Shown here: positions 1 through 50,956 of the stretch, in pieces
Position numbering within the stretch: the stretch's first letter is position 1
Layout: each line of letters starts with the position of its first letter
From: Paeniroseomonas aquatica
GTDB lineage: Bacteria > Pseudomonadota > Alphaproteobacteria > Acetobacterales > Acetobacteraceae
DNA length: 50,956 bases
Assembly: GCF_030409335.1 (NCBI RefSeq)
Contig: NZ_JAUFPN010000080.1
Coordinates: 1,122-52,077, forward strand
Direction: 5' to 3'
Notes under the pieces: model-generated
What the model was told of the DNA's origin: nothing
What the model saw: only the letters and a program-made list of their open reading frames with translations
The model's database searches: none
Made by a program: the position numbers and the translations under genes

Positions 1-221
1 CCGGTGCCGATGCCGTGCCGGTCCGCCACCACCTTGGCCAACGCCCCAGGCGCCAGGGTCTCGCTCACGATCCGCAGCTTGTCCTCGGCCGACCAACTGC
101 GACGGCGGACCGTCCGGACCCGAACCTCCACGCCAGAGCCGGCACCACGCCGTACCGAAGCCTTACGCGCCTCGTAAGCGCCGCCTACGAGCTCAGCCGC
201 CATGTCCGTGTCGTCTGCCAT
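1..221 (-). CDS. tnpA: IS66-family accessory transposase TnpA, N-terminal part
   Basis: The minus strand translates from an ATG at 221 without a stop to the window edge: about 73 residues starting MADDTDMAAELVGGAYEARK and reaching RRRSWSAEDKLRIVSETLAP, then VVADRHGIGT. The basic stretch followed by W-S-x-E-x-K-x-R-I-V-x-E is the classic helix-turn-helix start of IS66 TnpA (IS3 OrfA-like) proteins, which bind the element ends and are required for transposition. The gene is cut by the window boundary, so intactness cannot be judged. It is transcribed away from the porin at 289. Confidence 0.7.
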   Translation of the reverse strand, partial: MADDTDMAAELVGGAYEARKASVRRGAGSGVEVRVRTVRRRSWSAEDKLRIVSETLAPGALAKVVADRHGIGT

Positions 222-280
222 GCCCACGACATCGGCCAGAACCAGCCATCAGCTCAAGGCGGGCAACAGCTGACGGTTAC
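1..280 (-). mobile_element. End of an IS66-type insertion sequence (partial, runs off the window)
   Basis: The minus strand from about 280 to the window edge reads as the left end of an IS66-family element: a terminus starting GTAACCGTC (complement of 272-280), then the tnpA start. IS66 ends commonly begin GTAA and the family makes 8-bp target duplications. The 8 bases ggattgcc (281-288) between this terminus and the porin ATG could be one copy of such a duplication; the other copy would lie outside the window. The terminus position is inferred, the transposase reading frame is seen. Confidence 0.5.
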
Positions 281-288
281 GGATTGCC

Positions 289-1686
289 ATGCGTAACACC
301 ATTTTGGGCGGAACCGCGATTGTCGGCCTGTCCTTGCTGATGCCTGCCTCGTCCTGGGCACAGGAGGCACCCTCGGTACGGATCGGCGGCTTCTTCCGTG
401 CCTATTACGGCAATACGCAGCAGTCCGGCCGCAACTCCACCGTGCCGAGCACCCTGGCCACCGGCGTCGGCAGCGCCACCGGCAACCTGCCCGCCAATGG
501 CGCCAATATCGCGCGGCTGTCGAAGAACGACTTCAGCACCGATGCCGAGGTCCGCGTCCTGGTCAACGGCAAGACCGCCAACGGCCTCAACTACGGCGCC
601 GTGGTCGAGATCGCCTTCAACCAGCAGGAAGGCCGCAACATCGTCCAGCAGCGGGCGAGCACCGGCAAGTCGACCGCCAGCATCGACGAGGCCTATGCCT
701 TCGTCAGCAGCCCGCGGCTGGGCCAGATCCGCTTCGGCGACGAGGATGGCCCGGTTGGCGGCCTGATGAACAGCGGCGTGGTGACCAACTTCGGCTCCGG
801 CGGCATCTATGGCGACCGGGAGTCCTTCGTCACCCGCCAGGCCAATGCGCGGACCATGACCTCGCCCGGCGCGCTCGGCGACAGCACCAAGATCATCTAC
901 CTCTCGCCGCAGGTCTTCGGCTTCGACTTCGGCGCCAGCTACGCCGCCAACTACAACGAGGGCGAGGACACCGGCTGCTCGACCAACCAGTCCAGCGGCT
1001 GGTGCGACAGCGCCTATGCCTTCACCGGCGCCAGCGCCATCGGCATCCCGGCGGCCGGCGGCGGCTTCGCCGCGCGGCGCAACGAATACCAGGCCGCCCT
1101 GCGCTGGCGCGGCAGCCTGGCCGGCGTCGGCCTGGCCGTGACCGGCGGCTACCTCGGCGCGGGCGCCGCCCGCGAGCTGACGCTGGCCGGCACCCAGGCG
1201 CGGGTCTTCAACAACCTGAACGTCTTCCAGGTCGGCGCCCAGGCTACCGCCTACGGCGTCACCGTCGGCGCCCAGTACGAGCATGGCGACTCCAACTACT
1301 TCTGGGGCAATACGCTGCGCGGCGACCGGCCGATGGACCAGTTCTTCACCGGCGCCAGCTATACCGCCGGCCCCTTCTCCTTCGGCGCCAACTACGTCAT
1401 CGGCACCTTCGAGGGCGCCAGCCGCGGCAGCTTCAGCGCGGCGCAGGCCGATGCCTCCGGCGGGCGGAGCAACTTCGCCGCCAATCCCGCCGGCGCCGCC
1501 ATCATGCGCCGCATCGGCTACGGCATCGGCGGCAACTACCGCCTGGCGCCGGGCCTCGACCTGCTGGCGGAATACAGCAGCTATACCATCGCCGAGCGCG
1601 GGCGCGACTTCGACCCCTCCAATGCCGGGGTGCAGGACCGCTCGACCACCAAGGTCTTCCTGGTGGGGACGCGGCTGGCCTTCTGA
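289..1686 (+). CDS. Outer-membrane porin (Gram-negative porin family)
   Basis: A 465-residue protein with a clear Sec signal peptide (MRNTILGGTAIVGLSLLMPA, cleavage predicted after SSWA, before QEAP). It then shows alternating Gly/aromatic beta-strand repeats such as RIGGFFRAYYGN, FDFGASYAANYN, YEHGDSNYFWG and SFGANYVIG. It ends in Phe (GTRLAF), the C-terminal aromatic residue that BamA recognises in outer-membrane barrels. Together these indicate a trimeric general diffusion porin of the kind common in Acetobacteraceae. Two cysteines (in CSTNQSSGWCD, about residues 230-238) may bridge an external loop. There is no convincing Shine-Dalgarno before the ATG, perhaps because an IS66-type end lies only about 8 bases upstream. 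Substrate is unknown. Confidence 0.9.
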   Translation: MRNTILGGTAIVGLSLLMPASSWAQEAPSVRIGGFFRAYYGNTQQSGRNSTVPSTLATGVGSATGNLPANGANIARLSKNDFSTDAEVRVLVNGKTANGLNYGAVVEIAFNQQEGRNIVQQRASTGKSTASIDEAYAFVSSPRLGQIRFGDEDGPVGGLMNSGVVTNFGSGGIYGDRESFVTRQANARTMTSPGALGDSTKIIYLSPQVFGFDFGASYAANYNEGEDTGCSTNQSSGWCDSAYAFTGASAIGIPAAGGGFAARRNEYQAALRWRGSLAGVGLAVTGGYLGAGAARELTLAGTQARVFNNLNVFQVGAQATAYGVTVGAQYEHGDSNYFWGNTLRGDRPMDQFFTGASYTAGPFSFGANYVIGTFEGASRGSFSAAQADASGGRSNFAANPAGAAIMRRIGYGIGGNYRLAPGLDLLAEYSSYTIAERGRDFDPSNAGVQDRSTTKVFLVGTRLAF

Positions 1687-1701
1687 CCCGGCGGCGGCGG
1701 C

Positions 1702-1726
1702 GCGGCCGGCTCAGTAGCCCGGCCGC
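1702..1726. terminator. Bidirectional stem-loop between convergent porin and SDR genes
   Basis: GCGGCCGG (1702-1709) and CCGGCCGC (1719-1726) form a perfect 8-bp stem around a 9-base loop between the convergent porin and SDR genes, overlapping the SDR stop. No U-tract is visible, as is common in high-GC genomes. Confidence 0.5.
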
Positions 1727-2502
1727 GGCGTCAGCTCCATCACCACCTGGTCGAGCCCGCCATCGACCAGGATCTCGCCGCCGGTGACGTAGCTGGACCT
1801 CGGGCTGGCGAGGAAGATGACCGCATCGGCGATGTCCTGGGCGGTGCCGATGCGGCGGGCGGGCAGCATCGCCTCGCGCCGCTCCTTGACGCCGGGCGCC
1901 TGGTAGAAGGTTTCGGACATCGGCGTCCGGATCAGCCCGGGGCTGACGATGTTGCTGCGGATGCCGTCCGGCCCCCATTCCAGGGCGAGCTGGCGGGAGA
2001 GCATCGCCACCGCCGCCTTGCTCGGGCTGTAGCCGCCGCTGCGCGGCTGCGGGTTGGAGGCGGCGACGGAGGCGATGTGCACCAGCGCCGCCGGGCGGCC
2101 GAGCATCTGCGGCCGGAAGGCCTGGGCGCAGAGGAGGTAGCCGGTCAGGTTCACCGCCAGCAGGGTGTTCCACTGCTCGAGCGGGAGGTTGGCGAGCGGC
2201 CCGGCGCGGAGGATGCCGGCGTTGTTCACCAGGATATCGGCGGGGCCGAGCTTGTCGGCGGAGGCGCGGGCGGCATCGGCGATGCTGGCCTCGGAACCGG
2301 TATCGCAGGCAATGGCGGCGACCCGGCCGCCGGCGGCCTGGAGCTGCGCCTCGATGGCGCGCAGCCCGTCGCGGTCGCGGTCCAGCAGGGCGACGGCGGC
2401 GCCGGCCTCGATGAAGGCGGTGGCGATGGCGCGGCCCATGCCGCCCGCGGCCCCGGTGACGACGGCGATCCTGTCGGCGAGGCCAAGCCAGTCCGTGTTC
2501 AT
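1711..2502 (-). CDS. SDR-family NAD(P)-dependent oxidoreductase
   Basis: A 263-residue classical short-chain dehydrogenase. The Rossmann cofactor motif TGAAGGMGRA is at residues 17-26, NNAG is near residue 91, and the catalytic Ser and YxxxK appear as HIASVAAS and YSPSK. The C-terminal segment FLASPRSSYVTGGEILVDGG is the family signature. It reduces or oxidises a hydroxyl/carbonyl group with NAD(P)H in the cytoplasm; the substrate cannot be read from sequence. Length is typical. It converges with the porin and is separated from hemB by about 56 bases, so it may be transcribed with the metY-hemB pair. Confidence 0.93.
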   Translation of the reverse strand: MNTDWLGLADRIAVVTGAAGGMGRAIATAFIEAGAAVALLDRDRDGLRAIEAQLQAAGGRVAAIACDTGSEASIADAARASADKLGPADILVNNAGILRAGPLANLPLEQWNTLLAVNLTGYLLCAQAFRPQMLGRPAALVHIASVAASNPQPRSGGYSPSKAAVAMLSRQLALEWGPDGIRSNIVSPGLIRTPMSETFYQAPGVKERREAMLPARRIGTAQDIADAVIFLASPRSSYVTGGEILVDGGLDQVVMELTPRPGY

Positions 2503-2558
2503 GGTGAACCCTCCCGTTTGCCGCGATGAGACGCGGGGCGGGAGGGGTGGTCAAGGGG

Positions 2559-4867
<2,309 letters not shown>

Positions 4868-5190
4868 CATGGCCTCCGTGCTTGGTTCTCTCCGCTGCCG
4901 CGAGTCGTGCCACTTGTTGGGGCCTGGCGGAAGGGGCGAGGGCACGACGCAGCGCCGGCCGGTACTGTCTCGGCGAGCCCGGCCAGACGCGATGCTGCGC
5001 AGCTGGGTCAAGGCACGGTCAAGCCACCCATTCATTTGTTCCTTTTTTATTCATCATACGTTCCATATACTGCTGCCGGCGGCCAAGGCGCGCCTGCATC
5101 TGTAAATCTAAGATAATGGTTTTGTCATTAATTTACCTGAGTCGGTCAACTAAGGAGCAGTAAGAAGGTTGGGTAAATCGCTTTACAGTC
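4868..5190 (-). promoter_or_regulatory. metY 5' leader with a long-loop hairpin and AT-rich upstream region
   Basis: On the minus strand the leader of the metY-like gene contains GTCGTGCC (4941-4948) and its exact complement GGCACGAC (4904-4911), an 8-bp stem around 29 bases, about 36 bases before the start codon. The stretch 5040-5190 is AT-rich compared with its surroundings and is the likely promoter region. The position suits a regulatory leader for a methionine gene. I do not see the conserved core of SAM-II or of SAM-I, so I do not name it. Confidence 0.35.
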
Positions 5191-6003
5191 CTATTTTTCC
5201 TCGGTTTTTACCTCCCGCCACGCCGCTTCCATGGCTTCCAGATCGACATCGGCCGGTGTCAGTCCAGATCGCGCCAAACGTGCCTCCACGCCTTGGAAAC
5301 GCCGTTCGAATTTGGCATTGGCGCCGCGCAGGCACTCTTCAGGGTCCAGCTCGAGCTTCCGCGCCAGATTGGCGAGCACAAACAACAGGTCGCCCACTTC
5401 GTCCGCCATGCGAACCGGGTCGGCACCTGGAAGTTCGACCCGGAGCTCGGCTGCTTCCTCCTCCAGCTTGTCGAGAACGCCGCCGACGTCCGGCCAATCG
5501 AAACCGACCCGGGCCGCCCGACGGGTCAGCTTCGCAGCACGGGTGAGGGCAGGGAGGTTGACCGGTACCCCCGCCAGCGTACCGGCTTTGGCCCGACTGG
5601 CCCGTTCCTCGGCCTTCTGGACCTCCCAGGCGTTGCTTTGGGACATGACGTCGCGTGCGGTAGCTTCACCGAAAACGTGTGGATGGCGCCGGACCATTTT
5701 ATCGGAGATTGCGGTGGCAACATCCGCAAAAGCGAAATGCCCTAGTTCCGACGCCATCTGAGCGTGATAGACCACCTGAAACAGCAGATTGCCCAACTCG
5801 TCGAGCAGGGCAGGGAAGTCAGGCCCGCGCTGGATCGCCTCGGCCACTTCATGGGCCTCCTCGAGCGTATAAGGGGCAATCGTCGCGAAATTCTGCACAC
5901 GGTCCCAAGGACATCCGTCTGGCGCCCTGAGCCGCTTCATGATGCCAAGAAGACGCAGCACGGAAGCTTCGGGAGACGCACCTGTATTCGACTGATCGGA
6001 CAC
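5191..6003 (-). CDS. mazG: Nucleoside triphosphate pyrophosphohydrolase MazG
   Basis: A 270-residue protein with the two-domain layout of MazG. The N-terminal half has LRAPDGCPWDRVQ, the EExxE-type LEEAHEVAEAI and DELGNLLFQVVYHAQ. A second copy follows with LEEEAAELR and MADEVGDLLFVLANLARKL. MazG hydrolyses NTPs and dNTPs to NMPs plus pyrophosphate, cleaning the nucleotide pool and lowering (p)ppGpp under stress; the E/D clusters bind Mg. Length matches the family. It is on the same strand as metY but about 320 bases upstream of that gene, so probably a separate unit. Confidence 0.95.
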   Translation of the reverse strand: MSDQSNTGASPEASVLRLLGIMKRLRAPDGCPWDRVQNFATIAPYTLEEAHEVAEAIQRGPDFPALLDELGNLLFQVVYHAQMASELGHFAFADVATAISDKMVRRHPHVFGEATARDVMSQSNAWEVQKAEERASRAKAGTLAGVPVNLPALTRAAKLTRRAARVGFDWPDVGGVLDKLEEEAAELRVELPGADPVRMADEVGDLLFVLANLARKLELDPEECLRGANAKFERRFQGVEARLARSGLTPADVDLEAMEAAWREVKTEEK

Positions 6004-6354
6004 TCAAACCTCCAGCTGCTCAAGGCGACACACTACACACCACCATGCTTTCCGAGTCGGGATGGCCGTCGGTTCAAGCAGGACAGGAATACGGGACGCA
6101 ATGGGGCAGGGGGCGTGTGCCGCGCGATGCCGGTGCTTGGAGACCAAGCCATTTCGGACGGCGATAGCCGCCTCAATGCAATAAAACGGTCGCCGGCGGG
6201 CCGAATCATGGCACCATCGAATCGCGCATGCCCCGCTGGGCTGGCGCCTGTCGGTATCCGGAACTGTGGACCGGGCACGGTGCCGCCGCTCAGGGCCCAT
6301 TTCTGCTGACCTGATATCGCTGCACATCCCTCAATCCGGGTTGGAGGCAAAACG
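6004..6354. other. Divergent intergenic region, no gene recognised
   Basis: This stretch separates mazG (minus) from the membrane-protein gene (plus). Open frames exist on the minus strand, but their composition does not look coding. It presumably holds both promoters. A GGAGG lies 8 bases before the ATG at 6355. Confidence 0.4.
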
Positions 6355-6915
6355 ATGCATGTCGCGGATCGACTCTATCGCTGGAATGCCTGGCTGGACG
6401 GGGCCCAGCCGGGTTGCCGCTTCGACCTGGCGGTCTGGGGCTTCGCAGCGCTGGGGCTGCTGAACCTGCTGCTGACCGTCGCTTTCGGCCTGAGCTTCGG
6501 TATTTTGCTCTTCATTGCCCTGGTGATGCTGAACCTGTTGCGGTTGCCCTATGCGCTCGGGGAACTGCCGGCCGCCGAGGGGTCGCCGGAAGGGGCGGCC
6601 CGGCTCGAAACCTGGCATCGGCAGATCGTCGCCATGCCGGCCCCGGTGTTTTCCCTGCCGACGCTGGGCTTGGCGCTGGCGGCGATCGTCGGCATCGGCG
6701 CTTTGGGATCCATGACCTCCAGACACGGATTGCCATTCGGCGTGCTGTTCCTGCTGACGATGCTGAACGCACTCGTCCTGCTGCGCGGCCGGACGCCGTT
6801 GGCGGCACCGGCGGCGAGGGATATCAGACCGAGGGCGGCAATCGGCCAGGACGGCATGATGGGCGGCCAGGTCCCGCTGGACCATGAGAACCGCGGGAAA
6901 GCGAGCCCGGTCTGA
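6355..6915 (+). CDS. Small integral membrane protein of unknown function
   Basis: A 186-residue protein with four hydrophobic segments: about residues 22-39 (FDLAVWGFAALGLLNLLLTV), 42-60 (FGLSFGILLFIALVMLNLL), 101-119 (LPTLGLALAAIVGIGALG) and 126-142 (FGVLFLLTMLNALVLL). The two hairpins are joined by an acidic loop, and the tail is polar. I do not recognise the family. The start is supported by GGAGG 8 bases upstream, and a strong stem-loop follows the stop, so it is probably a monocistronic gene. Confidence 0.6.
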   Translation: MHVADRLYRWNAWLDGAQPGCRFDLAVWGFAALGLLNLLLTVAFGLSFGILLFIALVMLNLLRLPYALGELPAAEGSPEGAARLETWHRQIVAMPAPVFSLPTLGLALAAIVGIGALGSMTSRHGLPFGVLFLLTMLNALVLLRGRTPLAAPAARDIRPRAAIGQDGMMGGQVPLDHENRGKASPV

Positions 6916-6927
6916 AAGAGCGGGAGA

Positions 6928-6951
6928 GGCGGCCAGCTAAGGCTGGCCGCC
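6928..6951 (+). terminator. Rho-independent-type terminator after the membrane-protein gene
   Basis: GGCGGCCAGC (6928-6937) and GCTGGCCGCC (6942-6951) form a perfect 10-bp stem with a TAAG loop, followed by TTAT. It starts 13 bases after the stop codon. Confidence 0.75.
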
Positions 6952-7091
6952 TTATCCCCAAATATAGAAACCGCATAAGATATATTATGGAAAGAAAAGA
7001 CCTGGGGAGAAGTCTGTGGGAAAGCTGTGGATGAGAGGTTTGGGCTGTTGACCGTGCCCCTGGCGTATCACCCCGGCGTGATCCTACGGCG

Positions 7092-7889
7092 TCACCCCAA
7101 GGGCACTTCGAGCACCATGCCGTCGAAGGCCGGCTCGATGCCTGGCGGCAGATCCCGCCGCAGCCCGGCGTAGTCCATCGCCGTGCCCATATGCGTCAGC
7201 ACCGTGCGGCGCGGCTTCAGCCGGTCGACCCAGGCCAGCACCTGGTCGAGATTGGCGTGGACCTTGTGCGGGCCGTGCTGGAAGCAGCCGACCACCCAGG
7301 TATCCAGCCCCTCGAGCGCCGGCATGCTTTCCTCCGGCAGCATTACGACATCGGTCGAATAGGCAAAGCGGCCGACCCTGATGCCGAGCGTATCCATCAC
7401 CCCATGGTCCTGGCGGAAAACCTCCACCGGCAGCCCGGCCGCCTCGAAGCGATCGCCATAGGCTACCCGCTTCTGCTCCAGCGCCGGCCGGTAGAAGAAT
7501 GGCGGCGTCGGGCCGATAAACGCATAGTCGAAACGATCGTCCAGCTTCTGCATGGTGGTGCGGGTGCCATAGGCGTCCAACGCCTGACCCATGACGCGAT
7601 TCACCTGGCGAAGGTCATCAATGCCGAGGCAGTGGTCGGCATGGGCATGGGTGAAGATGATGGCATCCAGCCGGACAGCGCGGGCCGCCAGCAACTGCTC
7701 CCGCAGGTCCGGTCCGGCATCGATCAGCAGCCGGCGGCCATCCGGCCCTTCCAGCAGCGCGGATGTCCGGGTGCGCCGATTGCGCGGCTCGGTCGGGTCG
7801 CAATCTCCCCAATTGCCCCCCTCGCCTTCCCCGCCCAGCAGCGGCACGCCGCCCGAGCCGCCGCAGCCCAGGATGGTGACGCGCAGCAC
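7092..7889 (-). CDS. MBL-fold metallo-hydrolase (PhnP/Ycf56-like)
   Basis: A 265-residue metallo-beta-lactamase-fold phosphodiesterase-type protein. It begins MLRVTILGCGGSGGVPLLGG, and carries the zinc motif THAHADH near residue 99, the conserved Asp of LIDAGPD, and downstream metal ligands in RQDHGVMDTLG and LTHMG. It is the last gene of the dacC-tmk-holB-metG-tatD operon, 3 bases after tatD. This arrangement with tatD, metG and holB is common in alphaproteobacteria. The physiological substrate is not known; PhnP relatives cleave cyclic ribose phosphates. Confidence 0.88.
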   Translation of the reverse strand: MLRVTILGCGGSGGVPLLGGEGEGGNWGDCDPTEPRNRRTRTSALLEGPDGRRLLIDAGPDLREQLLAARAVRLDAIIFTHAHADHCLGIDDLRQVNRVMGQALDAYGTRTTMQKLDDRFDYAFIGPTPPFFYRPALEQKRVAYGDRFEAAGLPVEVFRQDHGVMDTLGIRVGRFAYSTDVVMLPEESMPALEGLDTWVVGCFQHGPHKVHANLDQVLAWVDRLKPRRTVLTHMGTAMDYAGLRRDLPPGIEPAFDGMVLEVPLG

Positions 7890-7892
7890 GGC

Positions 7893-8666
7893 TCAGGCCG
7901 CCTTGGGGAAGAGGCGGAGAAAATTGTCCGTCGTCAGCGCTTCCACCTCGGCCTGGGTAAGGCCGCGGACCTCGGCCAGCACCTTGGCGGTATGGGCGAC
8001 ATAGGCGGGCTCGCAGCGCTTGCCGCGGCGCGGTACGGGGGCGAGATAGGGGCTGTCGGTCTCCACCAGCAGCCGGTCGGCCGGGACCTCGGCGGCGATG
8101 GCACGGATCTCGGGCGACTTCGGGAAGGTCAGGATGCCGGAGAAGGACAGGTAGCCGCCCATGGCGACCGCCTGCCGCGCCAGCTCGGCGCCCGAGGAGA
8201 AGCAGTGCAGCAGGAAGGCGAAGTCGCCGCCGGCGTCGCGCTCCTCCTGCAGGATGCGGATGATGTCGTCATCCGCCTGGCGGGCATGGATCGCCAGCGG
8301 CAGGCCGGTGGCACGGGCGGCGCGGATATGCCGGCGGAAGCCCTCCGCCTGCACCGCGCGCGGCGACTTGTCGTAGAAATAATCGAGGCCGCTCTCGCCG
8401 ATGCCGATGATGCGTGGATGGTCGGCAAGCGCCACGAGTTCGTCGACCGTGGGCATCTCACCTTCCCCGGCATTGTGCGGATGCACGCCGATGGTGCCCC
8501 AGACATCCGGGTAGCGCTCGGTGAGCGCCTTGACCGCCGGCGCCTGGGACACCCGCACACCGATCGTGACCATACGGCCGACGCCGGCGGCACGGGCGCG
8601 GTCGAGCAAATCGTCGATCTCGGCGTCGGTGAAGTAGTCGAGATGGCAGTGGCTATCGACGAGCAT
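7893..8666 (-). CDS. tatD: TatD-family metal-dependent DNase/hydrolase
   Basis: A 257-residue TIM-barrel hydrolase. N-terminal MLVDSHCHLDYF supplies the HxH metal ligands. IGVHPHNA, IGESGLDYF (Glu ligand), HARQADDD, LLHCFSSGAE and ETDSPYLAPVP (Asp ligand) follow in the usual order. TatD proteins have 3'-5' exonuclease activity in DNA repair and apoptosis-like DNA degradation. It lies 3 bases after metG and 3 before the MBL gene, clearly one operon. Confidence 0.95.
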   Translation of the reverse strand: MLVDSHCHLDYFTDAEIDDLLDRARAAGVGRMVTIGVRVSQAPAVKALTERYPDVWGTIGVHPHNAGEGEMPTVDELVALADHPRIIGIGESGLDYFYDKSPRAVQAEGFRRHIRAARATGLPLAIHARQADDDIIRILQEERDAGGDFAFLLHCFSSGAELARQAVAMGGYLSFSGILTFPKSPEIRAIAAEVPADRLLVETDSPYLAPVPRRGKRCEPAYVAHTAKVLAEVRGLTQAEVEALTTDNFLRLFPKAA

Positions 8667-8669
8667 GGG

Positions 8670-10196
8670 TCAGGCCGCGGCTTCGATCTTGCGAAACAAC
8701 GGTGCGGGCGGCGGCAGCGCGGTGCCTTCCGGCAGCGTCTCGGTTAGGTCCGCCAGCTGGCGCGCCTCGGCCGGGACGCCGAGCTGGTCCAGCATGGCGG
8801 CCATGGTGCCGGGCATGAAGGGCTGCAGCACGGTGGCGAAGACCCGCAGCGCGGTATGCAGGTGGCGCAGCACCGCCGCCATCCGCGGCAGGTCGGTCTT
8901 TTTCAGCGCCCAGGGCTGTTGCCGGGTGATGTAGCCATTGGCCTCGCGAACCGCGTGGAAGATGGTCTCGAGCGCGAGGTGGTACTGCTGGGCGTCGAGC
9001 AACCGGCCGACCGCCCCGGGCAGGCTGTCGAGCAACGCGAAGAGCTCGGCGTCGGCCCCGTTGCGGGCGGCGGCGGCGGGCAGCCGACCGTCGCAATTCC
9101 GCTGGATCAGCGACAGCGTCCGGTTGGCAAGGTTGCCAAGCGTGTCGGCCAGCTCGCCGTTCAGCCGACTGATCATCGCCGATTTCGAGAAGTCGCCGTC
9201 GCTGCCGAAAGGCACTTCCCGCAGCAGGAAGTAGCGGACCGCATCCAGGCCGAACTCGTCGATCAGCGCGATGGGGTCGATGACGTTGCCAAGGCTCTTG
9301 CTGATCTTCTGGCCTTCGTTCGTCCACCAGCCATGCGCATAGACCCGCTTCGGCGGGGCGATGCCGGAGGCCTCGAGGAAGGCCGGCCAGTAGATGGCAT
9401 GGAAGCGGACGATGTCCTTGCCGACGAAATGCACGTCGGCCGGCCAGAAGCGCCATCGCTCGGCCGCCGCATCCGGGTAGCCGGCAGCGGTGATGTAGTT
9501 GGTCAGCGCATCCAGCCAGACATACATGACATGCGCCGGGTCGTTCGGCACCGGCACGCCCCAGGTGAAGCTGGTGCGGCTGATGCTGAGGTCCTGCAGC
9601 CCGGATCTGACGAAGCTGATCACCTCGTTGCGGCGGGAGGCCGGGGCGATGAAGTCCGGGTTGCGCTCGTAGAAGTCCAGCAGCCAGTCCTGCCACTTGG
9701 ACAGGCGGAAGAAGTAGCTGGGCTCCTTCACCCAGGCGACCGGGGCGCCGGAGGGCGCATATTTCACCCCGTCGCGCTCGGTCAGCTCGTCCGGGCCATA
9801 GAAGGCTTCGTCGCGCACGGCGTACCAGCCCTCGTAGGCGCCGAGGTAGATCTCATCGCGCCTCAGAAGCTCGAGCCACAGCGCCTGGCAGGCCGCCTTG
9901 TGGCGCGGCTCGGTGGTGCGGATGAAGTCGTCGTGGGAGAAGCCCATGCGGTCGGCGAGGTCGCGGAAATGCTGGCTCACCTGGTCGGTGAAGGCCTGCG
10001 GGTCCATCCCGGCATCCTGCGCCGCCTTCTCCACCTTCTGGCCGTGCTCGTCCGTGCCGGTCAGGAAGAAGACCTCATGCCCGTCCAGCCGCTTCCACCG
10101 CGCCAGCACGTCGGTGGCGAGCGAGGTATAGGCATGGCCGATATGCGGCCGGTCGTTCACGTAGTAGATCGGCGTGGTCAGGTAGGTCGTGGGCAT
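8670..10196 (-). CDS. metG: Methionyl-tRNA synthetase
   Basis: A 508-residue class I synthetase that charges tRNA-Met. The HIGH motif is in NDRPHIGHAYTSLATDV (about residues 14-30), WLDALTNYITAAGYPD forms part of the methionine pocket, and the KMSKS loop is KISKSLGN (about residue 300). No four-cysteine zinc knuckle is visible, and there is no C-terminal dimerisation domain, so it is the short MetG form found in alphaproteobacteria. It is 11 bases downstream of holB. Because tmk upstream is interrupted by a 24-kb element, transcription of this essential gene must now come from a promoter downstream of or inside that element's left end. Confidence 0.97.
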   Translation of the reverse strand: MPTTYLTTPIYYVNDRPHIGHAYTSLATDVLARWKRLDGHEVFFLTGTDEHGQKVEKAAQDAGMDPQAFTDQVSQHFRDLADRMGFSHDDFIRTTEPRHKAACQALWLELLRRDEIYLGAYEGWYAVRDEAFYGPDELTERDGVKYAPSGAPVAWVKEPSYFFRLSKWQDWLLDFYERNPDFIAPASRRNEVISFVRSGLQDLSISRTSFTWGVPVPNDPAHVMYVWLDALTNYITAAGYPDAAAERWRFWPADVHFVGKDIVRFHAIYWPAFLEASGIAPPKRVYAHGWWTNEGQKISKSLGNVIDPIALIDEFGLDAVRYFLLREVPFGSDGDFSKSAMISRLNGELADTLGNLANRTLSLIQRNCDGRLPAAAARNGADAELFALLDSLPGAVGRLLDAQQYHLALETIFHAVREANGYITRQQPWALKKTDLPRMAAVLRHLHTALRVFATVLQPFMPGTMAAMLDQLGVPAEARQLADLTETLPEGTALPPPAPLFRKIEAAA

Positions 10197-10207
10197 CGCT
10201 GCTTCTT

Positions 10208-11218
10208 TCAGCGGACGGAGAGCATCCCGAGGCCACTCAGGACGGCCTGCTTCCGGTCGAGGTTCAACCGCTCCGTCTCATCCGCGAGGCGGCCGAGCTT
10301 TTCCCACAGGGTGGACCACTCGGCAAGCGAACGCCCGCCGATCCAGGGCGCCGGGTCGGTGCCGCGGGCGGCAGCGCGCAGCCCGGCGGCGAGCGCCCGG
10401 CGCAGCAGGTCGAGGAAGGTGGTCAGCGCCGCGGCGTCGCGCCGGGTGGTGACGCGGTCGGCGATGTCGTGGATGCGGCGGGGATCGAGCCGCGGCAGGC
10501 CGGCGAAGACCTCCTCCACCATGGTCTGCAGCGCCAGCCCCTCCCCCTCGGCCAGCAGCAGAGCGCGGCCGGGACAGCCATCGGCGATATGCGCCAGGCG
10601 GAGGCGATCGGGGCCGCCCATCTCGGGCATCCAGCGGGTCAGCAGCCCGGTCAGGGCGGGTTCGGACAGCGGCGCCAGGTCGAGCCGGCGGCAGCGGCTG
10701 CGGATGGTCGGCAGCAGCCGGTCGGGGGCGCTGGTGACCAGCAGCTGGACGGTGCGGGGCGGCGGTTCCTCCAGCGTCTTCAGCAGGATGTTCTGCACCA
10801 GCTCGCGCTCGGATTGCTCGACATCCTCGACCACCACGGCACGCCAGCCACCCTCGGCCGCGGTCAGCGCCATGAACCGCAGGGCGTCCCGGGCATCGTC
10901 CACGCGCAGCACCTCCTTCCTGCCGCCCTTGCCGACGGTCGGCGCCAGGGTGAAGAGGTCGGCATGGGCGGCGGCGGCGACCCGGCGGAAGGTGGCGTTC
11001 GCCTCCGGCAGGTACAGCGGGGTCTTGCCCTGCGGCGTCGGCGGCATGCCGGCCAGCAGCCAGCGGGCGAAGCGATAGGCCAGGGTCGCTTTGCCGACGC
11101 CGGTCGGGCCGGCGATCAGCCAGGCATGGTGCATCCGGCCGGAGAGCGCGGCTTCCTCCAGCGTCCGGGCGGCATCGTCATGGCCGACCAGCTCGGGATT
11201 GGCCCGGGGATCGGTCAC
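10208..11218 (-). CDS. holB: DNA polymerase III subunit delta-prime
   Basis: A 336-residue clamp-loader AAA+ subunit. Walker A is GPTGVGKATLAYRFA (about residue 37), VVVEDVEQSERE lies at Walker B, and LKTLEEPPPRTVQLLVTSAPDRLLPTIRSRCR is the sensor/SRC-type region that defines delta-prime. It works with gamma/tau and delta to load the beta clamp. Its start overlaps the tmk stop by ATGA, so its translation was coupled to tmk. That coupling now depends on the interrupted 3' part of tmk. Confidence 0.95.
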   Translation of the reverse strand: MTDPRANPELVGHDDAARTLEEAALSGRMHHAWLIAGPTGVGKATLAYRFARWLLAGMPPTPQGKTPLYLPEANATFRRVAAAAHADLFTLAPTVGKGGRKEVLRVDDARDALRFMALTAAEGGWRAVVVEDVEQSERELVQNILLKTLEEPPPRTVQLLVTSAPDRLLPTIRSRCRRLDLAPLSEPALTGLLTRWMPEMGGPDRLRLAHIADGCPGRALLLAEGEGLALQTMVEEVFAGLPRLDPRRIHDIADRVTTRRDAAALTTFLDLLRRALAAGLRAAARGTDPAPWIGGRSLAEWSTLWEKLGRLADETERLNLDRKQAVLSGLGMLSVR

Positions 11219-11798
11219 AGCCGGGCCCTGACCAGGTGCAGGATGGCGGCGGCGACGCCCTCCGGCCCGCCGGTCGCGTCGATCAGGGCGCAGCGCTGCG
11301 GCTCGGCGGCGGCAATCGCCCGGAAGCCGTCGCGGATCCGGGCGTGGAAGCTGGCCTCCATGGCCTCGTAGCGGTTGGTATCGCCCCGGGCGGCGGCACG
11401 GGCGAGGCCTTCGACCGGATCGATTTCCAGCACCAGGGTGAGGTCAGGCGCGAGGCCTTCGAGCGCCACGGCGGCGAGTGCATCGAAGGCGGCGCGCGGC
11501 ACGCCCTGGCCATAGCACTGATAGGCCAGCGTCGAGTCAGCGAAACGGTCTGAGATCACCCAGATGCCGGCCTCGAGCGCCGGGCGGATGGTGCAGGCGA
11601 GATGCTCCCGCCGCGCCGCGAAATGCAGCATGCATTCGGCGATATTGTCCCACGGGCCCTCGCCCAGCAGCAGCCGGCGCACCGCTTCCGCCCCCGGGGA
11701 GCCACCGGGTTCGCGGGTGCGGAGGACGGGAATGCCCGTGGCGGCCAGCGTCGCGGCGAGGCGGCGGGCCTGGGTGGACTTCCCCGCCCCCTCCCCGC
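11215..11798 (-). pseudogene. tmk: Host thymidylate kinase, 3' part (interrupted)
   Basis: Minus strand: from the P-loop EGAGKSTQARRLAATLA through the LID REPGGSPGAEAVRRLLLG, the DRFADSTLAYQ motif and ALIDATGG to the stop, about 192 residues. The first dozen residues of a normal Tmk (M..RFITLEGG) are missing here and lie at 36,258-36,293, on the other side of the inserted element. Joining the two parts gives about 204 residues, the normal Tmk length. Upstream of the junction the frame continues into element DNA (ATG at 11,913). That hybrid would replace beta-strand 1 and the first P-loop glycine (S-G-E-G-A-G-K-S), so kinase activity is unlikely. Translation through it could still feed holB, whose ATG overlaps this stop. 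Confidence 0.9.
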
Positions 11799-11799
11799 T

Positions 11800-11824
11800 T
11801 ATCGCCCCTCCTCTCGAGTGTACC
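11800..11824 (+). repeat. Left terminal inverted repeat of the tmk element
   Basis: TATCGCCCC (11,800-11,808), nine variable bases, then GTGTACC (11,818-11,824). It mirrors the right end (36,233-36,255), where the spacing is seven bases. The repeat begins at the point where tmk similarity stops. Confidence 0.65.
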
Positions 11825-12123
11825 ATATGAGAGAGTATTCCCGTCCGATTGGCATTAAACCGAAATAAGTAGGGTCTACCGACCCCCACTCTCACATCTG
11901 AATCTAGTACCATTTCTGTAGCTGCGCGTCTTGAGCAGTTAGGTTTTATCGTCTGGGTTGCCCGACAAACCCATCTTGCTAGCTCGCCGAAAACCTTACA
12001 GTTGATCGTTCCACCGCGCTATCTGCGCGGATTTCATGTTCCCTTTTTGTTCTGTATGGGCAAGTCTCATTGCCGCGCGACCTCGGGAGTCGTCGCTGTG
12101 TAGACGCATCGCAAGGAGCGACG
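11825..12123. other. Element left-end control region
   Basis: There is no gene here apart from the minus-strand frame reading into the tmk fragment. It contains a GGGTC-TACC-GACCC hairpin near 11,870 and a perfect stem CCGCGC (12,014-12,019)/GCGCGG (12,025-12,030). A good ribosome-binding site, AAGGAG, lies just before the recombinase ATG at 12,124. It probably holds the recombinase promoter and recombinase binding sites. An outward promoter for holB-metG, if present, would also be here, but I cannot point to a strong one. Confidence 0.4.
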
Positions 12124-13365
12124 ATGATCAGCGGCGTGAGCGTCCCAGCTGCAGCAATGACAGAGCTTCTCACAGCGGTGGTGGGCGGCGCGGCAACTGC
12201 TCGGATCACTGCGGGTGAGCGGGGTCGCTCATTAGAGATGGCAGATGGTGTCCGTTTCCTGTTCGACCGCAACGGTCATTATCTGAACGACGTCAACGGC
12301 TGGCAACTTCGCATGGGCCTCCGGACGTCCTCCCCGGCCACTCGGGCCACCCGCTCGAGCGCAATCAAGAGGGTGCTGGGTTGGTACGATGAGCGGGGTC
12401 TGCGATGGCAAGATTGCCTTGAGCTCGCTCACATGAACCGCCTGTGGCTTTCATTTCGATCGGCTGAGAGTCCGCTAGTCAGCAAGGCGACGTGGAATCA
12501 ATGGATGGACCATTGGTTTGCCTTCGTCCTCTACGCCAAACAGACAGGTCTTGTCGACGACATCGGATTTAATCGTTCAGACGTCATTGAACGCGGACGT
12601 TCTGCTCGTCCAGTCAGGGCATTATCGGCGGGAGAGTTCAAAACCTTTGTGCAGGCCGCAGACTCTTCCCGTATGCGAGCGGGGTGCGCTGCCTGTCTCG
12701 GCACCGGCATGCGGGTTTCTGAACTCGCTGCGCTACGCCTCAGCGACATTCCGGATCCGCAGAGCCCGTCAAATATTGGCCGTGCGTATTTACCTGCCAC
12801 CATTATGGGAAAGGGCCGAAAGGTCCGTACCATTTATTGGCCTTCGACTGCAATTAAGTGGATCCAGTGGTACGTCAATGGCGAAAGACGTCTGGCCGTA
12901 GAAACTCTACGGCAAAGGATCTCTAAGCAGGAAATCACAGCCTCACAAACTTTTCTGACCGTGGGCTCAGGGGGGAGCCTTATCGAACAGTCAACCTCTC
13001 CGCTGTGGTTGGCGGAAAATGGGGAGCCATTGTCCCAAAAACGATGGGGGAAGGATTTTGCCAAAGTCAGCGATCGTTGCGGGAAGAATGGACCTCAGTG
13101 CTCACCCCACAACCTTCGCCACAGCTATGCCATTGCTACCCTGTCCCTGCTCATCAACGCCATGCTGAAGAAAGAAATGGTTGATCGCCATTTGGGCCGG
13201 GAAGAAGGACGTGTTTATTTCATGGAGCCCATACGTGAGGTCAAGGAGCGACTTGGCCACGCATCCATCGATACAACGATGATCTATCTTGATCATATTG
13301 CCGAACATCGCGCACTTCTTTCCATGGCAGTTTCAGAGCTGCAAGCGACCTATTTCGATGCCTAA
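12124..13365 (+). CDS. Tyrosine recombinase A of the tmk element (catalytically complete)
   Basis: A 413-residue site-specific recombinase/integrase. All catalytic boxes are visible: Arg in GTGMRVSELAALRLSDI (about R197), Lys in MGKGRKVRTIYW (about 230), HxLR in SPHNLRHSYA (H329/R332), then His and the nucleophile Tyr in LGHASIDTTMIYLDH (H379/Y388). The N-terminal part carries the SAM-like core-binding domain. The start at 12,124 is favoured over an in-frame ATG 54 bases upstream because AAGGAG sits 5-6 bases before it. It is the first gene of a string of overlapping genes, and the second gene starts 8 bases before its stop. Probably the strand-exchange subunit of the element. Confidence 0.93.
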   Translation: MISGVSVPAAAMTELLTAVVGGAATARITAGERGRSLEMADGVRFLFDRNGHYLNDVNGWQLRMGLRTSSPATRATRSSAIKRVLGWYDERGLRWQDCLELAHMNRLWLSFRSAESPLVSKATWNQWMDHWFAFVLYAKQTGLVDDIGFNRSDVIERGRSARPVRALSAGEFKTFVQAADSSRMRAGCAACLGTGMRVSELAALRLSDIPDPQSPSNIGRAYLPATIMGKGRKVRTIYWPSTAIKWIQWYVNGERRLAVETLRQRISKQEITASQTFLTVGSGGSLIEQSTSPLWLAENGEPLSQKRWGKDFAKVSDRCGKNGPQCSPHNLRHSYAIATLSLLINAMLKKEMVDRHLGREEGRVYFMEPIREVKERLGHASIDTTMIYLDHIAEHRALLSMAVSELQATYFDA

Positions 13366-15445
13366 GCGCTCGTTGAAGGCAAATGCACAGCTTGCAACTG
13401 CTCCAGTCTCCATCACTGTCATCGACCTGGAAGCGGACCGGGAGCGGATACGGCGGACGCTAACTTTTGTGCATGTTCCGCCCGCGGGCAAAGGTGATTC
13501 TCGGGAAATCAGCCTGAAAGCTTGGATCGGATCGCCCTATCAGGACGTAGCCGGCGAGCTCCTTGTCGCACACCAAGAGGCGTGTATGCGGCTGACATCC
13601 GAAACCACTGCCTCGCAAATCTATCATCTAAAACGTTTTCTCGAATTCCTGATTGCACGGGATAAAGAGCGGGCTGGACAGTCTGCTTCAAATCTCAAAA
13701 GCTTTAACTTTCATGTCTTGCGTGACTTTGAGCACTGGTTAATGAGCACAACGGTGAAGTCTCGGCGGCTGGTCGAAAAACGCGCGGATCTGCTCAAAAA
13801 AATCCTTACAAAGAATCCGTTGTCCAAATTCATGGGGAAAAAAGGCAATCTGAATTTAGCGAAGATTTCCGGTCGTCTTGGTGCATCGCATTATTATATT
13901 GATATTCATCCTCCTCTGTTTGCAATCGTGGAGAAAGCGGCAAAAGAGCAAGGAATAGCAATCGCAAGGTCAGAAATTTCTCTCCGAATGTCCCTTCAAA
14001 ATAAAATATATTTGAAGAATGATAAAGATCGTCCGAAAGCGTCGCGGTACATCGCAGATATCGTGTACACGGTAAATAAGACTCTGGCTCGGATTGTTGC
14101 GAGCCGTCCTGACCTGCTGCCCAAAGATTTCGCACTCCCAACTCCTCTGACCGGATCAGAGCTCCAGCGAGTTAAGTCCAAGGCTCTGTCTCCCGTTGAG
14201 GCTGAGACGTTTGAGAAATCATGCCTCAGTGCGATGAGGAAGGTCAGACAGAGAAGGCAGGAATGTCTTTTGACCGTCGACCCGCCAGGGCAGAGTACCC
14301 AAGGCGAAACTGGCAATGACGCATTCAGGTTCGGAAGCAAATTTGACGCAGCCGTTCAACTCGACGTTCGGCATAAAGAATTCGTTGGCCCTTCAGCGGA
14401 TGATCTGATGCCGTTTCTTTTGAGGCTTACATTCAACGAACACGCTCCACTCAATATCAGCACGGCGCTGAGCTTGCATGTCGATTTAGCTAATGTGAGT
14501 GCGCATTGTCTCCGCCCAAGCCCAACACCTGGGCATTGCCGCGTCTATTTCAGTAAACCTCGAGCTGGAATTGATGAGGAATTTGTCGATGTGCCAGATC
14601 GGGGTGCTTTTGATGTGCCAGGGGTCATTAGAACCGTTATTGATTTAACAAAGAGGCTGCGGCCTTCAGCTTCGGAGCAGGATGCTCATACTCTCTGGCT
14701 TTACGCTCGCCAGAAAAATGGTGCCGCCTGCGCTTTGACCTCATCAATTGCATACGTGGCGTTGCGTGAGTTTCAAAATCGGCCCGAAAATTACACGCCG
14801 GATGGCAAACCTATACCGGATCTACATTTTCGGAGATTTCGTCCGACAATTCTGGCCAACGTGGCGATCTCGAATGGGGTAGATGAGGCTCAACGGCGGG
14901 CGTCGCATGCCGACTTCAGGCGAACTATCGACTATGCATCAAGTCCGGGTAATGAAATCAGGGTGCGGGATACCATCAAGGGGGCCCAAAGCAAGGCGAT
15001 AAGCTCGATCCGGTCAGGCTTTCAGAATCGACCAAAGCCCGAAGAAGTCGAGAAATTGGCGTCGGAGCTTGGGGTTACGCTGGGACATGCAGCAGAGGTT
15101 TTGCTCGGACAGAGAGATAAGCTTTTTAATAGCTGTCTTGATGACAAGAATGGCAAAGGACCGGAACGGAAGGGTGCGGCGTGCAGACGTTATGAATCCT
15201 GCCTGGTTTGCGTGAATGGCATTATTTTGGAGCGGCACTTACCACGGCTTTTGGATTTTTACTTCCAGTGGTTGCGCCTCGCTGACGTTTTAGATGAAGT
15301 AATTTGGCGTGAAGAGCATGAGCTAAACTGCAGACTCGTCGAGGTTCATTTGTCTAAATTCCCGCCTGACCTCGTCGACAGACTAACGAACGAGGCCCGA
15401 TCACGGTCACCGGTGATTGGATATCGGCCGGCTAAGCAGACATGA
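13358..15445 (+). CDS. Recombinase B: large, partly degenerate tyrosine-recombinase-like protein
   Basis: A protein of 695 residues from ATG 13,358, which overlaps the stop of A. The C-terminal half retains the tyrosine-recombinase layout: LHFRRFRPTILAN matches the HxxR box, and ASHADFRRTIDYA has His and Tyr at the same 9-residue spacing as in protein A. Where the first catalytic Arg should be, the segment HAPLNISTALSLH has Asn instead. A Cys-rich stretch follows near residue 610 (CRRYESCLVC), possibly a metal site. Size and place recall TnpB of Tn554-type transposons or the second protein of other multi-recombinase elements. Likely a partner subunit rather than an independent integrase. Family assignment is by motif only. 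Confidence 0.75.
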   Translation: MPKRSLKANAQLATAPVSITVIDLEADRERIRRTLTFVHVPPAGKGDSREISLKAWIGSPYQDVAGELLVAHQEACMRLTSETTASQIYHLKRFLEFLIARDKERAGQSASNLKSFNFHVLRDFEHWLMSTTVKSRRLVEKRADLLKKILTKNPLSKFMGKKGNLNLAKISGRLGASHYYIDIHPPLFAIVEKAAKEQGIAIARSEISLRMSLQNKIYLKNDKDRPKASRYIADIVYTVNKTLARIVASRPDLLPKDFALPTPLTGSELQRVKSKALSPVEAETFEKSCLSAMRKVRQRRQECLLTVDPPGQSTQGETGNDAFRFGSKFDAAVQLDVRHKEFVGPSADDLMPFLLRLTFNEHAPLNISTALSLHVDLANVSAHCLRPSPTPGHCRVYFSKPRAGIDEEFVDVPDRGAFDVPGVIRTVIDLTKRLRPSASEQDAHTLWLYARQKNGAACALTSSIAYVALREFQNRPENYTPDGKPIPDLHFRRFRPTILANVAISNGVDEAQRRASHADFRRTIDYASSPGNEIRVRDTIKGAQSKAISSIRSGFQNRPKPEEVEKLASELGVTLGHAAEVLLGQRDKLFNSCLDDKNGKGPERKGAACRRYESCLVCVNGIILERHLPRLLDFYFQWLRLADVLDEVIWREEHELNCRLVEVHLSKFPPDLVDRLTNEARSRSPVIGYRPAKQT

Positions 15446-17565
15446 AAAATCTACGCACTGACGGCCAGACCGCCGCAAAATCAGAAGCGAACCTCCGCCT
15501 CCTCGCGCCATCGACTGTGGTGACGCGCAAGGGAAGTCATGTTGCCGACCTGATCTGGGATTTCACTGGTGACGGGTCAGGCCTCTTCATTTTTGACTGG
15601 GCCTTCGAAGTTCGCGTCCGCGATATCGTCATCGGCAACCTGGGTGATAGGCGCTACAGTTCCCTCGTCTACCCGTTCCAGGAAGCCATTGCGGTCCGCT
15701 GGCTTTATAAGGAGCGGGAGGACGGGAAAAACTGGGCTCCCTCCAGAGCGGCAGACGCATGCCGTTGTGCCCGTGAATTTTGCCTGTGGGCGGCCGCACG
15801 TGGCATCAGCGCGGCATCGGAGGTCGACGAACCGAGCTTTGAGGCCTGGGTGAAGGAAGCCGCTAACCTTAAGGATGGCGCGGGCCTTCGCTCTGTTCGA
15901 GATGCCCGCCGCTTGGTCGATACGACACTTCTTCTCTGGCGGTTACGAAACCGTATCAGTTCGACGCTTGGTTTTCAACCACAGGCGGAGTTTGGAAAAG
16001 ATTGGATCACTGAAGGCCCAGAGACAGAATCTTTTGAATTGATTCCAAAGGCCGTTCTCGACCACGTCATCGGGTCCGCTCTCAAGTTCGTAGAAGTATA
16101 TGCCCATGATATCCGGGCTGCTCGTCTTTACGTGGACAAATTGGTTTCGGAATGGGAGGCAAAATACGACGCGGTAGCCCCGGTTTGGTCCAAAGGCTCT
16201 GAAGAATATGCAGAGTTCGATAGGTGGATTGGCGCACGATTTGGATCGAGAAACCTTACTGCTCGAAAAAAGATGCCGCAGCCAGCACCATGGAATAAAA
16301 CTGGCCTATTCAAGGAAGACCCTGACACTGGCAAGCCTTGGCTGGATCGCATAGAGAGCCGCCATAAGCTTCAAATGCTGGAGAATTCCCTTCGAACTGC
16401 CTGTTACATCGTAATCGCCTTTCTCACCGGCGGTCGTAATGGTGACATGAACGACCTGCTTTTCCAGTGCGCCGAAACCATCCCATCGGTCGATGCGCGT
16501 TTTTCGCCACGTCATGTCATTCATGGGACCCTCGCCAAGCATCGTGGCCGCATCCCTCAACAGGTTACCTGGGACGTGCCCAAGGAGGCTATTAACGCGG
16601 CAGAAATTCTTGTCGAGATGCTGCGCCCCTGGAGAAAGAAAACCGGGACAACCCGCTTGTTTGCAACACAAACCGGAAAGCTGTTGCAGAATAGCTTTAT
16701 GAACACTGATTTAAAGGTGTTTTTGGAGCGGATTGGGGCGCCCTATGTGAATGGCAAGCCATTCCCGCTATCGACACACATGTTCCGAGTGGCCCTTGCT
16801 CAGTGGTTGGCGCACGAGCCGCACGGAGAGGTAGCAGGCGCAATTCATCTCAAGCAGTTAAGCACTGCGGCATTTCGAGGATATTTGCGGAACGACACGC
16901 AATTCCTGTCCATGTTCGCCCATTTCGAACAAGCCGCTCAAGCTGACCACCTGGAAACGGTCATGACCGAACCCCTTCTCCGCGGTCGAAAGGGGCTTGA
17001 GATCATGAGAGCCAGGACGGCTGAAGAACAGGCCTCTCTCGAGGCTGAAATACGATCGATCAACTACGCGCAGGCGGGCTCTGAAGCCCCGAATGCCCGT
17101 ACCCTGCAGCGTCTCCGAAAAAACGGGATGCCGGTCTACAAAACGGCCCTGACGATGTGCGTGTTCAAGGGTGATGCGGCTGAGTGCCTGAAAGGTGTCG
17201 CTGCCGGGCAGAGAACGCGACCGCGTACCCATAAATGCGACCCGCATGCATGTGCTAACTCGGCGATCACGCGACTGCAGATTCCGGCCTACTTAGAGGA
17301 CTTTGAAGAATACAGCCAACTCAATGCAGATTCGGGCCATTCATCATCGCAAAAAGTCATTTATCGGGAGGAGATGGCAATGCTTGCTCGCCTCATCTTG
17401 CCCTTCCTGCCGGTGTTGAACGCTGAGGGCGGGGTGCTTGATCAGGAGCTGGTCGGCGCCGATGCAAGGGAGGCTGCCACTGTCTCTCGGGCAAAGCGCC
17501 GATCTGAGGTTGCAGACCTCATTACGCGGATTGAGCGTGCTGAAATCCGGAGCTACGCGGGATGA
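15442..17565 (+). CDS. Recombinase C: large tyrosine-recombinase-like protein
   Basis: A 707-residue protein whose ATG overlaps the stop of B (ATGA). Recombinase features lie at about residues 325-490: AFLTGGRNGDMNDLL (catalytic Arg), LSTHMFRVALAQWLAH (HxxR box) and IHLKQLSTAAFRGYL (candidate nucleophile Tyr). A Cys/His cluster (HKCDPHACANSAI) near residue 600 echoes the Cys motif of B. The long N-terminal domain is unrecognised. With A and B it makes a three-recombinase set, as in recombinase-in-trio and Tn554-like elements, but here B and C are about twice the usual size. Probably binds or cleaves the element ends together with A. Confidence 0.78.
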   Translation: MKNLRTDGQTAAKSEANLRLLAPSTVVTRKGSHVADLIWDFTGDGSGLFIFDWAFEVRVRDIVIGNLGDRRYSSLVYPFQEAIAVRWLYKEREDGKNWAPSRAADACRCAREFCLWAAARGISAASEVDEPSFEAWVKEAANLKDGAGLRSVRDARRLVDTTLLLWRLRNRISSTLGFQPQAEFGKDWITEGPETESFELIPKAVLDHVIGSALKFVEVYAHDIRAARLYVDKLVSEWEAKYDAVAPVWSKGSEEYAEFDRWIGARFGSRNLTARKKMPQPAPWNKTGLFKEDPDTGKPWLDRIESRHKLQMLENSLRTACYIVIAFLTGGRNGDMNDLLFQCAETIPSVDARFSPRHVIHGTLAKHRGRIPQQVTWDVPKEAINAAEILVEMLRPWRKKTGTTRLFATQTGKLLQNSFMNTDLKVFLERIGAPYVNGKPFPLSTHMFRVALAQWLAHEPHGEVAGAIHLKQLSTAAFRGYLRNDTQFLSMFAHFEQAAQADHLETVMTEPLLRGRKGLEIMRARTAEEQASLEAEIRSINYAQAGSEAPNARTLQRLRKNGMPVYKTALTMCVFKGDAAECLKGVAAGQRTRPRTHKCDPHACANSAITRLQIPAYLEDFEEYSQLNADSGHSSSQKVIYREEMAMLARLILPFLPVLNAEGGVLDQELVGADAREAATVSRAKRRSEVADLITRIERAEIRSYAG

Positions 17566-18275
17566 GCCGTGACGGCAGGGGGCCGTCTGATGACGCCAGG
17601 GCAAAGGCAACCGAGACCAAGCGGCAAAACGCGGCCAACAGGCGAGCTGCATTGGCCGAGGTACTGGCGCTGATCGAGGTGCAGCTGGGTGCTGGCGCAC
17701 TAAAGCCGGAGGAAATCTCCCACGACGTCCTCCGGGAGCGTGCCGGCCTGACTAATGCGACCTATTGGCGCTATCTGAATGCTGATCCCGATATCGCTCT
17801 CAAGGCTGCAGCGCTTGCCTGGACGACGCGTCCTGACCGAAGCGGCGACAAGCTCGTCGTAGTCAAACCGCTGGGTGGTACGTCAGATGACGGAGGGCAA
17901 GAGGCCCGCGACGAAGTCGCCCGGCTTACGGTGATCAATCTCAATCTTATGCAACAGGTGGCTGCCTGTAAGGCCGTCATATCGCTGCTCGAAAGCGACC
18001 TCCGAGCGAAATCCAAGGAAGCGGCAGGCAAGGACTTTGACCTTGCCAGTGAAAGGCGGATCTCCACCCAACTGGCTGAAAAGCTGGCAGCCATGGTCGA
18101 GCGGTGCCACGTGGCGGGGATCGACGTCGATCCGGATCTTGCCTCGCTGGTCAAGGCGCCCGCCCGGGACGGCGGGCGTTTGCAGACGCCGGGGGAGCCG
18201 GCATTGGCGCATACCCGGCGGAAGGCTCCGACGTTGAGTGTCGTTCGATCCGACGATGACACTGGCCAAAGCTAG
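17562..18275 (+). CDS. Small HTH/coiled-coil protein D of the recombinase operon (TnpC-like in position)
   Basis: A 237-residue protein overlapping recombinase C by ATGA. The N-terminus is basic (ARAKATETKRQNAANRRAALAEV). Residues about 45-75 (ISHDVLRERAGLTNATYWRY) look like a helix-turn-helix, and about 105-175 is a predicted coiled coil (VARLTVINLNLMQQVAACKAVISLLESDLRAK). The position after the recombinases matches TnpC in Tn554, an accessory protein affecting orientation and frequency of transposition. No enzymatic motif is seen. Function inferred from context: DNA-binding accessory factor. Confidence 0.65.
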   Translation: MSRDGRGPSDDARAKATETKRQNAANRRAALAEVLALIEVQLGAGALKPEEISHDVLRERAGLTNATYWRYLNADPDIALKAAALAWTTRPDRSGDKLVVVKPLGGTSDDGGQEARDEVARLTVINLNLMQQVAACKAVISLLESDLRAKSKEAAGKDFDLASERRISTQLAEKLAAMVERCHVAGIDVDPDLASLVKAPARDGGRLQTPGEPALAHTRRKAPTLSVVRSDDDTGQS

Positions 18276-18311
18276 GACTTGGGTGCTGCATCAGCTCGGG
18301 GAGCCAAGGGA

Positions 18312-18719
18312 ATGTCGGCCACAACGAAGAGTGGCGCCCAAATCGGTGCTGAAAACGCTGCCCGGCTCAAAGCCTATTTCGCCGTGCTTCAGGCTTCAGG
18401 CCAACGACTGCCAGAGCGCGATGGGAAGGCGAACATCTCCGCCATTGCGCTGGCAGCCGGAGTGGACCGCCAGGTCCTGTATAAGAATCCAAGCGCGGCA
18501 GCTGCCCTGGCTGAGGCTGTCGCACTCCTCGGATTGGATGCCCCGCAGCGACAGGATCCCCAAGTTGCGGCCCGAGACGGGCGAGATCAGCGCATCCTGA
18601 AGCTGGAGCAAGAGAACGCCGCCCTTAAGGCTGAGAATCTCGATCTTCGGCGCCGGGTGCGTCGTCTTGAGCATGTCGAGGCACACATGGTCGAGACGGG
18701 AAGGAGGACCGCACGGTGA
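18312..18719 (+). CDS. Small HTH/coiled-coil protein E of the recombinase operon
   Basis: A 135-residue protein from ATG 18,312 (AAGGGA just upstream); a TTG at 18,279 is an alternative start. ISAIALAAGVDRQVLYKNPS reads as a helix-turn-helix. The C-terminus is a heptad-rich coiled coil (LKLEQENAALKAENLDLRRR). The layout is the same as in D, its neighbour, so the two may be diverged copies or partners. Its stop overlaps the GTG start of the helicase (GTGA). Family not recognised. Confidence 0.6.
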   Translation: MSATTKSGAQIGAENAARLKAYFAVLQASGQRLPERDGKANISAIALAAGVDRQVLYKNPSAAAALAEAVALLGLDAPQRQDPQVAARDGRDQRILKLEQENAALKAENLDLRRRVRRLEHVEAHMVETGRRTAR

Positions 18720-20689
18720 TCGGTCGCAAGCCTAGCAGTGGTCCCGCCGCCACGGCCCATCCAGACCAATATGAAAGCCATGGCGGCACGAGCGTCCGGG
18801 ACTGCAACCCATCAGGCAGTTTCCTTGTGTGCTTTCTGGCCCGGTCCAAACGCTTTCCAGGGATTGGTCTCGGCACGGCTCACCGGCTGTGGAGAGCTCA
18901 TGGCCCAGCGCTCTATGGGATCCTAGCCGGCGACGATCCGTGCCCCCTCCACGCCGTCCTGGGAGAGGAGCGTGCGGCGGATCTCCTCCATGCTTGGCAA
19001 GAGGACCAAGCCGAGAGCGATGTCGCCGTCTGGCTCGATGAGAACCGGCTCGACCCTCGCCTGGCAAACAAGGTCATCGCGGTTTGGGGTAAGGAGGGTG
19101 CCGCCAAGCTCCGGGCAAATCCCTACGTCATGCTGACCTTCGCCGAATGGCCCAAAGTCGACGCCGCGGCACATCGTGTTGGGATCGACGCTGCCGACCC
19201 GCGTCGCCTCGTCGGTGCGGTCGAAGCTGACCTCTATGCGCGGCTCGCACAGAAGGATACGGCGGTCCGCCGGGACGTCCTTGTTGCGTCCATCTGCCGC
19301 ATGCTTGGCCGCGGAACCGCCCTCGCTGAATACGCGATCGACCTTGCTATCACCGAAGGCGGTGCCGTGCTGGCGCCTGGAGGCTGCCTGCTGCAACCAG
19401 CTGGGGCAGCGGTGATGGAGCGATATATCGAGGGTCGGATCCTCGACATGCAGCTTCGGTCTCGGCAAGCCGGCTTGTTCGACGTTGCCATCCGGGACAC
19501 CGATGTCGAGGCCGAGCTTGCCGACTCAGAGCGAGGGAGCGGCCATGACCTGACGCCTGAGCAGCAGCGTGCGGTCCGGATGGCGGTAAACGCGGGCATC
19601 TCGTTGCTGATCGGCGGCGCCGGGGTTGGCAAAACGACGACCCTACGAGCCGTTCATTCCATCATGGTGCGTCACGGTCAGCCCGTCCTGCAGATGGCCT
19701 TGGCTGGGCGGGCGGCGCAGCGGCTTCGGGAGGCAACTGGTTGCCATGCCTACACCATCGCCGGTTTTCTGATGCAGGTGTCGTCAGGCCGCCTGAAAGT
19801 CCCTCCCGATGCTTTGGTCGTGGTCGACGAGGCTTCGATGCTTGATCTCCCAGCGGCCTACCGGATCCTCCGAGCTTTGCCGAGAAGTGCACGGCTGCTG
19901 CTGGTCGGAGACCCAGCGCAGCTGTCGCCGATCGGCTTTGGCTTGGTGTTCCACATTGCCGCATCCGAGCGACGCCTCCCCATTGTCGAGCTGACACGTG
20001 TGCATCGGCAGGCAGCAGAAACCGGTATCCCCTTAGTCGCCGCCGCAGTCCGTTCGGGCCACCTACCTTCCCTTCCCATGTTCGGCTTTTTGCCATTCCA
20101 CGGCGTGAGCGCATTGCCCTGCCAGCCTGAGCAGCTTGGTGCGGCGCTGGTTGACGCCGTGTCAGCGCTTGGGGGCATCGGTGCGTGCCAGATCCTTTCA
20201 CCGCTACGAAAGGGCGAAACCGGTTCCGACGCAATCAATGCCCTCTTCCATGCCACTTGCGCTCCCACGCGGAGACATGTGCCGGATCGTCGGATCGCGG
20301 TCGGTGAGCCGGTCGTATGGACGGTCAATGATTGGGAGCGCGGTCTCATGAATGGCTCCCTAGGCTACATCCTGGAAGTCGACAGTCTAGGCAATACGAT
20401 CATCGAGATGGATGGGGTCGTCCACCGTTTCGGCCGGTCCGACAACCTACAAGCTTTGCAACTCGCATACGCGATTACCGTGCATAAAGCGCAGGGAAGT
20501 CAGTTTCAGCGGGTGGTGGTGCCCATATTTCCAAGCAGGCTTCTCGATCGGACGCTGATTTACACGGCCATTACAAGGGCGACTGAGCAAGTGGTGTTGG
20601 TGGGGGATATTACCGCTGCCGAAAGAGCCATCCGGGCCATGCCGCGCTCGGAAACCCGAACGGTCGGCCTGAAGGTGCTAGCGGCTTGA
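18716..20689 (+). CDS. RecD2-like superfamily 1 DNA helicase of the tmk element
   Basis: A 657-residue protein starting at GTG 18,716. The N-terminal third has helix-hairpin-helix-like segments (FPGIGLGTAHRLWRAHG; LRANPYVMLTFAEWPKVDAAA) typical of RecD2/YrrC. The helicase core shows LTPEQQRAV, Walker A GGAGVGKTTTLRAV, Walker B LVVVDEASMLD, motif III LLLVGDPAQLSPIG, and the C-terminal AITVHKAQGSQF and YTAITRATEQVVLVGD. RecD2 enzymes unwind DNA 5'-3'. The overlap with the recombinase genes suggests it helps process or replicate the element during transfer; this is inference. It could alternatively act in defence or repair. Confidence 0.85.
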   Translation: MIGRKPSSGPAATAHPDQYESHGGTSVRDCNPSGSFLVCFLARSKRFPGIGLGTAHRLWRAHGPALYGILAGDDPCPLHAVLGEERAADLLHAWQEDQAESDVAVWLDENRLDPRLANKVIAVWGKEGAAKLRANPYVMLTFAEWPKVDAAAHRVGIDAADPRRLVGAVEADLYARLAQKDTAVRRDVLVASICRMLGRGTALAEYAIDLAITEGGAVLAPGGCLLQPAGAAVMERYIEGRILDMQLRSRQAGLFDVAIRDTDVEAELADSERGSGHDLTPEQQRAVRMAVNAGISLLIGGAGVGKTTTLRAVHSIMVRHGQPVLQMALAGRAAQRLREATGCHAYTIAGFLMQVSSGRLKVPPDALVVVDEASMLDLPAAYRILRALPRSARLLLVGDPAQLSPIGFGLVFHIAASERRLPIVELTRVHRQAAETGIPLVAAAVRSGHLPSLPMFGFLPFHGVSALPCQPEQLGAALVDAVSALGGIGACQILSPLRKGETGSDAINALFHATCAPTRRHVPDRRIAVGEPVVWTVNDWERGLMNGSLGYILEVDSLGNTIIEMDGVVHRFGRSDNLQALQLAYAITVHKAQGSQFQRVVVPIFPSRLLDRTLIYTAITRATEQVVLVGDITAAERAIRAMPRSETRTVGLKVLAA

Positions 20690-20745
20690 GTCGGTTCACT
20701 TTGACGGACGACGCGAGGTCGATGATGATCAACAGATGCGTGTCG

Positions 20746-20771
20746 CGTATCCTGTCATCAGGCTGGATACG
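20746..20771. repeat. Inverted repeat between helicase and the following small gene
   Basis: CGTATCC (20,746-20,752) and GGATACG (20,765-20,771) flank 12 bases that include a second nested pair, CCTG-TCAT-CAGG. It lies 57 bases after the helicase stop and 35 before the next ATG. It could be a terminator for the recombinase operon or an operator for the small gene. Confidence 0.4.
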
Positions 20772-20805
20772 GCGCTATCTGGCACACCTGGAGAGCTAAA
20801 AAAGG

Positions 20806-21138
20806 ATGGCAACACAGTCCCGAACCGGCGTGACCGTTCATTCGAGCTCTATTGATGGTCCAACCAGAACGGTGAGGTGCGGCGATGTCATCGTCGTAGG
20901 TCCCGAGCTGACGCCGGAACAGCGTGCGATGAATGCCCTGCAAAACATCCGCCACAGCGACGGGATTTCAGCCAGGCTTCGTGCTTCCGCCCAGACGCCT
21001 CCTGCGTGGAACATCCGCAGGCCAAGCATTAGCCTATATTACGCGAACAAGGGCCGACCAGGAACGGTCATCCACGAAAAAGACGGCGAGGTCGAAGTTG
21101 GAACCCTTCTGAAGGACGGCACCTTCCAGAAGCTCTGA
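20806..21138 (+). CDS. Small protein of unknown function, homologous to the product at 43,548-43,934
   Basis: A 110-residue protein. The segments VIVVGPELTPEQRAMN, YYANKGRPGTVIHE and EVGTLLKDGTF are shared almost word for word with the 128-residue protein at 43,548-43,934 (VIVIGLELTPEQRARN, VYANKNMPGTVIRE, EVGKLLKDGSF). The pattern thus marks a small conserved family carried on both accessory regions of this window. No membrane segment, signal peptide or enzyme motif is visible. I do not recognise a described family. Confidence 0.7.
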   Translation: MATQSRTGVTVHSSSIDGPTRTVRCGDVIVVGPELTPEQRAMNALQNIRHSDGISARLRASAQTPPAWNIRRPSISLYYANKGRPGTVIHEKDGEVEVGTLLKDGTFQKL

Positions 21139-21197
21139 GAACCAGAGTTTGTTTGAAGGTCGCTCAGATCTCGCAAGCAACCGGCAGGATGTGGCAG

Positions 21198-21404
21198 TCA
21201 GGTTGGCCGGCTGGGCTGGAGCGCCTCCAGAACCGTATCGAGGTCATAGCTCACGACAACCATCTTCCCACCCGGAAGCAGCAGAAGCGTCGTGTCCTGC
21301 TCGACCATCTCACAGGCGCCGAGCAATGCCCCAGGCTTCAGCGCATGGCGCCGCCCGTCCTGATCGCGAAGCACCATCCACGCTCCGACGCGCTCTACTT
21401 CCAT
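21198..21404 (-). CDS. Small hypothetical protein
   Basis: From ATG 21,404 the minus strand gives 68 residues starting MEVERVGAWMVLRDQDGRRH. A beta-rich pattern with TLLLLPGGKMVVVSYDLDTVLEAL near the end looks coding rather than random. There is no clear ribosome-binding site; an in-frame GTG/ATG lies up to nine codons upstream. No family recognised. It lies between the small family protein and YhaV. Confidence 0.4.
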   Translation of the reverse strand: MEVERVGAWMVLRDQDGRRHALKPGALLGACEMVEQDTTLLLLPGGKMVVVSYDLDTVLEALQPSRPT

Positions 21405-21702
21405 GGCGACCCCCGAGACCCCTGCCCACAACGCCCAAGGGTAGCCTCAGCCCGTGCTTTCGTAGTTCACATTTTGTTCGGCAACTATGCATTGCTGCAG
21501 GACGAATTCCCACAGCAGCAGCAGCGGCGGACTGTAACAGCAAGGGCATATTAGCGAGGCGATCCTATGCCATAGGAGTGGGCATCGGTATGCCGGCTTC
21601 CGTGTCTAGCCAGGCGCCCGACACACCCTCCGCCTCAGCACCGCAGCCCCGGCGCTATTGAGTTGCCATTTGAGGTGAGTGGCTACTTCCACCCGCCATG
21701 GA

Positions 21703-22299
21703 TCAGCGTCGTTTGGCCTTCTTGGTCGTCTTCTTTGGAGGCGGTTCACCGGCGGTTTCCGCCACTGGTGCCAGCGGACCCAGGAGCGCCTCCTGGGCTT
21801 GGCGCCGCTCGGCACTAGGCACGGTCCTGCACGCCTCGAGCAGCGCATCCCATCCATGCGGTGGATCGCCTGCAAGCAGCATGGAGCGGAAAACCGCGTA
21901 AGGATCCGTGGAGGAGCCCTCTTTCCGCAGGGTACCTTCGTCGTTCACCCAAGCGTAGACGATGACCTTCGACTTGCTGTCGAAGCGGAAAAACAGGCGG
22001 AACCGGCCGAGGAACTTAGCTCGGCGCCATCCCCTGGCATCCGCCCCGATCGTGTTCCCCTGTTCGTATTCTGGCGCGGCAGGGTTCCGGGGGATCTCGG
22101 TAGTGATCAGGTCGACGACGCGCTTGAGGAGCTTCGCTTTGGAGGAGCCCTCCCACCCCGGCGTGTTCTGCGCCTTTGCTGCAGCGACCTCACCGGCGAG
22201 GGTCAGCAGCCGGTTTCGAAAAGCGGGGTAGAGGACGAGGTGCCAACCGAGCCTCTGCGCACCCAGCAAGGGCGCCTTCGGCACCGGTGGAGACGCCAT
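21703..22299 (-). CDS. yhaV: YhaV-family toxin of a type II toxin-antitoxin system
   Basis: A 198-residue protein matching the YhaV/SohB-type RNase toxin. GWHLVLYPAFRNRLLTLAGEV opens the domain; PEYEQGNTIGADARGWRRAKFLGRFRLFFRF is the RelE-like core with basic residues; VIVYAWVNDEGTLRKEGSSTDPYAVFRSML closes it. The C-terminal tail is lysine-rich (PPPKKTTKKAKRR) and longer than in E. coli. YhaV cleaves mRNA with ribosome dependence and is neutralised by PrlF. The start is 1 base after the prlF stop. Confidence 0.88.
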   Translation of the reverse strand: MASPPVPKAPLLGAQRLGWHLVLYPAFRNRLLTLAGEVAAAKAQNTPGWEGSSKAKLLKRVVDLITTEIPRNPAAPEYEQGNTIGADARGWRRAKFLGRFRLFFRFDSKSKVIVYAWVNDEGTLRKEGSSTDPYAVFRSMLLAGDPPHGWDALLEACRTVPSAERRQAQEALLGPLAPVAETAGEPPPKKTTKKAKRR

Positions 22300-22300
22300 T

Positions 22301-22690
22301 TCAGAAGATCACGTCGTCGGGAATTTCCTCGCTGTCGCCCACGACGACCCCGTTCACCAGCTGCTCGAGTGCCGTCAGCTCCCCTTCCGCCAATGGCATA
22401 AGGCGGCCCGGGTTCTCCTGGATATCGCGTTCGACGAAACTCAACCAGGCACTGATCACCGGGTCTCCCTCTGTCTTCTCAGGCGCCGAAGTCACGCTGA
22501 TCAGCGCCTTACCCGGGCCGATCAGATCGACCGTGACGGTACTGGCCGTATCGAACTCGGGCGCCGCCTTGAAAAATGCTTTCTCGATGCGGATGCCTTC
22601 GCTGTTCCCCGCACTGGCACGAGCAGCCGAGAAGCGCCGCGAGCCGCCAGTCACGCCGCCTCGTCCTGCTTTCCTCGCTACAGCTGCCAT
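22301..22690 (-). CDS. prlF: PrlF-family antitoxin
   Basis: A 129-residue partner of YhaV. The middle segment TASTVTVDLIGPGKALISV replaces the swapped-hairpin AbrB-like DNA-binding region. The C-terminus (DPVISAWLSFVERDIQENP, RLMPLAEGELTALEQLVNGV) is the conserved toxin-binding part of PrlF/SohA antitoxins. It is the first gene of the operon, and a perfect palindrome covers the region just upstream of its start, as expected for autorepression by antitoxin or complex. The basic N-terminal extension (RKAGRGGVTGGSRRF) is longer than in E. coli PrlF. Confidence 0.82.
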   Translation of the reverse strand: MAAVARKAGRGGVTGGSRRFSAARASAGNSEGIRIEKAFFKAAPEFDTASTVTVDLIGPGKALISVTSAPEKTEGDPVISAWLSFVERDIQENPGRLMPLAEGELTALEQLVNGVVVGDSEEIPDDVIF

Positions 22691-22700
22691 GATCGCCTCC

Positions 22701-22722
22701 TGTAAGCACGAATGTGCTTACA
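22701..22722. promoter_or_regulatory. Palindromic operator of the prlF-yhaV operon
   Basis: TGTAAGCAC (22,701-22,709) and GTGCTTACA (22,714-22,722) are perfect 9-base arms around GAAT. They lie directly upstream of the GGAGG (complement of 22,696-22,700) that serves prlF. Binding here would block both transcription start and ribosome access, the usual autoregulation of type II toxin-antitoxin genes. Confidence 0.7.
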
Positions 22723-23075
22723 TATGGATTACCCGGTCGGGCGCGTCCAGCGTTATTCACTATGAGCGGCCTGTTCCAGGCCTCGATCTCAGTTTCTTAC
22801 CGCTCTCCAACACCGCCCCGTGGTCGCCTTATCCGGCCGCAGGGAGGGAGCCCCTAAAATAGGGCTCGCATCATAATGGCGTTCTAAAATTCGGATGAAA
22901 CATGCAGCCTTGGGACAGGTATAGTCGCCGTGCGCGACCCCAAACGATCTCGTCGGAAGTCCAACCTACCCCAAGCAACGCCTTAGTATCGTTGGTAAAT
23001 CGAACTTTTCCGCTACCGCTCGCATCGTCACCTTCCGCGCCGGCACTACCTGATATTGACATCAGCCTCTTCTAA

Positions 23076-23096
23076 CCCTTAGGTCGGTGCTAAGGG
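23076..23096. promoter_or_regulatory. Inverted repeat upstream of chrB, candidate operator
   Basis: CCCTTAG (23,076-23,082) and CTAAGGG (23,090-23,096) are perfect 7-base arms around seven bases, 78 bases before the chrB ATG, in the promoter region of the chromate cluster. ChrB-type proteins regulate chr operons in other bacteria. The rest of 22,723-23,173 shows no gene I would defend. Confidence 0.45.
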
Positions 23097-23173
23097 GATT
23101 ACCGCGATTGCCCCGTGAGGCTTCGGCTGAAGGATCGCGTCCGAAACTCCACACTTGAGGGAGAGGACGTATC

Positions 23174-24016
23174 ATGCCGGCGCCCGATACCATTACCACA
23201 TCACAACTCTCTCGGCTGATCGGCTTGCCCGATGCGCCGCTGCTTCTCGATGTGCGCACCGAGGACGACTACGCGACCGATCCCCGGCTGCTGCCGGCCT
23301 CCTTTCGCCGCGACGCGCGCACAGTCACCAACTGGGCCGCCGACTATGCCGGCCGTTCGGTCGTAGTCATCTGTCAGCGTGGCCTGAAGCTCAGCCAGGG
23401 TGTCGCTGCCTGGCTCCGTCAAAGTGGCGCCATGGCTGAGGTGCTCGATGGTGGCTTCGAAGCCTGGGTGAAGTCGGCCGGCATTGGCACGCTGCTGCGC
23501 CCCGACCATATCCCACTGCGCAATAACCAAGATCAAACGGTCTGGGTTACCCGCGCGCGTCCCAAAGTCGACCGCATAGCCTGCCCCTGGCTGATTCGAC
23601 GCTTCGTGGACCCGAATGCGGTCTTCCTGTTCGTCGCACCGTCAGAGGTCACCGCAGTGGCCGAGCGCTTCAATGCCACCCCATTCGACATCGAGGAGGT
23701 GTTCTGGAGCCATCGGGGTGAGCGCTGCACCTTTGACGCCATGGTCGAGGAGTTCGGCCTGGAATCGGAGCCGCTGAAACGGCTGGCCCTGATTGTGCGC
23801 GGTGCCGACACAGCCCGGCCGGACCTTGTCCCGGAATCGGCCGGCCTGCTCGCTGCCTCACTTGGGCTGTCACGCATGTACCGCGACGATCTGGCGCAGC
23901 TCGACGCAGCCATGGGGCTCTACGATGCCTTTTACCGCTGGAGCCGCGATGCCGTCGCCGAGACGCATAACTGGCCTGCCGGCCAATCCGGCAGCCACAA
24001 AGAGGCGGCGCCATGA
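23174..24016 (+). CDS. chrB: Chromate resistance protein ChrB with N-terminal rhodanese domain
   Basis: A 280-residue protein. Residues about 1-110 form a rhodanese-like domain ([11 protein letters not shown]; active-site loop [12 protein letters not shown] with a Cys). The C-terminal ChrB domain starts at [27 protein letters not shown] and continues with [20 protein letters not shown] and [17 protein letters not shown]. In chromate operons ChrB acts as a chromate-responsive regulator and aids resistance. It starts 12 bases after GAGGACG-type purines and overlaps chrA by ATGA. Confidence 0.9.
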
Positions 24017-25409
24017 GCCACGCGACAGTGGAGGCCCTGGATCAAACAAAACAGGCGAAGGCAGACGCCGAGGCGCGGTTGCCATCCTTTGCCGAAGCAC
24101 TGCGCGTCTGGTTGAAGATCGGCCTGCTCTCCTTCGGCGGCCCGGCCGGCCAAATCGCGCTACTGCACCGGGAGGTAGTCGATGAGCGACGTTGGATTGG
24201 CGATCGTCGGTTCCTGCATGGACTGAACTTCTGCACCCTTTTGCCAGGACCCGGGCCCAACAGCTCGCCACATATCTTGGCTGGCTGATGCACGGAGTGC
24301 GCGGTGGATTAGCGGCCGGTCTTCTCTTCGTCCTCCCAGGCGCTGCGGTCATGCTCGCCCTGTCGCTGATCTACGCGACCCTGGGTGATGTGCCGTTGAT
24401 CGCCGCCCTGTTCTTTGGGCTGAAATGTGCCGTCCTCGTCCTGGTAGTCGAGGCGTTGCTGCGGATCGGGCGACGGGCGCTGAAGGGAAAGGCGGCCTGG
24501 GGGCTGGCAGGTGCGGCCTTTGCCGCCCTGTTTTTCCTAAGCGTACCCTTCCCGCTAGTCGTGCTGACAGCCGCGATCATCGGATATCTGGCACCCCATG
24601 CCTTTGCGCATGGCAGTCACGGGAGCGCCAAAAACGATGCGCCGGCGGTGATCGATGCTGTGCTGGCGGCCGATCCGGGCCGGCCGGCACGATTGGCGAT
24701 CGGTGCGCGGCGGGCGGGCTATATCGGCCTGGCGCTCTGGCTGCTGCCTGTCGCGGCGCTCCTAAGCGCCGGCGGTACCTACGCCAACGTGGCCTGGTTC
24801 TTCTCCAAAATGGCGGTCGTGACGGTCGGCGGTGCCTATGCGGTACTGGCCTATGTCGCCCAGGACGCGGTGCAATCCTATCAGTGGCTGTCGGCGCCGG
24901 AGATGCTGGCTGGCCTTGGCTTGGCGGAGACTACACCAGGGCCGCTGATCCTGGTGTTGCAGTTCGTCGGCTTCTTGGCCGGCTTCCGTGCACCAGAGGC
25001 ACTGACGGGCGTGCCGGGCGGCATCGCCGCATCGGCGCTGGTGCTGTGGGTCACCTTTGCGCCCTGCTTCGTCTTCGTTTTTCTGGGCGCACCTTGGATC
25101 GAGCGTCTGCAGGAGAATAAGGCGCTCTCCGGCGCGTTGGCGGCGATCACCGCGGCTGTGGTCGGCGTCGTTGCCAACCTTGCTGTTTGGTTCGGTCTGC
25201 GAGTGCTGTTTCGTGACATGCAGGCCGTTCAGCTCGGCCCCCTTGGGGTGGAACTGCCCGTATTGACCTCACTCGACCTGACCGCGCTTGGCCTGGCCAT
25301 ACTTTCGGCCGTCTGCCTGTTCCGCCTCAAACTTGGCGTCGTGAAAACCCTAGGCGTCTCCGCCGGGACTGGCCTTCTCGTACGGCTCGCCCTCGGCCTT
25401 GGTGCCTAA
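24013..25409 (+). pseudogene. chrA: Chromate efflux transporter chrA with a one-base frameshift
   Basis: CHR-family membrane transporter that exports chromate. The first frame (from ATG 24,013) reads [24 protein letters not shown] and [13 protein letters not shown], then stops at 24,288. The continuation [21 protein letters not shown] is in another frame and runs to 25,409 with about ten hydrophobic segments. In homologues the joint reads LLPGPEAQQLATY. Here CCCGGGCCC at about 24,250-24,258 is one base short of the CCCGAGGCCCAA expected, so a single base is missing near 24,253. The rest of the gene is intact, so this is either recent decay or a sequencing error. Confidence 0.88.
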
Positions 25410-25431
25410 ATCCATAAGAGGAAACCCTACC

Positions 25432-26355
25432 ATGCTTAAGCTCACATACCGTGCTGCCCTCCTGGCCACTGCACTTCTGCTGCCGGCTGCTGCCATGGCC
25501 CAGTCGTCCAGTGGAACGCCCAGTGCCGATTGGCACCGCACCGTGGATGATGTGCTCGGCAAGCCAGGCACGGAGATGCCGGGCGGGGTCTGGCGTGTCG
25601 GCCTGCCGCGCACCGATCTGAAGGTCATGCTGGATGGCGTCCAACTGCGACCTGGTTTCGCGCTTGGCTCGTGGCTTGCCTTCCACCCGCACGGCCAGGA
25701 ACTGATGGTGATGGGCGACCTGGTGCTGCTCGATACCGAGGTGGCCCCGGTCATGCGTCGTCTGGCCGCCGCCGGGCTCGAGGTCACGGCGCTGCATAAT
25801 CATGTGCTGCGGGCACAGCCGGCGACCATGTATATGCATGTGGCCGGACATGGTGAGGCCGCAAAGCTCGCCGCGGCACTGCGGGCCGCCCTGCAAGAAA
25901 GCGCCACTCCGTTGCAGGGAGCAGCTGCGTCGGCCTCCGCTGGTCCAGAACGCATCGAAGGCCTCGATACTGCCGCCATCACTCGAGCACTCGGCCGCGA
26001 AGGGCGTGCATCTGGTGGGGTGTATGGCGTCTCGGTGCCACGCGCCGAGACCATCCGCGAGAACGGTATGGACGTCCCGCCGGCACTTGGTCTCGGCACC
26101 GCTATCAACTTTCAGGCGGCCGGCAACGGCAAGGCTGCGATTACCGGTGACTTCGTCTTGACCGCCAATGAAGTCGTGCCAGTGCAGCGGGCGCTACTGG
26201 AGAATGGCATCGAGGTGACGGCCATCCACAACCATATGATCGGCGAGGAGCCACGGCTGTTCTTCATGCATTTCTGGGCGGTCGATGATGGCGAGAAGCT
26301 GGCGCGTGGGCTGCGTGCGGCCATCGACCGCACCAACAGCCGCCCGAGCGGCTAG
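25432..26355 (+). CDS. DUF1259 (LppY/LpqO-like) periplasmic protein of the chromate cluster
   Basis: A 307-residue protein with signal peptide MLKLTYRAALLATALLLPAAAMA, cleaved before QSSSG. It contains two repeats of the same unit: LRPGFALGSWLAFHPHGQELMVMGDLVLLDTEVAPVMRRL...ALHNHVLRAQP and PPALGLGTAINFQ...ITGDFVLTANEVVPVQRALLENGIEVTAIHNHMIGEEP, each ending in a HNH-type motif followed by a FMH/MHV segment. This family is regularly found next to chrA in proteobacteria. Its role is unknown, and the paired His motifs suggest metal or oxyanion binding. The ATG at 25,432 is chosen because the signal peptide begins there and AGAGG lies upstream. Confidence 0.85.
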   Translation: MLKLTYRAALLATALLLPAAAMAQSSSGTPSADWHRTVDDVLGKPGTEMPGGVWRVGLPRTDLKVMLDGVQLRPGFALGSWLAFHPHGQELMVMGDLVLLDTEVAPVMRRLAAAGLEVTALHNHVLRAQPATMYMHVAGHGEAAKLAAALRAALQESATPLQGAAASASAGPERIEGLDTAAITRALGREGRASGGVYGVSVPRAETIRENGMDVPPALGLGTAINFQAAGNGKAAITGDFVLTANEVVPVQRALLENGIEVTAIHNHMIGEEPRLFFMHFWAVDDGEKLARGLRAAIDRTNSRPSG

Positions 26356-26365
26356 GGTTCGCGCC

Positions 26366-27019
26366 ATGCAGCGGCGTGGTCTGTTCGGCCTGGTTGGTCT
26401 CGTGTTGGCGGACCGTCAGGCGGAAGCCCAATCACAGCGGCATCGGGTCGACTTCGAGGGGGCGCCGCTCGGCGCCCCTCCGCCTGGCTTCAGCATAGCC
26501 CTCACCGGTGGCGGCCCGCCGCCACGCTGGGTGGTGCTGGAGGACGCGTCCGCGCCGGCAGGCCCGAAAGTGCTGGCGGAGACAAGCCGCGACCGCACAG
26601 ACAACCGGTTTCCACTCGCAATGCTCAACGGCGTGAGCGCACGAGACGCGGCCCTCTCGGTGCGCTTCCGCGCCATCGATGGACAGGTGGACCAAGCGGC
26701 CGGCTTGGTGCTGCGATACCGCGACGACCGCAACTACTACGTCGCCCGCGCCAACGCGTTGGAAAACAATGTCCGCCTGTACCGCGTCGTGGACGGCCGG
26801 CGCATCCAGTTCGCCGGCATCGATGTGCCGGTGCCACGTGACCGATGGCAAACGCTTGGCCTGCGGGCTGAAGGTGAGCGCTTTGAGGTTTGGCTAGACG
26901 GGCGAGCGCTGTTTTCCTCGACCGACTGGACCTTCACGAACGCCGGCCAAGTCGGGGTATGGACCAAGGCCGACAGCCTTACGCATTTCGACAGCTTTGA
27001 GGTGGAAGCACTGCGATAA
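26366..27019 (+). CDS. Secreted DUF1080-like (concanavalin A-fold) protein
   Basis: A 217-residue protein with a probable signal region (MQRRGLFGLVGLVLADRQAEA). A beta-sandwich pattern typical of DUF1080/family-16 laminin-G-like domains follows: GLVLRYRDDRNYYVARANALENNVRLYRV, WQTLGLRAEGERFEVWLDGRALFSSTDWTF and GQVGVWTKADSLTHFDSFEV. Such domains bind or hydrolyse carbohydrates. The gene follows DUF1259 by 10 bases and precedes the Cj0069-like gene by 17, so all are probably co-transcribed with chrBA. A related domain recurs at the C-terminus of the GMC fusion downstream. The exact start is uncertain. Confidence 0.7.
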   Translation: MQRRGLFGLVGLVLADRQAEAQSQRHRVDFEGAPLGAPPPGFSIALTGGGPPPRWVVLEDASAPAGPKVLAETSRDRTDNRFPLAMLNGVSARDAALSVRFRAIDGQVDQAAGLVLRYRDDRNYYVARANALENNVRLYRVVDGRRIQFAGIDVPVPRDRWQTLGLRAEGERFEVWLDGRALFSSTDWTFTNAGQVGVWTKADSLTHFDSFEVEALR

Positions 27020-27036
27020 CTCGGGGTTTGGGTGCC

Positions 27037-28191
27037 ATGAACCAGGATGCTAAGCCCAGTGCCGGTCGGTCAGCTGATCCAGCCAATCGCGCGCTCCGGC
27101 TCGCCCTACTGTGGCGGGGCAACCCGGACGCGCCCGACCCCTTCAGCCGGCATCGCACCCGGCTGGAGCCGTTGACCGAGGCGCTGACCCAGGCCGGGGT
27201 GACGGTTGAGCCGGTACTCTATGCCGACGAGGCGACCGATACCGTCCGTGACCAGTTACTGCGGTGTGACGGGGTCATGGTGTGGGTCAATCCGCTCGCC
27301 GATGGGCAGGATCGCTCCCGGCTGGACCCAATGCTGCGGCAGGTGGCCTGCAGCGGCGTTTGGGTAAGTGCCGATCCGGACGTGATCCGGGCGATGGGCA
27401 CGAAGGAGGTATTGTTCCGCACCCGCAGCATGAGCTGGGACGCCGATACTCATCTCTACGAAACGTTCGAGGTGTTCCAGAAGCGGTTTCCCTCGCGCTT
27501 AGAGGCGGGACGGCCTCGTATCCTGAAGCCGCAGCGGGGCAACGACGGCCAAGGCGTCTGGAAAGTGGAACTGCAACATCAGGCCGCACCCCACCACCCC
27601 GAGACACCAGATCATTGGTCCATCACCACCTTGCTTGTGGTGCAAGCGGCGGCAGATGACGGGATCGAAGCCGTGCCCATGCCGGCGTTAATCGAACGCT
27701 GCCGACCCTACTTCTCGGACGGGGGCTGCCTGATCGATCAGGCATTCCAGCCGCGCGTCGGCGAGGGGATGATCCGCTGCTATCTCTCGCAGGACCAAGT
27801 CGTCGGATGGTCCGAGCAGTGGCCCCGGCGCGAGACTGCTGCCGCGGGCCGGCCCGCTTTGGGGATGGCCTCGGCAAAGACGATGCATGAGCCGTCCGCT
27901 GCCCCGTTCCAGCGCCTGCGTCAGATGATGGAGGAGGCTTGGCTGCCCTCCATGTTGGGCATCCTTGATCTGGCGCCGGCCGCCTTGCCCGCGATCTGGG
28001 ACGCCGATTTTCTTCTCGGGCCGCCAGATGCCGCCGGCCAGGACACCTACGTGCTCTGCGAGATCAACGTCAGCTCGGTCCTGCCTTTTCCAGATACGGC
28101 AGCAGGCGGCGTCGCACGTACAGTATCAAACTGCCTGAAGGCGGCAAGACAAGCACGCTGTAGATCAAGACTACCGTCTGATCTGTTTTGA
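27037..28191 (+). CDS. Cj0069-like ATP-grasp-type protein of the chromate cluster
   Basis: A 384-residue protein from ATG 27,037. LALLWRGNPDAPDPFSRHRTRLEPL opens it, DGVMVWVNPLADGQDRSRLDPMLR and ILKPQRGNDGQGVWKVE resemble the ATP-grasp nucleotide-binding loop, and YVLCEINVSSVLPFP near the end resembles the metal-binding E-x-N. The Cj0069 family is uncharacterised but is often seen with chromate and arsenite genes. The substrate cannot be inferred. Confidence 0.7.
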   Translation: MNQDAKPSAGRSADPANRALRLALLWRGNPDAPDPFSRHRTRLEPLTEALTQAGVTVEPVLYADEATDTVRDQLLRCDGVMVWVNPLADGQDRSRLDPMLRQVACSGVWVSADPDVIRAMGTKEVLFRTRSMSWDADTHLYETFEVFQKRFPSRLEAGRPRILKPQRGNDGQGVWKVELQHQAAPHHPETPDHWSITTLLVVQAAADDGIEAVPMPALIERCRPYFSDGGCLIDQAFQPRVGEGMIRCYLSQDQVVGWSEQWPRRETAAAGRPALGMASAKTMHEPSAAPFQRLRQMMEEAWLPSMLGILDLAPAALPAIWDADFLLGPPDAAGQDTYVLCEINVSSVLPFPDTAAGGVARTVSNCLKAARQARCRSRLPSDLF

Positions 28192-29146
28192 GGCCTTTGT
28201 AGTAAAGCTCATATCAAAGCGGTTCCTTGAGCAAGTCAGCGTGTTTTTATCAGGCATCATAAAAAAGGGAGGATAATATGCCAAAGACCACGGAAAGCAC
28301 GTCTTTTACGAAGGATATCCAGGGTCGATATCTTTGCAACGATATTACTGAGGTGAATGAATGGAAAGTCGCAGGTGGCCGACCCTTTGATATCTTGGTC
28401 ATCGGCGGAGGTACGTTCGGCTCCGCGATCGCCGAACATCTCTGGTTTCGGCAGAAGCAAACCGGCGGCGGTCTGCGGACCCTGGTCGTCGACGCCGGGA
28501 TGTTCACCATCCCAGAGCACACCCAAAACACCGGTATCCAAGGCTTCAATGATCCAAGTCAGCCCTTTCTTCTGAACGAGGCGGCGCCGCAGCCGGAGCC
28601 GCCGCGCAACGAAGTGTGGGGCGTCCCGTGGAAGTCCACGATCCCCTTCAAAGGCCTGGCTTACACGCTCGGGGGCCGGTCGCTTTATTGGGGTGGTTGG
28701 TCGCCACGACTGCTGCCGCAGGAAACGGCGAGCTGGCCGCCTGCGACGGTTGCCGACCTCGAACCCCGCTACTTCGATGAGAGCACGCGCCAGATCGGTG
28801 TCGATGAGACAAACGACTTCATTTTCGGGGAGCTGCATAGTGCCTTGCGCCGGCGCCTTTTCGATCAGATTGGTACGATAGGTGACGCAACAGCGCTCGC
28901 CGCCCTTCCTCCATCACCACTGTTGAAGCCAGGTACGACAGCGGCCGAGCTACTCGGGCCACTTTCTATCGGCGGCCTGTCCACGGCTCAGCTGGAGAAC
29001 ATGCTCAAGCTGGAAGCGCCACTCGGGGTCCAGGCGCGGCCGCCGCACGCCGGCTTCTTTCCATTGAACAAGTTCAGCACGGTGCCTCTGTTGATGAAGG
29101 CCTCGCGCACAGAGGTGGCTCGATTTCCAGCTACAGCGTTTCGGTC

Positions 29147-29167
29147 CCGATAAGTGGTTTCTCTGCC
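29147..29167 (+). repeat. IS3 inverted repeat, orfB-side end
   Basis: Begins CCGATAAGTGG and ends CTGCC. It matches the other end (30,425-30,445, opposite orientation) at 18 of 21 positions. Confidence 0.8.
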
Positions 29168-29255
29168 GGTTGAGAGGCACGTCTTGCTGGCGCCGTGGCC
29201 TCGCGTAGGGAGGGCGTAGCCCGACCGGAGCGGGGCCACGGCGCCGGTGGCGTTG

Positions 29256-30083
29256 TCAGGCTGCCATCGCTGGCGGCAGATGGTCGAGATAGGCCCGCTC
29301 CGGCGTCCTTGCGCCCAGGCTCGAGTGTGGCCGCCGTCCATTGTAAAAGGCCAGATACCGCCCGAGTGAGGTGCGCGCCTCGCTCACGCTGTCATAGGCC
29401 CGCAGGTAGACCTCTTCGTATTTCACCGAGCGCCACAACCGCTCGACGAAGACGTTGTCCCGCCAAGCGCCGCGGCCATCCATGCTGATGCGAATCGCCT
29501 GGTCCTGCAGCATCCCGGTGAAGGCCGCGCTGGTGAATTGGCTGCCCTGGTCGGTGTTGAAAATCTCCGGCTTGCCGTGGCGCGCCAAGGCATCCTGCAC
29601 CGCGTCGATGCAGAACTCGGCCTCCAGCGTGATCGACAGCCGCCAGGCCAGCACCCGTCGGCTGAACCAATCCAGCACCGCGGCCAGGTAGACGAAGCCG
29701 CGTGCCATTGGGATATATGTGATGTCCATCGCCCAGACTTGGTTCGGGCGGTCAATCACCAAGCCGCGTAGCAGATATGGGTAGATCTTGTGCCCTGGCG
29801 CAGGTTTGGACGTATTCGGCCGGCGATACAGCGCCTCGATCCCCATCCGTCGCATAAGGGTCGCTACCGCAACCCGGCCGATCACCACCCCCTCGGCGCG
29901 CAGCAGGTCGCGCAGCATCCGGCTGCCCGCGAAGGGGTGTTCCAGATGCAGCATATCGATCCGGTGCATGATCGCCAGCCGAGCCGGCGGCACCGGTCGA
30001 GGCAGGGCGTAGACGCTGCTCCGGCTTACCTGCAGCAGCGCGGCCTGCCGAACCACAGGCAACTCGTGCCAACGGTTGATCAT
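29256..30083 (-). CDS. IS3-family transposase OrfB (DDE integrase domain)
   Basis: A 275-residue protein from ATG 30,083, overlapping the orfA stop. The N-terminal HTH_21 region has [16 protein letters not shown] and [17 protein letters not shown]. The rve catalytic core is visible: [10 protein letters not shown] (first D), [12 protein letters not shown] (second D) and [16 protein letters not shown] (E). [14 protein letters not shown] is the family's C-terminal signature. The same frame is open far upstream to 30,746. The functional transposase is expected as an OrfAB fusion by -1 frameshifting. A complete DDE triad suggests activity. Confidence 0.92.
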
Positions 30084-30388
30084 CGCTTGGCGCTCAGCAG
30101 GCCGGCCTTGCTGAGCGCGCCGGATAAAAAATCCTTCTCCAGCGTCAACTCTCCGATCTTCGCATGCAGCAGCTTCAGGTCGACCGGCGGCACTGCCTCG
30201 GTGGCAGGGCCAGACCCGAAGACGCCCGCCGCGCCCTCCTGCAGCTGCGCCTTCCAGGCCGTGATTTGGCCAGGATGCACATCGAACAGCTTGGCCAACT
30301 CGGCCAGCGTCTTCTCGCCCTTGATCGCCGCCAGCGCCACCTTCGCCTTGAAAGTAGGGCCATGCGTCCGCCGTGTTCGCTTCGTCAT
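30080..30388 (-). CDS. IS3-family transposase OrfA
   Basis: A 102-residue protein. An HTH_Tnp_1 domain lies at the start (RTHGPTFKAKVALAAIKGEKTLAELAKLFDVHPGQITAWK), and a leucine-zipper-like helix at the end (LLHAKIGELTLEKDFLSGAL). It binds the IS ends and regulates transposition. It overlaps orfB by ATGA, with a slippery heptamer 50 bases before its stop. Confidence 0.9.
   Translation of the reverse strand: MTKRTRRTHGPTFKAKVALAAIKGEKTLAELAKLFDVHPGQITAWKAQLQEGAAGVFGSGPATEAVPPVDLKLLHAKIGELTLEKDFLSGALSKAGLLSAKR
30125..30131 (-). other. Programmed -1 frameshift site of the IS3 element
   Basis: On the minus strand orfA reads GAT TTT TTA. The heptamer T-TTT-TTA is a standard -1 slippery sequence, and shifting there joins the orfA frame to the orfB frame (GGA TTT TTT ATC) without an intervening stop. 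Confidence 0.75.
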
Positions 30389-30424
30389 TCTCGCTCCTGA
30401 TCCGCGGCAGCTTCGCCGCTGTCA

Positions 30425-30445
30425 GGCAGGAAATCCACTTATCGG
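30425..30445 (-). repeat. IS3 inverted repeat, orfA-side end
   Basis: The complement begins CCGATAAGTGG and ends CTGCC, pairing with 29,147-29,167. Confidence 0.8.
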
Positions 30446-32155
30446 ACTGTCCGAATTTCCCGAGCCACCTCTCACCGCCGTCAACGTGCCTGGCACCACC
30501 GACGCCACCAAGGAGTTCATGGTGCTGCCCGGGACGCATGTGATCTCGTTGCGGACCGCACCGACGGCCAGCGGCACATGGCGCATTACCGGCGCCGAGA
30601 CGAGCGCAGGCTTCATCGACTTGGCGCCAGGAGGCACTGCCGTCATCGCCTTGGGGACTATTGAAAGTGCCCGCCTTGCTCAACTCTCGTTCGACAATAC
30701 AGGCATTCCGACTTTTCCACTGATGGGCGAAAACCTGATCGGGCATCTTCGCTCAAACATGGTGATCCGGGTGCCTCGGGCTGCTGTGCCTGGGTTGTCG
30801 GCATTGACCACCGAGCTACAGACCTCGGTCCTGTTCTTGAAGTGCCTGGCGCAGCAGGGCGGCAATCAGCTCGGCCGTTTCCACCTGCAGATTTCTGCCA
30901 GTGGTGGCGGCAACACAGTTGGAGCAGAGGACGAGCTGTTCAGGAAAATCCCTGACGTCGAGTTCTTCGACCAACTGCGAACCTCGACCGACACGCACGT
31001 GTCCATTGCCATCCGTGGTATTGGCGAAATGGAGCCGTCCGACATGAGTACACCAGCCACGCTTGCCACGCACCCCAGCCGAGTGAAGCTCTATGCGGGC
31101 CTGGATGAGTACAATGTCCGCCGCGCGAACGTAACGCTGTCGCCAACCATCCGCGATAACGCATTATGGAACGTCATGGATGCCACCATACAGCAGGTGG
31201 CCACCCTCTTCGCCAATGGCCAGCCTGTAGACCTTGTCCAGGCGCTCTCGCGGGATGGGCTTGGCACGACGCATCATGAGGCTGGCACATTGTGGATGGG
31301 CACGGATCCAGCGCGCAGCGTGACTGATGCAAATGGCCGTTTTCACCACACCGAAAATCTCTACGCGGCCGGTCCTTGCCTCTTTCCCAGCATCGGTTCG
31401 CCCAATCCGATGCTCAGCGGCATTGCGCTGGCGCGTCGCACCGGGGACCGCATTATCACACCGGTCGCCTTCGCGTCCGCCAACCCGTTTGTCACCTTGT
31501 TTGATGGGGTGAACCGAGCGAACTGGCGGATGTCCACCATCCGCAATCAGCCAGGCCGCGACAACTCGGGCCAGTTCCTCATCCGGCGAGGAGCGCTGGA
31601 AGCGCAGCCGGGCACCGATCTCGGCCTCTTGTGGCTCAACCAGCCAACACCACCGCGCTACGAGTTGCAGCTGGAGTGGATGATGACGGCGCCCGATGAC
31701 AACTCGGGCGTCTTCGTAGGCTTTCCCGACCCGGAGGGCCAAGGATACGACAACACTGCCTTCGTCGGTGTCGATTTCGGATTCGAAATCCAGATCGATG
31801 AGCTGGCACGCCCCGACGGCGCGGGGATCCATCGCACCGGCGCTGTCTATTCTTTCAAAGGGCCGACCGACGGCCCGGTCGTTGTCCACCCGCCCGGCGA
31901 GTGGAACCGCTACAGGATAACCGTCGATGGCCCGAACCTCGTGGTCGCCCTCAACAATCGGGTCGTGAACAACTTCCAGTTTGCGGGCGGACCTCAGTCG
32001 CCACGCGGCCGACCATCTACGCCAGGCAACCCACGGTTCATCGGATTGCAGACTCATACCGGTCGGGTGTTGTTCCGCCACATCGAATGGCGACCGATGT
32101 AGGGTTGTGGGGCGGGCAGTCGGCGACATGACTGCCGCCGGCTGCCTGCCGATCC

Positions 32156-32638
32156 TTAATGATCGTGCCCGTGCGGCACGAGCTCGTCGGCTAGGACGTC
32201 CAAGCCAAGCGCCAGCGCCAGCGTGAACGCGATTGCCACCCCACCCAGCCGTAGCAGCTGCGGCCGCGGCAGGCTTAAGCGCTCCCGCGCCATGTAGGCG
32301 ACCAGCGTCACCGGCACCCCAAGCGGCAGCAACACCGCCGCGTAGTGCGGAAAGTCGAGGAAGTGCTGGATGGAGCCGCTGAGCATGCCGAGGCCGAGCG
32401 ATAGCACCACACTCCAGGCGATTTAGCGACCGAGAGCCCCGCTGCCGCCCTCGACCGCCGAAGCATGCCGACGCCGGGCGTCCAGGGCCGAAGCGACAAT
32501 GAAGATCACCACGCCGATGGCACCAATCAGCAGGTACCGGCCTGGATCAAGCGGCAGGTGGACGACCGACCCACCGGTGAGCGCCACCCCTAAATAGAGC
32601 GCGACGTAGAGGGCGTAAGGAGCAAGGACCTGGTTCAT
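32156..32638 (-). pseudogene. Small membrane protein next to rcnR, split by an in-frame stop
   Basis: From ATG 32,638 the frame reads MNQVLAPYALYVALYLGVAL, a second membrane span (YLLIGAIGVVIFIVASALDARRR) and GGSGALGR, then TAA. After the stop the same frame continues at once with IAWSVVLSLGLGMLSGSIQHF and two more hydrophobic spans, ending VPHGHDH. One base change (CAA to TAA) would explain the split, so this looks like one four-span protein of about 160 residues with a nonsense mutation. Alternatively these are two small genes. The His-rich tail and divergent position to rcnR-rcnA suggest a link to nickel/cobalt handling. Family not recognised. Confidence 0.6.
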
Positions 32639-32671
32639 GGAGCCTCTGTAATGGTGCGCGTCCTTGCGTAT

Positions 32672-32689
32672 CCTATCCGGGGGGATAGG
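32672..32689. promoter_or_regulatory. RcnR/FrmR-type operator between the divergent metal genes
   Basis: CCTATCC (32,672-32,678) and GGATAGG (32,683-32,689) flank GGGG. The whole reads as a G-tract framed by inverted ATA/TAT, the form recognised by RcnR/CsoR-family repressors. It lies 9 bases before the rcnR ATG and 34 upstream of the divergent membrane-protein gene. Confidence 0.75.
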
Positions 32690-32697
32690 TTAAGGGC

Positions 32698-32976
32698 ATG
32701 AATGACGCTGCCCTCCATCTCAGCCACCCCGAGATCGCCAAGCGCCTCAAGCGGGCCGAGGGGCACCTGCGCAGCATCGTCGGCATGATCGAGGCCGGGC
32801 GCCCCTGCCTCGAGCTGGCTCAGCAGCTTCATGCCGTCGAGAAGGCGGTGGCGAACGCCAAGCGGGCGCTAATCCACGATCACATTGACCATTGCCTTGA
32901 ACATGCGGCCGATGGGCCGGCCCCCGAGGCGCGTCGCGCCATCGAGGAATTCAAGGAAATCACCAAGTACCTGTGA
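32698..32976 (+). CDS. rcnR: RcnR/FrmR-family metal-sensing repressor
   Basis: A 92-residue all-helical regulator. LSHPEIAKRLKRAEGHLRSIVGMIEAGRPCLELAQQLHAVEKAVANAK is the family signature, with the conserved Cys in PCLEL. His residues in the N-terminus (ALHLSHP) and in HDHIDHCLEH are placed as in Ni/Co-binding RcnR rather than in copper CsoR. Tetramers bind the G-tract operator just upstream and release it when nickel or cobalt binds. It is followed 10 bases later by rcnA. Confidence 0.9.
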   Translation: MNDAALHLSHPEIAKRLKRAEGHLRSIVGMIEAGRPCLELAQQLHAVEKAVANAKRALIHDHIDHCLEHAADGPAPEARRAIEEFKEITKYL

Positions 32977-32986
32977 GCTTTAACCG

Positions 32987-34102
32987 ATGACCCCTCTTTC
33001 CGAACTCCTCCAGCAGGGCACGGCCCACGCCTGGCTGTTCATTCCCTCAGCCATCTTGCTTGGTGCGCTGCACGGCCTCGAGCCCGGCCACTCCAAGACG
33101 ATGATGGCAGCCTTCATCATCGCCGTACGCGGCACCGTGACGCAGGCGGTGTTGCTCGGCCTGGCCGCGACTATCTCCCATACCGCCGTCGTCTGGGCCG
33201 TCGCCCTAGTCGGTCTGCATATTGGTGGCCAGTTTGATGCCGAGACTACCGAACCCTATTTTCAGGTCGCGTCCGCCGTCCTCATCATCGGCGTGGCGCT
33301 TTGGATGGTTTGGCGCACCTGGCGCGACGGACGGCAAGCGAGCCTGGCCGAGCATGACCACCACCACGAAGAAGAGGTGCGGCGCATCGACACCGGCCAC
33401 GGCATCCTGGCTCTGGAGGTGTTCGAGGAGGACGTGCCGCCGCGTTGGCGAGTTCGCTTCGAGAGCGGCCGCGGCTGGAAGGCCGAAGAGGTCACCATCA
33501 CCACTGAGCGGCCAGATGGCACCCGGCAAGCCTTCGCCTTTGCAGACCGCGGCACCTACCTGGAATCTCTCGAAGAGATCCCAGAACCGCACGCGTTCAC
33601 CGCTCACCTCTGTCTGGCGCAAGGTAGTGCCACCCGCAACTACGACGTAGCGTTCGCCGAACATGATCACGGCCACCACCATGAAGGCCTGGACCTGTCG
33701 GGAGGTGAGTACGAAGACGCTCATCAGCGTGCGCATGCCAACGACATTCGGCAGCGCTTTGGCAATCGTCACGTCACGACCGGCCAGATCATCATGTTCG
33801 GTCTGACCGGTGGTTTGATCCCATGCCCGGCCGCCATCACCGTGCTGCTGCTGTGCCTTCAGCTCAAGGAGTTCACCCTGGGCGTCGCCTTGGTGCTGTG
33901 CTTCAGCATTGGCCTTGCGCTGACGATGGTAACGGCGGGGGTTGCTGCTGCTCTAAGCGTCCGACATGTGTCGCAACGCTGGTCAAGCTTTGGCGCCTTC
34001 GCGCAGCGCGCACCGTACTTCTCAAGCGCCGTGATCATCTGCGTCGGACTGTACGTTGGATACCAAGGGCTGCATGGCTTGGCGGTTTTAGGAATGTTCT
34101 GA
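32987..34102 (+). CDS. rcnA: Nickel/cobalt efflux transporter RcnA
   Basis: A 371-residue inner-membrane exporter. The first spans include LLGALHGLEPGHSKTMMAAFIIA, the NicO-family motif, and TISHTAVVWAVAL. A long cytoplasmic loop with two His clusters (HDHHHEEE, HDHGHHHEG) surrounds a soluble insert of about 90 residues, and C-terminal spans contain GLTGGLIPCPAAITVLLLCL. Loops rich in His are the usual metal-binding feature. The soluble insert makes this longer than E. coli RcnA, though similar inserts occur in proteobacterial homologues. Co-transcribed with rcnR. Confidence 0.93.
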   Translation: MTPLSELLQQGTAHAWLFIPSAILLGALHGLEPGHSKTMMAAFIIAVRGTVTQAVLLGLAATISHTAVVWAVALVGLHIGGQFDAETTEPYFQVASAVLIIGVALWMVWRTWRDGRQASLAEHDHHHEEEVRRIDTGHGILALEVFEEDVPPRWRVRFESGRGWKAEEVTITTERPDGTRQAFAFADRGTYLESLEEIPEPHAFTAHLCLAQGSATRNYDVAFAEHDHGHHHEGLDLSGGEYEDAHQRAHANDIRQRFGNRHVTTGQIIMFGLTGGLIPCPAAITVLLLCLQLKEFTLGVALVLCFSIGLALTMVTAGVAAALSVRHVSQRWSSFGAFAQRAPYFSSAVIICVGLYVGYQGLHGLAVLGMF

Positions 34103-34135
34103 GATCCAAGCACTTACGTCCGAGTGTTTCACAAA

Positions 34136-34936
34136 CTAAAACTCATAAGGAACACGCGATGCGATTATCACTGAAAACCTCGACTGTGTACGAGTTAAAA
34201 TCGCGTCTATCTCTTTCATGCGCTCCATCTCACCCGTTCGACGCGGTGCCGTATATATTTCTTGAAACATGTGGTCTACGCCATCACTCAGATCGAAATA
34301 TCTTCTATATGGAAATTTGGCATACCTGAATGGTTTGCCGTTTAGTATCGTGCTAAAAATCTCCGTTGGTTTTTCAAATATTAGTCGTACTTCGCGCTCC
34401 TCGAAAAAAGTAGGGTGCTTTAAGAATGGCGCGAATGGAGTGAAATTCCCCGATATTGTGGTCGTCAAGAAATCTCTGAATTTTTGCTTGTTATTCAAGT
34501 CACCGGTGTACGTCATGATACTTTTTGCCACCGGGTCAATCAAAAAAGCCTGCGCCCTCACATCATATATAATTTCGTCTACATAGATTTTTTCATCTAG
34601 TCTCATTGCAGTTTTAATAACTTCCATTGGTAAACTAAAACATAACCCGTTCTCTTTAGCGTAGCCAATCCACTGACTTTTAAGTTCTCTCGTTTTTGAA
34701 AATGAAACAGAAAAAACATCGACAACCCGCAGACAATCGATTTCCGATTTAACTGCATTGACTAAAGATACAGGAGCCTTAAAGAACTCCAGACGCCGGA
34801 TGAGCAAGTCTTCCGCATATATCAGCTCAGTATAATCATTCATCGCTCGGAGATCACCCGCCCACAGACAGCCACTCTCAACTATGGCCCCAAAGGCTAA
34901 GGCTTTTGTGTAGTGAAACAAAAGATCCTGTGACAT
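34136..34936 (-). CDS. DUF2971-domain protein, start uncertain
   Basis: From ATG 34,936 this is 266 residues starting MSQDLLFHYTKALAFGAIVESGCLWAGDLRAMNDYTE, which is the DUF2971 opening (HYT..., LW....NDxxE). It continues with FSVSFSKTRELKSQWIGYAKENGLCFSL and FFEEREVRLIFEKP. The frame stays open upstream to 35,455, overlapping the 3' end of tmk. That extra 173 residues does not resemble the family, and the upstream part is higher in GC. The domain is uncharacterised but recurs in defence islands and toxin-like contexts. GC is much lower than elsewhere, indicating separate acquisition. It lies directly downstream of the element's tmk. Confidence 0.7.
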   Translation of the reverse strand: MSQDLLFHYTKALAFGAIVESGCLWAGDLRAMNDYTELIYAEDLLIRRLEFFKAPVSLVNAVKSEIDCLRVVDVFSVSFSKTRELKSQWIGYAKENGLCFSLPMEVIKTAMRLDEKIYVDEIIYDVRAQAFLIDPVAKSIMTYTGDLNNKQKFRDFLTTTISGNFTPFAPFLKHPTFFEEREVRLIFEKPTEIFSTILNGKPFRYAKFPYRRYFDLSDGVDHMFQEIYTAPRRTGEMERMKEIDAILTRTQSRFSVIIASRVPYEF

Positions 34937-35397
34937 GCGCGCTGGCGCAATTCCATTCGGTATGTAGGCAAGTGTCGCTGGCAAAGGTAGATACCCGTCG
35001 TGAATTCCGCCTGCGCCCGCATTGATATAAGCTCGGCTGGTTGAGTATGGTAACTCTCGCTCCGCTGGCATACCTTGAATCCTCTCCAATTTCCCCATCC
35101 TCGGCCCAAGCAATAAAATTAAGAAACTTTTGTGGACTTGGGCTGGAGTTATTTGATGCGCTCGGACCGGTTCGCTATCTTCATTGCGGTGGCTGTAGCG
35201 ATAAGGAATCCGGGGCGGACAGGACGCAAGGAAATCTCGTCTTCGGGCCTGCTCGACATCGAGACCAGCGATGCGCCAGGAAACTTTGTTTGCGGCGGCT
35301 ACATTGCTTCCAAACGCGTCAGTTCGAAGCCGAACGAATATTCGAGAATCCCCCACCCAGCCAATCGCCTGGAATGCCAGGGCGGGGGGCGAGCAGC

Positions 35398-36129
35398 TTA
35401 CCTGCTCTTGGCGCACGCCAACGCTGAAGAAAGGATTTGATTCAAATCGTTCCATATTTCCAGAACGTCCCGGTGCCCATCAATCACCGCGTACCGCTCA
35501 GGATTGGCTGAAGCTTGGGCTAGGAAACTCTCACGCACACGCTGGTGAAATCCAAGTTCAAGCGCCTCAAATCTTCCCTCGTTGACGCCGCTCCCGCTCA
35601 ATCGTGCATGGCTACGCTTGAGGGCAACTTCCGGATCTACGTCTAGCACCAGCGTTAAGTCGGGCTGCAGGTCGCCAGTAGTAAGCTTATGAATCTCGCG
35701 GATGCTGTTGACATCCAAACCTCGCCCCGCTCCTTGGTAAGCGATCGTTGAGCCAACAAAGCGGTCACAGAGTACAACACGACCAGCCTCAAGCGCCGGG
35801 CGGATCACAGCTGCGACGTGTTGCGCTCGAGCAGCTGCCATTACGAGAAGCTCGGCGGTAGGGTCCCAGTTTAAGGTGCCCGACGACACCACCAGACCAC
35901 GAATAGCATTGCCCTCCGGCGTTCCACCCGGCTCCCGTGTCAAAATGAGGTCCGGGTATTCAACCTCCAGCACCTTCTTAAGGTGGGCCAGAGCACTGGT
36001 CTTTCCACTGCCGTCGACGCCTTCGACGACGGCAAAGAACCCTGGGAATACCCGATGAGAGTGCATCTTAGACACATTGCCGTGATAGTTTGCCGGATAT
36101 TCGCCCGTTATCTGCAGATCTGAGACCAT
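35398..36129 (-). CDS. tmk: Element-borne complete thymidylate kinase (replacement for the interrupted host tmk)
   Basis: A 243-residue dTMP kinase. The P-loop is VVEGVDGSGKTSALAHL, followed by LTREPGGTPEGNAIRGLV (DRE/LID region), VLCDRFVGSTIAYQGAGRGLD and DLTLVLDVDPEVALKR. All catalytic motifs are present. It differs clearly from the host fragment (EGAGKSTQARR; DRFADSTLAYQCYG), so it is not a recent duplicate. The ATG at 36,129 follows GAGGAG by 8 bases; ATG 36,066 is an alternative nearer the P-loop. It lies about 130 bases inside the right end, on the same strand as the host operon, and would restore dTTP synthesis after insertion. Codon usage is less GC-biased than that of the backbone. 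Confidence 0.94.
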   Translation of the reverse strand: MVSDLQITGEYPANYHGNVSKMHSHRVFPGFFAVVEGVDGSGKTSALAHLKKVLEVEYPDLILTREPGGTPEGNAIRGLVVSSGTLNWDPTAELLVMAAARAQHVAAVIRPALEAGRVVLCDRFVGSTIAYQGAGRGLDVNSIREIHKLTTGDLQPDLTLVLDVDPEVALKRSHARLSGSGVNEGRFEALELGFHQRVRESFLAQASANPERYAVIDGHRDVLEIWNDLNQILSSALACAKSR

Positions 36130-36232
36130 GGTGCTGTCTCCTCTCAGATCTTATTGGGCAGCAGTTGATTTGCGACTCTCAAGACTGCACCACCGGGCAA
36201 ACCCCTTGTCTCCGCAAGCCACCCACACACAC

Positions 36233-36255
36233 GGTACACACCCCAGGGGGTGATA
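36233..36255 (-). repeat. Right terminal inverted repeat of the tmk element
   Basis: Read inward (minus strand): TATCACCCC (complement of 36,247-36,255), seven bases, GTGTACC (complement of 36,233-36,239). Matches the left end. Host tmk sequence starts immediately outside, at about 36,257. Confidence 0.65.
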
Positions 36256-36257
36256 CC

Positions 36258-36293
36258 GCCGCCTTCCAGGGTGATGAAGCGGCCGCGCCGCAT
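36258..36293 (-). pseudogene. tmk: Host thymidylate kinase, 5' fragment
   Basis: The minus strand from ATG 36,293 reads MRRGRFITLEGG, the first beta-strand and start of the P-loop of Tmk, then runs into element sequence (GGTATCACC...). The ATG overlaps the stop of the upstream carboxypeptidase gene (ATGA). This shows that tmk was originally the second gene of the operon, and that the element entered exactly between codons for the P-loop Gly-Gly and Glu. Confidence 0.9.
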
Positions 36294-37576
36294 CAGCTGC
36301 CGGCGAACCAGCGCCCGATCACCGCCGGGATGCGCGGCAACAGGCCCAGCCGCTCGACGTCGGCGCCGGCGAAGAGCTCATGCTCGGCGCCCTGCATGCC
36401 CTGGCCGGAGACGACCAGGGCACCGAGCTTCTGCCCCTTCGCCACCGGCGCCGCGACCGGCTGGTCGTAGCGCAGCCGCACCTGCATGCGCTGGCGCCAG
36501 GCCTTCGGCATGGTCACCACCAGGTCCCGGCCGCCGACCAGCGGCACCGTCGGGCGTTCGCCGAGATGGACCGGCACCTCCTGGACCACCTCGGCGGCGC
36601 GGAACAGCACCACGTTCTCGAACTCGCGGAAGCCCCACTCGAGCAGCCGCTCGCTCTCTTCCGCCCGGGCCCGCATGCTGGGCAGGCCGTTGAAGACCAG
36701 GATCAGGCGGCGGTCGCCGCGCTTGGCGCTGGCCGTCAGGCCGTAGCCGGCCTCCTCGGTATGGCCGGTTTTCAGCCCGTCGGCGCCCGGCACCTTCAGC
36801 AGCGCCGGATTCCGGTTGTCCTGGCTGATGCCGTTCCAGGTGAAGCTGCGCTCGTTGTAGTACTTATAGTAGTCGGGGAAGTCGTTGATGATCCGCTGCG
36901 CCAGCGTGGCCAGATCGGCGCAGGTCATCCGGTGCTCCGGGTCGGGCCAGCCGGTGGCGTTGCGGAAATTGCTGTTGGTCAGGCCGATCTCGCGGGCCTT
37001 GACGTTCATGGCCTCGGCGAATTGCTGCTCGGAGCCCGAGATGCCTTCCGCCAGCACCACGCAGGCATCGTTGCCCGACTGCACGATGACGCCGCGGATC
37101 AGCGATTCGACCGGAATGGAATTGCCGAGCTGGACGAACATCTTGCTGCCCTGCATCCGCCAGGCCCGCTCGCTGACCGGGAGTTCCTGGTCGAGCTTGA
37201 GCCGCCCCGCCTTCAGCATGGAGAAGACCATGTACATGGTCATCAGCTTCGACATCGACGACGGCGGCATCCGCTCGTCGGCATTCTTGCTGAGCAGGAT
37301 CTCGCCGGTATCGGCGTCCCGGATCAGGGCCTGGCGGGCGATGGTGTCGAAGGGGCCGAGCGGCGTGCTGGCCGGCGTGGGCGTCGGGCCGGCCGGGGTC
37401 CGCGGGCCGGACGGGCGGGGACCGGCCGGGCGCGGCTGTGCCTGGGCGGACGCGCCGAGCGGCAGGCTGGCGGTGGTGAGGGCCGCGGCGGCCGGCAGCA
37501 GCAGGCTGCGGCGCCCGGCCCCACGAGCGTTGGACCCGGGGAGGCTGGGCCCCGGCAGGACAGGGCGGGATGGCAT
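36293..37576 (-). CDS. D-alanyl-D-alanine carboxypeptidase (penicillin-binding protein 5/6 type)
   Basis: About 427 residues from ATG 37,576. A twin-Arg-like or Sec signal (RRSLLLPAAAALTTASLPLGASAQA) precedes a Pro-rich linker. The S11 peptidase motifs follow: SxxK in PPSSMSKLMT, SxN in IVQSGNDA and KTG in DGLKTGHTEEAGYG. A C-terminal PBP5_C beta domain ends the protein. The enzyme trims the terminal D-Ala from peptidoglycan pentapeptides in the periplasm. An upstream in-frame ATG (37,696) is less likely because the signal peptide begins after 37,576. It is the first gene of the operon now cut off from holB-metG by the element. Confidence 0.92.
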   Translation of the reverse strand: MPSRPVLPGPSLPGSNARGAGRRSLLLPAAAALTTASLPLGASAQAQPRPAGPRPSGPRTPAGPTPTPASTPLGPFDTIARQALIRDADTGEILLSKNADERMPPSSMSKLMTMYMVFSMLKAGRLKLDQELPVSERAWRMQGSKMFVQLGNSIPVESLIRGVIVQSGNDACVVLAEGISGSEQQFAEAMNVKAREIGLTNSNFRNATGWPDPEHRMTCADLATLAQRIINDFPDYYKYYNERSFTWNGISQDNRNPALLKVPGADGLKTGHTEEAGYGLTASAKRGDRRLILVFNGLPSMRARAEESERLLEWGFREFENVVLFRAAEVVQEVPVHLGERPTVPLVGGRDLVVTMPKAWRQRMQVRLRYDQPVAAPVAKGQKLGALVVSGQGMQGAEHELFAGADVERLGLLPRIPAVIGRWFAGS

Positions 37577-37704
37577 GGATGGCGCACTCCGATGCGCGGA
37601 TCGCTCCGCATAGGCCGCCGCAGCATAGCCGCAGGACGGCGAACACGCATGGGTAGAAAGTGAGAGTAGCCGGGGATTTGCCGGCGGATGTTGCACTGCG
37701 GTGG

Positions 37705-38607
37705 CTACTCGACCAGCAACCGTGCCTCGGACGTGCCGGCGGCGAGCAGGATGCTCAGCGCGAGATCGGCGTCGGCCAGGCTGGGATAGGGCCCGAGGCG
37801 GACGCGGAACTGCGGCTGCCGGCCGGAGCCGAAAGGCTCCACCCGGGCCTGCAGCCCGGCGAGCCGCGCCGCCTGGCGCTGGGCGAGGTCGCGGCGGAAG
37901 AAGCTGCCGGCCTCGATGAGCAGCCGGCCGGGCCTGGGCTGGGTCGTCGTCACCTGCTCGGGCAAAGGGTCGGGCGGCATTTCGGGATGGCTGTCGGCGA
38001 CGAGGATCGCAACCGGGCGGACCGGGGCCTGACGGATCCGCTGGCTGTCGCGGGCGCCGGGCAGCGGCGCCAGCGCCTCGCTCTCCACCGCGGCCCGCGG
38101 CACCGGGGCCAGGGTGGGGCCAGGACTCTCCAGGTTCGGCAGGGCGCGCGCCAGGGCCTGGCTGGGCGCCGCATCCACCCGCAGGCGGATCTGCGCCGCG
38201 CCCGTCGCCGGGATCCCGAGCAACGCCGCGGCGCGCGGCGACAGGCCGAGGATGCGGCCGGGCTGGGCCGGGCCGCGGTCATTCACCCGCAGGCGGATCT
38301 CGCGGCCATTCTCGAGGTTCAGGACGGTGACGATGGCCGGCAGTTGCAGGGTGCGATGGGCGCCCATCAGCCGGTCGGGGTCGTAGGCCTCGCCATTGGT
38401 GGTCCGGCGGCCGCGGCCGCTGCGTGGCAGGATGGCGGCGATGCCGCTCTCCTCCAGGCCGAAATCCTCCTTCGGATAGGACCAGACGCCGCCCATCGCA
38501 TATGGCTGACCCAGCATGTAGCGGGACTGGACGGGGGGCGAAGGCGGGGCCGGCCGGACGCAGCCCGCCGCCAGCAGGGCGAGCGTGAGGGCGGCCGCCG
38601 CTTTCAA
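37705..38607 (-). CDS. rlpA: RlpA-family septal ring lytic transglycosylase lipoprotein with SPOR domain
   Basis: About 300 residues. The start is a TTG at 38,607 that overlaps the stop of the upstream transglycosylase (TTGA). The protein then begins with a lipoprotein signal (ALTLALLAAGC, Cys acylated). The RlpA double-psi barrel is visible in TTNGEAYDPDRLMGAHRTLQLPAIVTVLNLENGREIRLRVNDRGP. Residues near the end (LLIEAGSFFRRDLAQRQAARL, FRVRLGPYPSLADADLAL) form a SPOR domain that binds denuded glycan at the septum. A longer open frame to 39,582 is a shadow of the neighbouring gene. Confidence 0.9.
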   Translation of the reverse strand: MKAAAALTLALLAAGCVRPAPPSPPVQSRYMLGQPYAMGGVWSYPKEDFGLEESGIAAILPRSGRGRRTTNGEAYDPDRLMGAHRTLQLPAIVTVLNLENGREIRLRVNDRGPAQPGRILGLSPRAAALLGIPATGAAQIRLRVDAAPSQALARALPNLESPGPTLAPVPRAAVESEALAPLPGARDSQRIRQAPVRPVAILVADSHPEMPPDPLPEQVTTTQPRPGRLLIEAGSFFRRDLAQRQAARLAGLQARVEPFGSGRQPQFRVRLGPYPSLADADLALSILLAAGTSEARLLVE

Positions 38608-39566
38608 CCGAAGTTGTCCGAGAGCAGCCCGACCGCCAAGGCATAGTTGATCGGCGGGTTGTAGCGGCGGATCACGCGGAAATTCTGATGGCAGAGGAAG
38701 ATCTGGCCATTGCCGTTGCGCGGCACGATGACGCTGGCCTCGAGTTCGGTCGCCGGCAGCGGCCCGCCGCTGGCCCGGCGGAAGCCGATGCGGGACCATT
38801 CGCGCAACGGGCGCTTGGCCTCGGTATCGGCCCGTTCCGGGTCGAAGCCGGCGGGCGGCTGCACGGCCTGGCCCCAGGGCTCCCCGTCCCGCCAGCCGTT
38901 GCGGGCAAGGTAGTTGCCGATCGAGGCCAGCGCGTCGGCCCGGCTGTCCCAGATATCGCGGCGGCCGTCGCCGTCGAAGTCGACCGCGAGGCGCTCGAAG
39001 TTGGAGGGCATGAACTGGGGCTGGCCCATGGCGCCGGCCCAGCTCCCGCGCATGCGTGCCGGGGTGACATGGCCGCCGTCCAGGACCCGCAGCGCGGCGA
39101 TCAGCTCGCTGCGGAAATAGTCCGAGCGGCGGCCGTCCCAGGCCAGGGTCGCCAGCGCCTCGATGACGCCGAAGCCGCCGGTGTTGGTGCCGAAGTTGGT
39201 CTCCATGCCCCAGATGGCGACGATGACGCGGGGGTCGGCCCGGTAGCGGGTGCCGATGGCGGAAAGCAGGCTGCGGTTGTCCGCGTAGTTGCGCCGGCCA
39301 TTGTCGATCCGGGTCTGGGAGACGATGCGGTCGCGATACTGCTCCCAGCTCAGCGTGCCCTCGGGCTGCTTGCGGTCGAGCTCCAGCACCCGGTCGTTCG
39401 GGCGGAGGTCGGCCAGCGCCCGTTGCAGGGTCGCGGCTGAGACGCCGGCCCGGCGGGCATCGCCGCGGACCCCATCGAGGAAGGTTTCGAAGCCGCTGGT
39501 GGCGGCCATGGCCTCGGGGGCGAGGAGGGCCACGGGAATCGTGAGGATCGATCGGCGCTGGAACAT
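38604..39566 (-). CDS. MltB-type lytic murein transglycosylase
   Basis: A 320-residue periplasmic enzyme with a signal peptide (RRSILTIPVALLAPEAMAATS). The SLT_2 domain shows VIVAIWGMETNFG with the catalytic Glu, SWAGAMGQPQFMPSNF and DFDGDGRRDIWDSRADALASIGNYL. It cleaves peptidoglycan glycan strands with formation of anhydro-muramic ends. No peptidoglycan-binding domain follows, so this is the short form. It is translationally coupled to rlpA, both acting on cell wall next to the D,D-carboxypeptidase. Confidence 0.93.
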   Translation of the reverse strand: MFQRRSILTIPVALLAPEAMAATSGFETFLDGVRGDARRAGVSAATLQRALADLRPNDRVLELDRKQPEGTLSWEQYRDRIVSQTRIDNGRRNYADNRSLLSAIGTRYRADPRVIVAIWGMETNFGTNTGGFGVIEALATLAWDGRRSDYFRSELIAALRVLDGGHVTPARMRGSWAGAMGQPQFMPSNFERLAVDFDGDGRRDIWDSRADALASIGNYLARNGWRDGEPWGQAVQPPAGFDPERADTEAKRPLREWSRIGFRRASGGPLPATELEASVIVPRNGNGQIFLCHQNFRVIRRYNPPINYALAVGLLSDNFG

Positions 39567-39695
39567 GCCGGAGAGGTGCCATGGCGCCTCGCCCGCCGCA
39601 ACCGTGACGTGAGTGATCGGGAAAGCTACCGCACCCGCACTTGGAAGCCGCGCCGGGGGTGCTTAGGATCGCGGGGAATACTGAGGGGAAACGCC

Positions 39696-41096
39696 ATGGC
39701 CGCCGTCACCGAAACCATCGCCGCCTATTGCGCCTCGCTCGACTTCGCCACCCTGCCGCCCGAGGTGCAGGAGCGCACCCGCTACCTCGTGCTGGATCTG
39801 GTCGGCAACATCGTGCGCGGCCGGCACGATGCCGAAAGCACACCGGCGTTGCTCGCCATGGTCCGGGCGCTGGGCCTGGCGGCCGGCGGCTCCGCCGTCT
39901 TCGGCGACCAGGCGCGCTATACGCCCGCCGGCGCGGCGCTGCTGAACGGCGCCCTGGCCCATAGCCTCGACTTCGACGACACCCATGCGGCCGGCACCCT
40001 GCATCCCGGCGCCCCGGTCATTCCCGCGGCGCTCGCCGCGGCCGAGATGGTCGGCGCCAGCGGTCGCACCGTGCTCTCGGCCATCGTCGCCGGTTACGAG
40101 GTGACCTGCCGGCTGGCCCTCGCCCTGCCCGGCGGCGACCACTACGACCGGGGCTATCACCCGACGGCCACCTGCGGTGCCTTCGGCGCCGCCGCTGCCG
40201 CTGCCCGGGTCTTCGGCCTGGATGCCAAGGGCATGCAGGACGCCTTCGGCATCGCCCTGTCCCAGGCCGCCGGCAGCCTGCAATTCCTCGCCAACGGCGC
40301 CTGGACCAAGCGCTTCCAGGTCGGCTGGAGCGCGATGAACGGTCTCGCCGCCGCGACTCTGGCGCGCGAGGGCTTCCGCGGCGCCGCCGAGGCCTTCGAA
40401 GGCAAGGCCGGCTTCCTCCGCGCCTATGCCCCGAACCCGACGCCGGAACGCGCCCTCCAGGGCCTGGGCCATCAGTTCGAGCTGATGAACACGGCGGTGA
40501 AGCCCTATCCCTCCTGCCGCTACGGCCATGCCTCGGTCGATGCCGCCATCGCGCTGCGGGCCGAACTGGGCCTGAAGCCGGAGGAGATCGAGGCGGTCAC
40601 CATGGGCCTGCCGAACAAGGGCATGCTGCTGGTCGGCGCCCCGCTGGCCTACAAGCAGAACCCGCAGAACGTGGTCGACGGCCAGTTCAGCGGCCCCTTC
40701 GTCGTCGCCTGCGGCCTGGTGCACGGCCACATGGGCTGGGACAGCTACGCCCATCTGCAGGACCCGGTCGTCCGCTCCATCCTGCCCAAGGTCAACTGCG
40801 TGGAGGACCCGGAGGTCCAGGCGCTGTTTCCGGAGTACATGTCCGGCAAGCTGACGCTCCGCGCCCGCGGCCAGGAGCATGTGCGCATGATCCGCATCGC
40901 CAAGGGCGAGCCGGAGAATTTCCTCACAGAGGCCGAGCTGCGCGCCAAGTTCCATGGGCTGGTGGATGCGGTGCTGGGCCGTGACCGGGCGATCCAGTTG
41001 GCCGATGCGGTCGTCGGCCTCGAGCGGGCCGCCGATGTCGGCGGCATGATGCGGCTCGGCGCGCCGATGATGGCGGCGCGCCTCGCCGGCGAGTAG
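39696..41096 (+). CDS. MmgE/PrpD-family protein
   Basis: A 466-residue protein starting at ATG 39,696 (GAGGGGAAACGCC upstream). Family features: RTRYLVLDLVGNIVRGRHDAEST, HSLDFDDTHAAGTLHPGAPVIPAALA, GYEVTCRLALALPG and RGYHPTATCGAFGAAAAAA. MmgE/PrpD enzymes include 2-methylcitrate dehydratase and cis-aconitate decarboxylase; many paralogues in Acetobacteraceae have unknown acids as substrates. No prpC/prpB neighbours are present, so I do not assign 2-methylcitrate specifically. Divergent from the transglycosylase gene. Confidence 0.9.
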   Translation: MAAVTETIAAYCASLDFATLPPEVQERTRYLVLDLVGNIVRGRHDAESTPALLAMVRALGLAAGGSAVFGDQARYTPAGAALLNGALAHSLDFDDTHAAGTLHPGAPVIPAALAAAEMVGASGRTVLSAIVAGYEVTCRLALALPGGDHYDRGYHPTATCGAFGAAAAAARVFGLDAKGMQDAFGIALSQAAGSLQFLANGAWTKRFQVGWSAMNGLAAATLAREGFRGAAEAFEGKAGFLRAYAPNPTPERALQGLGHQFELMNTAVKPYPSCRYGHASVDAAIALRAELGLKPEEIEAVTMGLPNKGMLLVGAPLAYKQNPQNVVDGQFSGPFVVACGLVHGHMGWDSYAHLQDPVVRSILPKVNCVEDPEVQALFPEYMSGKLTLRARGQEHVRMIRIAKGEPENFLTEAELRAKFHGLVDAVLGRDRAIQLADAVVGLERAADVGGMMRLGAPMMAARLAGE

Positions 41097-41103
41097 CGCC
41101 GGA

Positions 41104-41135
41104 GCGCCCGGGGAAAGTCCGCCTTCCCCGGGCGC
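41104..41135. terminator. Bidirectional terminator between MmgE/PrpD and LpxR genes
   Basis: GCGCCCGGGGAA (41,104-41,115) pairs perfectly with TTCCCCGGGCGC (41,124-41,135), a 12-bp stem with an 8-base loop, between convergent genes. Confidence 0.8.
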
Positions 41136-41141
41136 CTGGGA

Positions 41142-42152
41142 TCAGAAGGAGAAGGACAGAGACAGCGCGCCGAAGACGAAGTCCTTCTTCTGGCCGACGT
41201 ATTCCTTGCTGCGGAAGTCCTGGGTATAGGCCAGCCGGATATTCTGCCAGAAGACCGCCCCGCCCAGTTCGAGGTCGCTCACGAAGTGGCGCGGATCCAC
41301 CGAGCGGCTGTCGCGGAAGGTATTGCCGTCCAGCGTGATGTCGCGGGCGATGGCCCGGCCGCCGGCACCCGCGAAGAGGTACCAGCCGAAACCATCCCCG
41401 ACCGGAGCCGGGCTGTCGGCGATGGTCGGGCGGATGCGCGGGGCGCCGAAGTCGCGCTCGAGCCCCTGGCCGATTCGAACCCGAGCGCCGACGCCGGCAT
41501 AGGTATGGATGGTGCCCGCCGCCAGCGTCACGGTCGGCAGGGCATCGACCGCGAGGTCGCCCGGCAGGTTCAGCAGCCGCTCCCGCCAAGTGCGTTCATA
41601 GCCGATGTTGAAGACCGGCTCGTCATGGATCTGGAAGCCCCAGCCGCGGGCCTGGCGGTCGCCGATGGCTGCGTGAACGATGTCCTGGGTCTGCCGGGCC
41701 AGCGAGGTCGGGCCCACCACGCCGAGCGTCATGCTGAAGCGGTCGAGCGTCGTGCTGGTGCGGCGGTCGAGCGAAACCTCGCCATAGAGCAGGCCGGCAT
41801 AGGGGCGGTCCCGCGGATCGGGTTCGCGCAACCGCTTGTTGATCGGCGTGTACATGTTCTGGCCCAGCGCGATGCCCCAGCGGCTGCGGGCCGGACCGAA
41901 GAGATCCGCGAGGGCGCGGTCCAGTGCCGCCATGGGACCTGGCAGCGACTCTTCGGCGGAGCTCCAGTTGAACCGGGCCCCGTTGGTGTAATAGCGGTCG
42001 GTGCTGCGGCCGTAGGTGTCGTTCTCCGACAGGAAGCTGATGGCGGCGCGCCGGTCCGGCGCCGGCAGGTCGCGGGCTGGCCCGGTCTGCGCTGCAGCGG
42101 TGCCGCCCAGCGCAAGCGTGGCGGAGAGAGCGATGGCAGCCGAACGCATCAT
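41142..42152 (-). CDS. lpxR: Lipid A 3'-O-deacylase, LpxR family (DUF2219)
   Basis: A 336-residue outer-membrane barrel enzyme. The signal peptide is SAAIALSATLALGGTAAA. The active-site strand SENDTYGRSTDRYYTNGARF contains the N-D and later residues typical of LpxR, and RDRPYAGLLYGEVSLDRR and WGFQIHDEPVFNIGYERTW follow. The last residues alternate hydrophobics and end SLSFSF. LpxR removes the 3'-acyloxyacyl chain of lipid A in a Ca-dependent way, altering surface charge and immune recognition. Length matches the family. Confidence 0.88.
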   Translation of the reverse strand: MMRSAAIALSATLALGGTAAAQTGPARDLPAPDRRAAISFLSENDTYGRSTDRYYTNGARFNWSSAEESLPGPMAALDRALADLFGPARSRWGIALGQNMYTPINKRLREPDPRDRPYAGLLYGEVSLDRRTSTTLDRFSMTLGVVGPTSLARQTQDIVHAAIGDRQARGWGFQIHDEPVFNIGYERTWRERLLNLPGDLAVDALPTVTLAAGTIHTYAGVGARVRIGQGLERDFGAPRIRPTIADSPAPVGDGFGWYLFAGAGGRAIARDITLDGNTFRDSRSVDPRHFVSDLELGGAVFWQNIRLAYTQDFRSKEYVGQKKDFVFGALSLSFSF

Positions 42153-42217
42153 TTGACCCTTCCCATCGGCTGCCGACCCGGTAGCTTGCCCGTCAGCCTG
42201 AATCGCCCTGAAGATAA

Positions 42218-42287
42218 GGATGGGTGGCCGAGCGGTCTATGGCAGCGGTCTTGAAAACCGCCGTGGGTGCAAGCCCACCGTGGGTTC
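42218..42287 (+). tRNA. Truncated tRNA-Ser (anticodon UGA), ends in the T loop
   Basis: The sequence follows a class II tRNA-Ser: acceptor 5' GGATGGG, TG, D arm GCCGAGCGGTCTATGGC, anticodon arm GCGGTCTTGAAAACCGC (UGA at 42,252-42,254), long variable arm GTGGGTGCAAGCCCAC, and T arm GTGGGTTC. A complete gene would continue with GAATCCCAC and CCCATCC; instead the sequence changes to TTATCTAAACC. The 3' T-arm strand and acceptor are therefore missing and this copy should be non-functional. AGATAAG (42,212-42,218) and CTTATCT (42,287-42,293) bracket the remnant as 7-base complements. The accessory region that follows suggests an integration or deletion event here. Confidence 0.75.
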
Positions 42288-42334
42288 TTATCTAAACCAC
42301 GGGCTTGGTGCAGGTTAACCTTCAGCCAGCCCCG

Positions 42335-42374
42335 TAGGCAGGTATCACCTAGGCAGGTAGCCAGTAGGCAGGTA
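42335..42374 (+). repeat. Three TAGGCAGGTA repeats at 15-base spacing
   Basis: TAGGCAGGTA occurs at 42,335, 42,350 and 42,365, each followed by five different bases. The regular spacing of one and a half helical turns, 48 bases after the truncated tRNA, resembles iterons or recombinase arm-binding sites. The surrounding stretch 42,288-42,612 contains no gene I can support. Confidence 0.7.
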
Positions 42375-42612
42375 GGGAGCGCCTAGGAAAGCAGCCGGGC
42401 TGCGACATCGGCTGGACTACCCTCGGCACAGTGCATGATGAGGCGAATTGTCCGGCTGGAGAGGACTGCGCTAGCGCCAAGTGGCAGGTCGCAGCACCGG
42501 CGGCGAGAAGGGCACGGTGCCTAGCGACATCACCTCCCCCGCCCCTCAATTGGCATCCTGGGCCGTCCGGGTTAGGGGCAACACATGGATTTCGCTCGGA
42601 CGCCTCATGGCT

Positions 42613-42858
42613 TTACCCTGGCTTAAGAGCGCCCCCATCCCTGGCGCCCCTAACTTGTAAAACAAGGCGGCTGGCCCACACGGTGGGTGGTAGCCGACGG
42701 ATTTGACGCGCCGAGATCTGGGCCCGGACGGCTTCCATGGCCTCTTTGCTGATGGCGAATGATACGTCGTCCTTGGATCCCAGAGACAGCACAAGCAGGG
42801 CACCGCCTGCGAAACATGGAAAGTCGCATGCAAAACCCTTGCTCGAGATGCCAATCAC
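42613..42858 (-). CDS. Small hypothetical protein
   Basis: From GTG 42,858 the minus strand encodes 81 residues with an ordinary composition in the first part (ISSKGFACDFPCFAGGALLV, then SLGSKDDVSFAISKEAMEAV). The last 25 residues look less natural. It may be a short real gene or a remnant. It follows the broken HTH gene on the same strand. No family recognised. Confidence 0.3.
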   Translation of the reverse strand: MIGISSKGFACDFPCFAGGALLVLSLGSKDDVSFAISKEAMEAVRAQISARQIRRLPPTVWASRLVLQVRGARDGGALKPG

Positions 42859-42926
42859 TTCGGCGGCTATTCACTCTGGCAGTTTGGTGCCGGTGCCCCT
42901 GGCAATAGTGTCGCCTAAAGATCCCA

Positions 42927-43416
42927 TCAGTTGAAATGTCTCAGGGACCAATCGCGCGGACGGCGCAGCAGGCGCGCCAGGACGCAGAGACTGATCGGGT
43001 GCAGGTGCGCCGGCACGCCATACACGCGCTCGGTGGGCATCCAGGAGAAGGTCTTGCCGACGTTCGGATATACATGCCCCTCCCCGGGGATGACGAAATC
43101 TAGGGAGTCCAGGGCGCCGCCGACAAACCTTCGCCACCGTCGCCTCGGCGAGGTCGACTTTCATCAGCAGACGCTCGGCGACGTCCGGCGGGACAGTGAG
43201 AGTGCCGCTGGCATAGCGCTGCAGGGTTCGCAGGTTTGCGCCCAAGACGCGGGCGAGTAGCGACTGCCAGCGGTCGAAGGAAACCATGCTTTCCCCGATC
43301 TGGCGCAATCTCTCGGGCGTCAGAAGAGGACCGTCAGCCAAGCGGTCGCCGCCATTTCTTCCCGTAACTCGGACGGCGACCATCGTTGGTGGTGAACGAC
43401 ATTGAGACACCAACAT
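42927..43416 (-). pseudogene. Putative HTH DNA-binding protein with a frameshift
   Basis: The first frame (from 43,416, possibly ATG 43,383) gives LTPERLRQIGESMVSFDRWQ and LLARVLGANLRTLQRYASG, a helix-turn-helix, then LTVPPDVAERLLMKVDLAEATVAKV. After about 43,120 that frame becomes Arg/Pro-rich. The neighbouring frame instead gives a natural C-terminus (GGALDSLDFVIPGEGHVYPN, GKTFSWMPTERVYGVPAHLH, RLLRRPRDWSLRHFN) ending at 42,927. A one-base frameshift near 43,115-43,130 explains both. Probably a decayed or mis-sequenced regulator from a mobile region. Confidence 0.5.
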
Positions 43417-43547
43417 CCACTAGAATGCAGAGTCACCCCAGCAGATTGAGGACCCAGGGCACATTCTTCTTACGGATAAGGCCCTTGCCGTATTTGAGGC
43501 GCCACATAGCGCCCCAGGATCGACCGTCGTGCTAATCTGCCGTCGTG

Positions 43548-43934
43548 CTAATCCGCTAAAAACCCCCCCGGACCAATCGATGGGGGCCGATCAGCCAGAA
43601 GCGACACGAAACTGCCGTCTTTCAATAGCTTGCCAACCTCTTTACGTCCGTTAAGTTCACGTATAACAGTCCCCGGCATATTTTTGTTCGCATAAACAAG
43701 CGGCACGCCTGGCCTTCTTTCGATTTTTACCCCAGGCTTTCCAATGTGCTCTCTTAACCGACGTAGTGCGGCCTCGCTTTCGGCCGAGTTGCGAGCACGT
43801 TGTTCCGGTGTAAGCTCCAACCCGATTACAATGACACTACCGAACTGCACCACTCGTAACGGTAGCCGACCGGCATCCTCGTGAATGTGGACGCTATACG
43901 TTTCAAAATCTTCTGCGTTAGGGTTGTCATTCAT
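43548..43934 (-). CDS. Small protein of unknown function, homologous to the product at 20,806-21,138
   Basis: A 128-residue protein. It shares VIVIGLELTPEQRARN, PLVYANKNMPGTVIRE and EVGKLLKDGSF with the 110-residue protein on the tmk element, but has its own N-terminal 20 residues (MNDNPNAEDFETYSVHIHED) and a Pro/Gly-rich tail. The two copies differ at many positions and in base composition (this one is lower in GC), so they were acquired separately. No known motif. Next to small coiled-coil genes and an XRE regulator. Confidence 0.7.
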   Translation of the reverse strand: MNDNPNAEDFETYSVHIHEDAGRLPLRVVQFGSVIVIGLELTPEQRARNSAESEAALRRLREHIGKPGVKIERRPGVPLVYANKNMPGTVIRELNGRKEVGKLLKDGSFVSLLADRPPSIGPGGFLAD

Positions 43935-43985
43935 ATATTTTGATCCTTCAGCTCGATTACAACACGCTACACCGAGATTATACGA

Positions 43986-44174
43986 TCATTTTGGCTTGCC
44001 TGACGTTTTGGCGATACTATGAATTCCGATTGCTAAAACCGGGGCATTGGCTATTGCTTCAACGTCAGCCCGATCGTGCCTCACCACGCTCCCAAGGCTG
44101 AACTCTCTTTCGGTAAAACCGGTATGCCTGGCTAAATGCTCGAGATTAACGTTTTTATATTTTGTTCCGCCCAA
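43986..44174 (-). CDS. Small hypothetical protein, low GC
   Basis: 62 residues from a TTG at 44,174, or a frameshifted extension of the coiled-coil gene that overlaps it by about 20 bases. It reads YKNVNLEHLARHTGFTEREF and SLGSVVRHDRADVEAIANAP, a natural composition with no recognised domain. The lower GC matches its neighbours in 43.5-44.5 kb. Confidence 0.4.
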   Translation of the reverse strand: MGGTKYKNVNLEHLARHTGFTEREFSLGSVVRHDRADVEAIANAPVLAIGIHSIAKTSGKPK

Positions 44175-44388
44175 GCTTACTAGGCGCTAAATTTGTCCGT
44201 CCTAATACCTTCCTTATTGTTCCTTTATTGAACTCGCCCTCGAGTGCCTCCATACGATGTAAGCGCGTTTCGAGAGCAGCTAGACGCCGTTCGATCGCAT
44301 TCAGGCGATTAGCTCGCCCCTCCTCTCTGTCTCGTAAGCTATCAACGACGGCTTGCGTAAGTTCAAACTCGGATGGCATGCCCGTCAT
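44155..44388 (-). CDS. Small coiled-coil protein
   Basis: 77 residues. FELTQAVVDSLRDREEGRAN and RLNAIERRLAALETRLHRME form a heptad-rich helix. It is divergent from the XRE regulator gene, with an inverted-repeat operator in between, so the two are probably under the same control. Family unknown. Confidence 0.5.
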   Translation of the reverse strand: MTGMPSEFELTQAVVDSLRDREEGRANRLNAIERRLAALETRLHRMEALEGEFNKGTIRKVLGRTNLAPSKLGRNKI

Positions 44389-44442
44389 GTGGCCTGTCCC
44401 GCCCTACACGAGGTGTCAGGGTCAATCCATACTCACCCTGCT

Positions 44443-44477
44443 TTGTTGAGTATACTCCGTAGTAGAATACTCAACAA
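44443..44477. promoter_or_regulatory. Inverted-repeat operator between coiled-coil gene and XRE regulator
   Basis: TTGTTGAGTAT (44,443-44,453) and ATACTCAACAA (44,467-44,477) are perfect 11-base arms around 13 bases. The left arm also forms the small palindrome GAGTATACTC. It lies 18 bases upstream of the regulator ATG, a typical autoregulatory site. Confidence 0.75.
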
Positions 44478-44495
44478 GCCGCTGCCCTCTCGCCC

Positions 44496-44723
44496 ATGCA
44501 CATACGGGAGGTCCTCGCGCAAAATTTGCGGCGATTACGCCGTGACAGATGCTTGTCGCAGGAGGAATTAGCGCATCGCGCGGAAATCGACCGAACGTAC
44601 GTCAGCGCTCTCGAACGGGGGGTCTACAGCGCAAGCGTTGACGTCGTTGACAAACTTGCGCAAGCATTAGGGATCGAGGCGAGCGATCTTTTACGCGCTT
44701 CGAGGCGCAAGACTGGAGATTAG
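44496..44723 (+). CDS. XRE-family transcriptional regulator (short HTH)
   Basis: A 75-residue Cro/CI-type HTH protein: VLAQNLRRLRRDRCLSQEEL, AHRAEIDRTYVSALERG and VYSASVDVVDKLAQALGIEA match the HTH_3 consensus throughout. Regulators of this size often control restriction-modification, toxin-antitoxin or defence genes. The perfect operator upstream implies autorepression. Gabija genes follow on the opposite strand, so control of them is possible but not shown. Confidence 0.88.
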   Translation: MHIREVLAQNLRRLRRDRCLSQEELAHRAEIDRTYVSALERGVYSASVDVVDKLAQALGIEASDLLRASRRKTGD

Positions 44724-45069
44724 GATCGGACTCACTGACGGACCTTAACACTGCCTGGGCAGTCTAAAATCTGATGGTGCCTTGAGCTTGCGCCGGCAGT
44801 GCGGACATCGGATCGGGGTGACGAGGTCGGCGAACAGCCGCGTCATGATGGCGCGGCGCACGGCCGGGAGGCTCGGCGATGGTGGCGGTCCCGGAACCTG
44901 ACCCGGCATTTTCCCCCGACCCCATCGAGCGCTGCCCGGCGAGGCGGAGATGCTGCCGCCAGACAACTGGCGCGACCCCAGATAGATCACGCGTGACGGG
45001 CTCAGGCCCTGCGTCGCCGGAAAAGGATTGCCGGCATAGCGCTGCTCGCACAGCGTCCGCAGCTCAGCT
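44724..45069. other. Gap between XRE gene and gajB, possible gene remnant
   Basis: An open minus-strand frame (44,745-45,140) contains IRCPHCRRKLKAP, a CxxC zinc-ribbon-like piece, and CEQRYAGNPFPATQ. It overlaps the gajB 3' end and has no clear start. I regard it as remnant or non-coding. Confidence 0.35.
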
Positions 45070-46893
45070 TTATTCGGCGGATAGCAGCAGTACGCAGACG
45101 TCGTCAGTGGGAGACATGACAGTTGTGCGGATCTTTGCACGTGTCACGCTGACACGGAAATTTTGGCGCGCCTGGGTCATCGCGCCTGTGTTTACATTGC
45201 CGCCAACGATACGATCCGGGTTGCCCACGATCTCCCCCTTGAAACGCTTTGGCCAGCCTTCGAATATGATGACTTCGTCGAACTGCTTACCCTTGGCTTT
45301 GTGCATGTTCATGATGACGACCCCGGACTCTGGCTTATGCGCCGTCGCGAAATGCTCCTTGACGAATGCCTGCCGCGTGATGGCTAGTGCGTTCTTGTAG
45401 CCGCCGGTGTCGCGCCAATCCTGTGAAAGGCTCTGACGCAGTTGCGTACCACGTTCGAGCAGGCGGACATTGCGGGCTTCCTGCGCCACCTCGACGAGCC
45501 TCGTGCAGGCGCCGGCCTCAAGGACGGCTCGAACGGCAGTCCAATCGGCATCGGGCTGTCCGGTCAAGGTAATGGCTGTCGCGGCCTGGTAGACCGCGAA
45601 GGTGGTCTGGAGGACACCGTTACCTGGCGGTGCCTTGCCCCTGGCGAGATATCCATTCCACTTTTCAAGTGCCGATCTGAAACGCACGGCATCGGCCAAA
45701 TTGCCCTTCGTCGGTGTCGCCCCGCCGCGTCCGTTCAAAAAGCTGCAAAGCAAGTCGACAAATTTATCAATGCGGTCTCTGTGAATGCTTTGTTGCAGGA
45801 GGAAAGCGATCACCTCGGCGGCAAGGATGGGACCTTCCATATCCACTGCAGCCGTATGCGTGATGGGCGGCACTTTGCCGAATGGCGCGCTCAGATTGTC
45901 TGACACCAGACGCGTCATGCGCTTCGTCGGAACCAGAATCGCGAGCGACCAGTCGCGGCGACCGAGCGCGATGAGCCGTTGCCGTGCCTGCAGAACCTGC
46001 GCGACGAGCGATGTAAAGGCTTGATTAGGATTAGACCCGAAGCCTTCGAATTCAACGCCCTGATAAGGCTCGTCGCGAAAATTGCCCGTGAGGAGATGAT
46101 TGCCAAAAATCGCGATATCCGTGCCTTTGCTCCGGTGATTTTCGTTGGCCAAGTCGTGCTCGGAGGGTTTAAATGCCTCCTTGAAGTGGTTAAGGCGCTT
46201 GGGATCGGCTCCAATAAAATCGAAGATTCGCTGCTCGGGATCAGCCAGTGCGATTAGCGTGCTGCTGTTCCCGATTGCCTCGACCACGCGCCATTGCTGG
46301 GCGCTCGTGTCTTGAAATTCGTCAAGGACGATGAATGGGTACATGGTCGACACAAGCTCGCGGACCTTGGCCGAGCCGTGCAGCAAGATGGCCACCCGCT
46401 CCGCGAATAATTCGAAACAGACCTTGCCCTCTTCCGTCGCCAGACGCATACGCTCGGCCACTTCCAGCGCGGCCTTCTGCGCTTTCTCCTCGTCTGACAG
46501 CTTGGACTGCGCCTTGAAGGCGCTGCGAATGGTCGAAAGCGCGATCGCCTCGTTCGGCGGCGTCAAGATCGTCATCCGCCGCGGAAACCCGACCAGATAG
46601 CCGTGCGCCTTGAGGATGCGCCAGAAGAATGAGTGGTAGGTATCGACTTCGATCCGCCTCTTTTCTTCCTTCGTGACCGACTGTTGTTCATCGATCGCCT
46701 CAAACACGCGCGAGACAGTCGCGCGCGCGAAGCTGAGAAAAAGGATGCGCTGCCCCGGCCGCAGTTTCTCGCGCGCGATCTTGGCCGCCTTCAAGATCGA
46801 CACGGTGGTCTTGCCAGAGCCAGGACCGCCCACGACGAGCTGATGCCCCTCGGTAATCAGAACATCCTTTTGCGCCTGCGTCAGATCGACCAT
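45070..46893 (-). CDS. gajB: Gabija-type UvrD-like helicase GajB
   Basis: A 607-residue superfamily 1A helicase. It begins MVDLTQAQKDVLITEGHQLV, with Walker A VGGPGSGKTTVSILKAA. FIVLDEFQDTSAQQWRVVEAI is Walker B with DEFQDT, LIALADPEQRIFDFIGADP is motif III, and VVIMNMHKAKGKQFDEVIIFE and RVSVTRAKIRTTVM are motifs V-VI. In Gabija, GajB senses single-stranded DNA ends and works with the GajA nuclease against phage. It starts 8 bases after gajA and is longer than the best-known GajB, with a middle insertion. The gene order OLD nuclease then UvrD helicase supports Gabija. Confidence 0.85.
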   Translation of the reverse strand: MVDLTQAQKDVLITEGHQLVVGGPGSGKTTVSILKAAKIAREKLRPGQRILFLSFARATVSRVFEAIDEQQSVTKEEKRRIEVDTYHSFFWRILKAHGYLVGFPRRMTILTPPNEAIALSTIRSAFKAQSKLSDEEKAQKAALEVAERMRLATEEGKVCFELFAERVAILLHGSAKVRELVSTMYPFIVLDEFQDTSAQQWRVVEAIGNSSTLIALADPEQRIFDFIGADPKRLNHFKEAFKPSEHDLANENHRSKGTDIAIFGNHLLTGNFRDEPYQGVEFEGFGSNPNQAFTSLVAQVLQARQRLIALGRRDWSLAILVPTKRMTRLVSDNLSAPFGKVPPITHTAAVDMEGPILAAEVIAFLLQQSIHRDRIDKFVDLLCSFLNGRGGATPTKGNLADAVRFRSALEKWNGYLARGKAPPGNGVLQTTFAVYQAATAITLTGQPDADWTAVRAVLEAGACTRLVEVAQEARNVRLLERGTQLRQSLSQDWRDTGGYKNALAITRQAFVKEHFATAHKPESGVVIMNMHKAKGKQFDEVIIFEGWPKRFKGEIVGNPDRIVGGNVNTGAMTQARQNFRVSVTRAKIRTTVMSPTDDVCVLLLSAE

Positions 46894-46901
46894 CGCACCC
46901 T

Positions 46902-48728
46902 CTAAAATCCGGGTGCGGGGGCGGCTAGCCCGCCGTGAACTGGCGGAGCGGGCGGCACGGCCGGCGGATCACAGATCGCCTTTAGCGTTATGCAGGCATC
47001 GCGGATCCAGGACGGGATTTCGGCCTCGGAGCACTGGCCGAGGAAATCAGCGATGCCCCAGTTGCCCTTTGCCCAGGCGAAATATTCTTTTAACGCCGCA
47101 ATCACATTGGCCTTCGGATCGGGATATCTCACAAAGATATGCGGCGGCCAGTCGAGCGCGCCGGAAAACCGCTCGAGTGCATCCTGGGTCGTATTCTTAA
47201 GAATGAGATCTTCGATCCCTTTCTCCTCGTGCATGAATAGCCGCTCGACCTGGGCTTCGATTGCCGCCTTCGCCGGATCGGCCTGCTTATCGCAAAGCGC
47301 GAACGTGCGCTTACCCAGGCCCTTATACAGCCCTGCGAGATCGGCGATTTGGGACTCGGTGCCAGCGTCGATGATGCAGATGCCGAGCGCCTCAAGCGAG
47401 GCGTAGGTAGCGGGGTTTAGCTCCGACAGCCTCCGCGCGGCCACCGGAAAGGCGCTGGTCTCGGTGGCGCCTTCGGCGATCAGCACGCGACGAGATAGAA
47501 GGCCCTCGCAGAAGCGAGTGCGGAACTCTTGCCGATAACGCTTGTGTTTGACGCTGTCGGGCAATGCTATCTGCGCTTGGCTGAGCACACCGTCACTGGC
47601 CCGCGACAGGATCACGGTCTCGTTAAGCTTAAATTCCTCGAGGACGTAGGGCGAATGCGATGTGACGATCGACTGCGCGGCCAGCTTGCGCAGCTCATGC
47701 ACGATCCGTTTCTGCGCATAGGGCGGGATCGCGGTTTCGACCTCTTCCATGGCGAAGATGACGTTTTGCTTATCCTCAGCGATTTGCGATAGCATCGCCA
47801 AGACCAACATGTTGATCGTGCCGGTGCCTTGTCGGTAGAAGGGTGCGGCGTGGTCGCCGTCGCCGGTGGCGATGAAGGCGGTCACTACATTGCGCAGATG
47901 CTCACGTGTGAGGTTCGACACCTTGAGGTGTGGCTTCACACCCCATTCCCGCGGCACATATTTTTTCAGCGACTTGTCGATGCTGGCGAGCACCCCGGAA
48001 ATCCCGATCGTAGGGTCACTTGCCACGTCGAAGGCGGCGAGCGTGCTGATCGTTCCCTCCCACATCTGCGGCCGAATTTCTTTCAGCCGCAGGATGATGT
48101 CGAGCAAGCTACCACGCTCCAGGCCCAGCGCCCGCGAGCCGGTGCGCAGAGAACGCAGGAACAGGAAGCCGCAATGCTGCTTGTCCTTTTTGGTGAACGG
48201 CTCGGGCTTGTCTTCTTCCGTCAGGCTGCGTGAATAGAACGAGTTGCCGACGAAATCGTCCTCATCGGAATCGTAGGCGCCGATGAAGGTGACGCGCAAC
48301 GCTGCCTTGATGTTCGCGGCATCGACACCCGCCGGGTGGGCCTCGATGAAAAAATCGCCGGTTTCGATATTGAGCCATTCGATATTGCCGCCGAACCTGG
48401 CCTCCTGCTCTTCCGACAGGCCAATGATGGTGACTTCGACGGTAATCTTCGGGGCTTCGACTGCGGCCGCCTCTTCAGCCTCATCGGGCACGGCGCCTTC
48501 CTCAACGGAAGCTGCCACCCCAGGGAGATATTTACCCTCAAAAAAATCATGCTCATCGACTGGAGGGCGACGGCTCAGTCTATCCGGCCCGAGCGCAAGA
48601 TCTATCGCTTCCAGAAGCGACGATTTGCCTGTGTTGTTGTCGCCGATGAGGACGGCATGGTCGGGCAGCACTAGCTTTGCAGATCTGATGCCCCGAAAAT
48701 TCTCAATCAATACGGCGTAAATTTTCAA
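46902..48728 (-). CDS. gajA: Gabija-type OLD-family ATP-dependent endonuclease GajA
   Basis: About 608 residues from TTG 48,728 (AGGGGG seven bases upstream), which gives the typical start MKIYAVLIENFRGIRSAKLV; an ATG 39 bases upstream is an alternative. An ABC-type ATPase domain follows with Walker A IGDNNTGKSSLLEAID, a signature-like region near YRQGTGTINML, Walker B VIFAMEEVETAIPP and the His switch IVTSHSPYVLEEF. The C-terminal TOPRIM nuclease shows VLIAEGATETSAFP, ICIIDAGTESQ and FALCDKQADP (metal-binding acids). Class 2 OLD nucleases paired with a UvrD helicase form Gabija. GajA is held inactive by nucleotides and nicks DNA when they are depleted. Confidence 0.88.
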   Translation of the reverse strand: MKIYAVLIENFRGIRSAKLVLPDHAVLIGDNNTGKSSLLEAIDLALGPDRLSRRPPVDEHDFFEGKYLPGVAASVEEGAVPDEAEEAAAVEAPKITVEVTIIGLSEEQEARFGGNIEWLNIETGDFFIEAHPAGVDAANIKAALRVTFIGAYDSDEDDFVGNSFYSRSLTEEDKPEPFTKKDKQHCGFLFLRSLRTGSRALGLERGSLLDIILRLKEIRPQMWEGTISTLAAFDVASDPTIGISGVLASIDKSLKKYVPREWGVKPHLKVSNLTREHLRNVVTAFIATGDGDHAAPFYRQGTGTINMLVLAMLSQIAEDKQNVIFAMEEVETAIPPYAQKRIVHELRKLAAQSIVTSHSPYVLEEFKLNETVILSRASDGVLSQAQIALPDSVKHKRYRQEFRTRFCEGLLSRRVLIAEGATETSAFPVAARRLSELNPATYASLEALGICIIDAGTESQIADLAGLYKGLGKRTFALCDKQADPAKAAIEAQVERLFMHEEKGIEDLILKNTTQDALERFSGALDWPPHIFVRYPDPKANVIAALKEYFAWAKGNWGIADFLGQCSEAEIPSWIRDACITLKAICDPPAVPPAPPVHGGLAAPAPGF

Positions 48729-49106
48729 TGCAAATCCCCCTGACATCATGCATTTAATCGTCTGCAACCGCCAATATTAAACATAGTTCGACGGAAACAT
48801 AAAGGCACGAAATAGCACTATTTGAGTGGTATCAGCCCCGGATGTGCTTTAGCTAACCAGCAAAACTTCTGTGGTATATTTTGGGAGTACGCAGAAGAAT
48901 CTTGGACGTCATTTTAGGGCGCAAAGCGGTAGTTGAGGAGTTGCACGTCTACGTCCGCTCTCCACCCAACTCAGGCATTTTATTGCCATTCAGAAGCGGG
49001 TTTCTAAAGATCTAATAACCGCCCGATGAACTCCTGACTCTCGTGTGAATGGCGACCGTCTGCGCTGCGTGATGCGCTTTTCCCTGTCGATTCGCAGGGG
49101 CATGGC
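48729..49106. other. Gabija upstream region, no gene recognised
   Basis: An AT-rich stretch (48,740-48,900) immediately before gajA is the likely promoter of the defence operon. No palindromic operator stands out. The right part (49,000-49,106) probably belongs to the IS630 element. Confidence 0.4.
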
Positions 49107-50076
49107 ATGGGCGCGGCGGTGCCGATCCGGACGGACATCGAGGCAGCTGAGCTGCGTCGCCTGGCGCGACGCGAGGCGGACGGGCGCGTTGCCGCCCGGC
49201 TGCTCGGTCTGGCCAATGTGCTGGACGGGATGAGCCGAGATGTCGCCGCGCGGGCCGCCGGCATGGATCGGCAAACGCTGCGCGATTGGGTGCACCGCTT
49301 CAACGCCGCTGGTGTCGCTGGCTTGCGCGATCAGCCGCGCCCTGGCCGGCCGGTCTGGCTCACCGAGGGTCAGCAGGCGACGCTGAAGGCGATCGTGCTG
49401 CGCGGTCCGGATCCAGACCGCGAGGGTGTTTCCGCTTGGCGCATCGTCGACCTCTGCCGGATCGCCGGTTCGACGTATACGTCGAACCGCTCCGGAGTTG
49501 CCTAACACGAGGGCGGCATGCTGCGGCTGGTGAAGTCCCTCGATCTATCCTGGCAGAAGACGCGCCCCTGCCACCCGAAGGCCGACAGGGCCGCGCAGGA
49601 GCACTTTAAAAGGAGGGCCTTGCCGCCGCGCTGATCGCCGTCGCAAAGGCGCATCCTGAAGCCGAGGTCCAACTCTGGTGCCAGGACGAGGCCCGCGTCG
49701 GCCAGAAGGGCCGCGGCGCCCGCGTCTGGTTCGAGCGCGGCGTCCGCTCCGAGGGCGTGATCGACCACCGTTACGCCTCGGCCTGGCTCTACGGCGCCGT
49801 CCGCCCTGGCACCGACGAGGCCTTCGCCCTCGTCATGACCGAGGTCGGCGCCGCCGCCATGCAGGCCTTCCTCAACCGTTTCGCCGCGACGCTCCCCAAC
49901 GGCGTGCATGCCGCCCTGATGCTCGACGGCGCCGGATGGCACACCGCAGGCGCGATCGTCGTACCCGACAACGTCAGCCTGGTCTTAAGGCTGGATTCGA
50001 GGTCGTGCGCTTCGTGCCAGAGATGGACAGCTTCCTCTACCGGCGGCATCGCCAGGAATTACAGGCGGCGGCCTAG
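49107..50076 (+). pseudogene. IS630-family transposase, multiply frameshifted and truncated
   Basis: The first frame (49,107-49,505) encodes the Homeodomain-like start: LARREADGRVAARLLGLANV, MSRDVAARAAGMDRQTLRDW and VHRFNAAGVAGLRDQPRPGR. Later frames give HPEAEVQLWCQDEARVGQKG, ASAWLYGAVRPGTDEAFALV and ALMLDGAGWHTAGAIVVPDN, parts of the IS630 DDE domain (D in DEARVG, D in LDGAGWH). After VPDNVSLV the expected LPPYSPELNPVE region is missing, and the sequence jumps to EVVRFVPEMDSFLYRRHRQE, which I cannot place. The element is dead. Confidence 0.8.
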
Positions 50077-50471
50077 CGCCGGGAGGATGGAGAGCAGACG
50101 CCGATCTGCCGATCTCGTTCGCATTGTGAAGGACGAGCACCTCGGCATCTGGCAGGGCATGGTCTGGGTTGCCGAGCGCACCCATAACGAATGGTCTAGT
50201 TAGGGTCGGGAGCAGCCAAAGCGGCTACGCCCGCTTCGCTCCATCAGGCACCGGTAAGCAGACAGGCTTCTCTCGACCAAACCCGGTCATCCAGTTCACT
50301 ACAGAAATTTTGGTTTGGGCTGCAGCCAACGTTGTAGCGGCATTTTGAAGTGGGCTCTCGGATGGCACGATTGCCTTCTCGATGCATGCCCGGCCATCAC
50401 GATCCGCCACTGAAATAGCGTCCCATCCTATTGGGCTTGCGCTCGACCCTTGTTTTCATTGAGTGTAGAGA
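50077..50471. other. Gap between IS630 debris and umuD, short doubtful frames
   Basis: A short plus-strand frame from 50,087 (MESRRRSADLVRIVKDEHLG, then IWQGMVWVAERTHNEWSS) and a 61-codon minus-strand frame (50,225-50,410) are present. Neither has a good start signal or known domain; they may be gene remnants. Confidence 0.3.
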
Positions 50472-50486
50472 GAACGAATCGGGAAC
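50472..50486 (+). promoter_or_regulatory. LexA (SOS) box upstream of umuD-like gene
   Basis: GAAC (50,472-50,475), seven bases, GAAC (50,483-50,486). The direct repeat GAAC-N7-GAAC (equivalent to GTTC-N7-GTTC) is the LexA box of alphaproteobacteria. It ends 7 bases before the ATG at 50,494, so LexA would block expression until DNA damage. Confidence 0.8.
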
Positions 50487-50493
50487 AATTGCT

Positions 50494-50922
50494 ATGCTCA
50501 TGTCTATTCCACTCGCCACCTTCCTCACCAACCTCCCCATGCCGCTGCATGGCCGCTTCGTGCCGGCAGGCTTCCCCTCGCCTGCCGACGACTACCTGGA
50601 AGGCGAGATAGACTTGGCGACCTTCCTGATTGAGCGGCCCAGCTCAACCTTCGTCATGCGCGTCTCCGGTCAATCGATGACCGGCGCCGGCATCATGGAC
50701 GGCGACTACATCATTGTGGATCGCAGCGTGACGGCGCGGCATGGTCATATCGTCGTGGCGAACTGCAGTGGTGATATGACGATCAAGCGGCTGCATATAC
50801 TGGCCCGAGGCCGCGCCGTCCTCCGAGCCGAACATCCCGATTTTCCGGAGTTTGTCATTTGCGAGGAGACACCTGCCGAGGTGTGGGGCGTCGTCGTCGC
50901 CACGTTTCGAAAAACACTCTAG
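50494..50922 (+). CDS. umuD: UmuD-like autoproteolytic SOS protein (LexA/S24 family)
   Basis: About 142 residues from ATG 50,494 (ATG 50,500 is equally possible). The Ala-Gly cleavage site is in GRFVPAGFPSPADDYLEG. The catalytic Ser is in MRVSGQSMTGAGIMDGDYIIVDR and the catalytic Lys in GDMTIKRLHI. There is no N-terminal HTH, so it is UmuD rather than LexA. After RecA-stimulated self-cleavage UmuD' joins UmuC as DNA polymerase V for error-prone translesion synthesis; umuC would lie beyond the window's right edge. It follows IS debris, and accessory umuDC copies are common on mobile regions. Confidence 0.9.
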   Translation: MLMSIPLATFLTNLPMPLHGRFVPAGFPSPADDYLEGEIDLATFLIERPSSTFVMRVSGQSMTGAGIMDGDYIIVDRSVTARHGHIVVANCSGDMTIKRLHILARGRAVLRAEHPDFPEFVICEETPAEVWGVVVATFRKTL

Positions 50923-50956
50923 CCTGGATTATGCGCGAAGGCTGACGGGCATGGTG

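Follow-up and report, generated by a model that had tools for sequence, protein, structure and literature searches.

In Paeniroseomonas aquatica (G000) the sole host-type tmk gene is interrupted within its P-loop codons by a 24,458-bp element, which occupies positions 11,799–36,256 of the window (the whole stretch of 50,956 nucleotides that was analysed, from contig NZ_JAUFPN010000080.1). We consider it probable, at roughly 80%, that we are dealing with a multi-tyrosine-recombinase element (GInt/SE/Tn554-like) that integrates site-specifically, targeting the Walker A codons of tmk, and whose own tmk replaces the broken one. The original prediction, that an element splits tmk and brings a complete tmk of its own, was borne out, the carried copy being both intact and divergent.

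Junctions of the element in P. aquatica

On the minus strand, the 5′ fragment of the host tmk (36,263–36,293), whose ATG overlaps the TGA of dacA, encodes MRRGRFITLE plus one further base (ATG CGG ... GAA G), and the 3′ fragment (11,215–11,792) overlaps the start of holB. Bordering the element are 6-bp cores that differ from each other, GCGGCG on the right (36,257–36,262, minus strand) and GCGGGG on the left (11,793–11,798, minus strand), with no target duplication. Its right tip at 36,256 is formed by the terminal repeat GTATCACCCC (36,247–36,256, minus strand), the same 10 bases of which are present in the related element of Roseicella sp. DB1501 (G245), and its left tip at 11,799 by the terminal repeat TTATCGCCCC (11,799–11,808, plus strand), which is identical to the right repeat at 8 of 10 positions. 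No promoter-like site was found at either end of the element, and at the left end the outgoing strand could form a terminator-like hairpin.

Searched in six frames, the whole G000 assembly (6.5 Mb, 98.65% complete) gave two tmk matches only, the host remnant and the carried tmk, and thus no other host-type copy elsewhere in the genome. The fragmentation of this assembly into 313 contigs could be taken to favour an assembly error at the junctions, a possibility that the original prediction had named; however, both junctions are reproduced base for base in the separate assembly of G245, where the element lies on a single 175-kb contig, and we consider the chance of such an error negligible.

Gene content and the carried kinase

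An operon on the plus strand at the left end begins with genes for an IntA-like tyrosine recombinase (12,124–13,365; PF00589), a Tfp-like protein (13,358–15,445) and an IntB-like large tyrosine recombinase (15,442–17,565). These three genes are colinear with four-gene operons on plasmids, in records that do not name GInts; by hhalign the Tfp-like protein matched gene 2 of the plasmid operons at 98.2 and 82.9%, and the IntB-like protein matched gene 3 at 99.6 and 99.2%. According to our own reading of the residues, the first catalytic Arg is absent from the Tfp-like protein and kept in the IntB-like one, the catalytic roles in both being assigned by motif. Structure prediction gave a mean pLDDT of 35.8 for the Tfp-like and 37.5 for the IntB-like protein. 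The operon continues with a 237-aa protein (17,562–18,275, plus strand) that has no Pfam family match at 0.01, and a small protein (18,312–18,719, plus strand) with weak matches to DUF6262 (28.2 against a cut-off of 29) and the VPA1267 family (37.2 against 90); neither of these two proteins matched gene 4 of the plasmid operons. A RecD2-like helicase follows (18,716–20,689, plus strand; TIGR01448 at 337.9 bits, under its cut-off of 500). The cargo (20,806–34,102, plus strand) comprises genes for a ChrB-C/rhodanese protein, a chromate transporter, DUF1259 and DUF6815 proteins, a gene interrupted by an rve-type IS, a metal-sensing repressor and a NicO-type transporter. On the minus strand, an open reading frame with a DUF2971 domain (34,136–35,455) overlaps the end of the carried tmk if its first ATG is used, and differs from the genes at the same place in G245.

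The carried tmk (tmkE; 35,398–36,129, minus strand) has the orientation of the broken host gene, as first noted, and its start lies 127 bp inside the right tip, a refinement of the 130 bases first given. Its product scored 153.8 bits against a dTMP-kinase cut-off of 83.25 (TIGR00041) and 140.5 against 27 (PF02223), and shares 35% identity with the fragment of the host tmk. The P-loop (EGVDGSGKT), REPGG and DRF motifs, which we take to be characteristic of Tmk, are all visible. A search of G000 for PF21448, the T4-like dNMPK family, gave no match, and the same search across 100 genomes of the phylum gave one, among tailed-phage genes. Between the G000 and G245 copies the carried tmk is under purifying selection (dN/dS 0.145 and 0.108), and in the tree the carried copies form a clade with 100/100 support, separate from the host copies. 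Against phage and plasmid records every match to the carried Tmk was below 60% identity.

Other genera have single tmk genes that are 50–63% identical to the carried one, and in four g62 genomes such a gene sits between dacA and holB. The gap before holB in g62 holds an FKBP gene in G283 (by Pfam) and FKBP-like frames in two more genomes. That the g62 gene is an end product of the same replacement was considered and is unsupported, because no tmk remnant was seen in the gaps read.

Recurrence at the same bond in other genera

The arrangement that the original prediction had proposed to look for, a split tmk accompanied by the recombinase operon and a second tmk, occurs complete in G245 and decayed in a third genus (G169). 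The related element of G245 is 23,976 bp long and lies at the same bond of tmk; the recombinase operon is GInt/SE/Tn554-like in both complete elements, their left junctions are identical, and the carried tmk of G245 is likewise 127 bp from the right tip. At the same bond in G169 we found a tmk 5′ fragment next to a gene of RlpA type, together with an intact carried tmk, the remnant of a Tfp gene and an IntA gene with a stop, on two contigs that probably belong together, with a DDE transposase at a contig end; IntB had no match in G169 and the cargo was not found. That the carried tmk has stayed intact there, although each recombinase gene is either disrupted or absent and no cargo was located, provides the best sign of host dependence on the carried gene. 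In each of the three elements a 6-bp core lies between 10-bp imperfect inverted repeats that are identical at 8 of 10 positions. The P-loop is intact in every tmk read from relatives (5/5 in the G000 genus, 3/3 in the G245 genus and 2/2 in the G169 genus, where two further tmk yielded no sequence and stand outside the count), so the relatives read do not share the split. The left core equals the target in 4/5 of the same-genus tmk for G000 and in 3/3 for G245, and is one base off in 2/2 for G169. The use of the same bond in three genera supports the prediction that conserved P-loop codons are the target.

The host remnant might nevertheless still be functional. A fused open frame (11,215–11,826, minus strand) begins with an ATG inside the element tip, at 11,826, and the left tip could give the gene a new start and N-terminus, MVHSRGGAIS for MRRGRFITLEG, which runs into the tmk remnant to form a hybrid Tmk, the carried tmk being mere cargo. 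The ATG lies at the same distance within the tip, followed by an open remnant frame, in all three insertions, and selection on the remnants is relaxed slightly or not at all: dN/dS is mildly raised at most in G000 (0.17–0.20 versus 0.14–0.15) and G169 (0.29–0.36 versus 0.20), and similar to that of relatives in G245. However, the first P-loop Gly and the strand before it are gone from the remnant in 3/3, the carried tmk has a constant position within the element and has outlasted the decay in G169, and in Pseudomonas putida KT2440 the halves of a split tmk do not provide the function (PMC10653934). The open frame could instead serve translational coupling to holB, which is our own suggestion, and a working hybrid appears unlikely.

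Replacement of the host enzyme by the carried kinase, which the prediction had called a rescue, is on the other hand well supported, if indirectly, by purifying selection, constant placement and survival in the decayed G169.

The right cores differ among G000, G245 and G169, and together with the tree of host copies this points to separate insertions in the three genera. One ancient insertion passed down by descent and lost elsewhere would fit the identical left junctions of G000 and G245, as well as the tree, in which the fork joining the G000 host copy with both genera is unresolved. In contrast, the G245 remnant pairs with the intact tmk of G249 (100/98), the G169 remnant groups with G193 and G423 (100/99), and synonymous divergence of the recombinases (0.89, 1.04 and one saturated) and of the carried tmk (1.63) exceeds that of host genes (0.49–0.61), which makes a single insertion very unlikely. 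The DUF6815 row of the divergence comparison was misaligned (28% identity) and was disregarded.

Among 397 genomes of the family, an IntA profile built from the matches in G000, G245 and G169 found no strong match beyond those same three. IntB matches occurred in 10 of the 397 family genomes, with high identity in G000 and G245 only, in 4 of 299 sampled genomes of the order, and in 1 of 385 sampled genomes of the class, G000 itself. In genome contigs, a single-protein IntB search found no relative, its query peptides proving to be non-conserved, and an alignment search found one locus, that of Roseicella; a search of viral contigs for IntB found none. On plasmids, 163 records matched IntB, all below 60% identity and over less than 80% of the query. 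Six distant IntA/IntB loci are present in other genomes of the family. Two tmk matches occur in at least eight family genomes, and the five of these other than the element carriers, G307, G353, G056, G425 and G443, have no IntA match.

Proposed mechanism, known systems and significance

We propose that the recombinases would insert a circularized element into the P-loop codons of tmk. By the SE rule, in which the left core derives from the target and the right core from the donor, the host's own core would stay on the left and that of the previous host would come in on the right. The host transcript that formerly held tmk would then run into the carried tmk, whose product would provide dTMP kinase and so make the insertion survivable. 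For the same reason, loss of the element should be lethal unless tmkE stays or tmk is exactly rejoined, so that the addiction-like maintenance first suggested is plausible. Strand-biased circularization that leaves no empty site is reported for SEs (PMC10214605), and if movement here is SE-like, exact excision may happen seldom or not at all. The target bases are missing from the carried tmk of G000 and G245, which should therefore not be a target itself, pointing to immunity from the recombinases; target-like bases are retained in G169.

The original prediction knew of no description of this exact arrangement, a view overtaken by the 65-kb island that splits tmk in P. putida KT2440, where the same principle is genetically proven and a dNMP kinase is the essential replacement (PMC10653934). 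The KT2440 case was found among open-licence papers, searched for islands or elements that interrupt tmk. The two share a split essential tmk in an operon ending in holB, a replacement kinase at the island end, variable cargo and tyrosine recombinases, the last likened by description; KT2440-type islands carry two tyrosine recombinases along with a TetR-type gene and one uncharacterised gene (PMC10653934). They differ in that the KT2440 kinase is a T4-like dNMPK whereas ours is a Tmk-family protein, in that tmk is cut there into 294 and 339 bp and here after codon 10, and in that the KT2440 island is 65 kb long, gammaproteobacterial and functionally proven, compared with 24 kb, Acetobacteraceae-like hosts and a replacement that we infer (PMC10653934). 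The present element is thus apparently a new, convergent variant of the published tmk-replacement principle, in another class, at another bond and with a true Tmk in place of a phage-like dNMPK.

Like GInts (PMC5385486), the element has a recombinase operon at one end, then cargo and a short other end; three recombinase-like genes and a small gene at one end are likewise a GInt feature. GInts make 6–7-nt staggered cuts, and outward transcription from the operon end was shown for one of them; they mostly insert near the end or the beginning of a gene (ssb, ABC transporter), in contrast to the P-loop codons here, their operon has four genes rather than five, and their third gene (GinC) lacks the first Arg, whereas here gene 2 lacks it and gene 3 keeps it (PMC5385486). 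The intA-tfp-intB order with a catalytically incomplete tfp resembles SEs by residue pattern. SEs have imperfect inverted repeats of 13–19 bp (10 bp here) around a core that is 6 bp in both, carry one Srap where this element has two small proteins, one with the VPA1267 and DUF6262 matches below cut-off and neither with detected homology to Srap, and are reported solely from Gammaproteobacteria. The Tn554-related Tn552-II also has a homologue of its interrupted gene aboard, the target-gene-like gene tgl, for which its authors suggested rescue; its target is not an essential metabolic gene, however, and it has a three-gene system and a 7-bp core (PMC12486829). Synthetic Cleave-and-Rescue and home-and-rescue drives likewise disrupt an essential gene while supplying an altered version of it; they are engineered, nuclease-based and in animals (PMC7951863, PMC7968924), a likeness without kinship.

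More tentatively, we suggest a natural home-and-rescue element, in which P-loop-specific recombinases travel with a same-family replacement gene whose P-loop DNA escaped them (G000, G245). The recombinase operon and rescue gene would form conserved ends between which cargo is exchanged; after decay the state would be irreversible, leaving the host with a foreign essential enzyme (G169), and taken with KT2440 it may mean that unrelated kinases have captured tmk convergently.

These findings suggest that tmk hijacking is not confined to Pseudomonas, occurring in another class with another kinase and another bond, the latter being the same in three genera. They reveal how a foreign gene may take the place of an essential metabolic one, provide a natural counterpart of engineered break-and-rescue designs, and carry a warning for annotation, since it may be the ‘resident’ tmk that is dead. 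Two complete elements and one fossil with an intact kinase make host dependence on a mobile-element gene directly testable.

The split tmk gene and its probable carried replacement

The window forms part of contig 293 of a 6.5 Mb genome, and its minus strand carries dacA, tmk, holB and metG in that order. The 5′ piece of tmk, whose ATG overlaps the dacA stop, reads MRRGRFITLE plus a single G, followed by GCGGCG and then by foreign DNA (11,799-36,256); tmk picks up again 24.5 kb further on at GCGGGG-AGGGGGCGGGGAAGTCC (GEGAGKS), and its end overlaps the start of holB. In 1-kb steps, the G+C content of the element is 44-66%, compared with 67-74% in most near-flank steps. The first part of the element is a recombinase operon (12,124-18,719), after which come a RecD2-like helicase and cargo consisting of chromate, metal and other genes. 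A complete second tmk (36,129-35,398), in the same direction as the broken gene, closes the element, with its start 127 bp in from the right tip. This confirms the original observation of a split tmk accompanied by an intact carried copy. Within the cargo, a gene at 28278-32102 that we read as GMC-oxidoreductase-like is broken by an rve-type IS (29256-30746, minus strand); the related element of Roseicella sp. DB1501 (G245) has a single 849-aa frame there.

A six-frame Pfam search of the whole genome found two tmk matches, the split gene and the carried one. The carried protein reaches 153.8 bits where the dTMP-kinase cut-off is 83.25, matches solved thymidylate kinases and shares 35% identity with the broken host gene (the remnant), whose function it would probably take over.

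Related insertions in two further genera

Five of six relatives searched have one tmk and G245 has two. The G245 element is 23,976 bp long and is 89% (IntA), 83% (IntB), 68% (Tfp-like) and 70% (carried Tmk) identical to that of the window. Both share the left junction GGGGCGATAA-GCGGGG-AGGGGGC, the right junction is GAAG-GCGGCG-GTATCACCCC in the window and GAAG-GCGGAG-GTATCACCCC in G245, and the G245 carried tmk also starts 127 bp from the tip. Beside it (L016 8477-10394) lie a DUF5131 gene and a partner matching the candidate defence pair PDC-M30; the window element has a DUF2971 ORF at this place.

A carried-Tmk search of 397 family genomes gave a match in 367, with two in at least eight genomes among the matches listed. 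Among these are G307, G353, G056, G425 and G443. G169, from a third genus, was picked up by this search and not through recombinases, yet an IntA of the same family (47% identity over the piece) lies beside its split tmk. There the P-loop-cut tmk adjoins holB and metG, IntA points away from it, and the junction reads GGTAAGATAA-GCGGCG-AGGGGGT. A different contig has an RlpA-like gene, with DPBB and SPOR domains, ahead of a 5′ tmk remnant, by our reading with a TTG start and the residues GIFITFE, followed by TCGTTT-ATATCTCACC and an intact tmk with 55% identity to the carried one; beyond it are a Tfp remnant, the last 51 IntA residues and a DDE transposase, with which the contig ends. In G193 and G423, relatives of G169, an intact tmk directly follows the RlpA-like gene. 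The G169 IntA contains a stop, and IntB was not found in a search of that genome. We infer that the two contigs hold opposite ends of a single old insertion, from which recombinases and cargo have disappeared while the tmk remained intact.

The association and INDEPENDENCE were addressed by IntA-profile, Tmk-tree and divergence comparisons. The IntA profile matched 9 of 397 family genomes: strongly (E <= 5.5e-155) in the window genome (G000), G245 and G169, whose IntA sequences built it, and weakly in six (60-71 bits over about 120 residues). A fourth carrier was thus not seen among these genomes. Other members of the window's genus have one tmk in six of seven cases and none in one (75% complete).

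The Tmk tree comprised 41 sequences from 47 loci tried, six without sequence being left out. The G245 remnant paired with the intact gene of G249 (100/98), that of G169 grouped with G193 and G423 (100/99), and that of G000 fell in an unresolved fork with its own-genus clade and a clade of G245's genus. All three carried copies joined nine single tmk genes of other genera in one 100/100 clade, where the G000 and G245 copies were sisters (100/99) and the G169 branch was long. The sole tmk of several family genera (L031-L044) is 50-63% identical to the carried one and lies, where read, mostly beside dacA; the rescue gene may have come from a tmk of this type, or such a tmk may be its end product. 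Synonymous divergence between G000 and G245 was 0.89 for IntA, 1.04 for IntB, saturated for Tfp and 1.63 for carried tmk, as against 0.71 for the helicase, 0.40-0.58 for three cargo genes and 0.49-0.61 for three host genes. This difference hints at a long-standing pairing of the two ends, with exchange of what lies between them, a tentative reading because of the saturation.

Between G000 and G245 the carried tmk has a dN/dS of 0.145 over the whole gene and 0.108 from the P-loop onward. Remnant dN/dS was 0.17-0.20 in G000 against 0.14-0.15 within the genus (0.37 and 0.27, respectively, when compared more widely), similar to that of the relatives in G245, and 0.29-0.36 against 0.20 in G169, whose tree branch measured 0.46 against 0.08 and 0.11. 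The remnants are thus relaxed mildly at most, which would mean either a recent insertion or some constraint on the frame; this near-absence of relaxation is the main result against their being plain pseudogenes.

Target site and recombinase operon

In the intact tmk genes read, the target is mostly GA(A/G)GGCGGNGA(A/G)GG. At this position the carried tmk reads GAAGGCGTCGACGG (G000) and GAAGGTGTCGATGG (G245), having lost the core (the 6 bp adjoining the element tip), which could shield the rescue gene from the element; that of G169 (GAGGGCGGTGAGGGTGC) does not fit this pattern. The tips form a 10-base imperfect inverted repeat matching at 8/10 positions in each of the three elements, a level reached by 8 of 4,900 sequence pairs compared near the tips of the element in the window. 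The G169 repeats differ from those of G000 at both ends, yet are equally matched to each other.

By hhalign, operon genes 1-3 (IntA, Tfp-like and IntB-like) have counterparts in genes 1-3 of four-gene plasmid operons, from Klebsiella/Serratia and from Sinorhizobium (respectively: gene 1 99.8 and 98.5%, gene 2 98.2 and 82.9%, gene 3 99.6 and 99.2%); the small genes 4 and 5 had no hhalign match in them. These plasmid operons, of the same layout, lie at L106 2667-8029 (Klebsiella), L107 3743-9502 (Sinorhizobium) and L108 3664-9029 (Serratia). Judged by recombinase motifs, gene 2 lacks, and gene 3 retains, what we take to be the first catalytic Arg. For SEs, known multi-recombinase integrative elements, the same operon order with respect to the missing first Arg is reported, with the target's core staying at the left and the donor's core arriving at the right (PMC10214605). 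Here the left core equals the target in relatives' tmk for G000 (4/5 same-genus genes read) and G245 (3/3), and is one base off from both relatives' targets for G169.

The orientation of the element places the carried tmk directly behind dacA (the RlpA-like gene in G169), the former tmk position. All three elements have, equally far from the left tip, an ATG whose frame runs on into the tmk remnant; this may serve to keep translation of holB coupled, or the ATG may just be part of a recombinase box. In the window (11819-11830) and at the corresponding place in L015 and L060, some 30 nt in from the left tip, the in-frame ATG is contained in a box like TATGAGAC; near the right tips there are similar bases, and the box is possibly a second recombinase site. 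Neither element end showed a promoter-like site; close to the left one, the outgoing strand has a hairpin resembling a terminator. For one GInt, another multi-recombinase element, outward transcription from the corresponding (operon) end has been shown (PMC5385486).

Relation to known tmk-splitting islands

Wirth et al. (2023; PMC10653934) showed that tmk of Pseudomonas putida KT2440 is split by a 65-kb island and that the essential dTMP kinase is encoded by the last island gene, a T4-like dNMPK. Islands of this kind are also reported there from several members of Pseudomonas, Acinetobacter, Psychrobacter and Halomonas, where the kinase is accompanied by a TetR-type gene, two tyrosine recombinases and an unknown gene, as are stand-alone dNMPKs replacing tmk. 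The principle is the same as in the present element and was proven there. In Tn552-II, rescue was suggested for a target-gene-like gene that the element carries (PMC12486829). The original interpretation, a carried kinase rescuing the host, is largely right, with the function predicted, and has a precedent in the KT2440 island. A report of a Tmk-carrying P-loop variant was not found in the open-licence literature, and what is new here is a true Tmk, insertion at the P-loop bond, hosts of another bacterial class, occurrence in three genera and a fossil stage.
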